Assembly (NCBI RefSeq): GCF_010389155.1
Contig: NC_057767.1
Span: forward strand, 4,819,765-4,883,764
Source: Erigeron canadensis
Taxonomy: Eukaryota; Streptophyta; Magnoliopsida; Asterales; Asteraceae
DNA length: 64,000 nt
Direction: 5' to 3'
Positions 1-64,000 of the stretch are shown here, one piece after another. The notes below the pieces were generated by a model, which was given only the letters and a program-made list of their open reading frames with translations, did not search any database and was not told the DNA's origin. The first letter of the stretch is position 1; each line of letters begins with the position of its first letter. The position numbers were made by a program, and so were the translations under genes.

Positions 1-119
1 TTATATATTTATATATATATAAAAATAAAAACAAACCCTGTTTGGATATTAATAGAGCAATGTAGGTTTTAATGAAAGATGGATGTAATGTTAATTGAAT
101 TACAAACCAGCACTTTAGT

Positions 120-1225
120 TATAGGCGTTACATAAGAAACGTGCGAAACAGATAATGCCGAAAAAGTAGCTTACTTTTGTGGCCGCAACATACTCCGCCC
201 CCTCGGTTGAAGCTACCGCGACAGTAGCTTGCTTCTTTGATGTCCAACTGATTATTTTTGAATCTTGATCCATTTTCTCCTGCACAATTACTGACAGAAT
301 AGTCTACTAATTCGAAACCGTGTTTTCTTTGTGGCTCCAAAATGTTGTTTACTTGGACAATGCATAAACCTAGATACAGTAACAGCGGCATATCTTAAAT
401 CGGGCCGAGTGTGAGTGATTTATATATCAAACGTTCTACAAGACTTCTGAAGTTTCTTGCATCTGCTATCCATGTACCATCGTAACATTTTTAACTAACA
501 TTCATTGGAGTTCCTGCTGCTTTACAGCCCACCATACTAAATTGATTGACAATATAATTAGCATATTTCTGTTATGATAGAAAAAACCATCTGCTCTTTG
601 TTGGACTTCAAGACCGAGAAAGTAGCTCAATTTCCCTAAGTCTGATACTTTAAAATTCTTCATCATAGCCTCCTTAAACTCGGAAATAAGCTGCACAGAC
701 GAACTTGTGTAGATCATGTCATCTACATACAAACTTACTGCCATAATACCTTCAATTCCATGTCTTTTTACATATAGTGTAAGCTCATTTGGGCTTCTTT
801 TAAATCCATGCTGTATCACGCTTTAGGGGTATGCTTTTTCAAGCTTGATTATGTATTGATTTTGTTAATAGCATAGAGCTGGTTAGATTGTTGGTTTGCT
901 TTTATAACTAGGTTTAATCTTATATGGCATGTCGTATAAGAAACTAATGTGGTATCTTAGCCACATTACTTATTTTGTACTATTACCATTGTTGTTGGTA
1001 TAAAAGTTTAAGTGGGGTAAACCCTTATACCCAAAAAAAACTTTAAGTTCTTCTTCGGCGATTTCAAAGTATTAGGGTTGTTGCACAACAACATCTTCCT
1101 TTAGTTCCCCATTTAAAAAAGGCAGACTTCACGTCTTCACATCAAGCTGAAGATCTGTCCATTGCATTTCTGCAGCTAATACAACAAATAACTCTTACCA
1201 TTTCGAATCTTGGCCATTTTTAAAA
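120..1225 (-). pseudogene. Decayed Ty1/Copia RT-RNase H remnant
   Basis: Read on the minus strand, three pieces in the Copia order appear. Near 1060-1220 is an early reverse-transcriptase block resembling the family's 'QLDVKTAFLNGELKEDV' region, broken by frameshifts. At 502-819 is an open stretch with the RT active-site motif YVDD followed by DLGKLSYFLGLEV. At about 150-330 is an RNase H block with a recognisable S-T-E-(G)-A-E-Y-V-A-A-T motif in a shifted frame; an extra G interrupts it. No LTRs or target duplications are visible, and frames change several times, so this is a dead fragment whose 3' side may run off the left edge. Family assignment rests on motif order and YVDD. Confidence 0.8.
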
Positions 1226-2314
1226 AAAATTTAAGATAGGGTGTCGGATATGGAATTTTGTAAGCAATTTATTATGTCATTGTGTTTAATTTAGTACAGA
1301 TGTCACGTTGGGTGAAAGGTCGAACCGGGTCGGGTTAGATATTGTATTTGATTGATTATGATTATAAATATATAATGTGAAGTACTAAACTAGTTTAGAT
1401 ATAATATTACCTATAGATAGTTCCTAATAACCCTAAATATTATACTAATACTAATGTCTGTAAAATTATATGCCCCTGCACACTTGTTTTGACCCGTTTT
1501 GCCACCTTTATCTTCATTATTAATTAGACATAAACCAAATTGAGCATTTTCACGTAAGTGAGGTCAGATTGCCTCTTCGCCTCAAAGTAAGATTGATCGA
1601 GGATTTTATTTCAAGACTTCTGGAGAAATGATCTATAGAATTGGTAGCTAGAGCCTTGTCGGAAATCTGGGAACATATGACAAATTGTAGGAACTAGGAA
1701 GCAAATTTTAGTAATTGTTCAAAATTATCCTATCTCTCAAATGGTTCAGATGAGTTGAAATAGCTGTAAGTGAAAATTAATTACAAGCTTACTCCACGGT
1801 TAACTTTGGAACTATATTTGTCAAAGTTTTAGAACCTTTGGAAGATGGATTATCTATATAGTTTATGTTTCTTTCAACTTTTGCGTGTTAGCTTTTTAGG
1901 GAAAGTATATTAAAATCTATTGAGCTCTACAGACTGGGCTATTGTATGTATTGAACAAAGTTTATCCTATTTTATACATCAAACATTCAAATGTTCTTGT
2001 TGTAGCTGGTTGGTGATGTGGCAGTGTATATGGCTGCCACGTTGGAAAACCGTTTACCCGATGAAGAGGTTATGTCGTACATATAAATTGAATGTTTAAT
2101 ACGTACAGTACGAAGTTTATAAGAATGATACATATGATAGCAAAAGGTGTAAACTTCAAAATATTCTCATATAATTTACCCAATTCTATGACTAGACATC
2201 TCTCAAACAGTTTTTATTACGTTATGGTTTCTTTAAATACAACTGGAAAGAAAGTATGCTAACTATTTTCTCGTGCGAACAATGACTAGATATCCTGTTT
2301 AGCAGTTGCGAGTC
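1226..2314. other. AT-rich intergenic / possible 5' region of the uL18 gene
   Basis: No long open frame. A short exon-like stretch at about 2006-2068 follows a good acceptor (ttgttgtag) and ends before gttatg. It reads VYMAATLE in one frame, faintly like the histone H2A alpha-2 helix, but no other H2A block is nearby. It may instead be transcribed leader of the downstream gene. Confidence 0.4.
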
Positions 2315-3773
2315 ATGTTGAAACGGATATGCTCTTCGGCATATATGCATCGAGATGAGAAGACCAAGCTCTGTCTGAAGGCTCTAAGTAGACAGATACA
2401 CAGTGGTCAGGTACATAGTGATTTTGATCTCTTTTTTATTAAGACTTTGCTTATGAACAAACTTTTGGAACAAGGAAAGTTTCAAACTGAAATGACAGCT
2501 TGCAGACAGTAGTGGGCTTTTGTAATGTTGCAACCATTAGACCTGACTTTAAAATCACATATTGGCTAATATTCATATACTATTGTAAATATCTTGGACA
2601 CAATAATTGCTTGTTAGTTTTGGGGCACAATAATTACATCTATCATGTACCATCTTGTAAGTCCTATAAACTGACTTAACTTGTAAAATATCAGTTTTTT
2701 ATTTTACTTTGTGAAATATCTATTTTTAATTGGTTGGAGTAAAGTTCCTATGATTCCCTGTTCTGATTGTTATGGTTAGCACCTATGGGTTATTTATTGT
2801 ATGCCAACTCTACTGCACTAGGACCAATAGGTAAGCACATGTGGAGAAACATATAGAAGTTGGTCTAAGAAAGTTAGAAAACTGATTATTGCGATAAGCT
2901 GTGGCTTATCAACCTTTTTATTCCTTCTATATTACCTTATTCCAATTTTTCAAGTCACAACAATAATTTTCAAAATGTTTGCGTTACTTGGCAATTGCTA
3001 ACTTATGATTTTGTTGATTTGAAAAATGAATTCTTGAAATGCAGTAGTAAGCAAACAAGTTTCAGAATTAAACTGTTGCTAGATAAGCAGAGACTATGGT
3101 TGGTCAAAAATAGGGGGTTTCAATTTTCTTTTATTTCCGGTGCATTGTTAGTTTGGAAGCTTTGTGAAATCTCAGTTTTTATCTTACTTTTAACCGTTTA
3201 TTCTGAAACATAACTTGAATCCACTCTGACCCATTCACAATGAAATGGGTCAAAATTGCCATTTCTATAAACAGGGTCTTTAGTTTCCTATATATGGTGT
3301 TTAACAATGTTTCTTGGCAGCCTCATTGTTCAACAAGAAGCTTTTTTGGAGTAGAGGACTTCCTGGATGATGACAACAGTCGTCCATACACCTACCAGAA
3401 AGAAAAGAAATCCAAGAACCCAAACAAACACATATCCTTCAAACAACGTACAATAGCTTACATTGAGCCATTCACACTAGATGTTTTCATTTCAAAGCGG
3501 TTCGTTTCAGCCTCTCTTACTCACAGAGTAACAAGCAAGCAAGTTGCAGTTGCTGGTACCAACTCAAAGGACATCAAAGCTGCGCTTAAATCTCGTTCAG
3601 ATATTCCTGCTTGTATGGCTATCGGGAGGATATTATCTGAGCGGGCTAGAGAAGCTGATGTATACACGGCTTCTTATACTCCAAGAGAAAGGGATAAGTT
3701 TGAAGGTAAAATTAGAGCAGTAGTTCAATCCCTTATTGATAATGGTATTGATGTCAAAATTTATCTTGATTAA
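2315..3773 (+). CDS. Mitochondrial-type large-subunit ribosomal protein uL18 (L18p/L5e family)
   Basis: Two exons, 2315..2410 and 3321..3773, give 182 residues. The donor CAG|GTACAT and acceptor TTGGCAG|CC are both in phase 0, and the intron is 910 bp. Exon 1 supplies a basic, Ser-rich leader (MLKRICSSAYMHR...) that looks like an organellar targeting peptide. Exon 2 supplies the conserved body: FFGVEDFLDDDNSRPYTYQ, then TLDVFISKRFVSASLTHR, then SKQVAVAGTNSKDIKAAL, then IGRILSERAREADVYT, and the C-terminal IDNGIDVKIYLD. This closely resembles the plant uL18-like proteins assigned to the mitochondrial large subunit, where uL18 binds 5S rRNA at the central protuberance; that role is known from the family. 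An unspliced frame from 3240 also reads into exon 2, but its upstream part is not protein-like. The exon 1 choice is inference from phase and composition. Confidence 0.75.
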
Positions 3774-5394
3774 ATTGACCATGTATAATGACTTCACCTA
3801 GTAAAGTAAGGGATGTTCTGCTTTTGTTACATAATGTTTGGTTATCAGATAGTTAGATGTAGTGTTCCCTAATCAACATGGTGCCCAATTGGGTTATTAT
3901 TTGCTATCTTTCTATTTGACAATTTTGTTGAAGTTGTTAGTAAACTTAACAAAAAATAGAAACCGAACTTTGTCCTAGTATATAAACTTTCCCATTGTCA
4001 TGCATGCACTCCAAGCTTTAAATATAAATGTTTCAGGGTTTTATTTTTATTTTATTTTATTTTTTATTTTTTAACACAATCTGCCATTGCAAACCTGTAA
4101 AGCTAGTGGACTATCTTCATTAATATTTTATAAGTTTTATAAGTACTTGTGTACTTGTGTACTTATAAATTCATGGGAAAATGATCCGTATTACATAAAG
4201 TTACAAATTAAATCTTTGAATTTGATAAATACATAGCCCTCCTGAATTTTATATAACCCCCTCCCTTGAATTTTACTTAATCCTTCATTTTATCTAAGAT
4301 GGATACTGAATGCTTTATCTAACTTTTCCTCTTTTACTAAATTGTTATTCTATTTAGTTGTACTTTGCTAGGATTTAAAAACTGAATAATCATGGTGTCA
4401 GTAACAAGTTACCACCACCACCTCCTCCAACTTGACTACTAGCCGCAAATAGTTAAAAACTGTCGATTAAAAAAAGTAGAAACATTGTAAGTAGGTAATT
4501 ACACATGTACCATATAACACAATAGCTAATTTCTCTTATTCCTTCAATGATACTAGACGCCCACTTTTGACAATTAAAATTTCAGGAATTCTACTCTTTT
4601 TTAATCAGCTAAAAGTTTGTAAATACATAAAGACAAACAAAAAGGGTTTCCTTCTATAGACTTTTATCATAATGTTAATCTCATCATCTGGTGTGTCATA
4701 GTTGACAACTTGACATGTTATAGCCATTGTCCTACGTACTTACGTGTAATGTCGTTTAGAACTATAGATAAGATAACACAGAGTTTTAAGGATCATAAGT
4801 TTTTCATGAAATTGTTCAACTTAAGATCCTCGGATTGAAAAAACATGTACTTGGAAGGCAATGACTTGATGGACCCAAAATCACTTTTTCGTAATTACTA
4901 CATTTAGTAATTAATTTTTAATATAATTATTATTTCTATTTATAATAAAAAAAACTATTTAAACTATGATTTATACCAATGTATATGGTGAAGTAGGTTT
5001 TGGGTTCAAATCCTGGTGTGAGCAAAATGATTCTAGGAATGGAGATATGAGTTTTCCCATAATGAGTTTCCTTTATAATTGGAGTTGGGTATATGAAAAG
5101 GCATGCCGCTGAACCTAAATTTGCCGTTAAAAAAAAAACCCATTAAAATCGTTAATTAGTGATTTGAAAACATGTAAGCATTATTAGTTAGTTATTATAT
5201 AGCAAAAATATGAATTTGTCGATTGAGGTTTTATAATATCATATATTATCTCAATCTCTTTTTATAAGTACTCGTATATTCGATCAGTACCGGTGAATAC
5301 TAAAATGTTGAAAATTATGTTTTTCTCACTACATTAAACATTCAATATTATTAGCTAATTAATTGGTTACATGCATTTTGAAATCCTTGGTTAT
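3774..5394. other. Intergenic, AT-rich
   Basis: No gene seen. It contains a T-rich run (about 4040-4075) and a SINE-like insertion near 4975-5140. From about 5395 the sequence starts to match the region upstream of the second protease gene (about 16970). Confidence 0.6.
4975..5140 (+). mobile_element. Possible tRNA-derived SINE
   Basis: A sequence resembling a pol III B box (GGTTCAAATCC, about 5002-5012) is followed by about 125 bp of non-coding body and a terminal poly-A run at 5131-5140. A weak A-box-like stretch lies just upstream, closer than usual. No clear target duplication was found, so the call is tentative. Confidence 0.4.
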
Positions 5395-5535
5395 GTTGTA
5401 GCACTACACTTGGGATAAAGGTACTACGAAATACTTGTAATAACCAAAAAATAAGTCCATATTACTTGTTAAACATATATATACCAAGGATTTCGATGGC
5501 AATGAATGTATAACCATTTCATCAATCTAATCTAA

Positions 5536-5656
5536 AACTAAGCAAAGAGAATAGTTATAGTTTCCATATATACACCCTAAAAACACTGATTACCAACTGT
5601 GTAATTGAATCATTACATTCTCAACATCCTTATATAAATATAACACCTAATTATCT
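5536..5656 (+). promoter_or_regulatory. Core promoter of protease gene 1
   Basis: TATATAAATA at 5631-5640 is a good TATA box and predicts transcription start near 5660. The block from 5536 is nearly the same as 17104-17230 in front of the second protease gene, including the motif aaactaagcaaagagaatag. The high conservation compared with the flanks suggests retained regulatory sequence, or simply a recent duplication. Confidence 0.65.
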
Positions 5657-5710
5657 ATGAACACATTCTCTACAATTAAACCAAGTTTCAAGAAAAGACA
5701 ACAAGAAATA

Positions 5711-8003
5711 ATGGAAATCAACAAGTTTATTTTGTTTACGCTTTCGCTAGTCTTGATTTTGGGTGTTAATGTGGAGAGCTTCCATTACCTTGAGAAAGAG
5801 CTTGAATCGGAGCAGGGATTGCAGGGGTTGTACGATAGGTGGAGGAGCGAGCATAAAGTGCAAGCAAAAGGTCCGGAACGTTTCAACGTGTTCAAGTACA
5901 ACGTGCAACGTGTTCATGCCTCAAACAAGCAAAACAAAACATATAGGTCGGAGTTGAACCAGTTTGCTGACTTGACTCATCATGAGATGCTTAAAACCTA
6001 CACCTCAAACATAGAGCATTATTTGGCTCTCAAAGGACCTCATGGTCCCATCAAAGGTTCTGCTCCTTCTGGAGGTGGAAGTATTGCAGGAGACGCGAGT
6101 AAACTCCCAAAAGAGGTCGATTGGAGGAATCATAACGCCGTCACTCCTGTCAAGAATCAAGGGCAATGTGGTAACACCTTTTTTTTTTGTAAGGTTTTTG
6201 ATAAATGCATGTATCCGGCCTTATGATATATATAAGAATTGAAGTGATATTAGTACCAGATCATTTGATTTAATTTACCAAATTAAATAATATATTAGAT
6301 ACTTGTACAGTATGTTACTATATAACTTAATTATTGTGGTACAAATTTCATCACCCTTATGATATAGTGCAATAAATTAACCTCGATCATTATCTATCTG
6401 GCGCCCCCAACATTTGTTACGCACATAAAATTTATATGCATGCATGCAGGAAGTTGTTGGGCTTTTGCGGCAGTGGGTGCAGTGGAAGGAATAAACGCAA
6501 TCGTAACGGGTCAACTAGTACGATTGTCGGAACAACAACTTCTTGACTGCGATAACGATGGAAGAAATAATGCATGTGGTGGAGGTCTGCCATGTGAAGC
6601 TTTCCAATTCATCAAAGATCACGGAGGTCTAGCAACCGAGGAGAGCTATCCTTACGTAGGTGTAAGAGAAACCTGTTGTTTTGCAAAGGTACGTACGTAC
6701 ACACATACAGTTAGTTTGGAATACATATATATATAGTCTCCGTCCCATTAAGGTTGTCCACTTTTAAATTTTCAAAGTCAAATTTTATGAAGTTTGACCA
6801 CAAATATTTTTATTTGTGTTATATAGTATTTATTGAAAGTTATATAAACTGATTGTGTTTTAGATGCGTGTTTCATTGGTATAATTTTCATCAACTATTA
6901 TATAGCACAACTAAAAATATTTATGGTTAAAGTTTGTAAAGTTTGACTTTGAAAATTCAAAAAATGGACAAGTTTAATGGGACGAAGAGAGTATATATAT
7001 TTTTACGTATATTTCGATATATATGATCGATATGATTATATATCGGATAAATATTAATTTGTGTACGAGCATTTTAATATTTGTTATTGACAAATTAATT
7101 TGGCCATGCATGCATGCAGTTTGGACATCACTCGGTAACTCTTGATGGGGGTTGGAGACTCACTATCAACGTTGAGTCAGATTTAATGGACTCACTGGCA
7201 AGGCAGCCTGTAGAAATTGCCTTAGATGCTTCGGGTGATTTCATGTTCTATAAAGAGGTAATAACACAAAATGATCATCCTCCCTAAATATATTCTAAAA
7301 CCATTCACTAGTTTCTTTTAATTATTTTCTTAAATTAAAACTGATCTATATAGGTAAAATAAATGAGAATTGATAATCGTATCATAATTTTTGATCCATC
7401 AATCAATTCTGTGCATATCATGTTTGTACCAAATAATAGTACACAGATAAAAAAAAATGATACGTAAATTATCAAAATTTATCGTTCAAAAAAGTAAAAA
7501 GATATGGGCTCTCAAAATAAATAGAGGCTGCTTATTGTAAAAAAATAGTAATAAAGTAAAATGATAAGATATTGACCAATCATTGGATCATGATAAAAAT
7601 GATACATGAAGATTCATAGAACACAATGCACACAAATTTTCATTATATACAACGATTTGTTTTATTTTAATACTTATTACATATGATTTAATACGTAAAT
7701 TATAACTACAATATATATATATATAACATACCTACATACACGTATGGTGCTTCTTACAAACAGGGAATTTTCACGGGATCATGTGGTACCAATATCAATC
7801 ATTCCATGTTATGTGTGGGATATGGTGAGACGCCGGAAGGACAAAAGTATTGGATAGTCAAGAACTCGTGGGGAGAAGGATGGGGAGAGAAAGGATACAT
7901 ACGCCTGGTACGAGGAGTTGAAGACCCCGTTGGCGTATGTGGTATGTACCAATATGCCACTGTTCCTATGAAAGGCCCGGAAACAAGAAATATTGAACTC
8001 TAG
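5711..8003 (+). CDS. Papain-like cysteine protease (C1A), tandem copy 1
   Basis: Four exons: 5711..6170, 6450..6688, 7120..7257, 7764..8003; all introns are GT-AG and phases agree, giving 358 residues. Residues 1-23 are a signal peptide. The prodomain has an ERFNIN-type helix (ERFNVFKYN) and [11 protein letters not shown]. The mature enzyme starts near LPKEVDWRN. Catalytic residues are all present: Q152 (NQGQCG), C156 (GSCWAF), H292 (NINHSML) and N313 (KNSWGEGWG). Expected role: secreted or vacuolar endopeptidase of the senescence/defence type. Odd points: the usual GGLMDYAF reads GGGLPCEAF, placing an extra Cys near the active-site cleft, and a CC pair follows YPYVGVRET. The tail NIEL is not a KDEL retrieval signal. 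An in-frame ATG at 5657 lies at or before the predicted cap site, so 5711 is preferred; copy 2 starts at the same place. Confidence 0.9.
6736..6991. mobile_element. Stowaway-type MITE in protease 1 intron 2
   Basis: A 256-bp element flanked by TA on both sides (6734-6735, 6992-6993). Its ends are inverted repeats: TCTCCGTCCCATTAAGG on the left and the complement of CTCTTCGTCCCATTAAAC on the right, extending through a shared TTTTCAAAGTCAAA block. The CTCC(C)TCCGTCCC terminus and TA duplication are typical of Tc1/mariner-related Stowaway elements. Confidence 0.8.
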
Positions 8004-8353
8004 ATCGAAGAACAACGACGATTCTAGCTAGCAACCAAGGCGTGCATGCGACTAATTGATCAATTTGATATAAATTTTCATTTATATAACCTAGTATAGT
8101 TATATAATAAATGTTCAATCTTGTATACAAATTAAAGTGGTTGTTAAAAGATCAAATATACGGAAGTCGCGCGCATTGGGCATCAATTCTCCATCAATTC
8201 AGTCATTTTATTCCAACAACTGCCATTGAAGAAAAGGCTACCGAAGAAACCTTAGGATCACATTCATCAAAGAAATAGTAGTCTACTTTTCAAGTTTTCT
8301 GGTTACTTAATAACTTTCCAACTGTTTGTAACAAACAAATGTTTATTTGTGAT
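8004..8353. other. 3' flank of protease 1
   Basis: The first ~110 bp match the 3' flank of protease 2 (from about 19007), showing the duplication extends past the stop. The rest has no visible feature before the Copia target site at 8354. Confidence 0.5.
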
Positions 8354-8358
8354 GAAGT

Positions 8359-8553
8359 TGAAGAAGTAACTGAATTCTTATTCAGAAGAAATGAGGAAAA
8401 TGAAAATGAATTGATACATACATTAGTTTCAGTACACTTTATATATATAGCTATATTATGTAAAACTACTTCTAACCAACCTAACTGTAATCTTTCATCT
8501 AAACCTTTAACTATCTAATATTTACATAAAAGATCCTTGTAATATATTCTTCA
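8359..8553 (-). repeat. 3' LTR of the Copia element
   Basis: 195 bp, TG...CA ends. It differs from the 5' LTR at four positions by eye (about 2%), indicating a geologically recent insertion. Confidence 0.95.
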
Positions 8554-8568
8554 TCCCCCCCCCCCTCA
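8554..8568 (-). other. Polypurine tract
   Basis: On the minus strand a G-rich purine run (GAG followed by about 12 G and an A) lies directly next to the 3' LTR, where plus-strand priming starts in LTR elements. Confidence 0.8.
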
Positions 8569-8573
8569 AGTTG

Positions 8574-9064
8574 GAGCCGTAGAAAGGCCCAACTTGGCAC
8601 TCAAGATGGAATGTTGTGCTTGAGAAAGTGGTTTGGTCATTAGATAACAAGTTGTAAATTTGATTGTCTCTTGTAAAATGAGCATCTATCTCCAAATGTT
8701 TTATGCGTTCATGGAAGCAAGGGTTTGCAGCAATAAGCTGTGCAGATTTATTATCATAGAAAAGAGTAATTGGCAATCGAACAGGGATCTGTAAATCTTT
8801 AAACAAGAAGCTGAGCCACATTATTTCACAAGTTGTGGCAGCCATACTTCGATATTCTGCCTCAGTAGATGATCGAGAAACTGTAGGTTGTTTCTTGGTT
8901 TTCCAAGAAATAAGAGAATGACCCATGAAAATACAATAACCAGTTAATGATCTTCTAGTAATTGCACAAGAAGCCCAATCTGCATCTGAGAACCCTGTTA
9001 ACTGTAGGTCTGACTGAACAGGGTAAAATAAACCTTCATTGACTGTGGCTTTCAAATACCTCAA
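8574..9064 (-). pseudogene. Copia RNase H domain
   Basis: Minus-strand frame with GFSDADWA, then SRSSTEAEYRSMA, then FYDNKSAQLIAANP and HERIKHLEID, the acidic motifs of Copia RNase H. The domain is open from 9064 down but separated from the RT frame by a frameshift near 9065-9340, so no complete polyprotein can be made. Confidence 0.9.
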
Positions 9065-9339
9065 TAGATGCCTTGCAGCCTACATGTGTTCATGAGTAGG
9101 GGCAGAAACAAATTGGCTAAGATGTTGAACAGGGTATGAAATGTCTGGCCTTGTCATTGTCAAATAAAGTAACCTTCCTATCAGTCTTCTATAAGATTCA
9201 GCAGAAAGTAAAGGTTGACCTTGATCAAGTGAGAAGGAAAAGGAGTAGTTGCAGGCTTGGCAGCAGTAAGGCCTGCATCTTGGAGAAGATCAACAATGTA
9301 CTTTCTCTGATTGAGATAAGTCCCTGTATTTGTTCTACA

Positions 9340-9663
9340 TTATTCAATCTCTAAGAAATATTTTGCAAGCCCCAAATCTTTGATAGTGAAGTTAGCATCT
9401 AGAGCAACCTTTACAGAAACAATGTCTTCCTCACATGTACCAGTTAAGAGTACATCATCCACATACACCAAAGCAATTAATATCTGCCCATTAGCAGTCT
9501 TAATAAACAGGGAGTAATCATGTTCTGATTGAACAAAACCAAGAGTAAGAAGAAACTTAGTAAACTCTTGATTCCATTGCCTTGATTCTTGTTTCAATCC
9601 ATATAGTGACCTTTTAAGCTTACATACTTGTCCTTCTTTTGCCTTAAAATATCCTTCAGGAGG

Positions 9664-9701
<38 letters not shown>

Positions 9702-10600
9702 TCGTCAATGTAACCATGTAGAAAAGCATTATTGATGTATAATTGATGAAGTTGCCATTCTTTAGCAGTGGCTAAGGCAATGATGATCCTAACAATAGCA
9801 AGTTTAGCTACAGGGGAGAAAGTGTGTTTGTAATCTACCCCTTCTTGTTGCACAAAACCCCTGACCACTAGTCTGGCCTTGTATCTTTCAACCTCCCCAT
9901 TGGCCTTGTATTTAACCTTATACACCCATTTTGAAGTAATGGCTTTGTGTCCTTCAGGTAAAAAGGTCAAATCCCAAGTATTATTCTTTTCTAAAGCATT
10001 GAGTTCAACATTCATTGCTGACACCCATTCAGAATTCTTAAAAGCTTCAAAATAAGTAGATGGCTCATGAATAGCCATGACATTAGCCAAAAAGATCAAA
10101 TGATCAGTAGGAATGGTTTGGACAGCATTGGCTGTAAACAAAGGATATGTGGACTTGGATTTAGATTTAGTTGGTTTGGTGACAAAATCTTTCAACCAGT
10201 TAGGTTTAGAAGTATTTCTAGAAGATCTTCTGAGGTTGATATCAGGATTAGGAGTATAATGGTGACTAGAAGAACTGGGGTCAATAGAAACACCAGAATT
10301 ATGATGAGCAACACCTTCAGTTTGTGAGATAGGAATAGGAACATGGCTGTCAAAATTAGAATCATTGATAGAAGGGGAAATTGGTTCATTTGGAACATTT
10401 CCTTGATCAGATTCAGAATTGGTATCAAAAAATTGAGTTTCAAGAGAAGGAAACTCAGTGAAAGTGGGTGGAGTTGGTAGATTACCAGTAGATTTGAATG
10501 GAAAGATTGTTTCCTTAAAAATTACATCTCTGCTGAGAAAAACCTCATGAGTGTCAAGATTATACAATTTGTATCCTTTATTATTAGAAGGATATCCCAG
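9340..10600 (-). pseudogene. Copia reverse transcriptase domain, broken by an AT microsatellite
   Basis: The N-terminal part (NNTWDL..., TSKWVYKVK, YKARLVVRGF) reads in one frame down to about 9700. The C-terminal part (SLYGLKQ, LVYVDDVLLTG, IKDLGLAKYFL) reads in another frame below 9667. Between them is a pure (AT)16 run at 9668-9699 at the place where related elements have an Asp-Ile-Tyr-Met coding stretch. The active-site YVDD is intact; the downstream GIEV-type motif is altered to FLEIE. Not functional as a single protein. Confidence 0.9.
9668..9699. repeat. (AT)16 microsatellite inside the RT gene
   Basis: Pure dinucleotide run of 32 nt. Translated in the element frame it gives alternating Ile-Tyr and ends in a stop shortly after. 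Confidence 0.9.
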
Positions 10601-11527
10601 AAAAATACATTTCCAGGCTTTGTTGTCAAACTTACTTCTAAAGATTTTGGGCACATTTGCATAACAAAGACAACCTACAACTCTGAGATTTTCATAAGAA
10701 GGAGGTTTACCATGCAAGACTTCATATGGAGATTTCAATGAAAGGGACTGAGTTGGCATCTTATTGATGAGATAAGTGGCTGCAAGAATGCAGTCACCCC
10801 GGAATTTTATAGGAAGGTTAGCATGACATCTTATGGCTCTAGCAGTGTCCAAAAGATGCCTATGCTTTCTTTCAACCACCCCATTTTGTTATGGGGTGTA
10901 AGGCATAGACCTTTGATGGATAATGCCTTTGGACTGAAGGAAAGAAGAACAAGCTTTATTAACAAGTTCAGTGCCATTATCAGATCTTATGAATTTCACT
11001 TTGGCACTAAAATGAGTATTTATATAGGAAAGAAAAGAAGACACAATGGACAATATTTGGTCTTTTGTATGAACCAAATAAGTCCAAGTAGCCTTAGATT
11101 TGTCATCCACAATAGTGAAGAAATAATGTGCTCCATTCAAAGAAGGAGCTTTGTATGGACCTCAAAGATCCATATGCAAAAGATCAGACACATTTTCAGA
11201 AACGAAATTGCTAGAATTAAAAGGAAGTCTATTATTTTTGGATAACATACAAGTATCACAATGAAACTTTGAAGCATCAAGATGTTTGCAAACATCAAGA
11301 TGTGCAAGTTTAGACAAAGAAGAATCCCCAAGTCTGGCATGAATCATGTCAAGATCAACAGTATTCTTAGGCATAACAAAATTACTCATTGATTTACACA
11401 AACAAGCAATAGGAAAAGATGACTTATGATCTTCATAGAAAGCAACAACGGAGGCATCAAAAGCTTCTCTAGTTGGTGTAGGTTTGCAGATGTACAATTT
11501 GTTGGACCCTTTTCCAAGTGCAACCAC
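10600..11527 (-). pseudogene. Copia integrase domain
   Basis: The zinc-binding part (H-A-R-L-G ... H-C-D-T-C) lies at about 11230-11360. The catalytic core has RSDNGTEL and QNGVVERKH. Two in-frame stops replace residues that are usually conserved: one just after HMDL near 11160 (normally Trp) and one after PYTP near 10886 (normally Gln). Both are single-base changes, consistent with decay after insertion. Confidence 0.9.
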
Positions 11528-11622
11528 TTGATTAGTAGAAGGGTCCTAGAAAACAAAATCATCAGGATAAAATTGAGCAACTAATCTATTAGTTTGCACC
11601 AAAGAACCAACTGACAGGAGAT

Positions 11623-12039
11623 TTACTTGAAATTCAGGAATATAAACACATTGATAAGAGTAACATGAGGAGTTAATATGACTGAACCAATAATGGAAAC
11701 ATGTTTATAAGATCCATCTGGCAACTTAACAAGAATAGGTTTAAGTAAGGTTCTAATTGAGTGGAAAAGATCAAGATTAGGAGACATATGATCAGTAGCC
11801 CCTGAGTCACTAATCCAATCATTCTTAATATCTAAATCAGGATGGCATAATAAAGCATATGCAACAGGATTTAGAAAAAATGCATGGCAGAAACTGTAAA
11901 ATGAAGAAAAACCTGCATGCTCAGAAGTGCTAGCATGATTTGCAGAGGTAGCGCCATGATCCATCATTGGGCTTTTGCCACTGTTAAGCATCTTAACTAC
12001 TTCTTGACAAAAAGTAGCCACCAATTGTTGCTGATCCAT
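11623..12039 (-). pseudogene. Copia aspartic protease domain
   Basis: Contains the aspartic-protease signature DSGATDHM after DWIS, with the flap-side motif LPDGSYKHV. The frame shifts near 11635, after which the usual IPEFQVNLLSVG region continues in another frame. Confidence 0.85.
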
Positions 12040-12146
12040 TATTGGTGTAATTGGCCCATTATTTCCATAATTGGTGTCAAAAGGAGAATTGGCAGCAACA
12101 TGAGTATTGGCAGCAGTATCTTCAAACTGATATCCTACTTGATTGG

Positions 12147-13999
12147 CTATCTAGTACCCTTCTTAACCTTTTTCCCTTTATACCAATCTGGATACCCTAG
12201 CCTTTCAAAACATTGTTCATATAAATGCCTATCCTGTTTGCAATAGGTGCAGAACCTCTTTGTATCTCCCTTTGGATCATACTTAATCAGTTTACTATCT
12301 CTTTTTGAACCATATGGTTGTTTAATATGGTTATTGGCAAAGAAAGCAGTCTGGTCAATGGGAATGTTGGTGATTTGCCTCTGTTTCTCCACTTGTTGAA
12401 CAATGTAATAGGCTTTGTTAACACTAGGCAAAGTATCCATTGATAAAATCTGACTCCTAACAGCCTCATAGTCATCATTCAATTTCATTAAAAATTGCAT
12501 CAATTTAGACTTATTTTTCATTTCAAGAATCTTCTTAACTAGATTACAAGTGCACTCAGCCATCTTACCACAAGTACAAGTAGGCACACTATTCAAATTG
12601 CTTAATTCATCCCAACATCTTTTGAGTTGTTAAAGTGAGAAGCAATTGGGAGATTACCTTGAGAGATCTTGCTTAATTCTCTTTCTATTTGAAATATTAG
12701 TGGTCCATTGCTTTGACCATACCTTTCGGTTATCTCTTTCCAGAGTTCAGCAGCGGATTGAGTGTACATAAAAGCTTCAGATAACTCAGGAGCCAGGGAA
12801 TTCAATATCCAGCAGATCACCATAAAATCACAACGGATCCACCTTTGCGTATCAACCGATCCTGGATCTAGAGGTGTACAAAAAAACCGGTTAACTTAAC
12901 CGAACCGAAGTCTAACCGGTTAACCTAACCGATTAGGAACCGAATCCGTACAAACCGGTTATAGGTTACCATTAACATCGGTTTCTAACCGATTCCTACT
13001 TTCAAAACAAAACCAATTTTTAACCGGTTAACCTAGAACCGGTTATTTTACAAAATAAAAACCGGTTAATCGGTTAACCCATATAAATATATAGAAAAAG
13101 TAAAAGAAAACTAGAAAAGTCCAGATCTTGAAGAAACCCAACAACTAATATATGTATAATATATATATAATATGTAACAAAGGTAACGAAAGACAATAAA
13201 ACACAATACTAAGGAATAATAAGAAGCACAAAAAGAAAGAAAGACTTCCAGAGAAGGAGAAGAAGGCATAGTTTTGGGATAAAATTGTACACAAGGAGGA
13301 CATGGAGCTTGAATCCTTATGTTTGGGTTTGACACAGAAAAAATCCCACAAAAACTTCCTCTGTTGGATATGTGCCTTCAACACTCTTGGATCATGTTTT
13401 TTTGCACTAGATCTGGTTGTTGAGTTGGTCAACAACAATGAAGATGATAAAAAATCTGTGAAGTCGTATGATAGGAATTACACATAGTCACATAGAGATT
13501 TAGAAATGTATTTCTTGATTTTTTGGCCTCTCCACTAGAAAAGGTATATATATTATGATGTGGTCGGTTAAAAATAACTGGAAATAGGTTAACCATTATC
13601 GGTTAACCGGTTTATATTAACCGAAATCGGTTTCATCGGTTGGAGTTTTTTCATATAGAAACCGGTTATTAACCGGTATAGGTTAATCGAAACCGGTTAT
13701 TTTTTTAAAAAAAAAAAACCGGTTTCGGTTGCTAAAAAAAATAACCGAAACCGGTTAACTGGTATTTGCATCTCTACCTGGATCTGTTGGTTTAGCACAT
13801 GTACCATCAATGAATCCCAATTTCAGCTTGGCTCCTAATGCCATTTTGATATTTCTACTCCATGCCAGAAAATTTACGCCATTAAAAGGCGTATTAGTTA
13901 AACCATTCCAGGATGATCCGAGTTAGTCAAACTCAATGGATCATTAATAGGATTTGAATTAGCCGTATTTGGATTCTGATTTGGATCAGGAATCGCCAT
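12147..13999 (-). pseudogene. Copia gag region, interrupted
   Basis: Starts at an ATG at 13997-13999 (MAIPDPNQNP). The conserved N-terminal motif S-D-H-P-G-M-V is followed by a one-base frameshift, then NFLAWSRNIKMALGAK. The hAT element at 12869-13776 then interrupts the frame. Beyond it comes the Retrotran-gag core (ELWKEITERYGQ), a second one-base frameshift near 12630, and a CCHC-like zinc knuckle (C-x2-C-x4-H-x4-C) at about 12185-12245. A stop near 12147 ends it ahead of the protease region. Confidence 0.85.
12869..13776. mobile_element. Non-autonomous hAT-type element nested in the Copia gag
   Basis: 908 bp. Flanked by an exact 8-bp duplication CCTGGATC (12861-12868 and 13777-13784), as hAT elements make. 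Ends are inverted: TAGAGGTG on the left and CATCTCTA on the right. Both subterminal regions are packed with AACCGGTTAACC-type motifs. No transposase frame was recognised in the core. Confidence 0.9.
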
Positions 14000-14178
14000 T
14001 AACAACAATTTCAAGATTTGAAACCCTAATTTGAGAAAATTAAAAAAAAGATCGGAAAAAAGCCCTAATTTGATCGGAGAATCAATCCGAATCAAAAGGA
14101 GTACAGATTTCGGTTAACCTGAACAATTGATCAGAAAAGAAATTAAAAAAAAAAATAGGGTTTTGAGATCGATTCGTT

Positions 14179-14189
14179 CTCTGATACCA
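14179..14189 (-). other. Primer-binding site (initiator tRNA-Met)
   Basis: On the minus strand TGGTATCAGAG directly follows the 5' LTR; it is complementary to the 3' end of plant initiator tRNA-Met, the standard Copia primer. Confidence 0.9.
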
Positions 14190-14384
14190 TGAAGAAGTAA
14201 CTGAATTCTTATTCATAAGAAATGAGGAAAATGAAAATGAATTGATACATACATTAGTTTCAGTACACTTTATATATACAGCTAAATTATGTAAAACTAC
14301 TTCTAACCGACCTAACTGTAATCTTTCATCTAAACCTTTAACTATCTAATATTTACATAAAAGATCCTTGTAATATATTCTTCA
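14190..14384 (-). repeat. 5' LTR of the Copia element
   Basis: 195 bp, same ends as the 3' LTR and followed by the GAAGT duplication. Confidence 0.95.
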
Positions 14385-14389
14385 GAAGT

Positions 14390-15457
14390 GTTATGAAGTT
14401 TGTAACAAATTTTGTTATTGCTATGTTATAATTGGTGCTATATAATGAGATATTTATATATTGATTTTATATGATCACATTATTTAATGATACACAAGTT
14501 TATTGTGAAAAGTTGATGTTCGAGCAGATTTATTATACGTTTTTCTTAAAGTCTAATTCAAAAATAACAACCATCTATTGTTGGTTACTTATAACAACGG
14601 AAACAGCAATCATATATCCAATATATACCTAAACAAGTGAGGTATAAGGGAGGTAAGATGTAGAGACATATTACCTCTACCTAAAGATAAAAAGACTGCT
14701 TATGAGAGAACAAGTGAATATATTAAATACATAAGAACATATATAAGATCATCTTAGAGCGAATCAAACAAAACAATAAAACATGAGTCTATTTAAACAT
14801 ATTTAACAAAACAAAAAACATAATACACAAGTCATACAAGGATATAAGAATCTTATCATGTAAGCATGCATACATATAAGCGGATATGAACGAAGTAGGC
14901 TATGTCCAAGAAACTCAAAACAATATAACATAAGCTTATTTATACATGTTTACCAAAACCACAAAAAAAAGTACAAATCATACATGCATAGAAGAATCAT
15001 ATCATGTTGTTGATTATATATGTTCGGTAAATATATATATTTAAAAAATATTATATAACTTGTTGTTGACAAAAATAAAACGTGATAAAACTGCAACTAA
15101 TTAAACACGAGTTAATCTACTAGTCACTTTATGCATAACATGGTGCAAAATTAAGGTTATGTGTCTTCTTGCTAGCGGAGTATAAATTGTATGCCAGTTA
15201 AAATAAAAAGCCCGATTCATCTCATGTAAAGTTGTTTACATTCTTTACATTCTACAGTAATAATCTCTATTTATTAAGGTTTTGTACGTAGTAAACTTGT
15301 AGTAGTGTAAACATGTCAAATTTGTTTAAATGGATGACAATAACTGAGTTTCAGTTTATCACATTTACGGCCGGTTTGTTCTTTTAACCATTGATCAATA
15401 GATTATTGTTTATAAGTTAAAAACAAACATACAAAATTAACTTAATAGGTTAGGTAT
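14390..15457. other. Intergenic, AT-rich
   Basis: No gene, RNA or clear repeat boundary recognised. Confidence 0.5.
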
Positions 15458-15460
15458 TTT

Positions 15461-15973
15461 CACTCCTAACAAAAATATTAATTGCTCACATTTATTTCCT
15501 CGCGTTTTTAAAAAATGTGAAAAAATATGTTAATTTGTTTCATTTTAGAATTGTATAAAAAAAATTCACACTTTGAAGTGTGAAAAAAAAATTAAAAAAG
15601 TCATATTTTTTCACAAGTATAAATGTATAAACAAAATGTTCACACTTAAAAGTGTGAAAAAATGTTAAACATTTTCACTTTTAATTTGTGACACTCAAAT
15701 TCTTCGCACTTCCTCTTGTGTGAGGAAATTTGGTATCACAAATTACTTCCACACTTTTAAGTGTGAACAATTATATATTTTTACACACTTGAAAATGTGA
15801 ACTTTTTGATTATATATAATTGTAAAAACTTTTTGATTCTTTGACTTTATTCACACTTTTAAATATGAGTTATTTTCACACATTTATCAGTGTGAATAAA
15901 TTAACAACTTTTTTTTACATTTTTAAAAAATGCAAAGAAATAAGTGTTAATAAATAACATATTTGTTGTAGTG
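15461..15973. mobile_element. Non-autonomous CACTA-type (En/Spm) MITE
   Basis: 513 bp, flanked by a 3-bp duplication TTT (15458-15460, 15974-15976). It begins CACTCCTAACAAAA and ends in the complement of CACTACAACAAA, and the subterminal ~70 bp are near-inverted copies of each other. The interior carries at least five short palindromes of the form TTCACACTT...AAGTGTGAA, which resemble the subterminal transposase-binding repeats of CACTA elements. No coding capacity. Confidence 0.8.
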
Positions 15974-16203
15974 TTTTATTTTTTATTTTTTTTTATCAAA
16001 GCTTATTAAGTTATAATTAAGTTGTCTCTTAGATCAATAGCTATTGAGTTGTTTTTTTTTTTTTTGTTGTTTTAATTTTAAAACTAAAATTTCAAATTTG
16101 GTTAACCTCTTAGCGGAGCTAAAAAACATGGTTAATTGATCATAAGTTGACACCAGATATTCGGTTTAGGTTTAGGCTTACAAGAATGTCAAACCATTAT
16201 TTA

Positions 16204-16535
16204 TCTATACTCCTATATAAAGATTATGCACCCTCTTAAAATAGAAATAGTTACTCATATGTCACATACGAAATTACTAAATTGCCCCTTAATAAAAACT
16301 CATTATGGAAAGAGTTTTATAAATTACCATCTTTGCCCTTAATGAATTAATTTACACCATAAACCCTTATTTTAATTCTTAACACTTTAAGCCTTTATCT
16401 TCTAAAACTTTTCACTATCACAATTACATCAACCTACAGCACTTGATACCGCCACCACTACCAACAGTACCATCACCGCCACCACTAGACCGTCTTCTAC
16501 ACCATGGTCGCCGCATTGCGCGGGTACCATGCTCG
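16204..16535 (+). mobile_element. Helitron-like element with CTCG 3' end
   Basis: Starts A|TCTATACTCC and ends with a short hairpin (CCGC-ATTGC-GCGG, 16511-16523) followed 12 nt later by CTCG|T. Hairpin and spacing fit a Helitron 3' end, but the terminus is CTCG instead of CTRR. A reverse copy of the same end lies at 48571. Confidence 0.5.
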
Positions 16536-16539
16536 TCTA

Positions 16540-16948
16540 TCTATATATGTATTAAAAGAGTAGGAATCCTAGCCTTTTAAAGCACTCTTCATGTCAAAAG
16601 TTATGCTTAAAAAATTGCCACCTAGGATTTATCCTATGTGTCATCTCCAAACTTTTTTATATATATTTATTTAAATTTAAATAGATTTGAATTAATTAGG
16701 TAAATATACATTATATCAAATCAAACATTATAAATACAATTATTTATTTGAGACATAAATTCCATCCGTTTTTTTTTAAAATTATATTCAATATATTTTT
16801 TTTGAACAAATCTAAGTTTTGATAAGATATTCAAGCATATTTAACATTAATATTATGTTAACTAAACCAAAATTTAATAATCAATATCATATTAAAACCT
16901 TTGATAATTCAATTAAATAACCGCACATCGTGCGGGTAAAAAACCTAA
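16540..16948 (+). mobile_element. Helitron-like non-autonomous element
   Basis: 409 bp, from A|TCTATATATG to CTAA|T. A hairpin CCGCAC-ATC-GTGCGG at 16921-16935 ends 9 nt before the CTAA, the canonical Helitron 3' arrangement. No target duplication is expected and none is seen. It sits almost directly behind the previous one. Confidence 0.6.
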
Positions 16949-17103
16949 TTAGTTATAAAAAAAACTACAATATTCATTTTACATGAATTACTTGTAAGAA
17001 CCAAAAGAAAATGTCCATACTAACAACATTCGACATACCAAGAATTTCGATGGCCATGAATTAATAGCCATTTCATCATGAAAAGTTCCCTCAAACTGAT
17101 TCG

Positions 17104-17230
17104 AAAACTAAGCAAAGAGAATAGTTATAGTTTCCATATATAGACCCTAAAAACAATGATCAACTGTTGGATCGGAACATTCTCAACATCCCTATATAAG
17201 CATAACACCTCACTAGTAATTTTCTTAAAA
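17104..17230 (+). promoter_or_regulatory. Core promoter of protease gene 2
   Basis: TATATAAG at 17193-17200 lies about 85 nt before the start codon, in a block closely matching the promoter of copy 1. There is one ~20-bp rearranged patch between the motif actgttgg and acattctcaac. Confidence 0.65.
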
Positions 17231-17279
17231 CACATTGTCTAAAAACAAGCCAAATTTCAAGAGAAGCTAACAAGAAATA

Positions 17280-19006
17280 ATGGAAATCAACAAGTATATT
17301 TTATTTTCACTTTCGCTAGTCTTGATTTTAGGCAATATTGTGGAGAGCTTCGATTACCTTGAGAAAGAACTTGAATCGGAGCAGGGATTGCAGGGGATGT
17401 ACGATAGGTGGAGGAGCGAGCATAAAGTGCAGGCAAAAAGTCCTGAACGGTTCAACGTGTTCAAGTACAACGTGCAACGTGTTCATGCCTCAAACAAGCA
17501 AAACAAAACATATAAGTCACAGTTGAACCAGTTTGCTGACTTGACTCATCATGAGATGCTTAAAACCTACACCTCAAACATAGAGCATCATTTGGCTCTT
17601 AGAGGACCTCAAGGTCCCATCAAAGGTGCCCCTCCAGTTGCACCGCCGGCGAATGATTTCCCAAAAGAGTTTGATTGGAGGAATTATGGCGCCGTCAACC
17701 CTGCCCAGAATCAAGGACAATGCGGTAACACCAATTTTTTTTAATAGATAAAAGACAAATGTATCCTTATGATAGTGCAACCTCATTCCATCCCGGCCAG
17801 CATTTGTTCCATTGTGGCCATTTGTGGATATGGATTCTTGGTTTTACATAAATTTTGGATTAATATAATATATTAGTAAGTAAGTAATACCTTCCATGAA
17901 CTTTGGGTTGCAACACCATCTTCGACGGTATATGGGAGAGGTTGAAATGTAGATCGCCTTACCCCTACCAAAGGTAGAGAGACTACATACGTACTTCCAG
18001 GTTCTACCAAAGGTAGAATAAGACCTCTGGCCTTGCCAGGCATGAGGATGAACGCCTCACTTGATCCAACCCGTTTGATTTGACTGTTGTCTTATATATT
18101 TTATAGATAGATAGAAGATGGAACTAAGCCATTACTGTAACTCTTGATCTCAATCATATATGTGTGCAGGAAGTTGCTGGGCTTTTGCAGCCACTGGTGC
18201 AGTAGAAGGAATAAACGCTATCAGAACTGGTCAACTAATACGAGTATCAGAACAGCAACTTCTTGACTGTGATAATGATGGAAGAAATAATGCATGTGAT
18301 GGAGGTCTACCATGTGAAGCATTCACATTCATCAAAGAACATGGAGGTATAGCAACCGCGGAGAGTTATCCTTATGTAGGTAAAAGAGAAGTATGTTGTA
18401 CGGCGAAGGTATGTACATTCACTACAATGAAATCTTGAATGCATATTTAAATATGACGATTATCCGATAAATATTTGTCTAATTTTGTTATCGAATCCGG
18501 CCAGTTTGGACATCACTCGGTAACCCTTGATGGGATGGAGATAGTCCCTGGACATGATGAGTGCGCATTGATGAAAGCAGTTCAACAGCAGCCTGTAAAT
18601 TTTGCCATGGATGCTTCGGGTGATTTCTTTTTCTATAAAGAGGTACTACAAAAAGACCCTAAATATATTTATCAACATAACCTCTCATTAAAAAAAAAAA
18701 ATAAAAAAAATCATCCAGTATATATATATATATATGATCTATGTGTGAATACATGGTGCTTACATACAGGGAGTGTTCACTGGAGCATGTAGTACCAATT
18801 ACAATCATGCTATGTTACTTGTCGGATGGGGTGAGACACCGGAAGGACAAAAGTACTGGATAGTCAAGAACTCGTGGGGAGAAGGATGGGGAGAGAAGGG
18901 ATTCATTCGTATGGTACGAACTGGAGACACAATGGGAGTATGTGGTATGTACCAATATGCTACCATTCCTTTGAAAAGCCCAGAAACCAAAAATATTGAA
19001 CTCTAG
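17280..19006 (+). CDS. Papain-like cysteine protease (C1A), tandem copy 2
   Basis: Four exons: 17280..17724, 18170..18408, 18505..18642, 18770..19006, giving 352 residues; exons 2 and 3 have the same lengths as in copy 1 (239 and 138 nt) and phases match. A signal peptide (about 1-22), ERFNIN-type prodomain and complete catalytic set are present: Q147, C151 (GSCWAF), H287 (NYNHAML), N308 (KNSWGEGWG). The mature N-terminal region reads [10 protein letters not shown] where copy 1 reads [10 protein letters not shown]. The linker before it is shorter and Pro-rich. It shares the unusual LPCEAF patch, the CC pair and the NIEL tail with copy 1, so these are lineage traits and not errors. No disabling lesion is seen. 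Confidence 0.9.
17870..18065 (-). mobile_element. SINE-like repeat in protease 2 intron 1
   Basis: Read on the minus strand this carries wording (GGGTAAGGCGATCTAC followed by a C-rich run and GTCGAAGATGG) resembling the body of plant TS-type SINEs. It is absent from the same intron of copy 1. Ends and target duplication were not resolved. Confidence 0.35.
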
Positions 19007-19139
19007 ATCGAAGAAGAACAAATCTGGGAAACCAAGACATGCACGCAACATCGATCTGATACAATCATATCAGATTTTCGTTCATATAACCCAGTATTTA
19101 TATGATACGATTTAAATGAATTTTTGAATAAACAAGTTA

Positions 19140-21346
19140 AAGGTTATCTTCTGTTTACTTTTTTCTTTTTTATGTAATCCTCTCTTTCTTTCAAGTTTTT
19201 CGAGTTTGTACTTAACAATCCGAGATTATATTGAAATAAAAATCCACTATTTTGATTACAATTGTATATATTCCAATGTTGAACTGAAGAAGGGGGACGA
19301 GAGTACCTGTTAGAGCAACTCCTTATGTAATATCATTAATGAGAGTCATGAAACAGAGGAACATGAGCATGCTCAAATGCGAGCCAAGGCATATAAGAAT
19401 ATAAGATTAAGTGCTTAAAATAGTTCATAAGTCAAACTTGCCACCTAGCTCTACTGATCTCCCAAATTGAGCTTGTTAGGATTTATGAAAACATTTTTAA
19501 ACTAATTAACTCTATATTTTAGGAAGAGCGTAAAGAACATTAGATCTAACTTAATCCACACAAAGAACACATGCATACAATATGATAAACTAAATATATA
19601 AGCAAGATAAGGAAAGAAATCGACATCAACCAAAGATCCTTTATCAATGGTTAACTCGGGTAGCTGAGAGCCTAAGGCAGAACTTCTCTCTAGTTGATCC
19701 ACTCTTAAATTGTTCCTCCAAACTAACCAAGTGTGTGCTTTAACCAAATGAAAAAAATCAAGCTAATTAGGTTTGTTTGTGAAAGGTTTCCTTTGGTAAT
19801 TTATGAAATAGTTAACAACTAAGTGCATAAAAAACATAATTAAGGGTGTTATATGTAAAAAAGACTTGATTCATTTTCTAACCAAATATCTTGATAACTA
19901 CGAACCCACAAAAAAAGTTGCAAGTGAAAATGTGAAATAGCTAGTGAGTACTGCAGGGCAATCTCACCGGGCTGCTATGAGATTATTTGAGGACACATAG
20001 AATGGCCCGAAAAGGGAGAACAACGGCTTTATTTGTTCAGCCATTTTCAACCAACACTAAAGTCGCCGTTTTGTACTGGTATGGAGGATAGCTACTCTAC
20101 CAGAGTTATATCACATAAAAACACCTTTTCTAAACATTCTAGAACGGGCTTTCAGCTTACCAAGCATGTCTTCATACAAAGCATGACCCGGGAGTTGTCA
20201 TTAGTAAAAATAACTCTTTTAAATCATTATTCATAATTTTGAAACAAAGCAAGAATGGGGATTATAAAACAAGAAGTGACAAGGCCAGCAAAAAGAAACA
20301 CACATAATGGCATATACAGCTGAAAGAGGTATCAATGAAGATGGAACTCAACTGTCTAAGTTTGAAGACTGAAGTTGGAGAAGTTGGTGAACTAGCGGGA
20401 AAGAGTGGGTCAGGAAAGTCCTAGATATCTAGCGGTTCTATGACCCATGTGAGGGGTCCGTGCCATGGAAGTGGATGTGTAGATATCGGGTGGTACAATC
20501 AGAGAGCATTGAGGTCGTGCATTGCATGGGTTAGCCAAAAGCCTACCCTATTTGCAGAAACAATAAAAGAAAACATTTCCTGAAGGAAAGAGAATGCAAC
20601 GGAAACTAAAATCATTGAAAGATGATTATGATACTTACTATGTTGTATGACAGTATGAGACGTGCGGTTAACTGGTGGAGAGAAACAAAGAATCTTCATT
20701 GCTCAAGTAATCTTGAAAAAGCAAGCCATTTTACTCCTGGATGAGTCCAACATGCTTTGGACCTCATATCAAAGGCTCTTGTCCAAGATGCTCTAGAGAA
20801 AACCATGTTAGAGTTTCTTGTCATGATAAAGATATGATCTGATAGAACTGGTTAACATTCAAGAGACTTATCAATATACACATGAAAACCTGAAAGTACA
20901 TTACCCTTTTATAGTTCAAAGCAAGCCGGTTACCTAAGATAGATATACACCTAAAGTAAGTTACAAGCTATAAACAAGGCGTTATGTTTTAAAACCTGAA
21001 ATAACAAAGCATTCATTATGAAGTCAAAAGCATGTTCGTATCATGAAACTAAACTGAAATAAGAACGGAATTTGGAAATGTAACAGTCTTTCAATCTTTT
21101 CATAGCACTTGTGCATTTTCTTGTACTCAGTGAACATGAACTTCCAGAAACATTTAAGAATTTAATTTCCCAGAAAGAGTTCATAGCCCCATACAAATCA
21201 GCTTGTTGCATAACCAAACAAAACTAAGAATGAATCAAAAAACAAAACAATCGGCTTGTTTCATATAACACATGTACTAAGGAATTGACATAAATGTATA
21301 TGTACAGACTAACAGTAAATCTCACAATGTTGGAATATAGTATCCA
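19140..21346. other. Intergenic region, including a relic of ATG16
   Basis: No gene recognised; the 3' flank similarity to protease copy 1 ends near 19140. A 42-bp relic of ATG16 is embedded at 20147-20188, listed separately. Confidence 0.5.
20147..20188 (-). pseudogene. Fragment of ATG16 exon 5
   Basis: About 42 bp that match the first part of the ATG16 WD40 exon (22328-22370) with about three differences. On the minus strand it encodes LYEDMLGKLKA where the gene encodes LYEDMVGKLKA. Similarity stops on both sides. Confidence 0.7.
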
Positions 21347-24300
21347 TTATGTCCACATACAAATGATACCATTCTTGTCTGATGTAGCTAGAGGTTTCCC
21401 AAGACCACTCCAAGAACAGCATAGTACTGACGATGTATGTTCTTTGAGAGTGCTCACTATGCTACCATTAGATATTGACCAAACATGGATAGCGCCATCA
21501 ACAGATCCAGCAGCAACATAATTGTCATCAGGGCTTATACAAGATCTGCTCCAATTAGATGCAACTCTATTCTCACTCGCTCTTAATGTCCGGCAAACTT
21601 CAAGTGTCCTTGTGTCAAATAAATTGTGCAAGTTGTCTCTCCCACTTGTCAGGATAGAATTACCATTTCTAGATAAAGAAATAGATGTCACAGCAAGTGA
21701 ATGTGCAGCAACCTCACTAAGTAATTTTCCTGTCTGTATATCCCATAATCTTAAATGCCCATCAACATGACCGGAACAGATAGTCTGCCCATCTGGGCTG
21801 AACGATAGTGCATTGCAGTTGCTTGGGAAAATGATTGTGTTAATGCAATAACCTTTATTAAGATCCCACACTTTGATGGTACGGTCATAACCTGAACTTA
21901 CAACATGACGGCTCGAGTATCTGCTCACATCTACAGCGCATACTTTGTCTTTATGACCCGTGAGAGTGTGACGCATCCGTCCCGAATTTGCATCCCATAC
22001 ATAGAGATTATTTGAGCTACTGGCAGCAATTACGCAGCTATTATCATGGGTAATGCTGAGATCAAGGACAGATCCTAGACAACCATGGTACGTTCGGGTA
22101 AGCTGACCAGAGGATGAGTCCCACATTTTAACAGTATGGTCCAGCCCTCCACTGACCAACTTACTAGAACTGTTTTCAAAAACTAGAGATGCACAGCCTC
22201 CATCATGAGCTGGGGTTCTGTGATTGCATGTTTTGGGTATCCTTGATTCTACATAGTACTCCGCACCTTCTTCACTCTGGCGGACCACACCATCCACTTG
22301 CTGCCGAGCAAGTTGCTCCAGACCACTGGCTTTCAGCTTACCAACCATGTCTTCATACAAAGCGTTGACCTGGTGAATAAAACATAAATAAGAAAAAACA
22401 TCGGTAGACATCTAATAGTAAATCTGATTGTGTGACAAAAACTAATGTTTCCATGGATGTAGAATAACAGAGGAATGCACTAATACTTTGATATGCACTA
22501 GAGATATATCATAAGACAAACAAACCCATTTCTAATAAGTGAGTCAAAATTGACACCAATATATATCTTGAAATTGGCACCACTTTTATAAATGTGTTAG
22601 TTTGTAATTTAATTCTTCTCTAATTGATCAAAATTCACCCAAATATGTTTAATTCGTAGAAGTTCTTGAATCATTCATCAAATTCCTTGTTGAGTCAAGA
22701 ATGACACCTCTAGTTATCTCCAAGGAAACCAAGGTGAAGTCAATCTATCTCAAAGAATTCATAGCCCCGTAAAAAAGTACTCGTAAAAGAAATCACACCA
22801 AATTACAACTTTATTTTTTCATGTGCTTCTGTACTCTGATCTTTTATTGTAACATTGATGACAAAAAGTGAGGGTCATGGATTCTTTATTTAAGAATTCA
22901 CATTTTCATCAAATATCAAGCTATATTTTGGAGTTCATGAGGAGTAGAGACTAACGGGCCAGTTGCATAAAAAAGAGGTTTATGAAAGTGACATAAATCA
23001 CGAACACGTAACAAAAAGCAGGTTAATATTATTAATAAACATAGGTTGTTATACCTCATTAAGGCGTTCAGCATCCTGCATTTTCTGCAACATCCACCGA
23101 TCAATCAATGTCTTGTTTTCAGACTCTGCATTCACAGCTCTAGTTCTCATCTCTTCATATTGAGATCTGAGATCACTATGCTCACTGATAAGCAATTCGA
23201 GAGCTTTAGTCTTTTCTTCTAGAAGTGCTGCTAACCTTGAACATTCATCCCTGTATGATAAGCATCATTCAGTCATCAATATGATATCTTTGAGAGCTAC
23301 ACCAATACTGAATCACACAGAAGGCAAAAGGGAACCTTGCTTGAGAAAGGTCATGCTCAAGACTAGGAATTAAGGCTTCCTTCTCTTGAACTAACGATTT
23401 TGCAGCTCTAGACTCGGCAACTTCCACCACAAGCTGCTCAGATAATCGAGATTGAGCTTTATAACATTGCTGAAGTTCTACCTCTAGAGTTTCTGCTTTT
23501 TCCTTCCATTCGGAACCCTTCATATTGCATACATAACTTAAATCAGTTAAAGTGTTCTCATATTAATAGCTGAAAGTTAGTTGAAAAAAGGGTATCAGTT
23601 TCATGGTTAACCACCAACATACAACAGCATGGTCTACTATAAAATACTAACAAAAGATGATGTCATGGACTTATGAAGTGACCATCATAGTTTCTTCAAA
23701 ATGCTTCATAATTACACATCAGTTAAAGACAACAGAGAAGAAACAATGAAAACAGACATGATAACATAAAAAGAAAAAAAAAATGTAGAAAGTGGAAAAC
23801 AAATGCATTAACTATTCAAAGTCAAGAAACTTCCTTCTACCAGGTCACATGAAAAACATAATACACCTTGATCGAATTTTCAAGTCCATTATTTACACTT
23901 CATATAAGTTGATTTTTTTTAAAATAATAGATCATAAACAATAGAGAAAAGGATGAGAATCAGTAGATTCTTAAACAGCATAACACTAGCATATTGTAAA
24001 AAGCAAGGTCGTTCAATCAGAGGCTTATAAGAACGCATTAAGAAAACCGGTCGATGCATTTCCAAATAGCATAAAGGCAGTCACAAGGGCAAGCTAGTCA
24101 TAAACGTACACCAAGTGACTGATAGTTAAGAACATGATACATGCCACAACATTACATTTCCTACAATCTATTTCAACATCTTCTTGTTTAATTTCCTTCC
24201 ATATTAAAATAATAATAACAACTTCATAGCATACAAATTCTATAAGGAACGAAACTACTATGTTTCAAATATAGTCGGTAGTTGAACCATTCTTAAAATG

Positions 24301-25294
24301 CTACTTTTCTATATCTAAGTATCATCTTAGTGTGATTTCAGTACAACCTTAATGTAAGTTTCTCTATAAACCCACTCATTAGATATACAAATGTAAATGT
24401 TACTCCCTCTGTCCCAAATTATTTGTCCCCCGTAACAAAAACACATGTTTTAAAAAAACATTTCATTAATGCAGCTTACCTTTTTACTAAAATATCTTCT
24501 TTGAACTTCATGACACTTATTGATTTCAATTCAGGTTGATATGAAATCATGATCAATTTTTATCTATCCATATTCGTAGTGGACAATACTTTTGATACAA
24601 AACTACAATAACAAGATCAACTATAACTCGATTCAGCAGTCATACTGTATGTTAGATTTAGAAATAACAAAAATAAAACCCTGCCTTGATCATACTGGCC
24701 CGAAAAGACAGGCATCACGCCGAAACACACCATAGTGTACTTCGGTGGACTACTGACCAGGCATTCTAATGTCCTATCTCAATTTCAAACCGCCTAAAGT
24801 AAACATCTAGACAGTGATCAGGAAAAAAAAACTGTTCGAAAAACTCTACTTACACCGCATACATCTACGTAAAAAAAAAAAAAAAAAATCACTCTCCACC
24901 GATAATAACCTGAACAGAGAAAACCTTCTCCGTGCCGGTTACGGAATATACATATGCCTAAAAGTAAATATCAATCTCCAAGTATATCACTTTTACAGAG
25001 TCCATTATATATATATATATATTAGAAATAAAAAATAAAAAAACCTGAGAAGCAATAGGTTTAGAAAGAGCAAGAAAGGCAGCCGAGTGAGCTCCTTCTT
25101 CAAGTAAATGCCGTTTTCTAAGCGCTTTTAATGCATCTTTTATTGCTTCAATTGCAATTTCATCTTTTTTTAGCCTATTTTTTTCATATATAAATTCAAT
25201 GTAAGTATATATCGATATATATATTTTGCATAAAATAAATTGATTGATTGATGAAATTATTGTAATGAATGAAAAATAAAATGATTACTTACAT
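21347..25294 (-). CDS. ATG16: Autophagy protein ATG16 (coiled coil plus WD40)
   Basis: Minus-strand exons, 5' to 3': 25293..25294 (AT of the start codon), 25045..25174, 23336..23517, 23055..23250, 21347..22369. All junctions are GT-AG with matching phases and give 510 residues, very close to plant ATG16. Residues 1-44 carry the conserved helix AIEAIKDALKALRKRHLLEE that in this family binds ATG5. Residues 45-170 are a heptad-rich coiled coil (AETLEVELQQCYKAQSRLSEQ; SQYEEMRTRAVNAESENKTL). Residues ~185-510 are a seven-bladed WD40 propeller with repeated W-D ends (VKMWD, LYVWD, IKVWD, LRLWD, IHVWS, ICMWT). Family role: with ATG5-ATG12, directs ATG8 lipidation on the phagophore. The start codon appears split by a 118-bp intron (25175..25292). 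An in-frame upstream ATG exists if that intron is retained, but it would add a low-complexity N-terminus. Confidence 0.9.
24401..24600. mobile_element. Degenerate Stowaway-like MITE in an ATG16 intron
   Basis: Begins TACTCCCTCTGTCCC with ATTTGTCCCC following, the usual Stowaway left end. The right end is only weakly matched (GTGGACAATACTTTTG near 24580), so the element is truncated or old. Confidence 0.45.
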
Positions 25295-25525
25295 GATGAT
25301 GATGACGATGATGATGATTGGAATACTGGATTTCAATTTTAGGGTTTTTGGGGTTGATTTTTGAAGAAGGAGAAAGAAGAAGAAGAAACCGGTGACGTGC
25401 CGGTTTAGTATATAGTTTAGTGACCAATGAGAATATTACATGTGGGAAATTTATTAAAGGTTTTTTCCATTTGAATAATTTATTTTCTCTTTTGCATTAG
25501 ATGATGTTAACACCAAATTCCTACC

Positions 25526-26149
25526 TATGGATGAGCAAAAACCAAAAAAACCTATAAAAACCGAAAAAACCGAACGTTATGGTTCGGTTTTGATTTCTAA
25601 TGAAAAATCGAACCATAGTAACAGAATCGAATCAAAAATATATATTGTTTACTTTATTTTATATTTATATCATTTTATTATTAATTTTTGATAAGTATGT
25701 TAATATATTTACAGTTTTAGGTGTATATAATAATATCATTTATATATTTAAGTGAAGATACACAACAAGATTGATTTTCTTCAATAAATGTATAATTAAA
25801 CAACACGTAAAAAATATAAATAGTTATATATAAAATTCATTTGAAATTTGTACAATTTACTTTTATGGATTTGTTGTCATTGTTGTAGTGTTATTGTTGA
25901 TATTGTTTTGAAAACTTGTTGAAATTAATTATGGTGTAATTATGGGTATAAACTTATAAACTTTTCAAGCTCAATTTGACCCAAACCACAACTGGTTAAA
26001 AACCGAGTAAAATCGAAAAACCGAACCGAAATAAAACCGAAACCGAAAAAACCAAAAACCAATGGTTTTAGTTTCTAAAAACCGAATTATAACGGTTCGG
26101 TTTCGGTTTTAGTCAAAAACCGACCTAAACCGAACCGTACTCACCCCTA
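25526..26149. mobile_element. Non-autonomous hAT-type element
   Basis: 624 bp, flanked by an exact 8-bp duplication TTCCTACC (25518-25525, 26150-26157). Ends are TATGGATGAGC and the complement of TAGGGGTGAGT. Subterminal AACCGAAACCGAA-type repeats resemble those of the hAT element at 12869 but with a different core motif. Confidence 0.85.
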
Positions 26150-26156
26150 TTCCTAC

Positions 26157-26560
26157 CAATGTTTTAAAAAACGGTGTTTAAGTCGGTATTACCGAAAATA
26201 CCAGTCGGTATGACTATTCTAATTTAATTTATTTTTGTAAATAAAATTACAATTTAACGAAAATAGTTAAAATACAATTATAATCCACTCAAGAAAAATA
26301 CCAAATAGATATTTCATAACAAAATATAAGTTTTAAAGTTCACAAATAACAAAAAATAACATTAAAGTATCATAAAAATAGTTTTAAAAAAAATTCAAAA
26401 AAAAAAGAAAATACCGAAAATACCGGAACAGTAATACCGGAAAATACTGGGAATACCGGAAATACCGGTCGGTATTAAATAATGAAAATACCGAGAGAAT
26501 ACCGGAAGACACTCCGATACCGGTAATACCGGCCAGTATTTACCGGTATTTAAAACATTG
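26157..26560. mobile_element. Small terminal-inverted-repeat element with CGGTATTACC repeats
   Basis: Bounded by CAATGTTTTAAA on the left and its complement TTTAAAACATTG on the right, about 404 bp. Inside are many AATACCGG/CCGGTATT motifs. No clear target duplication was found, so the superfamily is left open. It abuts the preceding hAT element's duplication. Confidence 0.6.
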
Positions 26561-28079
26561 ATTGCTACACTATACCAATTTTCAAACATATTAAACAACC
26601 CTTTGAACGCGTTGTTGGCTTGTTGCGGCTTCTTTTTTAGTTATACATATGAAGGTACGCATGATGTGACAGTAATGTTAGCGGTGGCAATATGGTGATA
26701 TCAGCTGCAACGAATGGCGGTGTTAACATCACATATCAATTAATCAATCTAGGATACAATTATCCTTTGAAGTATAACTTGTCCTCTAACCTGTTAACCC
26801 AAATCAAATCCTACCTAATAAATACGTTGACGGGTTAGTTAATATGTTTTGGTCAACATGTTGTATTTATTTTCTATAATTGTAGTTTTCAAAACAATAT
26901 TACAAACAATATACCTGAATGTTTGATGAGTTTTGTTTTTCAAAACTTGGTATTCTTTTTACACAAATGCAAATAATTATTTTTTTTAAACAAACATTTT
27001 TTTCTGATTATTTGTAAACTACAAAAAGCAATAATTGAATAATCTCTTCTGAATTTCAAAAAGTGACTAGATTCATTATTTAATCTTTAACAGTATATTT
27101 ATTATACACTTTCGAATACCCTATTAAGTAATAAAGGTAAATCTTGGTTTCTCTACACCCCAATATTTTAAGATAATAGCAAATTAACTCTTATTATAAT
27201 TTTGACATTAAATTAAATTCCTAGTATTTTGTTTTGAGATAAAGAGTTAATCTAGTTGGAACTTTAGTGGTTAGCGGGTATAATACTCACTTAAATTGAA
27301 AAGAAAATGTGGCAAGGGATTAGAATATCCAGATACTTCATTTGATGAATCATACTTCCATCAATTTCTTCCTTCATTTGATGAATCATACTTCCATCAA
27401 TTTCTTCTTTCTCAATTCTTATTTCTCAAATTCACTATATAATCTTCCATCTACATAAAATTAGTATATGAAATCCATCCTTTTAAAATCAATTAACTAA
27501 TTCAAATAATAAAGAAACAAATTGAGAGATTTTGGTGGTTAGTGGTGACTGAAATTCACAAGAGGGAAAGGAGGAAAGTTGGGATTTCCACTTGTTTTAT
27601 TGTTCTTTGAGGTAATAATTATCTTAATTGTTGAATTGTAAAATTAGGGTTCTTGATTATTGAATTTAGGGTTCTTGACTAAGGATTTAGGAATTTGAGT
27701 TATTTGGGGAGTTTTTAGAAAGGAAACCTAATAAGTTAAAAAGAAAAATGGGGTTAATGCAATGAGTTTTTATGATGATGAACCCATAATGATGAAACAT
27801 ATATTTTCGGTGTTTGGTTAGAATTGTGTTATTAAAATTATTATAAAATTTGTGTTGAATTGTTTTAAGTAACCATACACCATAATGATAGAGTTCATGG
27901 TGAATTCAATTAGATGATTGTGAAAAAGTTGAGTTTGTAGAACTCATATATATATATATATATATATATATTACGTAATGTGTAGGTGATGAAGATCATT
28001 TTGTTGATCCTAGTAGCCATTTAGTGTCAATTAGCCAAGTTAAGGTGAGTGTATATGTATATGATCATGTTCTTGTTAT
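26561..28079. other. Intergenic, AT-rich
   Basis: No gene seen. It holds a 34-bp direct repeat, twice in tandem, around 27340-27408 (TTCATTTGATGAATCATAC...), and a (TA)n run near 27950-27971. The part from about 27500 may belong to the LTR-like remnant described next. Confidence 0.5.
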
Positions 28080-28086
28080 TAGAGGT

Positions 28087-28366
28087 CATAGGTGGGTAAA
28101 TTCTTATGACCCATATGTTTGTTGAATATGAAAACTAGTAGGTGGATAAATTCCTACTAGTCAAAATGTTGATTTAATGAATGAAAGCTAGTAGTTGGAT
28201 AAATTCCTACTAGCATAATTGATGTTTGATTATGAAAGCTAGTAGGTGAGTAAATTCCAACAAGCATAAAGTGATTTTGATTATGTGAGCTAATAGGTGG
28301 GTAAATTCCTACTAGCCAATTTGTATGATAAAGACTAGTATGTGGGTAAAGTCCTACTAGCATGAT
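28087..28366. repeat. Tandem array of six hairpin-forming units
   Basis: Six units of about 45-55 bp. Each core reads CTAGTAGGTGGGTAAATTCC followed by TACTAG, so the flanks CTAGTAGG and CCTACTAG can pair around an ~10-nt loop. Units lie near 28089, 28135, 28189, 28240, 28291 and 28335. The first unit has GTCATAGG and TTATGAC, changed on both arms so that pairing is largely kept. The fourth has lost pairing. No coding frame explains the pattern. Confidence 0.75.
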
Positions 28367-28969
28367 CCATGGCCATGTAGAAAATAAATTGTGTTGATTT
28401 TATGTTTATGATTGTCATGAATGATATGGCTATCAAAAGATAGGCTATAAATGATGTTTGATGTTTTAGCAACTTGATTATGATCATATGTATATGTACT
28501 CACTAAACATTGCTTACGTTTTAGTTGTTTAACCTTTTTATAGGAGTTGGTAGTAGCCAAGAGAGGAATTTGATCAAGTGAAATTGTTGAAAGTGAAGTA
28601 GTGATTGAAGGTAATTTGGCCATCCATTGAAGAATGACACTTTAGGTAGAAGCTTAGTTTAACCCTGTCAAACTTTTGACTTGTGATACATGTGTATTTT
28701 GATAAAAATGTTGTTTATGATGTTTTTTAAGTCTTAGACTATTATGATAGGTGAAGTATAGGTCATTTTGGAGTCAAATTACCCATTTTGTCACTTTAGG
28801 TAAATTACTCATTCCGTTTGGTTGTTTTAATGTACATTTCAATAGTTAAGTTTCAGATCTATCCATTATGTTGTAATATATGATTTTACTCATTTTAGTG
28901 TTTTGGTTTAAAGAATTTGAAGCATTGAAAGTAAAATATGGATTTTTGGTTAAAATGGAAAAGTGCAGG

Positions 28970-29155
28970 TTGGACCATAAATTTACGGCCCTGACCATAA
29001 ATTTACGGCCATGGGCCATAAATTTACGGCCTTTTTGTTTTTTTTATTTAAAATTTCGAGTTGTTTTCAAATAGGGAAGAAAAAAAAGCCAAGAGCGAAT
29101 TACGGTGCAAATTTTACGGCTAGTTGTAATTAAGCCGTAAATTTACGGCCATCCA
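28970..29155. repeat. Clustered ATAAATTTACGGCC motifs
   Basis: The motif CCATAAATTTACGGCC occurs three times within 28975-29031, and related TTTTACGGC and GTAAATTTACGGCC copies at about 29110 and 29140. Each copy is partly palindromic (GGCC at both sides). Confidence 0.6.
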
Positions 29156-29167
29156 AAACTAATTAAA

Positions 29168-29510
29168 AAAATTTCATATTTTTCTTAAATTGAGTTGAGT
29201 CGTTTCAATAATACAACTCTGAATGACATATATTTGTATAGTATGTTCGGAAAAATTTATCATTTTTTATGGTACATTTATCATTTCTAATATATCAAAT
29301 GTTTAGATCCTTATGTTGAAACTTGAAAGTTATAAATAATTCGTATTTTTTTTAAATTGAGTCGAGTCGTTTTCAATAATACAACTATAAATGACATATA
29401 TTTGTATAGTATGTTGGGAAAAATTTATCAATTTTTATGGTACATTTATCATTTCTAATATCAAATGTTTAGATCATTATGTTGAAACTTTGAAAGTTGT
29501 AAATTTTTTT
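29168..29510. repeat. Two-copy tandem repeat of about 175 bp
   Basis: Units at about 29168-29340 and 29341-29510 share TTAAATTGAGT(T/C)GAGTCGT through ATGTTGAAACTT with a few substitutions and small indels. Confidence 0.75.
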
Positions 29511-29571
29511 ATGGAAAATGTTTGATGTACACCATTCGCAATCATTACCCCGCAACCACCGTCACTATTAT

Positions 29572-30080
29572 ATTGTTGCCACCTCCATTGTAAATTACGA
29601 ACACCCTCTAATCATATTTAACCATCTTGTGTTAAAAGCATGTATAATAAAAAAAATTTGAAACAATTTTTTGGGCATTTCTTAATATGTGTTTTCCAAC
29701 ACAACTATCTATGTGTATATTTTTAGGAGAATAAGTAAAATTATAAGTGTAGATAGCTACACATCTGCCTATCTCTTCATGAAAGATGCAATCACAATTC
29801 ACAAAAGAAAGAATGGGGTGAGAGAGGCTCGAACTCTCGACCTCAGGATAACTCAACATTAGCTATGAGACCTACGCGCTAGCCAACTGCGCCACCACCC
29901 CATGTGTCATATTGTCTGCAATATTTACTAAAAACACCAGACTTGAGTATAAATTTCAATTGTTAACACGTTAACATTTGTTTAAATTGAAAACTTTTTT
30001 CATTCATCAAGTCATCATCCAAACCTCACGCATAGTTTTAAATCCAATAGATTTTCCAAGTAGAAAAGTATATAGATTAC
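29572..30080. repeat. Segmental duplication carrying tRNA-Met, copy 1
   Basis: Matches 30183-31185 from GAACACCCTCTAATCATATT through the tRNA to CCAAGTAGAAAAGTATATAG. Copy 1 lacks the hAT insertion found in copy 2 and so preserves the empty site at about 29625-29636. Confidence 0.8.
29814..29901 (-). tRNA. Elongator tRNA-Met (CAT), with intron
   Basis: On the minus strand the sequence begins GGGGTGGTGGCGCAGTTGG and ends GAGTTCGAGCCTCTCTCACC plus CC, with A at the discriminator position. The acceptor stem pairs fully allowing G-T. A-box and B-box (GGTCGAGAGTTCGAGCCTC region) are intact. The anticodon CAT is at 29865-29867, followed one base later by an intron of about 14 nt, as in plant elongator tRNA-Met genes. 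Confidence 0.93.
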
Positions 30081-30245
30081 TTGATCCTTTTTATGCATTT
30101 AGATTTACTCTATATAATTTCCATGTCGTGATGTGCTTAGTATGTAACCCTCATAATTCCGCTTTGTTGGGGTGTTACACATATTGCTGCCACCTCTATT
30201 GTATAGTACGAACACCCTCTAATCATATTTAACCATCTTGTGTTT

Positions 30246-30685
30246 AGGGGTGTAAACGAGACGATACAGTTTGCGAGGTACCTGAAATCGACTCGCAAAT
30301 TACTCGAAATCGACTCGGTCTTAGTCGAGCCGAGCCGAGCTTGAGCTACTCGAGTAGACTTTCGAGTCGAGCTTGAGTCTCAATATATCCTACTCGAATA
30401 GCTTGCGAGCTTAATCGAGCTTGTACTTATTTACAATTTTACCCTTGAATATTATATATTTTTACATAATTACTTTCTCACCGAGTCGAGCTTAAAATTG
30501 TCGAGCTTATAGGATTAATTTGATTTAAAACTTAAATTTAATTCTTAATCGAGTCGAGTCGAGCTCGAAAGTGTCGACACGTAAGGCGAGCTCGAGTTCG
30601 AGCTCGAAACGAGTTTCGAGCTTCGAGTTTTACAATCGAGTCGAGCTCGTGCTTGGCACTGTGTCGGCCCGACTCGATTACACCC
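30246..30685. mobile_element. Non-autonomous hAT-type element (filled site)
   Basis: Starts AGGGGTGTAAACGAG and ends in the complement of GGGTGTAATCGAG. It is flanked by TTGTGTTT on the left and TTGTGTTA on the right. The paralogous empty site at 29625 reads CTTGTGTTAAAAG once, which confirms an insertion with a 7-8 bp duplication. The interior is rich in TCGAG/CTCGA motifs. Confidence 0.85.
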
Positions 30686-30923
30686 TTGTGTTAAAAGGCA
30701 TATATAATTTAAAAAAAAAAAAAAAACTTTTTGGGCATTTCTTAATATGTGTTTTTTTAAGAGAAAAGGTAAAATTAGAAGCGTAGATATACAAATCTGC
30801 CTATCTCTTCATATATATTTTTCGATACAAATATCTACTAGTATATATTATAGATTTTGTGAGTAAAAGTAAAATTAGAAGTGTAATAGCTGTAAAGATG
30901 CAATCACAATTCAGTGTGAAGAA

Positions 30924-31010
30924 TGGGGTGAGAGAGGCTCGAACTCTCGACCTCAGGATAGCTCAACATAGCTATGAGACCTACGCGCTAGGCAACTGCG
31001 CCACCACCCC
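30924..31010 (-). tRNA. Elongator tRNA-Met (CAT), with intron, copy 2
   Basis: Same as the first copy apart from its intron (about 13 nt) and one D-loop change: AGTTGGCTA becomes AGTTGCCTA, replacing one of the two conserved G residues that contact the T loop. Anticodon CAT at 30974-30976. It may be less active or a pseudogene. Confidence 0.85.
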
Positions 31011-31185
31011 ACATGTGATACTTTTCTGCAATATTTTACTACAAAACCTAAACGACTTAGAGTATAAACTTCAATTGTTAACACGTTAACATTTGTTTAA
31101 ATTGAAACCCTTTTTCACTCATCATCCAAACCTCACGCATAGTTCTAAATCCATTTAGCCTTAGATTTTCCAAGTAGAAAAGTAT

Positions 31186-32137
31186 ATATAGATAAATTTA
31201 TGCCGTTAAGCATTTCTCATAAATATACACAAAGAAGTTTTCAAATATCTCAAAACTTAGCAACTAAAAGTCCAAAACCACTAAAACAATGGTAGCAAGA
31301 CTCCTCAGCCAAAAGTGAATTCCTAATCTCTACATAACTGGTAGTTATTATTAAGAGTTTCTACTTCCTAACTAGGATGTAGAGATGAGTATAAATTTGT
31401 AAGTCCTGATTCGTACCCTCCAGATACCAGTTATAGGGAGGTGATACCGAATTTCAAGTGGGATCGCGACCTACCCACTTTGTTAGTTCCCAGGATCAGT
31501 ATCAATGAGTGGCCGGCGGTGCAAGGAAAATCCAGAAAGTACCAAGCTACTATCGAGTCTCGTTAGGTTAAAACAATTAAGATTCTAAGGGACTATTAGA
31601 TACTGTACACCCAACTAGGTTTACCCCTCCAGCTTACCACCTCTAATACATGTTTTCAAATGATTGATAAATAATGTTCAAACTGGCCTAACTGATTAAT
31701 GTCACATAGATGGAATCATAGTCGCTAGCAAATGAGTCATGGCAATACAATGGCTATTGTGAGCTACTCTCCATATATACTTATTGTTTTGGTAGTCTAT
31801 ATTCCGGTGTCTTTCCTTTTGACATATCAGAAATTACAATTCGGCAAAATAGTATATATGGTGATCTATAGCAGGTTTCATTACTTTCTCGATCTGATGC
31901 AGGGCTATATATATACGACTATCAAAAGTAGTATACATATACATATCAATATAATAGAGACATTTGGATTACCCTATCAGTATGTCATTCATTCACAACA
32001 AAATTTCTCGCAACATGACGTGAAGCAAATTAATGATAGAAAAAACATTAAGAAATTAATTTAATGCATATTTGAAGTCAGATAAGCTCTGCAACATAAA
32101 GTAATAAAATACTGTAAGTATCTGAAGACAATAAAAA
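31186..32137. other. Intergenic
   Basis: No gene or clear repeat recognised. Confidence 0.5.
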
Positions 32138-32209
32138 TGCCCCCATGCAGGATCGAACTACAGACCTCCAGTTTACAAGACTGGCGCTCTACCACTGAGC
32201 TATAAGGGC
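32138..32209 (-). tRNA. tRNA-Thr (TGT)
   Basis: Minus strand, 72 nt with discriminator A. It begins GCCCTTATAGCTCAGTGGTA (A box) and ends GTTCGATCCTGCATGGGGGC (B box). The seven-bp acceptor stem pairs GCCCTTA with TGGGGGC including two G-T pairs. The anticodon loop CTTGTAA gives anticodon TGT at 32175-32177. No intron. Confidence 0.95.
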
Positions 32210-32603
32210 TGGATGCTTTCTCTTCAAATATGATAAGTACCTAAACTGTTCTGCTATTTTAAGACTTACAATTTATAATGTTTTTATTAGGAGTTACATA
32301 TATTACTGTAATTTGTATTTTGGTGATTTTGAAGTTGGAACTTGAGAAAAAAAAAAAAAAATTAGAGAGCAAGAAGTGTAAAAATCAATTGAAGTCTTAT
32401 TTATTATAGCTTTAATCATAATAGTCAATTAGCTTACTGCTTGATTACATCTTTTGTTTGGTTTTCAAATTCCAAAAATGTCTAGTGGAAGGGAATTTAT
32501 AAAATTTATTAGAATTGGTTCCTATCCATCTGGATCCAAATAACATCAACAAATACTCCGAATCTGAAAACTTTTGATCGAAAAGGATTATTCACATGTT
32601 TTG

Positions 32604-32634
<31 letters not shown>

Positions 32635-32811
32635 TTGTGGGTGTGGGTGGGGAAAAACAGGGACTAAATGTAATAATTTAACACCATATTCATTTAGCAA
32701 CACTTGAAACATATTATTGTCTGTAATATGAGTACACATGATACAATTACAAACATGAAATTAACATCCGTAAAATTAGATCACAAATTTGCTTTCTGAA
32801 TATTGTGCATA
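32210..32811. other. 3' flank of tandem kinase gene 1
   Basis: From about 32228 the sequence matches 41466-41700 and 43159-43487, the 3' flank of the second tandem kinase gene. This shows that the duplication covers flanking DNA. It includes a (TG)n-rich microsatellite at about 32599-32650. Confidence 0.6.
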
Positions 32812-35228
32812 TTAATGTTGGATTTGAGACAACATGATCCTACAATCCTTACTATTTGGCCTCTCTTTTGGATTATCAAGCGTACAAAAACAAGCAATCT
32901 TAAGAACAAGAAGCATCTGTTCTTGATACCCATTTCCTAAAAGGCTCGGGTCAATTGCTTCTTTCGGGTCATCAGATGTCATAACCTTTCTCATCCATTT
33001 AACGAGACTTACTTTTAAAGTGTGTTGAAAAAATTCGTCAGAAGGAAGCTTTCCCACGACCAACACCCCTAGTATCATCCCAAAACTATAGATGTCACAT
33101 TTTTCCGTAAATTTCATGGTTTGATGATACTCAGGCGCAATGTATCCTAATGCACCCGCAACATTGGAACTTGTCATATGTGTTTCAGCGTCTGGGATTG
33201 ATTTTGCCAGCCCAAAATCAGCAATTCGGGCCTCCATGTCATCATCAAGGAGCACATTTGCAGGCTTTAAGTCTCGGTGGACTATACGGGGCGTGTGATT
33301 CATGTGGAGATACTCAAGCCCGGTTGCAACCCCAATTGCAATCTTGTATCTCGCAAGCCAATCTAGTTCTCCACCATCTCGACCTTGTTGCAAAATGTCT
33401 TGCAAGCTTCCGTTTGTCATGAACTTGTAAATGAGATAATGACAATTTGGTCGAGACACATGAGCAAGTAATGGTACTATGTTCCGATGACGGATTAGAC
33501 CGACTGTTTTGATTTCTGCTTGGATTTGTCGCATTTTTTTGTGGAGTAAATACGTGTCTTCTTCCATGAGCTGGGCTGTGTCTTTGGGAGGTTGTATGAT
33601 CTTTTTTATCGCGATCGTCTTAATCATTCCTCCCCTTATATGAGCTTTAACTACTTCTCCACAACCACCTCTTCCCACTTTTTCCAGACCCAAAAACAAA
33701 TTGTCATCCTCCAAAAACGTAAGCTCCTTTGCCGTAATTGATAGACTAAAGATCGTGGTCCCTGATACATTACCATTTGTTAAATCATAATCAAACACAT
33801 TTTAAACACCATCAAAGGTACTGTCATTGAGGATATAATCCCACTAATTGATCATAATCAGACACATTTCCATAATGTATAACTTGGTGGAAGAACCGGG
33901 TTAGGACTCAAGTTTTATGAAGAGTCATTAAGGTTTGGGAGGGTCAAATTTCTGTTTCAGAGTTCAAATTTCTGATGGGTTGAAACACTGCGTAATGGAC
34001 TTTCGGCGACGACACTTGTCAGTTGCAGAAAGTGCCCTTGTTATTTTACCTTGTTGCTGGTAGTGGATACTGGTGTTCTTAAAAGTATACCTTATTTCGT
34101 ACGTGTAACTATGCACTAAATAATTAAAAAAGAATCTGCACACAATAAAAGGAAGATTGAAGTACCTAAACTTTTATCAAGGGAGCTAAACGGAATCACA
34201 TCAAATATTCTTCCAAATATCTTCTTGGGTGGAGGTAGCGACCAATTATTGGTTTTTTGTTGCGAAAACAATACAGATTGAGCGAGTAGAGATTCAAGAC
34301 TAAAGACAACCTCGGTCATGGTAGGACGGTGATTTGGATGATAATCGAAGCATCTTTCAGCTATCCGAGCAAACCCTTTTAAACATTTTAGAGATATCTC
34401 ATCTCGTATACCGGAATAAACTATTTGCTTTAAGTTCCCTTCTTTAATTGATTCTTGTATCCATGTTACTAGGCCGCATTCAAAACTTCTATCCGATGGT
34501 CTCTTTTGACACAAGACTTCAAACAATACCACCCCAAAAGCGTACACATCAGACTTCCTTGTCAACTTTCCCGTGGCAAAGTAGTTTGGATCAATATAAC
34601 CAAAAGTGCCTTTAACAAGTGTGTTGACATAAGTTGATGCTTGATTTATTGGACCTATTCTAGCCAACCCAAAATCCGAAATTTTTGCCGCCCAACTTTC
34701 ATGTATCAAAATATTTGAGCTCTTGACATCTCTATGTATAACACCAACCTCAATACCTGTGCCAGTGTGAAGGTAGTCTAAGCCACGGGCTGCACCTATG
34801 CAAATCTTGAGTCGTTCAACCCAAGAAAGAGGAGTATGGAGTTGATATAGAAGATTTTCAAGTGTTCCGTGAGGCATGTACTCATACACAAGGATCATTT
34901 CTTTTTCATAATTACAATAACCAATCAAAGACACCAAATGAGCATGACGCAGTTTGGAAAGCATTTCAACTTCCGCCCAGAACTCTGTCGCCTCTTGATT
35001 TGATATCGAATCCAACCTTTTAATTGCAACATCAACATGGGTTGTTTCAATTCTAATATTGCCTTTGTATACTTTCCCAAAACCTCCTTTCCCAACTACT
35101 AATGACTCTTTAAAATTGTTTGTTGCTAATAGAATTTCATCAAACTCAAACTGACAACAACTTTGTGACAATCCAGCAGTGGAGGTGGATGCTTCAGACC
35201 CTTTTCCATGGCCACTATCAGGAAACAT
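32812..35228 (-). CDS. Predicted tandem kinase: FERONIA-like kinase fused to SOBIR1-like kinase, copy 1
   Basis: Exons 34166..35228 and 32812..33761, joined by a 404-bp phase-1 intron (34165..33762), give 670 residues with no signal peptide or membrane segment. Kinase A (about 27-320) resembles CrRLK1L/FERONIA kinases: GKGGFG, K70 (VAIK), HRDVKSSN (D167), DFGLA (D185), VKGTFGYIDPNYF. Kinase B (about 358-670) closely resembles SOBIR1: FLEDDNLFLGLEKVGRGGCG, IAIKKIIQPPKD (K407), RHRN, LAHVSRPNCHYL, HRDLKPANVLLDDDMEARIA and DFGLA (D536), then YIAPEYH. All catalytic motifs are present in both. Junction AGT TTA G|GG ACC keeps frame. Alternatively these are two separate genes, with kinase B starting at its own ATG; but the donor after kinase A and the acceptor before kinase B are both conserved in copy 2. 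The gene is divergent from the SERK-like gene at 37589. Confidence 0.75.
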
Positions 35229-35906
35229 GATTGATAAAGGTCGGAATATCAAAAGGCCTTACCTTAATTGATTAAGGTAGGATGCACAGTCTCCTTCAAA
35301 ACTGGAGATCTTCTTGGAATTGAAATAGAGATGGACCCCTCACGATCAAAGAAACAAACCTACACGCGCGTAATCTAAAAAAAAGTTCAAACTATAAACA
35401 TGATCAAGATTTAGGTGTTATTTCTTTAATTCTTTTCTAAGATGTATGTCAAAAATTTGTGTTCTGATTTTATGTTTTCAATTTAAGATGTTGTCCAAAA
35501 TTCAACAAGTTTAATAACGAAAGATAGTTTGTTTTCTAATCCAAATATTTTGTCCAAATAAATATAACTTAAAAAACCATATCATCGAATTCATCTAATC
35601 AAAAATCAACAAATGCATTAACTTTTTTGTAATTGAACAAAGCAAAATTAGCATCAATTTAATCTAAAAATTCATAAACTTTTCAAACAACTTCTGATCA
35701 TTATTTGAATACATTAATCATCATGCTATAGTACAAGTATTACATGTCTCAATATGATAAAACCGATTTAATATTATTTTTAAACTAATGTTGTTACTCG
35801 ATATTATTTACGAAACTTTTAAGAAACAACAAGGTGATACAACTTACATATTCGATCTTTAAACACGTACAAGAACAAGACTGACTAAAATATCACTCTC
35901 TTTATA
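35229..35906 (-). promoter_or_regulatory. Promoter and 5'-UTR intron of tandem kinase gene 1
   Basis: A minus-strand TATA box TATAAAG at 35900-35906 is followed by a leader exon ending at 35848 before GTAAGTT. A matching acceptor AAG|GCCTTTTGATAT ends the leader intron at 35258, 29 nt before the start codon. The same TATA, donor and acceptor occur at matching positions upstream of copy 2. Confidence 0.55.
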
Positions 35907-37588
35907 GAGAATGAAATTTGAAATGGAAATATGAAATATGTGATGTTTATATTTGTATATAGGAGTCAACAGTTTATGGTAAACGGAATGATGGAAGGCT
36001 AGTGAGGCCTTTCCAATGTCGTATTCATTCTCGTATTTTCTGGACTGTTTTCTCAAGAATATGGTTGGAAAAGGAAATTTCTCAAACATGTTCTCAAATC
36101 ATTTTCTGATGAGAATAAAAATTAAAAAAAAAAAGGAGAGAGGAGAGCCAAAAGGTGGTCCCATTCTTTATCTTGACCAATCAATTAAAAAAACAAAAGT
36201 TTTAGACCCGTTTTGGTTGTAACAAATGTTTTTAAGTTTGCATTTCTCGTTTTTTTACTAAATGCGAGGGGTTTTTTCAATGGGTTTTGCTAAACGATTT
36301 AACGAAACACTAACAGGGCGTTTGATTGCAAAAAAACATTTATTGTTTTTTATTTTCGTTTTCCAAGAAAAAATGAAAAACAGAAAACACATTCTAATAA
36401 TAGTTTTTTAAAAATATTTTCTAAGAAAACAAAAACAATGTTTTTCATTTTTTCATAGATAACTTGAAAACATATTTTTCTTGTTTTCCATTTTTAATTT
36501 TCATTTTCCATTTCATTCTTCCCCATCCCCTCACATCTCTAACATGTTTTCAAGTTTCTAATTAAAACGCGTTTTTAAAATTTTTATTTGTTTTTCTAGG
36601 AAATAAAAACTCCTTTCATTTTAAAAAAAATTATAAATGAAAACTAAAAAACATTTTCTACAACTAAACGCGCCCTAAGCGTTTTCGTTAAGGTGTGCTA
36701 AATAGTTTTACACTTACCATAAAATTCAGGAGGTGCGCTTTTGATATAGAAAGTCGCAACTCATATCATTTTTTCTTTTCCAATTCTAAAAAACAAGTAA
36801 AAATACTAAAAAAACATTCTAATTATAAAAACACGTTACTTTAATTTTTGTTTTAAAAAACTTAGAAAACATGTTAGAGATGAGACAGGAGAGAGGAGAG
36901 GAAGATGGAGAATGAAATTAAAAATGTAAACGAAAAATGGAATACAATAAAATTATGTTTTCAAATATTTCATGGAAAAATGGAACAAAAAATTTTTTTT
37001 TCTTCAAAAATTCTTTTAGAATACCATGATTATAACGTTTTTCTGTTTTCTAGAAACACAAAAGCGAAAAATAAAGGGTATTTTCTGCAACCAAATGTGG
37101 TGTTTATGTTTCATTTTTTTATTTTATAATTCAATAAAATATTTAAGAACGAGATAAGAAAAAAATATGGTTGTCAATGATACAAATAGATGTGGTGTTA
37201 CATAGTGTTAGTCTTAGTCACATTAGTCATTTTGGGTGGCTTAATCTATACTAGAGAAGTTCATTACCGGGCGTTGCCATAATTTTCAAGATATTCTAAG
37301 AAAGTTTTTGCAAATTTCTCAACATTGAGAGTAAACAATTAACAAGGTACACATATGCGTTCTAATACTTCCTATGTAGTAATTTTCTTTCTTTACATGT
37401 GTATCTTTGGCTGGATTTTTTTTTTATGGCCGGATATATTTCCTCCATCCCCTGTCACAAAATGAGATTTTCAGAATTTCAGACCCTATTGTGAGGCCAT
37501 TTTTGAGACCTTGATAGCTGTTGACAGATTTATCAGTCCGATTTGGTGATAATCGGATCGGCCAGTCTCCGAGTCAAACTTTACAACC
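35907..37588. other. Shared intergenic space of the first head-to-head pair
   Basis: Separates the divergent tandem kinase and SERK-like genes. It holds a Harbinger-type MITE (36314-36675), a related AT-rich stretch (about 36740-37120), and the conserved leader AACAAGGTACACATATG near 37340, shared with the second pair. Confidence 0.5.
36314..36675. mobile_element. PIF/Harbinger-type MITE
   Basis: 362 bp bounded by TAA on both sides (36311-36313, 36676-36678). Inverted ends are CAGGGCGTTTGATTGCA on the left and the complement of GGGCGCGTTTAGTTGTAG on the right. TAA target and GGGCG ends fit Harbinger MITEs. Confidence 0.7.
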
Positions 37589-39433
37589 ATGGATTTCCCC
37601 GATGATGAATGGCGGCGACGCCGAAAGCCTCACGAGTTTTTCTTTGATGTGCCTGGTTAGTAGTTTTCATGTGTGGCAATTATATAAATCTGATACATCT
37701 CATAACCATAATGGAACTTTTATTTTTTAAAAAGAGAATTATACAAAAATGTTTATGTTGTGTGATGAACTATTTCTATTTGGGTATTTATTCTATGTAA
37801 ATAACTTTCAAATCTCAGTTATTGGATGTACCAAACCAAGTAAAACTTGCAAACTGATAACGTGATACACATGACATCTTATATGGTTGAGGTACTTACA
37901 TCCAATAATCCTGATTTGAAAGTTCATTGAATACAATAGTTTATTACAAAACATAAACATTCTTGTATAGTTTATTACATTTAGAGACCCTATATCCTTT
38001 TTAAATAAAATTAGTCTGTCTAAGGAATTTATATCATTTCATACGAGTAATGAATTTGGACACTTGGTGTGCGACTTTTGAGCCATCTTTATCAGCATAT
38101 GCATTTGATTACATCAACTTTTTCATGTCCTAGTCGTCATGTAAAAGGTTCCTATTTGCAGCTGTAGAAGATCTGAAAGCTCATTTGGGACAGCTTAAAC
38201 GGTTTCCTTTCAAAGAATTACAAGTTGCAACCGATAACTTCAGCAATATAAACATATTGGGTAGAGGTGAATTGTATAATGTCTACAAAGCACAACTAGC
38301 CGATGGCTCATTGGTTGCTATAAAACGGATGAAGGAAGAACAAACACAAAACGGGGAGCTTCAGTTTCAAATGGGAGTTGCGATGATTAGTATGGCCGTT
38401 CATCGCAATCTCCTTCGCTTAAGGGGATTTTGCATGACACCCAAAGAGCGATTACTCATTTACCCCTATATGGCCAATGGAAGCGTTGCATCACGTTTGA
38501 GAAGTAAGGGTTTCATCATCATTTGTCATAACATTATCATTGTACTCATTTATCACTATTCATAGTATTTTAATAGAAAGACCGCCAAACGAGCCCACAT
38601 TGGACTGGCCTACTCGTAAACTGATTGCATTAGGGTCAGCTAGAGGACTTTCATATTTGCATGATCATTGTGATCCGAAGATCGTTCATGGTGATGTTAG
38701 AGCCAATAATATTTTGTTGGATGAGGAGTTTGAGGCTGTCGTTGGAGGTTTTGGTTTGGCTACACTAATGGACTGGAATGATACACCTGTACGTGGCACC
38801 CTCAGGGATCTCTCAAAAGGAAAATCATCAGAAAAAGCTGATGTGTTTGGGTATGGGATCATGCTTTTGGTGCTCATTACTGGACAAAGGTCGTTTGATT
38901 TTGGACTTGCTAATGATAATAACGCCATGCTACTGGATTGGGTATGCATTTTCTTTAGCTTTCTTCATTGGTTTCAAGTATGCATTATGAAAGTGAATAA
39001 GTGATTATTGTGGCTTTTAGAATCTGAATTAGATAATTACTTGATCAAGGCAGGTAGAAAATTTGTGTTTATTGGTAATGAGTTCTTTTATTCTTTTCTT
39101 ATTTAGGTGAACGGACTTCTTAAAGAGAACAAATTGGAGATGCTTGTTGACCCTGATTTGGATACCGATTATGTAGTGGTGGAGGTGGAACAGTTGATTC
39201 AAGTGGCATTGCAATGTACACAAGACTCACCAATGGAGCGGCCAAAGATGACAGATGTTTTAAGAATGTTGGGAGGTGACGGGCTTGCAGAAAGATGGCA
39301 CGAGTGGCAGAAGGGGGACGTTTCGGAAATTTGCCAAGAATTTTGCGTTTTAACACAAAACCCAAACACTGATTGGATTATGGATGACTTGATTGATAAC
39401 CTGGAAGCAGACGAATTATCTGGGCCCAGGTAA
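37589..39433 (+). CDS. SERK/BAK1-like cytosolic pseudokinase, copy 1
   Basis: Exons 37589..37655, 38162..38503, 38577..38941, 39107..39433; phases agree and give 366 residues. It begins [12 protein letters not shown], then [10 protein letters not shown] and HLGQLKRF, which is the cytosolic juxtamembrane part of SERK/BAK1. The LRRs and membrane helix found in SERKs are missing. The kinase follows SERK closely ([44 protein letters not shown]) and ends with the SERK tail SGPR. Key losses: the glycine loop reads GRGELY, HRD reads HGD at 174-176, DFG reads GFG at 194, and about nine residues of the activation segment including APEY are gone. Lys77 remains. It should be catalytically dead; binding or decoy function is inferred. 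It lies head-to-head with the tandem kinase gene. Confidence 0.85.
37738..37965. mobile_element. Foldback MITE in intron 1 of the SERK-like gene, copy 1
   Basis: Two arms are inverted copies: ACAAAAATGTTTATGTTG near 37743 against its degenerate complement near 37945-37962, and TCAAATCTCAGTTATTGGATG against its complement near 37900. The same intron of copy 2 lacks it. Confidence 0.6.
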
Positions 39434-41700
39434 TCAAGATCGTTAAGAAGTGATCTTTTTATAATTGGGTTATTGTAATCCTCTTTTACAGTTTTACCTG
39501 GCACATGCAAGTAACCAATAATCTTTCAAAATTGTTTTATTCTATAACATGCTTTATCTTTAAACCTGCACCCTCAATGTTTACATTGAACAGCAATATC
39601 ATTATATATAAACATTCAAAATCTTGTTAAGTTCCCTGAGTATCTATCGAACGAAATGCCAGTTAGTATCCCATGTATAGGGCTTTTATGATATACTAAT
39701 TCCTATATATATCAAATGGGAGTTAGGGGGTGTGTTGTTAAACATCATGAATGATAGATTGAGCTGCAAACATAGGCTTTCTTGAGAAATGGTGTTCGTT
39801 TTGGATTTTGGGTATATTTCCTCAGTTGCTACATGGTAGTGCAAATCTCAGTTAGCTCATGACCGCGCTGTTGCATTCAATTAAGGTTCTGATCCTTGGC
39901 CAACTGCTGTTTTGTTAGTTTCTTTGTTTGGTTGGTTAGCTTTCTGGATTAAACAGTATCAAGCCAACTAATTAGTTCATTATAGTGCTGTTGCATTCAA
40001 ATTTTTGTATGCATTTAGCAAGGTAGATTGAGTACATTTTTGGCTTGATTATGTTTAATCCAGAATTTATTTTAGTAAGATTAACTTAATTAGAATAGTA
40101 CAATATTGATAAATCATCAAAAATTCATAATACAACAATAAGTATCAAGACTTCATAGCTAATTATCATTGTTTTTTTACTCTGGTGTTTATCTTATTGT
40201 TGTTTGTATTCAAGTACATTTTGGTTTCATATATAATTTTGATACTTTGTTAGCCACATGTTTTCCTTTTTAATATTTAAACGGATATATAGATACGTAG
40301 GGCCGGTTATGCGTTTTTGGATACCATGAGCAAAATTTAAAATATGCGTCCTATGTTAAAAAAAAAAAGGTTAAGTGAGCCGGAATGCAGTCAACTAATC
40401 ACCAAAAGTTATTGTATGCATGAACTCTAGGTTGGCTTTATTGTATTCAGAAAACTTAAAATTATGTTTATTGTGAACATAAAACGGATGTGGGCCCGGT
40501 TACTTCACATAAAACTTGTTTATTTTCATATATTTTTTTATTGTGTGTATAAACTAATCCCAAAAAGTTATTGTGTGCATTCCACGTAAGCGGTCAACGT
40601 GAAAGTGGTGACTGACTAACTTCTTACCCGGTAACTTTTCTTTACTATGGGACTCTTGAACAAGTTTCCTGAATACAATAAAGTCGACCTGGAGTTCATG
40701 CACACAATAACTTTTCAGGATTAGTTAACTGCATTTCGACGCACTTATTAAAGAAACAAAATAACATTTCCAAGAGGTATGACTTTACAAGGAGAATGTG
40801 CAGGAGATGAAGAGGAAATCACCCGGGTCGCCTAGAACACCACCCCAGCAGGCTACTAATTTCGTTCGTTGTACGGCTTCCAAAGTACCCTCATATTCAT
40901 CCATTTCACGCAAAACTTAACAATTCCAGGCTGCCACATCGCACGAGTCCCCCTATCGTGCCAAGTAGCCCCACTTCACTCCTGGTTTTGTAAAAGGGTT
41001 CGCTCTACTACTAATTATTCAAAGGGACAATTACATGACAATTCGCACATAAAAGAACAATTCCAAACTATGTTTATACAAGTTGCTAGTTCAACCTCTA
41101 TATGGTACCATGAAATACAAGGTTTTTCGGTCAGGGCTCCAAAGATGCTCTAATTTATTACTTAACAAGCTGTTTGCCACATTATAAGGTGTTAAAGTTT
41201 GATCTATCCCAAAGGTTGATTTTTCGGCAACCCCATACCCCGGTCTGGTCATGTGCGAGGTGAATTAATCTCATGCAAAGCCCCACTTAGATTGTGGTCA
41301 AACCAACTGATATACCTTTACCAATGAATTCTTCTACAATTAAGTTGCAACTGTTGAAAATCATAGTCTTCAAGTATACTACAACCTTTAGGGTTGTACT
41401 GGCATCATATAACGGGGTGAATCGATGGGCATCCAATTATGATACTGGGACTAGGGTTCTTTTTAAATATGATAAGTACCTAACCTATTCTGCTATTTGA
41501 AGACCTACAATTTATAATGTTTTCTTTAGGAGTTATATATTACTGTAATTTGTATGTTGGTGATTTTCAAGTTTGAACTTGAGAAAAAAATAAATAAGAT
41601 TAGAGAGCAAGAAGTGAAAAAATCAATTAAAGTCTTATACTCCGTATATTATAGCTTTAATCATAATAGTCAATTAGCTTACTCCTTAATTACATCTTTG
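39434..41700. other. Intergenic; duplicated flank, copy A
   Basis: No gene seen. From about 39960 to 41470 the sequence recurs downstream of the second SERK-like gene at 59945-60930 and again at 61877-62775, e.g. AAGGAGAATGTGCAGGAGAT and CCATACCCCGGTCTGGTCAT. From 41466 it matches the 3' flank of tandem kinase 1 (32228). Confidence 0.6.
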
Positions 41701-43158
41701 AGAAAATGTCACAAATGGTCCATGTGGTTTGTCACATTCGCATTTTGCCCCCTGTGTTTTTTTTCGTTGCAAATGGTCCTTGCCTTTTTCGTTTTCGTTG
41801 CCAGCGGTTCCTAGCACTAACTTCCGTTAGTTTTAGTCATTTAATAATGGTATAATCGTCCATTCCAATTCAATCCCCTTCACTTAATCATCTTCTTCAA
41901 CTTTTATACCCATTCTTGTCATCTTCCCAAAAACCACAACCCAGATTCCGGTCACTTTTCCTTTTTCAATGATCTTAAAAACTAAAAACCACTAACGAAA
42001 TAAATCAAGACCAAATCCCCAAATCTGATGATAAAAACAAACACAAATCTAAAAGGAATAAAACCCTCCAAGGCCTCCACCATCAGTCCATCATGAACCA
42101 AGATTGAATTTAACCTAACAATTCATTGAAAAAATCAATATACATCAAACCCAAAATTGAATTGTCAAACATTTCAAATCAATACCACCATATAAAACAT
42201 CAAAACTCAAAATTGTAGGGGCGATTTTTATCCTCAAGACCAATTAAATCACCACTTAATCATAAATACTTGACAAAGAAAAATATGTATAAAATTTCAC
42301 TGTACATCTGTGAAACATAAAGTTAAAGAAATTTAGCATTCAAAAAATGTCATACATGAAGGTAACCGAATATCAAACAATAAACTTTAGCAAGTGAGAA
42401 TTAAAAGAACAAAACCCAAATTACGCACCTCATGTAATCCAAAACTCAGTTAACTCATCCTTTCAGCAAGCAACCAAAATGGAATGGTTACCCAACCCAT
42501 CAATTTCATTTACGTTTCATACTTGCAGAAAGAAAGTCAAATAATAACAAATAAATTTTGTTGTCGTCGCAATTTCGTACCACCACCTCACTGCCATCTT
42601 CAATTTCGGCCACTATTCATGCAAATTCTGATCATTTGAAGGTGGGGAGGGGCCAATTAAGGGTGGGATTGATGTTTATTTGATTGAAAAAACACAGGTT
42701 GATAAATCTGGGGGTTTATTGTTCGAAAAAAATAGGTAAAAACCCTAATTTAGCCGTTGCCCAGCCACCTCTAATTCCGGCCACTTCCAGGCCAAATTCC
42801 GATCAATCAAATGAAGGGGAGGGGGCAACTGATGAATGGATGGATTTATAGATTGATGGATGATTTTTTTTCCATATATATGTATACTGATATGTATATT
42901 TACAAATTAGTGTATATATATATATATTCTTAATTTTAAAAGATTTTTATCACATATAGTCTCCCTGGTTATCACAAAGACGATTATGCCCTCGCGTGAT
43001 TCGCACATGAAAGGTTTTAACGGCCAAATTTAATAGAAGTTAGTGTCAGGGGCTTCTAGCGACGAAAACGAAAAAGACAGGGACCAGTTGCAACGAAAAA
43101 AAAACACAGGGGACAAAATGCGAATGTAAGGTTATAAGGACCATTTGTGACATTTTCT
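41701..43158. mobile_element. Mutator-like non-autonomous element with long TIRs
   Basis: 1458 bp. TIRs of about 135 bp begin AGAAAATGTCACAAATGGTCC at both ends, with roughly 80% identity by eye. The flanks read TTACATCTTTG and TTACATTTTTTG, an imperfect duplication of 9-11 bp, as MULEs make. The corresponding empty site is in the flank of tandem kinase 1 at about 32446-32456. No transposase frame was seen. Confidence 0.75.
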
Positions 43159-43487
43159 TTACATTTTTTGTTTGGTTTTCAAATCCCAAAAATGTCTAGT
43201 GGAATGGAATTTATAAAATTCATTAGCATTGTGGCTCAAAAGTTACGATCAAAATTTAAGAGGATGTGAGGTTTCTATCCATCTGGATCCAAATAACAAC
43301 AAACGCTCTGAATCTGAAAACTTTTGATCGAAGAGGATTATTCACATCTTTTTTAATTTTACATCATATTCATTTAGCAACACTTGAAACATATTATTTT
43401 CTGCAATACGAGTACACATGATACAATTACAAACATGAAACATCCGTAAAATAGATCACAAAATTTGCTTTCTGAATATTGTGCATA

Positions 43488-46400
43488 TTAATGCTGGATT
43501 TGAGACAACATGATCCTACAATCCATACTATTTGGTCTCTCTTTTGGATCCTCCATTGTACAAAAACAAGCAATCTTAAGAACTAGAAGCATTTGTTTCT
43601 CGTACCCGTTTCCTAAAAGGATGGGATCGATTGCTTTTCTCGGGTCATCCGAAGTCATAACGTTTCTCATCCATCTCACCATACTCATTTCATCAGTGTG
43701 TTGAAAAAATTCGTCAGAAGGAAGCTTTCCCACGACCAACACCCCTAGTATCATCCCAAAACTATAAATGTCACATTTCTCGCTAAATTTCAAAGTTTGA
43801 AAATACTCGGGCGCAATGTACCCTAAAGTTCCCCCAATAAAAGAATATGTCACGTGTGTGTCTGCATCTGAGATAAGTTCTGAGAGCCCGAAATCGGCAA
43901 TTCGGGCCACCATGTCATCATCAAGGAGAACGTTTCCAGGTTTTAAGTCTCGGTGGACTATACGAGGTGTGTGGCTCGTGTGAAGGTGCTCAAGCCCTGA
44001 TGCAACACCAATTGCAATCTTGTGTCTCGTGAGCCAATCTAGTTCTCGTCTACCATTATGAACCGGTTGGAACATGTCTTGCAAGCTTCCGTTTTTTATA
44101 TACTCGTAAACAAGGTAATGACATGTTGGTCGTGACACATGAGCAAGTAAGGATAGGAGGTTCCTATGGCGAATTTGACCAACCGTTTGGATTTCTGACT
44201 GAATTTGACCCATATTTTTGTAGAGTGGTTCCTCGTCCTCTTCAATGAGCTCGGAAGGTTGTGTGATTATCCTTTTTATCGCAATCGTCTTAATGATTCC
44301 TCCCCTTATATGGGCTTTAAATACTTCTCCACAACCACCTCTTCCCACTTTTTCCAGACCCAAAAACAAATTGTCCTCCTCCAAAAACTTAAGCTCCTTT
44401 GCCTTTATCCAAGGACTAAAAATAACGGGCCCTGATACATTACCATTTATTAAAAACATAATCAAACACATTTTAAACACCATCAAAAAGAAATATAATC
44501 CCACTTATTGATCCAGAAAAAAAGTTGGAGACCGGCTTAGAACTCAAGTTTAATGAAGAAGTCTAGGGTTTGGATCTGGTTCCAAGATCAAATATTCTAA
44601 CTTTTGATTGGTTAAAACTTTTTCATCGACGACAAGTTTCGTTGCAGAAAGTTCCCATGTTATTTCACCTTAATTTTTTGCTTCTAGCGGATATATACCG
44701 GTGTTCTTAAAGTATACCGGTCTTATTTTGACAATGACCAGGTGAATGTCCATCTAATAACTTCCATAGTTAATTATGAGTTACTTGCATAATATTAGTT
44801 ATAGACAATGTGTACTTTATCTTAGTCAAGCTTTAAGGAATAGTCTGTGAACATGAACATATACCATAATATGATAATATAATCATTTAAGTTGGGTACC
44901 AAGATAGATATACGTACACTAACAATTGTATTCATACATCACCATCTGTACAATACCATAAATCTTCCCGCGAAGCATAAATCATAGATTGGTGGTATAT
45001 GAATAAAAGTTGAGTATGTATCACCTTCCTTTAACATATGATGTAGAGATGCCATTTCTATGTTTTTACTGATTGATGCAAAGATGGACACACACATATA
45101 AAAGAAAATCTGTGTTGAGATTTTCAGGTCGGCTCGGGTCAACAAGTCAAAGTTTCGTTATTAGTTAAGAAGTGTCTAGTATTTATTTGAGTCTTTTATT
45201 GAATATTTAGCAAGTTTATGTTTGTTAGTACTAAGTCATTAAGTTGGTTGAATTATATTAGTCTATGAGTGTAGTAATGGTTAAAGTATGTTTTTAAAGT
45301 TATGGAATCATGGGAAGTCCTCTATGTAAGTTAAGAATATGCCAAATTAAGGCTTATTTTTTTCAAAGAAAGTAGATACTTTTGAATAGTTACTTATCTT
45401 TTGCAAACTATATCTCTATCTGCACGTGTAATCATGGACTAACTAATTAAAATGAATTTGCACACATAAAGGGGAGACTCAAATACCTGAGTTTTCAACA
45501 GGGGAACTAGAGGGAAACACATCAAATATTCTTCCAAATATCTTTTTGCGTGGAGGTAGCAGCCAGTTATTGGTTTTCTGCTGCGAAAACGATACAGATT
45601 GAGCCAGTAAAGATTCAAGACTAAAAACAACCTCAGTCATGGTAGGACGCTGATTTGGATGAAAATCCAAGCATCTTTCAGCTATCCGGGCAAACCCTTT
45701 TAAACATTTTAGAGATATCTCATTTCGTATACCCGGATAAACTATTTGCTTTAAGTTCCCTTCTTTAATTGATTCTTGTATCCATGTTACTAGGCCACAT
45801 TCAAAACTCCTATCCAATGGCCGCTTCTGACACAAGACTTCAAACAATACCACCCCAAAAGCGTAAACATCAGACTTCCTTGTCAACTTTCCAGTGGCAA
45901 AATAGTTTGGATCAATGTACCCAAAAGTGCCTTTAACAAGCGTGTTGACATAAGTTGATGGTTGATTTATTGGACCTATTCTAGCCAACCCAAAATCAGA
46001 AATTTTTGCGGCCCAACTTTCATGTATTAAAATATTTGAGGTCTTGACATCTCTATGTATAACACCAACCTCAATACCTGTGCCAGTGTGAAGATAGTCT
46101 AAGCCACGAGCCGCACCCACGCAGATCTTGAGTCGCTCAAGCCAAGAAAGAGGGGGATGGAGTTTATATAAATGATCTTCAAGTGTTCCAGATGGCATGT
46201 ATTCATACACAAGGATCATTTCTTCTTCATGATTACAATAGCCAATTAAAGACACCAAATGAGCATGACGCAACTTGGTAAGCATTTCAACTTCCGCCCA
46301 GAACTCTGCCGCCCCTTGATTTGACATCAAATCCATCCTTTTGATTGCAACATCAACATGGGTTGTTCCTATTCTGATCTTGCCTTTGTATACTTTTCCA

Positions 46401-46549
46401 AAACCCCCTTTCCCAACTACTAATGAGTCATTGAAATTTTGTGTTGCTAACAGAATTTCATAAAACTCGAATCGACAACAGCTTTGTGACAATCCAGCAT
46501 TGGAGGTGGATGCTTCAGACCCATTTCCATTGCCACTGTCGTGAAACAT
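43488..46549 (-). CDS. Predicted tandem kinase: FERONIA-like kinase fused to SOBIR1-like kinase, copy 2
   Basis: Exons 45487..46549 (1063 nt, same length as in copy 1) and 43488..44431, with a 1055-bp phase-1 intron, give 668 residues. Kinase A keeps GKGGFG, VAIKRMD, HRDVKTSN, DFGLA and FGYIDPNYF. Kinase B keeps GRGGCG, IAIKRI, HRDLKPGNVLLDDDM, DFGLS and YIAPEYF, and the SOBIR1 C-terminal block LKIACFCTMEDPKERPNS. Junction TCA G|GG CCC keeps frame. Upstream of the acceptor, inside the intron, the frame continues as a hydrophobic stretch (FFLMVFKMCLIMFL) that matches the end of the SOBIR1 membrane helix. Kinase B could therefore also start by itself at 44504, as a short membrane-anchored kinase. 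The gene is divergent from the SERK-like gene at 57816, with 11 kb of inserted repeats between them. Confidence 0.75.
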
Positions 46550-47165
46550 GATTGATGCAGGTAATGATATCGAAATGCCTTAAGGAAGGCTATATGATAG
46601 GCTCCTTTGAAACATGAGATCTTCCTAGAAACAGAGATGGCCCCTCCATTAGTAAATATATATCTTACGATCAAACAAACATACATGTAAGCTAAGCAAT
46701 AGTTCAAACAATAAAATACGATAAAGAAAACCAAAATATCGAATTCATATAATTAAAAACCAACAAAGTTCATTAATTATTTTCTTTTTAAGGTTTTACC
46801 GGGTTAACTTGAATTTGACCACATATAATTTGATTCGAACACTGGTTTTATATCTAACCAATGAGTCACCAACTCCGTCAGTACAAGTTCATTAATTGTT
46901 TGTAATCAAAAAGCAAAATCATCATCCATTTAACTAAAAATTCCTAAACTTTTCAAACCAATTTTGGTCAAGATTTCAATACATTTATACTTTGCTGTAG
47001 GAACAGAATTTACAAATCTCAACATGATATTAAAACTAATATTTACCGAATATTTACAAAACTTTAAAGAAGCAACAAACTGATAGAACTTACAATATTC
47101 AATCTTCAATCACGCACAAGAACAAGATTTTTACAATAACTAAACTAAAAATCATTGTCTTTATA
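46550..47165 (-). promoter_or_regulatory. Promoter and 5'-UTR intron of tandem kinase gene 2
   Basis: Minus-strand TATA box TATAAAG at 47159-47165; leader exon ends at 47094 before GTAAGTT; acceptor AAG|GCATTTCGATAT ends the leader intron at 46579. Same layout as copy 1, which argues that both genes are, or recently were, expressed. Confidence 0.55.
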
Positions 47166-48570
47166 GAGAATGAAATGTGAAAAGAGTAAGATGAAATATG
47201 CGATGTTGTTTGTGTTTGAAATAAGAGCCAACAATTTACGATAAACGGAATGATGGAAAGCAAATAGGGATATGAGATTGACTCATATGAGTGTGACTTG
47301 CGAGTCTTTCCATTAAATTTAGGGTTTAATGGATGACTAATGTATTTTTATCTATATATATAGTTGCCTATTAAACTGAATTATCACCACATACTTTGTA
47401 ATTTTTTACATGGTTGATCAAAAGATGACCTGCTATAGCCGGTTAAATACTTTTCTTTTTAATTAAATTAGAGTAGTTAATTACAAAAATTATCATTTTC
47501 ATCGTGATTTCATCAAAATTTCCAGATTTTAACATTTTCTTATTTTTATCAAAATTACCTTCAAAAAAAGTATCTTTCATTTTAGAAGATATTATTACAC
47601 TTTTTCCAAATGCATCAGTCACCCATTTTTCCAACCTTTATTAACCGATCTAAAAAAAAAAAACATTCCCAAGTCTAACAAATCAAATTCACCAACATAT
47701 ATATATGGTGTATATAGTATGTACAAGGCTTGAAACACAAAGAGAATCTGAAAAAAAAAAGATCGGAAAAGTATAATTGATGCCTTCCTGATGATGTTTA
47801 CCCCGATTGACCCAGATCCAAGCGCCGGCATCCCGAAGTAGATGACCGGAAACATCACGGGCGAAAGCACGGGGCAAAAGAAGAAGACGTTGATGATTTT
47901 GTACATCAAAAACAAATGAAGATTCACAAATTGGATATCTCCGTCAAATGGGTTCATAAATAGGTTTCTTATTTGGAATAGTAGTGTAGAAGGTGTGTTG
48001 TTGTAGCCAAGTGGATGATGATGATTTATTTTAATTTTGTGAGAGAGTGTATATTTAAACATATCAGATAAGTAAATTGAATTTATACATAACCAAAGTT
48101 CGATTTAATTAGATACCATTTTTGATATAATGATGTTGGACTCTGAACTGATTCTAGTCATAGTTTGAATAAACATAAGAGAAAAAAACAAAGATGAGAA
48201 AGAAGAGAAACTAATGAATTTTTGAAGTAAAAAAATAAAAAATAATAATAACATGTTATTTTAGGTTATCAAGTCATCTTTTAGTTAACCATGTAAAAAA
48301 ATTAAAAAGTAGGTGAGTGATTTAAATTTATGATTAGGGTGCGAACTTTCAGTGAAATTTCTAGTCTCATATAATTAAATAATAAAAATAAATTATTCTT
48401 AATGGAAATTTCTAGTATGATCCAATTAAAGAAAATTATTTATTATTAGGGTGCCAGCTTTCATTGAAACATGTAATTATGTTACCGGGCGTTGGCCATA
48501 TAATGTTGATTTCAAAAACCGGGAGACACATTAGTTTGTTTTTTATTTAATTAGAACATGTATTATTGTA
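47166..48570. other. Intergenic with an unidentified protein-like fragment
   Basis: Mostly AT-rich. Around 47780-47950 the minus strand holds a less AT-rich block that in one frame reads FVFDVQNHQRLLLLPRAF and GHLLRDAGAWIWVNRGKHH before stops. It looks like a relic of a real coding sequence but I do not recognise the family. A helitron-like GGGCGTTGGCC motif lies near 48485. Confidence 0.4.
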
Positions 48571-48792
48571 CGAGCATGGTACCCGCGCAATGCGGCGGTG
48601 GTGAGGAAGACAATCTGGTGGTAGCGTTGATAGGATTTTATCTTGCTAGAGACGAAAATGGTTGAAGGGCATAGTTGGTATATCACGTGAGAGGGTGCTT
48701 AGCAAGGAAGATTATTTAAGGGCATTTTTGTCTTATCAGGTTCTTAATTAAGTTAAGGGAGGAATCCAGTTTGCTTTATAAGGTATTATAGA
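48571..48792 (-). mobile_element. Helitron-like element, reverse copy of the 16204 family
   Basis: On the minus strand it starts A|TCTATAATACC and ends GCGCGGGTACCATGCTCG|T, with the same CCGCATTGCGCGG hairpin and the same CTCG terminus as the element ending at 16535. The body is shorter (222 bp). Confidence 0.5.
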
Positions 48793-48800
48793 TATGGATA

Positions 48801-48870
48801 CTAGATTATTGTCCCGCGTAATACGCGAGTAAATATATTTTTATACTTATATATATCAAAAATACTATTT
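48801..48870 (-). mobile_element. Helitron-like 3' terminus
   Basis: Minus-strand end CGCGTATTACGCG hairpin followed by GGACAATAAT and CTAG|T. The 5' boundary was not located, so the true element extends rightwards by an unknown length. Confidence 0.45.
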
Positions 48871-49164
48871 TCTTCATTAAAAGTTAACAAATTAAAATAT
48901 TCAATTTCACTTTATAAACTTTTTTTTTTACCTTGATAATTTCACAAACACTTATTGTGTTGCTTATTAAGTTTTATTGATTAAATAAATCATTCAATGC
49001 CAAAAGTTATTGCTTATCCATGTCATCACAGATATCTTGATGTCATTCGGATTTTCATGTCAAATCATAAAAAATGTCACACATGACACATTCTTTAGAT
49101 GATGTCAAGACATACAACCTTCTAAACCGAGTTGCGAGATTGTCACCATCAAGCCAATGATCAT

Positions 49165-50701
49165 TCCAAAATCTTGTTTTATTTTCACTCCCAACTGTTC
49201 TTTAATAACATCGCAATCAAATGTGTCTCAGAGAATGAGGAACATATATTATTACCATTTGTTTACTCAGGAACGCAGACTCAGAACCATGAATCATATT
49301 GATGATTTTAAACCAAACGTAATTTAGATTTTGAATCACATATCATATCCATTTGCACATATCAATGCTAAATTAAGAGTATCCGGACCACCAAAACCTA
49401 AACCACCCACTTTATTACTTGGCAATTGTCTATCAGTAATCCATTACATTTCATTTTATGAGTTGGCCCCCCTCCTCTCTTACTCCTTCCACCAAAAAAA
49501 TGAAGTTGTGATCTTTATCAATCGAAATAGAGAAAAATGATATATCCTAAATACTTTGAATTGCCGAGTTAGTATCCATCATAGACAACACATTAGTATT
49601 GAGTTTAGATTTTATTCTATAATAACTTTGCAAAATTAATGAAATATAACCATGGATGGAGTTCTCACTCCAATTTGGTTAATCTTGTCTTATTTTCACT
49701 CCCAACTGTTCTTTAATAACATCTTAAGGGGGCTAGCAATCGAGTGTGCCTTAGAGAATAAGGAACATATATTTTTCCATATATTATTACCATTTGTTTA
49801 CTCAGTAACGCAGACTCAGAACCATGAATCACATTGATGATTTTAAACCTAACGTCATTCAGATTTTGAACCACATGTCATATCCATTTGTACGTATCAA
49901 TGCTAAATTAAGAGTATCCAGAGCACCAAAACCTAAACCACCCACTTTTTTACCTGACAATTTCCTTTTAGTAGATCCATTATATTTCATTTTCCAAGTT
50001 TGACCCCCTCCTCCATTACCCCTTCCACCAAAAAAATAAAGTTGTAACCTTTATCAATCGAAATAGAGAAAAATGATATATCCTAAATACTTTAAATTAC
50101 CGAGTTAGAAAATATCATAGACAACGCATTAGTATTGAGTTTAGATTTTATTCTATAATAACTTTGCAAAATTTATGAAATATAACCATGGATGGAGTTC
50201 TCACTCCAATTTGGTGAATCTTGTCTTATTTTCGCTCCCAACTGTTCTTTAATAACATCTTAAGGGGGCTAGCAATTGAGTGTGCCTCAGAGAATGAGAA
50301 ACATATATTTGCCCATATATTATTACCAAAGTCAGAACCGTGAAAAACATTGATGATTTTAAACCTAACATAATTCAGATTTTGAACCACATGTCATATC
50401 CATTTGTACATATCAATGCTAAATTAAGAGTATCTAGACCACCAAAACCTAAACCACCCACTTTTTTACCTAACAATTGTCTTCCAGTAGATTCATTACA
50501 TTTCATTTCCAAGTTCGACCCCCCTCCTCTCTTACCCCTTCCACCAAAAAAAAATGAAGTTGTAATCTTTATCAATCGAAATAGAGAAAAATAATATATC
50601 CTAAATACTTTGAATTGCTGAGTTAGAATCCATTATAGACAACACATTAGTATTGAGTTTAGATTTTATTCTATAATAACTTTGCAAAATTTATGAAATA
50701 T
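49165..50701 (-). repeat. Tandem array of LINE 3'-end fragments (three units)
   Basis: Units begin near 49171, 49684 and 50219 and are about 515-535 bp long. Each has TTATTTTCACTCCCAACTG, GATGATTTTAAACC and CATGGATGGAG(T/A). On the minus strand each encodes K-x-V-G-G-L-G-F-G-G-L-x2-L-N-L-A-L, the conserved block at the C-terminal side of plant L1-type reverse transcriptases. All units carry stops. The third unit is split by the solo LTR, and resumes at 53346-53376. Confidence 0.75.
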
Positions 50702-53340
50702 TGTAACACCCGTCGTTTAAAAATAAGGATTTCCAAAAACTTTTGCCTAACGGCGTTAAAAGAAGCGGAATTAAACTTTAAAAGTCCAAACCAACAAAAT
50801 TTGTTTGGTTTATTCATTAAATGGTGTTACTAGCCATATCATCAAAATAAGTCTAAATGGAAATCCATCGGTTGCCCAACATTAAACAACCGAACACATT
50901 ATCAATACAAGTCATTATTGTCTAAACATAAAGCAAATGTCTAAAGCGAGCAGCCACTATGGGTAAACTATAGCCAGCTTCAAGATCATCTACCCATGCC
51001 TCACATCTTCTCACATCTACCTGCTCACTATTGTTAGACCTGAGGGCACAATACATTTTAAAAAAGCAAGTGTTAGCTAACAAATTAGCTAAGTAAGATA
51101 ACACATAAGTTATAAAACGTTTGTCCATTTAAAACATTATATAAAAGTCATATTAAGTCGTTAAGGCACATGTCCTCAAACATATCATCACACTTACATA
51201 TCATATCATCAACATCATTCATATTAGGATGGGTCATCTTAAATGTGCCTAGTCATCTTTTGCATCATCACATATCACATTTGAACATCTTTATAATTGT
51301 GACAAAAGTCACGCATCTCATATAACATACGCATCTCGTTAAGTGTGACAAAAGTCGCACCCGACTAGATGAACCACCATTCAGTAGTAAATCAATGTCG
51401 TTAAGGAATGGCAAGCCAATCCAGGAGTAATCCGTATGTTCAAAGACATTGGTGGGTAATCACTCCACCCGGAGATACTCAAACCACGTAATTACGTTGC
51501 AAGGAGCCACCCAAACAACCATATACGCACTCACCGGGCAAGGGCAAGTACGAGTTAAGCTTAACACTTTCATATCATATACGAGCTCGGTTTTCATCAC
51601 ATATAGTTTAGGTGTCCACGTTACCTAAACATCATCACATATCATCTTTTACGTTTGGGCCCTTAAACGTGCACGTGTCATGACAACTTAATAAGTCTAG
51701 TGAACTAGATGAACAAGCCATGTAACCATGCACATTTCACATATCATCATCATATATCACATTTCATAGCATTTCATTTCATATCATCACATCGCATACA
51801 TTGTTACATCACGTATATCGTCATATATCATTGCATATTGTATATCATTACAACATTGCATAACATTTATCATCTTAAATCGTACATCATTTTATATCAT
51901 ATCTTCTATTAAGCATACATAACATCTCATAGCAATACGTATCATTGGGGTAGCATTTCAGGCTTTTATATTCATCTACATAACCCATATCACCTCCCGT
52001 ATAATCCCGAATACCCATAAGCAAACAAGATACCATTTGGGATGTTATTATATGAAAACTATGTTTATGTTGAACCCTCAGCGTGTCAAAGTAGTGTATC
52101 TTACCTCGTTGAAGAGCACAACAAATGATAACACAAGTTACCGAGCTTTGCAAGTATTTTTGACTACCTATAATCATTAAACGACATAATGAGCTAAACA
52201 AGTACCTACTTACTTAAGTTCATGAATCAAGCCTAAATATCTATAAACATGACCTATGACAAGGCTTTATGCATCGGACATTCGATTAATACTTTAAAGC
52301 TTACATAACTCGACGAAACTCGGCATACACTCACTAAATTAACCTTTCTGGAAACTTGACATTACAATCATCTTTCAAAAACATTACCATTAGAAAGTAG
52401 ACTCTCTCACGATTCCGTGGATATCTTATTTGTCAAAAACGGAGTTACGGTTCAAAAGTTACGGCCATTTTAAAATTCTATCGCTATTGCGTCGCAACTA
52501 CCAAATTGCGTCGCAGCTAAGTGTCATTGTTTCTTGGTTGCGCCGCAGCTTAGTAGCTACGCCGCAGCTAGTCCCGATTCTGCACAAAACGCATTGTTTA
52601 ACCTTCAAAACTTAACCAAACACACCCCAAACGACCCCAAACCTTATAAAAAACTTTTGCACCTCAAAATTCACCATTTTAAGACCATAATGATGCAATG
52701 AAATCATTGATTAATCCTTACTTGATTTGCATCACATAGTTAAACGTTTTGGGTTACCGAATCGATCAAAACACACGTTTTTGACATCAATTGATCTTCT
52801 AATAACCTAGACCAGTTATGGATCTGATTATATGATTGAAAGGACATAAAATCAATGTTATTATACCTTGGATACCCGGAGATTACAAAGAGGATGCAAA
52901 AACTTGATCAAAACACTCCCGAATCAACCGAATAACGATGAAATCGAACAATAGGATGCCATGGAACAAAGGGAACGACTAGGGCTTCAAAGGAAGTGTA
53001 TATTCTCTAATTTATGAGTCTAATAACAAATTATTAGACCCTTAACCCGTTTTTTAGTTTCCAGCTTTATCAAAACTAGTCCTTAGACTTCCTTATGGCT
53101 CATATTTAGCTTAAAACACCTATGGGGAATACTTACAACACATTAAACACTTTAAGCACCTCCAAAGACATTAAAATATACCTTTAGACACATTAACACA
53201 TGAATCATTAAGGCTTTAAAACCTTACACATAATGCACATTAATCACACATAAACATTAAATCTCTTAGAGACTTAACGGACACGTTGTGTTGACTTAAC
53301 GACTCAAGTCAACCGTTAATTAAAAGTTCGGGATGTTACA
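50702..53340. mobile_element. Solo LTR of a large (probably Ty3-type) retrotransposon
   Basis: 2639 bp with inverted ends TGTAACA and TGTTACA and an exact 5-bp target duplication AATAT (50697-50701, 53341-53345). No coding sequence, primer-binding site or purine tract lies inside, so it is a single LTR left by recombination. TGTAACACCC ends are common in Tat/Ogre-type LTRs. The interior carries a short cluster of GCGTCGCA / GCCGCAGC motifs at about 52486-52570. It sits inside the LINE-fragment array. Confidence 0.85.
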
Positions 53341-53756
53341 AATATAACCATGGATGGAGTCCTCACTCCAATTTTGGTACAATGTAACGTTTTTTAATGG
53401 TATTTTTGTAATTTTGTTCCTACAATTAAAATATTAATAAATAAAGAATACATACAAACATTGACTTTGTTGTCATGTGCCTCTTTTTTGGAAGTACATT
53501 ATTTGGTTGGAAACATTATTTTTAAGATAAACCTTTATAATGGTAGAATAAAATTTTAAGTTGTTTTATTTTTAATAAAATAGGGGAAAAAAAGGTTGGA
53601 AAAAAGGCTTTTTCTTTGTTTAGTTAATTGTACAGTACATTGATAATATAGTTCTATGTGAAAACATTATATTTTTTTCAAAATCCTTTATAATGGTAAT
53701 CCAAATAATCATGCATATTTAGAAGTTAAATTATATATCATTAATTTCGATAATTT

Positions 53757-54997
53757 CTTTTCGTCCCTAAAGTTGACACGTTTTTCACTTTTGATCTCTA
53801 AACTTTAAAAATTACAATTTTGACCCTAAAGTTGGCCAATTTTTTCAATAATCGTCCTTTGGCCTTACGGCGTTAAAAAGTAACCGTTAACGTACGCACG
53901 TGCTAGACACGTGAGGGCACTAATGTCATTTCACCTTACATCGAGGGACGAAAAGTGAAAAAATAATTACTTGAGGGACTAAAAGTGAAAAAATAGCTAC
54001 TTGAGGGACGAAAAATGAAAATCATACAAATAAACTTATTCTTCCATTCTTTCTTTTCCGATCATCTTCTCCGATCAATTTTACCGATGGAATTTTCCGA
54101 CTTTGAATCCAAATCTATACCACAAACAAAATCATTTACTTAAATTCATGACATTCAAAACACAACCAATCAAACAAATTATAGTTCAAACATGTCAGTC
54201 ATCTTTTTTTTTCTTTTCTAAATTTTGATTTTAAATTAAAAGGAAGACGGTGGATGGTGGTGATTCTAGGTGGCGGCGGTTGGTTGGTGGTGAATGTAGA
54301 CGGCGGTGGTTGGAGGTGACTGTAGATGGCGGTGGTTGGAGGTGACTGTAGATGGCAGTATTTGGTGGTAATTGTATGCGGTGGTGGCTGGTGGTGATTG
54401 TAGGCGGTGGTGGCTAGTGGTGATTGTAGGTGGTGGTGACTGGTGTTGATTGTAGTGGCGGTGGCTGGTGGTATTTATAGGCAGCGGCGGTGGCTATGGG
54501 TGGTAGTTGCTCGTGGTGGTTATAGACGGCGGTGGCTGGTGCTGGTTACAGACGGTGGTGGCTGGTAGCGAGGCTGTTGTTGGTGGTTATTAGGTGGTGG
54601 TGATTGGAGAGGCTTGGGGGTAAAGGGAAAATAAATGTCTAGTCGGAAAATTTCATCGGAAAAGACGATCGGAAAAGAAAGAAATGGAAGAATAAATTTA
54701 TATGTATGATTTTCATTTTTCGTCCCTCAAGTAGCTATTTTTTCACTTTTTGTCCTTCAAGTAGTTATTTTTTCACTTTTCGACCTTCAAGTAGCTATTT
54801 TTTCACTTTTCGTCCCTCGGTGTAAGGTGAAATGACATTAGTGCCCTCACGTGCGTACGTTAACGGCCATTTTTTAACGCCGTAAGGCCAAAGGACGATT
54901 ATTGAAAAAATTGGCCAACTTTAGGGTGAAAATTGTAATTTTTAAAGTTTAGGGATCAAAAGTGAAAAACGTGCCAAATTCAGGGACGAAAAGTGTA
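53757..54997. mobile_element. Foldback element with about 340-bp inverted arms
   Basis: The left arm (about 53757-54098) and right arm (about 54640-54997) are inverted copies: CTTTTCGTCCCT at the tips, GTAATTTT/AAAATTAC blocks, TTAACGCCGTAAGGCC and TTCCGATC near the inner ends. The terminal AATTTACACTTTTCGTCCCT wording resembles Mutator-like ends, but no target duplication was resolved. The centre is the minisatellite listed below. Confidence 0.7.
54240..54600. repeat. GGTGGTGATTGTAGG-type minisatellite
   Basis: About 12 degenerate units of 27-33 bp with the pattern GGCGGTGGTTGGTGGTGA then TTGTAG. Strong G/T strand bias. It forms the loop of the surrounding foldback element. Confidence 0.75.
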
Positions 54998-55221
54998 ATT
55001 TACTCTTTAATGTTGTTTAATAGAGCGTAACTTTTCCGTCACCACATGCTCCAAAATTGCAGATCAATGTTAAAGGTTGACATTCCCAAAGTTGTCACTC
55101 ACCTAAGCTAAACTCCCCCTTCTCAACACTGTCGTTGATAATTTCTAAACCCGACATTATATATATATATATATTGTAGATACATGGTGTTATGACCTTA
55201 TTAATACTCAATTTTATTTTA

Positions 55222-56825
55222 TTATGGTTTAAAATATAGCTTACTATATTTTTATTAATAGAAAATTGATCTATATATTTTATATGAAACATATCTTAAA
55301 TATTTCAAATTAAAATATGCTTTTTTTTTATATGATATTAACTATTATTCTATTGGATAAGATATAAGATAGATAGTATTATTTTATTATTAGGATATAT
55401 ATTAGCTATTAATCTATTGAATATATTATATTAGAATTATTAGGTAAAAAGTGTAAATTTGTGATGGAAAATCAAAAAGTGTAAATTAAATATAAAAGGG
55501 GATTTTTTTGTATAGTTTAAAGTATAAGTATTAATATTGTCATTTAATAAAGATGAAATAATTAAATTTGATCTAATGGTTTTATATCATAGATGAAATC
55601 CATCAAAGGGTTCTTGTTTCTTTAGGAATGAATTTAGCACCTTGTTATATCCAAAATAAATCAAAATCATTATACTAAAATAACAAATATTGTCGTCATG
55701 TTGATATTTATACCTTGTATATATAAGTATCAATCAATTGATAATTGATAAATTAGATAATAACTAAATATTAATATACGTATGAAAATTGAAAAGAACA
55801 CAATGTATGTAATTCTTTAAGTTTACCATAGTTAAAGGACTAATGTTGTGTTACTTAAAAATAAATTTGGTAATGCTACAATTATTTTGATCTAAATGTT
55901 GTGACTAAAAGTTTAAACTCATCTAACAGTCCTTGTTTCTTTATAAAAGAATTTAGGACCTTGTTATATATATGTATTGGTTGATTGGTTTTTATTAATA
56001 GAAAATTGATCTATATATTTTATATGAAACATATCTTAAATATTTCAAATTAAAATATGCTTTATTTTTTTATATGATATTAACTATTATTCTATTGGAT
56101 AAGATATAAGATAGATAATATTATTTTATTATTAGGATATATATTAGCTATTAATCTATTGAATATATTATATTAGAATTATTGGGTAAAAAGTGTAAAT
56201 TTGTGATGGAAAATCAAAAAGTGTAAATTAAATATAAAGGGGGATTTTTTTGTATAGTTTAAAAAGTATAAGCATTAATATTGTCATTTAATAAAGATGA
56301 AATAATTAAATTTGATCTAATGGCTCTAAATCATAGATGAAATCCATCCAAGGGTTCTTGTTTGTTTAGGAATGACTTTAGCACCTTTGTTATATATATA
56401 TTGGTTTTTTATTAATAGAAATTTGATCTATATATTTTATATGAAACACATCTTAAATATTTCAAATTAAAATATGCTTTATTTGTTTATATGATATTAA
56501 CTATTATTCTATTGGATAAGATATAAGATAGATAGTATTATTTTATTATTAGGATATATATTAGCTATTAATCTATTGAATATATTGTATTAGAATTATT
56601 GGGTAAAAAGTGTAAATTTGTGATTGAAAATCAAAAAGTGTAAATTAAATATAAAGGGGGATTTTTTTGTATAGTTTAAAAAGTATAAGCATTAATATTG
56701 TCATTTAATAAAGATGAAATAATTAAATTTGATCTAATGGTTCTAAATTATAGATGAAATCCATCCAAAGGTTTTTGTTTGTTTATGAATGAATTAGGCA
56801 CCTTGTTATATATATATATTGGTAG
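55222..56825. repeat. Triplicated AT-rich repeat
   Basis: Three copies starting near 55250, 55993 and 56408, each with GAAAATTGATCTATATATT, GATATTAACTATTATTC, GGTAAAAAGTGTAAATTTG and CATCAAAGGGTTCTTG. Copies 2 and 3 are 415 bp apart in direct tandem. Copies 1 and 2 are separated by about 330 bp of unrelated AT-rich sequence. Confidence 0.8.
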
Positions 56826-57199
56826 ATAAGATATATAACTATCATTATATGATTAATTATATGAATAGTACAAGGAATAAAATTTGCTAATTATGTAGCA
56901 ACTACATATAACTAAATGAAAAAGAATAAAACAAATCAAATTTTGACAAAACTGGAAAACAAGAAAAGATAAAAAAACACGCAAACATTATACTATTACT
57001 ATTAAATGTTAAACACCTAAGAAATGAAAAGTACCATATAAATATAAAGGGAAAATGATTAATTATCTTAATTCATAAGCCTAAAATACTCTTAATTTAT
57101 AAGATGGTGAATATGTGAAAATTCAAATGGTAAGATTAAGAAAAAGATTAATTGAAATTCGAATTTATATGTTACATTTATATAGTTTTAAAATGAATA

Positions 57200-57446
57200 T
57201 TCCATCCGTCCCAATGCAAATGCCCTATTTTAACTTTTGAAGTTTTTTTTTCCGCAACTTCGACCGTAAATTGTTTCGTGTGTTATATATAATTGATGTA
57301 AAATATATGGATAGATAGAGCTATAGGTATATTTTTAATTGATATAACTTTCATTAGTTATTATATATAAACAAAAATATTTACAGTTAAAGTTAAAAAC
57401 AAAAAGATTTTTAATTAAATTTGGACATTCAAATTGGACGAGGGAG
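57200..57446. mobile_element. Stowaway-type MITE
   Basis: 247 bp flanked by TA (57198-57199, 57447-57448). Left end TTCCATCCGTCCC, right end GGACGAGGGAG, with shared inner wording to the Stowaway element at 6736. Confidence 0.75.
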
Positions 57447-57528
57447 TAAATTTTAAGACATTTTCCAAATACATAAAAAATAAAAACAGATAAATAGGTA
57501 ATGCTAGACGGCTCAAGTAGTCATCTCA

Positions 57529-57552
57529 AAAAAAAAAAAAAAAAAAAAAAAA
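57529..57552. repeat. Poly-A run
   Basis: A homopolymer of 24 A upstream of the second SERK-like gene. No retroposed sequence was identified in front of it. Confidence 0.7.
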
Positions 57553-57815
57553 CAAACGCAACGCTGTTTACTTTTTCCTCTTCACATTTGCTAAAAGAAA
57601 GATTTCGCTGATTTCTCAAGTGTAAACAACAAGGTACACATATGTTTAATGTTTTCTAATACTTCCCATGTATTATTTGTTTATATCTGTATCTTTGACA
57701 TGATTCTTCTAATTTATCTTCACTTTTTCTCCATCCCCAGTCACAAAATCGGATATTTTGAAGGCCATTTTGGTGATAATTGGATCGGCCAGAACCCGAG
57801 TCAAACCAACTATAT

Positions 57816-59881
57816 ATGGATTTCCCCAATGATGAACGGTGGCGACGTCGAAGGCCGCAAGAGTTTTTCTTTGATGTGCCTGGTTAGTAGTTTTCCCCTG
57901 TCTGGTCATTTTTACCCCGGTAAAAACACGAATTAGCCTGTTTGATCTGATACATATTTAAGCCCGAATGAATTTATACTCTTTAAAAATCAGCCAACGT
58001 GCAACTAAGTTTGATAGTTTGGACTAAAAATCTTGAGCAGGGATGGAATCCACGAAAATGGGTAAACCACAGGGATGAATGCTGCAGTTAACTCAATAAA
58101 AAAAATTTGCCTGTCAAAGAAGGAATTATCTTTTAATAATAAAGTTGGAGGTCAAACTTTTTCATGTCTTAGTCGTCGTTATGTAAAAGGTTCCTACTTG
58201 CAGCTGTAGAAGATCCGGAAGCTCATTTGGGACAGCTTAAATGGTTTTCTTTTAAAGAATTACAAGTTGCGACTGATAACTTCAGCAATAGGCATGTGTT
58301 GGGTAGGGGTGGATTGTATAATGTCTACAAAGGACGTCTAGCCAATGGCTCATTGGCTGCTGTAAAACGGATGAAGGAAGAACAAACACAGGATGGGGAG
58401 CTTCAGTTCCAAATGGAAGTTGCGATGGTTAGTATGGCCGTTCATCCTAATCTCCTTCGTTTAACGGGATATTGCATGACTCCAACAGAAAGGTTACTTG
58501 TTTACCCCTATATGGCCAATGGAAGTGTTGCTTCCCATTTGAGAGGTAAGGGTACCAGTTGACAAAGCCGACTTAAGCGTTTTGGTGGCCTTCGTAACCG
58601 ATTTCGGAGGCCTTAATGCTACACTTACTAACAAATTACAAACTAAAATTTAAAAACACTGTGGCATGCCATGGACCAATCAATAAAGAAAAAGAAAGAA
58701 GAAAGATAAAAAAGAACCTTGTTTGATTGGTTAGAAATATGTTTGTAAATTACTATTTGTTAGTCTAGCATTTTTCTTTCTAAAGTCTCTAACAACCATT
58801 CTTTATCTGGACTTGGTACCATATTATATATTACTAAAGCTATTTTTAAAAGGCTTTACAAACTCTCGTTTCTTTTAAGTCTTGTTAAAAAAACGTAAAC
58901 ATAAGTTCAAGACCAAAGATACCTAAGTCAGGAAGTTGAAAAATCTGGAGGCCTTTATTATGTCGAGGCCTTAAGAAACCGCCTAACTCACATATATGGT
59001 AGAGCCGGCCTTCGTTACCACCCATCATCATTTGCCATAGCCTCAACATTGTACTCATTTGTCACTATTCATGCATTGCTTGTGTTTGTATAGAACGACC
59101 GCCAAACAAGCCGCCATTGGATTGGCCTACGCGTAAACTGATTGCATTAGGGTCGGCTAGAGGACTTTCATATTTGCATGATCATTGTGATCCGAAGATC
59201 ATTCATCGTGATGTTAGAGCGGATAATATTATGTTGGATGAGGAGTTTGAGGCTGTTGTTGGAGGTTTTGGTTTGGCTATACTAATGGACTGCAATGATA
59301 CAGATGTCACGACAACTGTACATGGCACCCTCGGGTGTATTGCACCCGAGTATCTCTCAACTGGAAAAGCATCAGAAAAAACAGATGTTTTTGGGTACGG
59401 GATCATGCTTTTGCAACTCATTACTGGACAAAGATTTTTCGATCTTCGACCTGATAACGATAATGACATCATGCTACTGGATTGGGTATGCATTTCTGGT
59501 CACTTTCTTCTTTGGTTTCAAGTATGCATTTGCGTTCATTTGTTATAATGAGTTTTTTATTCTTTTCTGCTTTAGATGAACGGACACTTTAAAGAGAAGA
59601 TATTGGAAATGCTAGTTGATCCCGATTTGAAAACCAATTATGTAGTGACGGAGGTGGAACAGCTAATTCAGGTGGCATTGCAATGTACACAAGGCTCACC
59701 ATTGGAGCGGCCAAAGATGTCAGATGTCGTAAGAATGTTGGGAGGTGATAGGCTGGGAGAAAGATGGGACGAGTGGCAGAATGAGGAACTTCTACAATCT
59801 CTACAACCTACAAGCACTGATTGGATTATTTATGACTCAATTAGTAACCTGCGACCCCTCGAATTATCTGGGCCTAGGTGA
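57816..59881 (+). CDS. SERK/BAK1-like cytosolic pseudokinase, copy 2
   Basis: Exons 57816..57882, 58204..58545, 59094..59485, 59576..59881 give 368 residues. Exons 1 and 2 have exactly the lengths of copy 1 (67 and 342 nt). It starts [13 protein letters not shown] and lacks the LRRs and membrane helix of SERKs. It is better preserved than copy 1: HRD is intact (174-176), and [20 protein letters not shown] is complete. DFG is GFG at residue 194 and the glycine loop reads GRGGLY, the same changes as copy 1 in DFG and in the last loop glycine. HRDxK reads HRDVR. Loss of the metal-binding Asp predicts no normal kinase activity, though ATP or partner binding may remain because Lys77 is present. 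It pairs head-to-head with the tandem kinase gene at 46549. Confidence 0.87.
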
Positions 59882-60947
59882 TTATAGTCTTGAAGAAATG
59901 ATCTTGTTGTAATTGGGTTATCTAAACCTCTTGGCACATATGACTAACAGTATCAAGACAACTAATTAGCTGCTCATTACGGCGCGTTGTTGCATTCAAT
60001 TTTGGTATGCATTTAGCAAGGTATATTGAGTACATTTTTGGCTTGATTATGTTTAATCCAGAATTTATTTTAGTATGATTAACTTCTTCTGTTTTTTTTT
60101 TTTTTTTTTCTTCTTCCTGATACAACATTGATATATAGTATTATCTTTTATGTCGCATAAATCATCAAAAGTTCATAATACAACAATAAATATCAAAACT
60201 TCATAGCTGATTATCATTGTTTATTTAGTTTGGTGTACGTTCATATTATTTTTTGTATCCAAGTATGTTTTGGTTTCATTTTTAAAATTTTGATACTTTG
60301 TTAGCCACCTTTTTTATTTTCTAATATCTAAACGGATATATGTTGGGCCCTTTATAAGTTTTTGGATACCATGGGCAAAATGTTAAATATTTTCTATGTT
60401 TTTAAAGAGAAAGAAACAAAATACCATTTTCAAGAGGTTTGAAACGTATTAAATCTAGATAGCTCATTCAGACTAATGGGTACGAGGAGAATGTGCAGGC
60501 GATGAAGAGGAAATCGTCCCTCGCGTCGCCGGGAAAATTGATCCAGGAGGCTACTTAGCCCCCTTCCCTGACTAATTTTGTTCGTTGACCGGCTTCAAAA
60601 GTACACTCATGTTCATCCGCTTCATGCGGAACTTAACAATTCTAGGTTGTGTCAGGTAGCACGAAATACAAGGTTTTTAGGTCAGGCCCCCAAAGATGCT
60701 CGAATTTATTATTCTCTTTATCCATTCAACAACAGTCAAAGTTATAACAAAAAGACTTAAAAAATCAAATAAAAACATTTAAAAAGGGACGGTGAGTACT
60801 TAACTAAGTTGTTTGCCACATTATAATGTGTTAAAATTTGATCTTTCCGAAAGGTTGATTTTTCGGTAACCCCATACACCAGAGTGCCCCGGTCTGGTCA
60901 TGTGAGAGGTAAATCAAGCTCATGCAACTGCCCACTTAGACTAAGAG
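59882..60947. other. Intergenic; duplicated flank, copy B
   Basis: From about 59945 to 60930 matches 39960-41290 (copy A), ending at CCCACTTAGA where unrelated Harbinger-like sequence begins. Confidence 0.6.
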
Positions 60948-61134
60948 GAGTGGGAAGAAGGGGAGGATGGAGCGACTTGTGCCATGTGGCATGTGGGGTA
61001 AAAAGAGTTGCCCCTCAAAAAAGGTGGAAATGGGTGAGTTTTTAAGTAGGGGGCGACTTATGCCATGTGACAATGGTAATGATTGATTTAATTTTATTTT
61101 TGATTTTTTTTTTTATCTTTGTTATAATTAAAAA

Positions 61135-61183
<49 letters not shown>

Positions 61184-61780
61184 TAACTAATTTTATTAAA
61201 CATAATTAAAATTACTACTAATTAAACATAAAAATAAAGTTCTTAAAATAACAAAGTTCTTAAAAATACAAACTAATTAAACATAAAATGAAACACTAAA
61301 ATCAAGCCGAATATTTTTCACGAAGCGCTTGTTTTTTGCGTTCGGCGATGCTTCTCTCGGGCTCTTCAAGGTGGGAATAGTCAGTAGCCAACACTTTCCA
61401 CTCGTGTTCTTCTTCCATAATTTTAACTTTCTTTTCCTTCAACTCAATTTTCTTTGAACTCATATCAAACAACTTATCCAACTTTTTCGCTCTTTAAGGG
61501 GGCAACTTTTTCCTTTCCCCTTGCCTCCCGAGCTCGACCCGGCTTCCCCTCTCGACGCTTTTTTTTGATGCGTCCCTACCAATTAATCGGCCGTTCTTGA
61601 AACACCGGCTCATCATTATCACCCAACTCTTTAAACTCGTTAAGGTCAATGTTGACCCTAGCATCCGACCCTTGACTAGCCACTGGATCGGTGGATGATG
61701 AAGTCTTCGACCTTTTGGCCATGGGTTGACCGAGATTGGTCCTCACAGTGCTTTTGTCCACGAGATAAAACTTCGAACTA
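60948..61780 (-). pseudogene. Relic of a PIF/Harbinger-associated Myb/NAM-like ORF
   Basis: Minus strand 61576-61761 reads NLGQPMAKRSKTSSS and NIDLNEFKELGDNDEPVFQE. It continues in broken frames (KKLPPLKSEK; a Glu/Lys-rich helix around 61380-61460) down to about 61310. This is the layout of the NAM-associated C-terminal domain proteins that plant Harbinger elements carry beside the transposase, and of host relatives. Several stops and frame changes make it non-functional. No transposase or terminal repeats were resolved. Confidence 0.5.
61139..61176. repeat. (TA)n microsatellite
   Basis: Pure dinucleotide run. A second, longer run lies at about 61827-61875 and marks the start of flank copy C. 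Confidence 0.9.
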
Positions 61781-61825
61781 TAACTAATTATATATATTTT
61801 TTAACATAATTAAACATAATAAAAG

Positions 61826-61876
<51 letters not shown>

Positions 61877-61877
<1 letters not shown>

Positions 61878-62775
61878 ATAAATCATCAAAAATTCATAAT
61901 ACAACAATAAGTATCAAGACTTCATAGCTAATTATCATTGTTTTTTTACTCTGGTGTTTATCTTATTGTTGTTTGTATTCAAGTACGTTTTGGTTTCATA
62001 TAAAATTTTGATACTTTGTTAGCCACATGTTTTCCTTTTTAATATCTATACGGATATATAGATACGTAGGGCTGGTTATGAGTTTTTGGACACCATGAGC
62101 AAAATTTAAAATGTATCCTATCTTAAAAAAAACCATTAAAGAAACAAAATAACATTTCCAAGAGGTATGACTTTACAAGGAGAATGTGCAGGAGATGAAG
62201 AGGAAATCACCCGGGTCACCTAGAACACCGCCCTTCGTTGTACGGCTTCCAAAGTACCCTCATATTCATCCATTTCACGCAAAGCTTAACAATTCCAGGC
62301 TGCCACATCGCACGAGTCCCCCTACCGTGCCAAGTAGCCCCACTTCACTCCTGGTTTTCTAAAAGGGTTCACTCTACTACTAATTATTCTACTAATTATT
62401 CAAAGGGACAACCATGCCACACATAAATGAACAATTCCAAACTATGTTTATACAAACTAGTGTAACCTCTATAAGGTACCATGAAATACAAGGTTTTGGG
62501 CTCCAAAGATGCTCTAATATATTACTTAACAAGCTGTTTGCCACATTATAAGGTGTTAAAGTTTGATCAAATGTTGATTTTTCGGCAACCCCATACCCCG
62601 GACCGGTCATGTGCGAGGTTAATTAATCTCATGTAAAGTCCCACTTAGATTGTGGTCAAACCAACTGATAAACCTTCACCAATGAATTCTTCTACAAGTT
62701 GCAACTGTTGAAAATCAGTCTTCAAGTGACTACAACCTTTAGGGCTGTACCGGCATCATATGTACCGGGGCTAGG
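61877..62775. repeat. Duplicated flank, copy C
   Basis: Matches 40108-41470 from TTGATAAATCATCAAAAATTC through CACATCGCACGAGTCCCCCT to TTTAGGG(C/T)TGTAC, with an internal deletion relative to copy A (about 40360-40735). It is closer to copy A than to copy B by eye. Confidence 0.75.
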
Positions 62776-63362
62776 GTTCTTTCCATTTACCCATTTTTTA
62801 TAACATTTAGGACTGTATTTAGCATTCTCCTTTTAAGGAATGTTATGCTTTTCATTATCAATGCAATTAAAAAAATCTTTTTATTGTTTTATGAGTACAC
62901 CCAAAATAACAGTGAGCTTGATTTGTGTGTCTTCTTCAGTTTCTGATCTATAAATTCAACACTACCTTCCAAGCAAAAGTTTAAACTTTAAAGCATAAAG
63001 GCCAGAACAAAAGAAATTCAAAACTTCAAATTGGAAAAAAATAATTACATAAGTTCAGTAATTCATACGTCTAATGGAAAAACAGCAAAAATACCCAGAT
63101 TCGAGAGAACATCAGGGAAGACAATACGAACATTCATTCATATAACAACCGATAAAAGTATAATACCCAAAAATTGGATTGAGCCACAGAAGTTGTAAAA
63201 TTAAACATTGGATATATCATAAATCTTAAACATTTGTTTGATTATTTTGAATTTGGCATACAATGAAATGGTTACAGAGTATATTCTGGCCAAATAAAAG
63301 AGTCTGATACTAACCTTTGAAGTCTTCTGTGTTACCAATACAGTAGTATCCAAGTCACCAAG
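62776..63362. other. Intergenic / 3' flank of the PP1 gene
   Basis: AT-rich, no gene. Part is probably 3' UTR of the phosphatase gene on the minus strand. Confidence 0.5.
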
Positions 63363-64000
63363 TCATGAAAATCTACGTTTTCTTTCAGTTGGCTTCAAGA
63401 TTTGAAAACTACACATCAAGTTCTCGTCAACACTCATCATTGTACCAGCATTATCGTATTCACCACGATAATTTGGAGCGGAGAATATAGTAACAAGCTG
63501 TCTATCAGCAAAGAATTCATAACCATCTTCTACCACCTGGTGACAAAGATATATACTAATGCGTTACATCAAACTCAAAAGAATAAAATAAAAAAAAAAC
63601 CCTTAAAAGTGGCAATTCAAGTTTTAAGCCAATTTATTTGGGTTGATTCGGGTTGTACTAGACCTCTCACCGGTCAAAAGGGTAAACCTAAAAAACTTGG
63701 TTTAAATGTCGAATGGCATGCATAATTTTATATTTACAACCTCTCAAATTACTCGAAAAAAGAACAAATTTATGCCTGTCAAATCAAACCATTGCAGTTT
63801 ACCCATATAAAAAATTGCACTTCTAATCCGAATCAGTTTCAACCTGTTACCCAGCAAGTCCAACTGGCACAGTTTTAGGATGTTTAATATATCAACAGAA
63901 TAGCATATATAATGTTGACTAATTAACCTGATGGGACCGACAAATAAGGTCCATATCATGCTGCGTTAGAAACTCTGTAACTTTATCGGCACCAAAAGTG
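63363..64000 (-). CDS. PP1-type serine/threonine phosphatase catalytic subunit, 3' part
   Basis: Two exons on the minus strand: 63928..64000 (continues beyond the window) and 63363..63536, phase 0 junction CAG|GTGGTAG. The first reads [20 protein letters not shown] and RSHQ. The second reads [20 protein letters not shown], then [28 protein letters not shown] and a basic tail ERKRRFS. This is the C-terminal part of the PP1/TOPP fold, including the conserved metal-binding His of the RxHQ motif and the beta12-13 loop. In PP1 that loop is normally NYCGEFDNAG; here Cys is Arg and Phe is Tyr. The Cys is the residue that toxins such as microcystin bond covalently in animal PP1. The rest of the gene lies outside the window, so activity cannot be judged. 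Confidence 0.88.

Follow-up and report, generated by a model that had tools for sequence, protein, structure and literature searches.

We analysed a window of 64,000 nt from Erigeron canadensis (horseweed; GCF_010389155.1, NC_057767.1, 4,819,765-4,883,764 of the forward strand), and all positions below refer to this window. Gene models and alignments show that it holds a duplicated divergent pair of genes, one predicted to encode a cytosolic tandem kinase with a FERONIA-type and a SOBIR1-type domain (TK1, TK2) and the other a predicted cytosolic pseudokinase of SERK/BAK1 type (SERK1, SERK2). The spliced models are as follows.

32812..35228, minus strand: TK1, tandem kinase gene (670 aa; public protein P0002)
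35228-34166, minus strand: TK1 exon 1, FERONIA/CrRLK1L-type kinase without ectodomain or transmembrane segment
33761-32812, minus strand: TK1 exon 2, SOBIR1-type kinase
43488..46549, minus strand: TK2, duplicate tandem kinase gene (668 aa; public protein P0004)
46549-45487 and 44431-43488, minus strand: TK2 exons 1 and 2
37589..39433, plus strand: SERK1, SERK/BAK1-type pseudokinase, divergent from TK1 (366 aa; public protein P0241)
37589-37655, 38162-38503, 38577-38941 and 39107-39433, plus strand: the four exons of SERK1
57816..59881, plus strand: SERK2, duplicate SERK-type pseudokinase, divergent from TK2 (368 aa; public protein P0121)
57816-57882, 58204-58545, 59094-59485 and 59576-59881, plus strand: the four exons of SERK2

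All four frames are intact after splicing, and the models are identical, letter for letter, to the public E. canadensis proteins. The coordinates and strands given in an earlier note on this DNA proved exact to the base. It had also described a CrRLK1L-like kinase next to a SOBIR1-like kinase; the solved relatives bear out the families, but a single gene encodes both kinases, one in each half. The solved structures nearest to TK1 are the FERONIA kinase (residues 17-315) and the SOBIR1 kinase (residues 357-668), and a Pfam scan of TK1 returns kinase families in two stretches, plus weak matches to the kinase-like APH and ABC1. TK1 and TK2 are therefore predicted tandem kinase proteins (TKPs) in the broad sense of one gene with two kinase domains, as in the public models. 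They are not receptors of either parent family: both lack the malectin-like ectodomain and membrane segment of FERONIA (CrRLK1L) receptors (FERONIA-ectodomain tblastn, 314 kb), and the LRR ectodomain and GxxxG membrane segment of SOBIR1 co-receptors (RLK-Pelle_LRR-XI-2), active RD kinases that carry the Thr522 lost from TK1 and the Tyr469 lost from TK2. A tblastn search (E 1e-3) of the 314 kb around the pair returned no SERK or FERONIA ectodomain, a search that very short LRR exons could escape. Weak LRR cross-matches were limited to the complete SOBIR1 gene that lies beyond the window. The mean AlphaFold2 pLDDT values (46 for SERK1, 54 for TK1) come from shallow alignments of near-identical sequences and are uninformative on folding either way.

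The eight-gene FERONIA-type array to which TK1 and TK2 belong extends past the window and contains three SOBIR1 fusions. The third, P0009, has no SERK neighbour, and the other five array genes lack a SOBIR1 half. One gene, FER6, lies upstream of another RLK kinase in a compatible splice phase, and a full-length SOBIR1 gene (P0012) stands 16 kb past the end of the array. Traces of the joining are kept in the introns between the two halves:

33762..34165, minus strand: phase-1 intron between the two TK1 halves; towards its 3' side lies a remnant of the end of the SOBIR1 transmembrane segment (tblastn and frame read-out against P0012)
44432..44489, minus strand: relic of the SOBIR1 transmembrane end in the TK2 fusion intron (alignment to P0012)

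From residue 268, P0012 aligns without gaps or stops to 44432..44489 and on into TK2 exon 2. The alignments show that the fusion contains a 5'-truncated SOBIR1 gene, with a relic of its membrane segment in the intron. We set aside the alternative of two separate, unfused genes on the in-frame stop upstream of the TK1 SOBIR1 exon and the splice donor and acceptor common to both copies. TK2 alone might also start within its fusion intron (open frame 43488-44504). A single origin of all Asteraceae fusions was rejected by the tree of SOBIR1 halves (p-AU 0.0027), a result that could also arise if the Taraxacum half had been converted or replaced. The tree of FERONIA halves gave no support to the three Erigeron fusions as one clade (37/7).

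The closeness of the genes on the chromosome could account for the union of FERONIA and SOBIR1 halves. On one reading, the pairs are by-products of a fast-changing Asteraceae kinase array in which FERONIA-type tandem kinases multiply and are occasionally spliced to the kinase downstream of them, SERK being a passenger with no joint function. The array itself, the SOBIR1 gene beyond it, the arrangement at FER6 and the third fusion without SERK all fit this reading, as does the size of family PTHR27003, with 420 genes in sunflower and 245 in lettuce, including two-kinase members without ectodomain (PMC8866362). What weighs against it is the history of the pair after duplication. Self-BLASTN of the window delimits two copies:

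32218..40365, no strand: duplicated segment, copy 1 (TK1, SERK1 and flanks)
41457..60400, no strand: duplicated segment, copy 2 (TK2 and SERK2)

Collinearity joins 32.2-36.0 kb to 41.5-47.3 kb, and 37.3-40.4 kb to 57.6-60.4 kb. These blocks cover the TK and SERK genes of each copy and, with the similar dS of the two genes (0.34 for TK, 0.32 for SERK), indicate that the pair was duplicated as one segment, as the earlier note had proposed. In copy 2 the genes stand further apart, 11.3 kb from TK2 to SERK2 against 2.4 kb from TK1 to SERK1, with some 10 kb of other DNA (47.3-57.6 kb) in between. The copies share 76-82% amino acid identity. The ratio of non-synonymous to synonymous change, which the same note had put forward as a test, is below one for both genes (omega 0.28, 0.22-0.37, for TK; 0.43, 0.31-0.60, for SERK), and this points to purifying selection on both after duplication. 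In simulations with substitutions only (0.15 changes per site), the reading frame stayed open in 0 of 400 runs for each of the four genes. Intact frames, these simulations and the omega values led us to reject a chance cluster of neutrally evolving pseudogenes. Selection on both genes and the retention of the pair as a unit likewise count against a by-product, which we judge unlikely.

The SERK genes are degraded as kinases. SERK1 has GFG for DFG and HGD for HRD, and its activation segment is partly deleted, including APE; SERK2 has GFG for DFG and an altered glycine loop, and keeps HRD and APE. Of the 11 sites read, SERK1 departs at six and SERK2 at three. The description of both as SERK/BAK1-like proteins with no ectodomain and a dead DFG holds, the BAK1 kinase being the best solved relative of SERK2; the LRR ectodomain, membrane segment and active kinase of a SERK/BAK1 co-receptor are all missing. 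DFG is kept in 119 of 120 SERK matches listed, the exception being SERK2 itself, and the DFG Asp and catalytic Lys are kept in all 131 other SERK matches read. Among the 120 best matches of a profile search there is no SERK pseudokinase beyond SERK1 and SERK2 in any species. Because P0009 has no SERK neighbour and no SERK pseudokinase is listed from other species, the pairing is not obligatory.

The SOBIR1 halves carry lesions as well. At seven SOBIR1 sites, each of the four Asteraceae fusions has a lesion, at a different residue each: Thr522 to Ala in TK1, Tyr469 to His in TK2, HRD Asp to Asn in P0009 and DFG Asp to Gly in P0011. Such lesions occur in 3 of 94 ordinary SOBIR1 matches (P 9.7e-6), a post hoc value for sites picked with the sequences in view and for fusions not independent by descent. 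The Tyr to His change of TK2 is also found in 2 of the 94 ordinary SOBIR1s. The two residues lie at:

33151..33153, minus strand: TK1 Ala558, in the place of Nicotiana benthamiana SOBIR1 Thr522 (40 residues past the HRD Asp, as 522 is past 482)
within 43488..44431 (exon 2), minus strand: TK2 His503, in the place of SOBIR1 Tyr469 (residue read-out)

The T522A mutation abolishes kinase activity and signalling of NbSOBIR1 (PMC11109355), and by position TK1 carries the natural equivalent of this laboratory loss-of-function mutant. Every fusion carries, in its SOBIR1 half, damage at a residue that catalysis or signalling requires. Both halves of TK1 and TK2 nevertheless retain Lys, HRD Asp and DFG Asp. 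Under the strict definition of a tandem kinase-pseudokinase, one domain without catalytic residues is found in P0009 (HRN) and P0011 (GFG), and TK1 has no extracellular, transmembrane or other conserved domain (Pfam; the membrane segment is the intron relic).

The FERONIA half is the most constrained part (omega 0.21). With its retained catalytic residues, this would suit an independent cytosolic signalling kinase, in which an active FERONIA half played a Pto-like RLCK role in normal signalling without any guarding, the SOBIR1 half gave allosteric control or a scaffold, and the SERK pseudokinase was the activator. The nearest solved relatives of this half include 2qkw and 3hgk (titled only "Protein kinase"), which we take to be Pto. 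However, the half has lost its APE Glu (Asn215), and the SOBIR1 half evolves faster (dN between TK copies 0.133, against 0.054 for the FERONIA half), so we regard this role as very unlikely.

One SOBIR1 half also resembles the real gene more closely in one lobe than in the other. TK1 and P0012 have diverged at 11 of 121 synonymous sites of the C-lobe (dS 0.10) and at 40 of 81 in the N-lobe (dS 0.81), a difference with p 1.6e-10; the C-lobes are 94% identical in amino acids. Within the C-lobe we mark two tracts as converted, with base coordinates derived by hand from the TK1 exon model:

33094..33363, minus strand: TK1 SOBIR1 C-lobe, converted tract 1 (about residues 488-577; 3 of 63 synonymous sites differ; codon windows 120-209)
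32824..33006, minus strand: TK1 SOBIR1 C-lobe, converted tract 2 (about residues 607-667; 0 of 36 synonymous sites differ; codon windows 240-299)

The synonymous pattern indicates that the C-lobe of TK1 was overwritten by sequence of the neighbouring full-length SOBIR1. The protein tree of the C-lobe prefers TK1 with TK2 (55/78) and does not reject TK1 with P0012.

A disabled yet sequence-refreshed mimic of SOBIR1 fits a bait or a brake, and the data suggest, without proving, that the gene pairs act as one or the other on the surface-receptor alarm system. As a dominant-negative brake, the SERK pseudokinase and dead SOBIR1 half would, by competition, displace the genuine kinase domains of BAK1 and SOBIR1 from one another or from downstream RLCKs, and so damp receptor-like-protein signalling with no sensing of effectors. 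The lesions in both genes fit this reading too, and conversion of the C-lobe would preserve the binding surface. A mimic need not be active to engage its partner, since BAK1 phosphorylates even the kinase-dead SOBIR1 D482N in vitro (PMC11109355). However, neither kind of protein has the membrane segment by which the real partners are brought together, whose contacts depend on GxxxG in SOBIR1 (PMC10834447), and the copies have diverged, something that a plain dosage brake would not require. We consider a brake somewhat unlikely.

A bait role, in line with the decoy or guard system suggested in the earlier note, gains indirect support because the SOBIR1 halves are damaged at key residues and the TK1 half was overwritten from the neighbouring SOBIR1. 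On this reading, the SOBIR1-like half and the SERK-like pseudokinase would be intracellular mimics of SOBIR1-BAK1, whose kinase domains phosphorylate each other (PMC11109355), and the FERONIA half would report; we find it plausible, at somewhat short of an even chance. Effectors entering the cell to bind or modify the co-receptor kinases would meet the mimics, and the FERONIA-type half, its catalytic residues kept, would signal the contact, possibly to a helper NLR encoded at another locus, as with cereal tandem kinase resistance proteins. A bait stripped of the SOBIR1 signalling residues would give no signal at rest, and conversion from full-length SOBIR1 would keep it recognisable, the C-lobe identity of TK1 with P0012 being its resemblance to the putative effector target. 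Some tandem kinases require a helper NLR (PMC12830362) and a decoy role is proposed for tandem kinase-pseudokinases (PMC6170490). By eye, no NLR was recognised among ORFs of at least 200 aa in the 314 kb, which is not a domain search. P0009 without SERK, the lack of further SERK pseudokinases among the 120 best matches, the lost APE Glu, the five array genes without a SOBIR1 half and the simple explanation of the fusion by adjacent genes count against a bait, as do the Tyr to His change shared with ordinary SOBIR1s, the choice of sites with the sequences in view and the C-lobe tree.

An extended version of the bait reading, unlikely as a whole, is a modular array forming a silent intracellular replica of FERONIA-SOBIR1-BAK1 that traps effectors and updates itself by gene conversion. 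The phase-1 donor at the end of the FERONIA kinase exon would be a docking platform that captures neighbouring RLK kinase exons, SOBIR1 three times and a further RLK kinase behind FER6. Captured SOBIR1 would be stripped of membrane anchor and signalling residues, ectopic conversion from the plant's own SOBIR1 would repeatedly re-match the bait to the real target, and the divergent SERK pseudokinase would give the BAK1 half in trans.

TKPs (wheat WTK1/Yr15, Sr62, RWT4/WTK3; barley RPG1) are likewise soluble, consist only of two RLK-type kinases, and arise by duplication or fusion, with one domain often disabled (PMC6170490). TK1 and TK2 differ in combining FERONIA and SOBIR1 families and in the divergent SERK pseudokinase, which the literature read does not report for TKPs. 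A literature search, whose coverage stopped short of the TKP survey of Reveguk et al. 2025, returned no report of a FERONIA-SOBIR1 tandem kinase or of this locus. In the CrRLK1L-1 kinases of the sunflower OrDeb2 interval and two lettuce relatives named FERONIA, both halves are CrRLK1L-like, whereas here the second is SOBIR1-like and a SERK pseudokinase stands head to head. The kinase domains are close relatives of those of SOBIR1 (7ctv) and BAK1 (3tl8), but LRR ectodomain, transmembrane segment and SOBIR1 signalling residues are lost and SERK has GFG. Predicted proteins of three Rhododendron species (P0007, P0008, P0010/P0118) also carry a FERONIA followed by a SOBIR1 kinase, but they keep the malectin-like ectodomain (PF12819), have a separate origin by the SOBIR1 tree and are intact at the seven sites in two of three species; they may be merged gene models. 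RKS1-PBL2 with ZAR1 is a pseudokinase/RLCK decoy system. It shares with the pairs a pseudokinase and a mimic of an immune kinase, but the pairs have no known NLR and are of SERK and SOBIR1 rather than RLCK type.

Among plant resistance proteins, tandem kinases form an important class outside the NLRs, described mostly in cereals. This is a dicot array in which the second domain is the co-receptor kinase of receptor-like-protein immunity, with lesions at residues identified in the laboratory, partly overwritten by the adjacent SOBIR1. New here are the array context, the fusion-intron relic, the key-residue lesions in all four Asteraceae fusions and the conversion of the TK1 C-lobe. If the pairs are brakes, they would be a natural dominant-negative set for SOBIR1-BAK1 signalling. 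If they are decoys, they would reveal which host kinases are under effector attack and amount to a naturally occurring set of dead SOBIR1 alleles; gene conversion may then be the mechanism that lets a decoy follow its target.

The four genes that an earlier note had placed here in two divergent pairs lie at exactly the coordinates it gave, as judged from the spliced gene models and from public proteins of Erigeron canadensis (Asteraceae, Astereae), which are identical to all four predictions:

Window 32812-35228, minus strand: TK1, tandem kinase gene, 2 exons
Window 43488-46549, minus strand: TK2, tandem kinase gene, 2 exons
Window 37589-39433, plus strand: SERK1, SERK/BAK1-type pseudokinase gene, 4 exons
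Window 57816-59881, plus strand: SERK2, SERK/BAK1-type pseudokinase gene, 4 exons

Their public names are unrelated (THESEUS 1-like, cysteine-rich receptor-like kinase 23-like, and twice SERK1-like). The window spans C7:4819765-4883764 in an assembly of 426 Mb. The note had described a CrRLK1L-like kinase next to a SOBIR1-like one; both kinases are there, as two halves of one protein rather than as separate neighbours. The nearest solved structures are FERONIA kinases for TK1 residues 17-315, SOBIR1 for TK1 residues 357-668, and BAK1 for SERK2 residues 10-341. SERK1 and SERK2 retain the juxtamembrane and kinase part only. A tree built from 32 SERKs joins the two as a clade (100/100) next to the BAK1-type group (90/84). 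Their branches are very long (stem 0.40; tips of 0.38 and 0.45, versus a median tip of 0.008), and we are unsure of their exact position.

Self-comparison of the window revealed two copies of the segment carrying a tandem kinase and a SERK gene, with order and orientation preserved between them. Synonymous divergence is similar for both duplicate pairs (0.339 for TK, 0.315 for SERK), with omega of 0.28 for TK (bootstrap 0.22-0.37) and 0.43 for SERK (0.31-0.60). The SERK tail (31 codons, omega 1.16) and juxtamembrane part (33 codons, 0.94) look unconstrained. Neutral simulations with substitutions only left none of 400 frames open for any of the four genes when run to 0.15 changes per site; at 0.10, 1.0-1.25% of the SERK frames survived and no TK frame did. 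The remaining features, with those of the 314 kb region examined (the window and 250 kb around it), are:

C7:4791655-4792275: third relative of the papain-like proteases
Window 5428-8109 and 16985-19107: papain-like cysteine protease genes, tandem duplicates, ~82% alike in the best blocks
Window 8359-14384: Copia-type element, fairly young since its 195 bp terminal repeats are 98% alike
Window 21347-25284: WD40-repeat gene, presumably ATG16-like
Window 29814-29901, 30924-31010 and 32138-32209, minus strand: three tRNA genes (Rfam), just below TK1
Window 49170-50701 and 55249-56817: repeats between TK2 and SERK2 (~0.5 kb unit in three copies; 417 bp tandem unit)
Window 63363-64000, continuing to C7:4884535: PP1-type phosphatase gene (family assigned by eye), between SERK2 and FER3
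C7:4894300-4894626: second PP1-type phosphatase fragment
C7 4.854-4.946 Mb, all minus strand: eight FERONIA-type kinase genes, FER1-FER8 (FER1 is TK1, FER2 is TK2; FER7 is P0009, the third public FERONIA-SOBIR1 fusion)
C7:4885826-4887088 (L014) and C7:4901357-4902850 (L015-L016): FER3 and FER4 kinase exons with their repeats, outside the window
C7:4927133-4931099: L018, RLK kinase gene ~0.4 kb after FER6, with no ectodomain in the short gap; we take it to be LRR-VIII-2-like
C7:4962575-4964386, minus strand like the array: P0012, full-length SOBIR1 gene, 16 kb beyond FER8

FER1 and FER2 are sisters (92/94), and the tree does not separate the other FER relations. The splice donor of FER6 and the acceptor of L018 are compatible in frame, and the two may make up a fourth tandem kinase, whose second domain would be of a different type. 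In FER3 and FER4 the kinase exon finishes with repeats carrying 5 and 6 donor-like AGGTR motifs, respectively, spaced by multiples of 30 bp with one exception (57 bp); all 17 motifs of this kind in the eight FER genes lie in phase 1. One possibility is that these repeats offer a series of alternative splice donors, giving in-frame fusions with linkers of varying length. Within the 314 kb, no second kinase follows closely on FER3, FER4, FER5 or FER8, and no SERK sequence occurs outside the window's two copies. That the tandem genes are a by-product of this kinase array seems unlikely to us.

The introns retain traces of how the fusion arose. The TK2 intron (45486-44432) closes on a sequence that matches the end of the SOBIR1 transmembrane segment, from P0012 residue 268 on, and that shares its reading frame with the SOBIR1 exon; the TK1 intron (34165-33762) holds a broken counterpart, and an ORF listing gives a similar stretch for P0009. 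This relic indicates that a SOBIR1 copy truncated in its membrane segment landed behind a FERONIA-type gene and that a new acceptor in the juxtamembrane part joined the two kinases in frame. The tree of SOBIR1 halves unites TK1, TK2 and P0009 in a clade (100/99), with P0012 next to it (93/87), and places the Taraxacum fusion P0011 in the other SOBIR1 group; holding all four fusions as one group was rejected (p-AU 0.0027). A FERONIA-type segment is also present in 8 of the 120 best matches listed in the protein search, namely TK1, TK2, P0009, P0011 and four Rhododendron records from three species, all four retaining an ectodomain. Together, the tree and these records point to FERONIA-SOBIR1 unions in three lineages. 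Conversion could have disguised a common origin of the Asteraceae fusions, and the Rhododendron records may represent merged gene models.

Two Citrus proteins also drew our attention. P0055 (Citrus sinensis) has a precomputed Rx N-terminal (NLR-type) domain ahead of its SOBIR1 kinase, P0003 (Citrus unshiu) has two SOBIR1 kinases in one protein, and both depart at key SOBIR1 residues. The Citrus case looks like an NLR-linked SOBIR1 mimic.

The pseudokinases and SOBIR1 halves have lost residues required for signalling. Of the 11 key sites read, 3 are altered in SERK2 (the Phe and Gly of the glycine loop and the Asp of DFG). SERK1 is altered at 6, which add the helix-C Glu, the HRD Arg and the APE, the last through a deletion. 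All 131 other SERK matches read among those listed retain the Lys and the Asp of both HRD and DFG (P0122 aligned in part only; one further two-kinase match excluded). We read seven residues in the SOBIR1 halves, two of which had been tested in Nicotiana benthamiana SOBIR1. According to that study, T522A abolishes kinase activity, HR, MAPK and ROS, Tyr469 is required for HR and MAPK and dispensable for kinase activity and ROS, and D482N (HRD Asp to Asn) is the kinase-dead control (PMC11109355). TK1 has Ala at the Thr522 site, TK2 His at the Tyr469 site, and P0009 the same change as D482N; in P0011 the Asp of DFG is replaced by Gly. Only 3 of 94 non-fusion SOBIR1 matches (550-700 aa, among the matches listed) depart at any of the seven sites, two by Tyr469 to His, so that the TK2 lesion is the weakest. 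Among the Rhododendron fusions, the HRD Asp is lost in P0008, and those of the other two species are intact at the seven sites. The FERONIA halves keep their catalytic residues, with the APE Glu replaced by Asn (Asp in P0011). As a reading of the locus, ordinary cytosolic signalling appears improbable.

The SOBIR1 half of TK1 has a further peculiarity. Compared with P0012, 40 of its 81 N-lobe synonymous sites differ (dS 0.81), versus 11 of 121 C-lobe ones (dS 0.10; p 1.6e-10). Codon windows 120-209 and 240-299 show 3/63 and 0/36 differences from P0012, and window 210-239 is TK2-like (2/19) and unlike P0012 (6/21). Judged from these sites, the C-lobe of TK1 is a mosaic. The P0012 C-lobe resembles SOBIR1 of other species (zero end branch), which argues that SOBIR1 gave the sequence and TK1 received it, and we infer conversion in that direction. 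The protein trees reject grouping TK1 with P0012 for the N-lobe (p 0.002) and do not reject it for the C-lobe (p 0.38), where TK1 joins TK2 at 55/78; the C-lobe protein tree alone does not settle the conversion. In the two converted tracts, TK1 and SOBIR1 differ by about three residues, the Thr522 site among them.

FERONIA is described as promoting receptor-BAK1 complexes (PMC9366073), and SOBIR1 as engaging in mutual phosphorylation with BAK1 (PMC11109355), which gives the three kinases a common context. In a sunflower resistance interval, CrRLK1L genes with one or two kinases and no ectodomain lie next to LRR-RLP genes (PMC8866362). For tandem kinases, a decoy role has been put forward (PMC6170490), and the known ones may work through helper NLRs (PMC12830362). 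The sequences fit soluble mimics of partner kinases, constrained in fold, with signalling residues gone and one of them re-matched to the genuine SOBIR1 gene, which would serve as effector bait or as a competitive brake. The brake is rather doubtful; bait for effectors is the function we tentatively favour, at somewhat below even chances.
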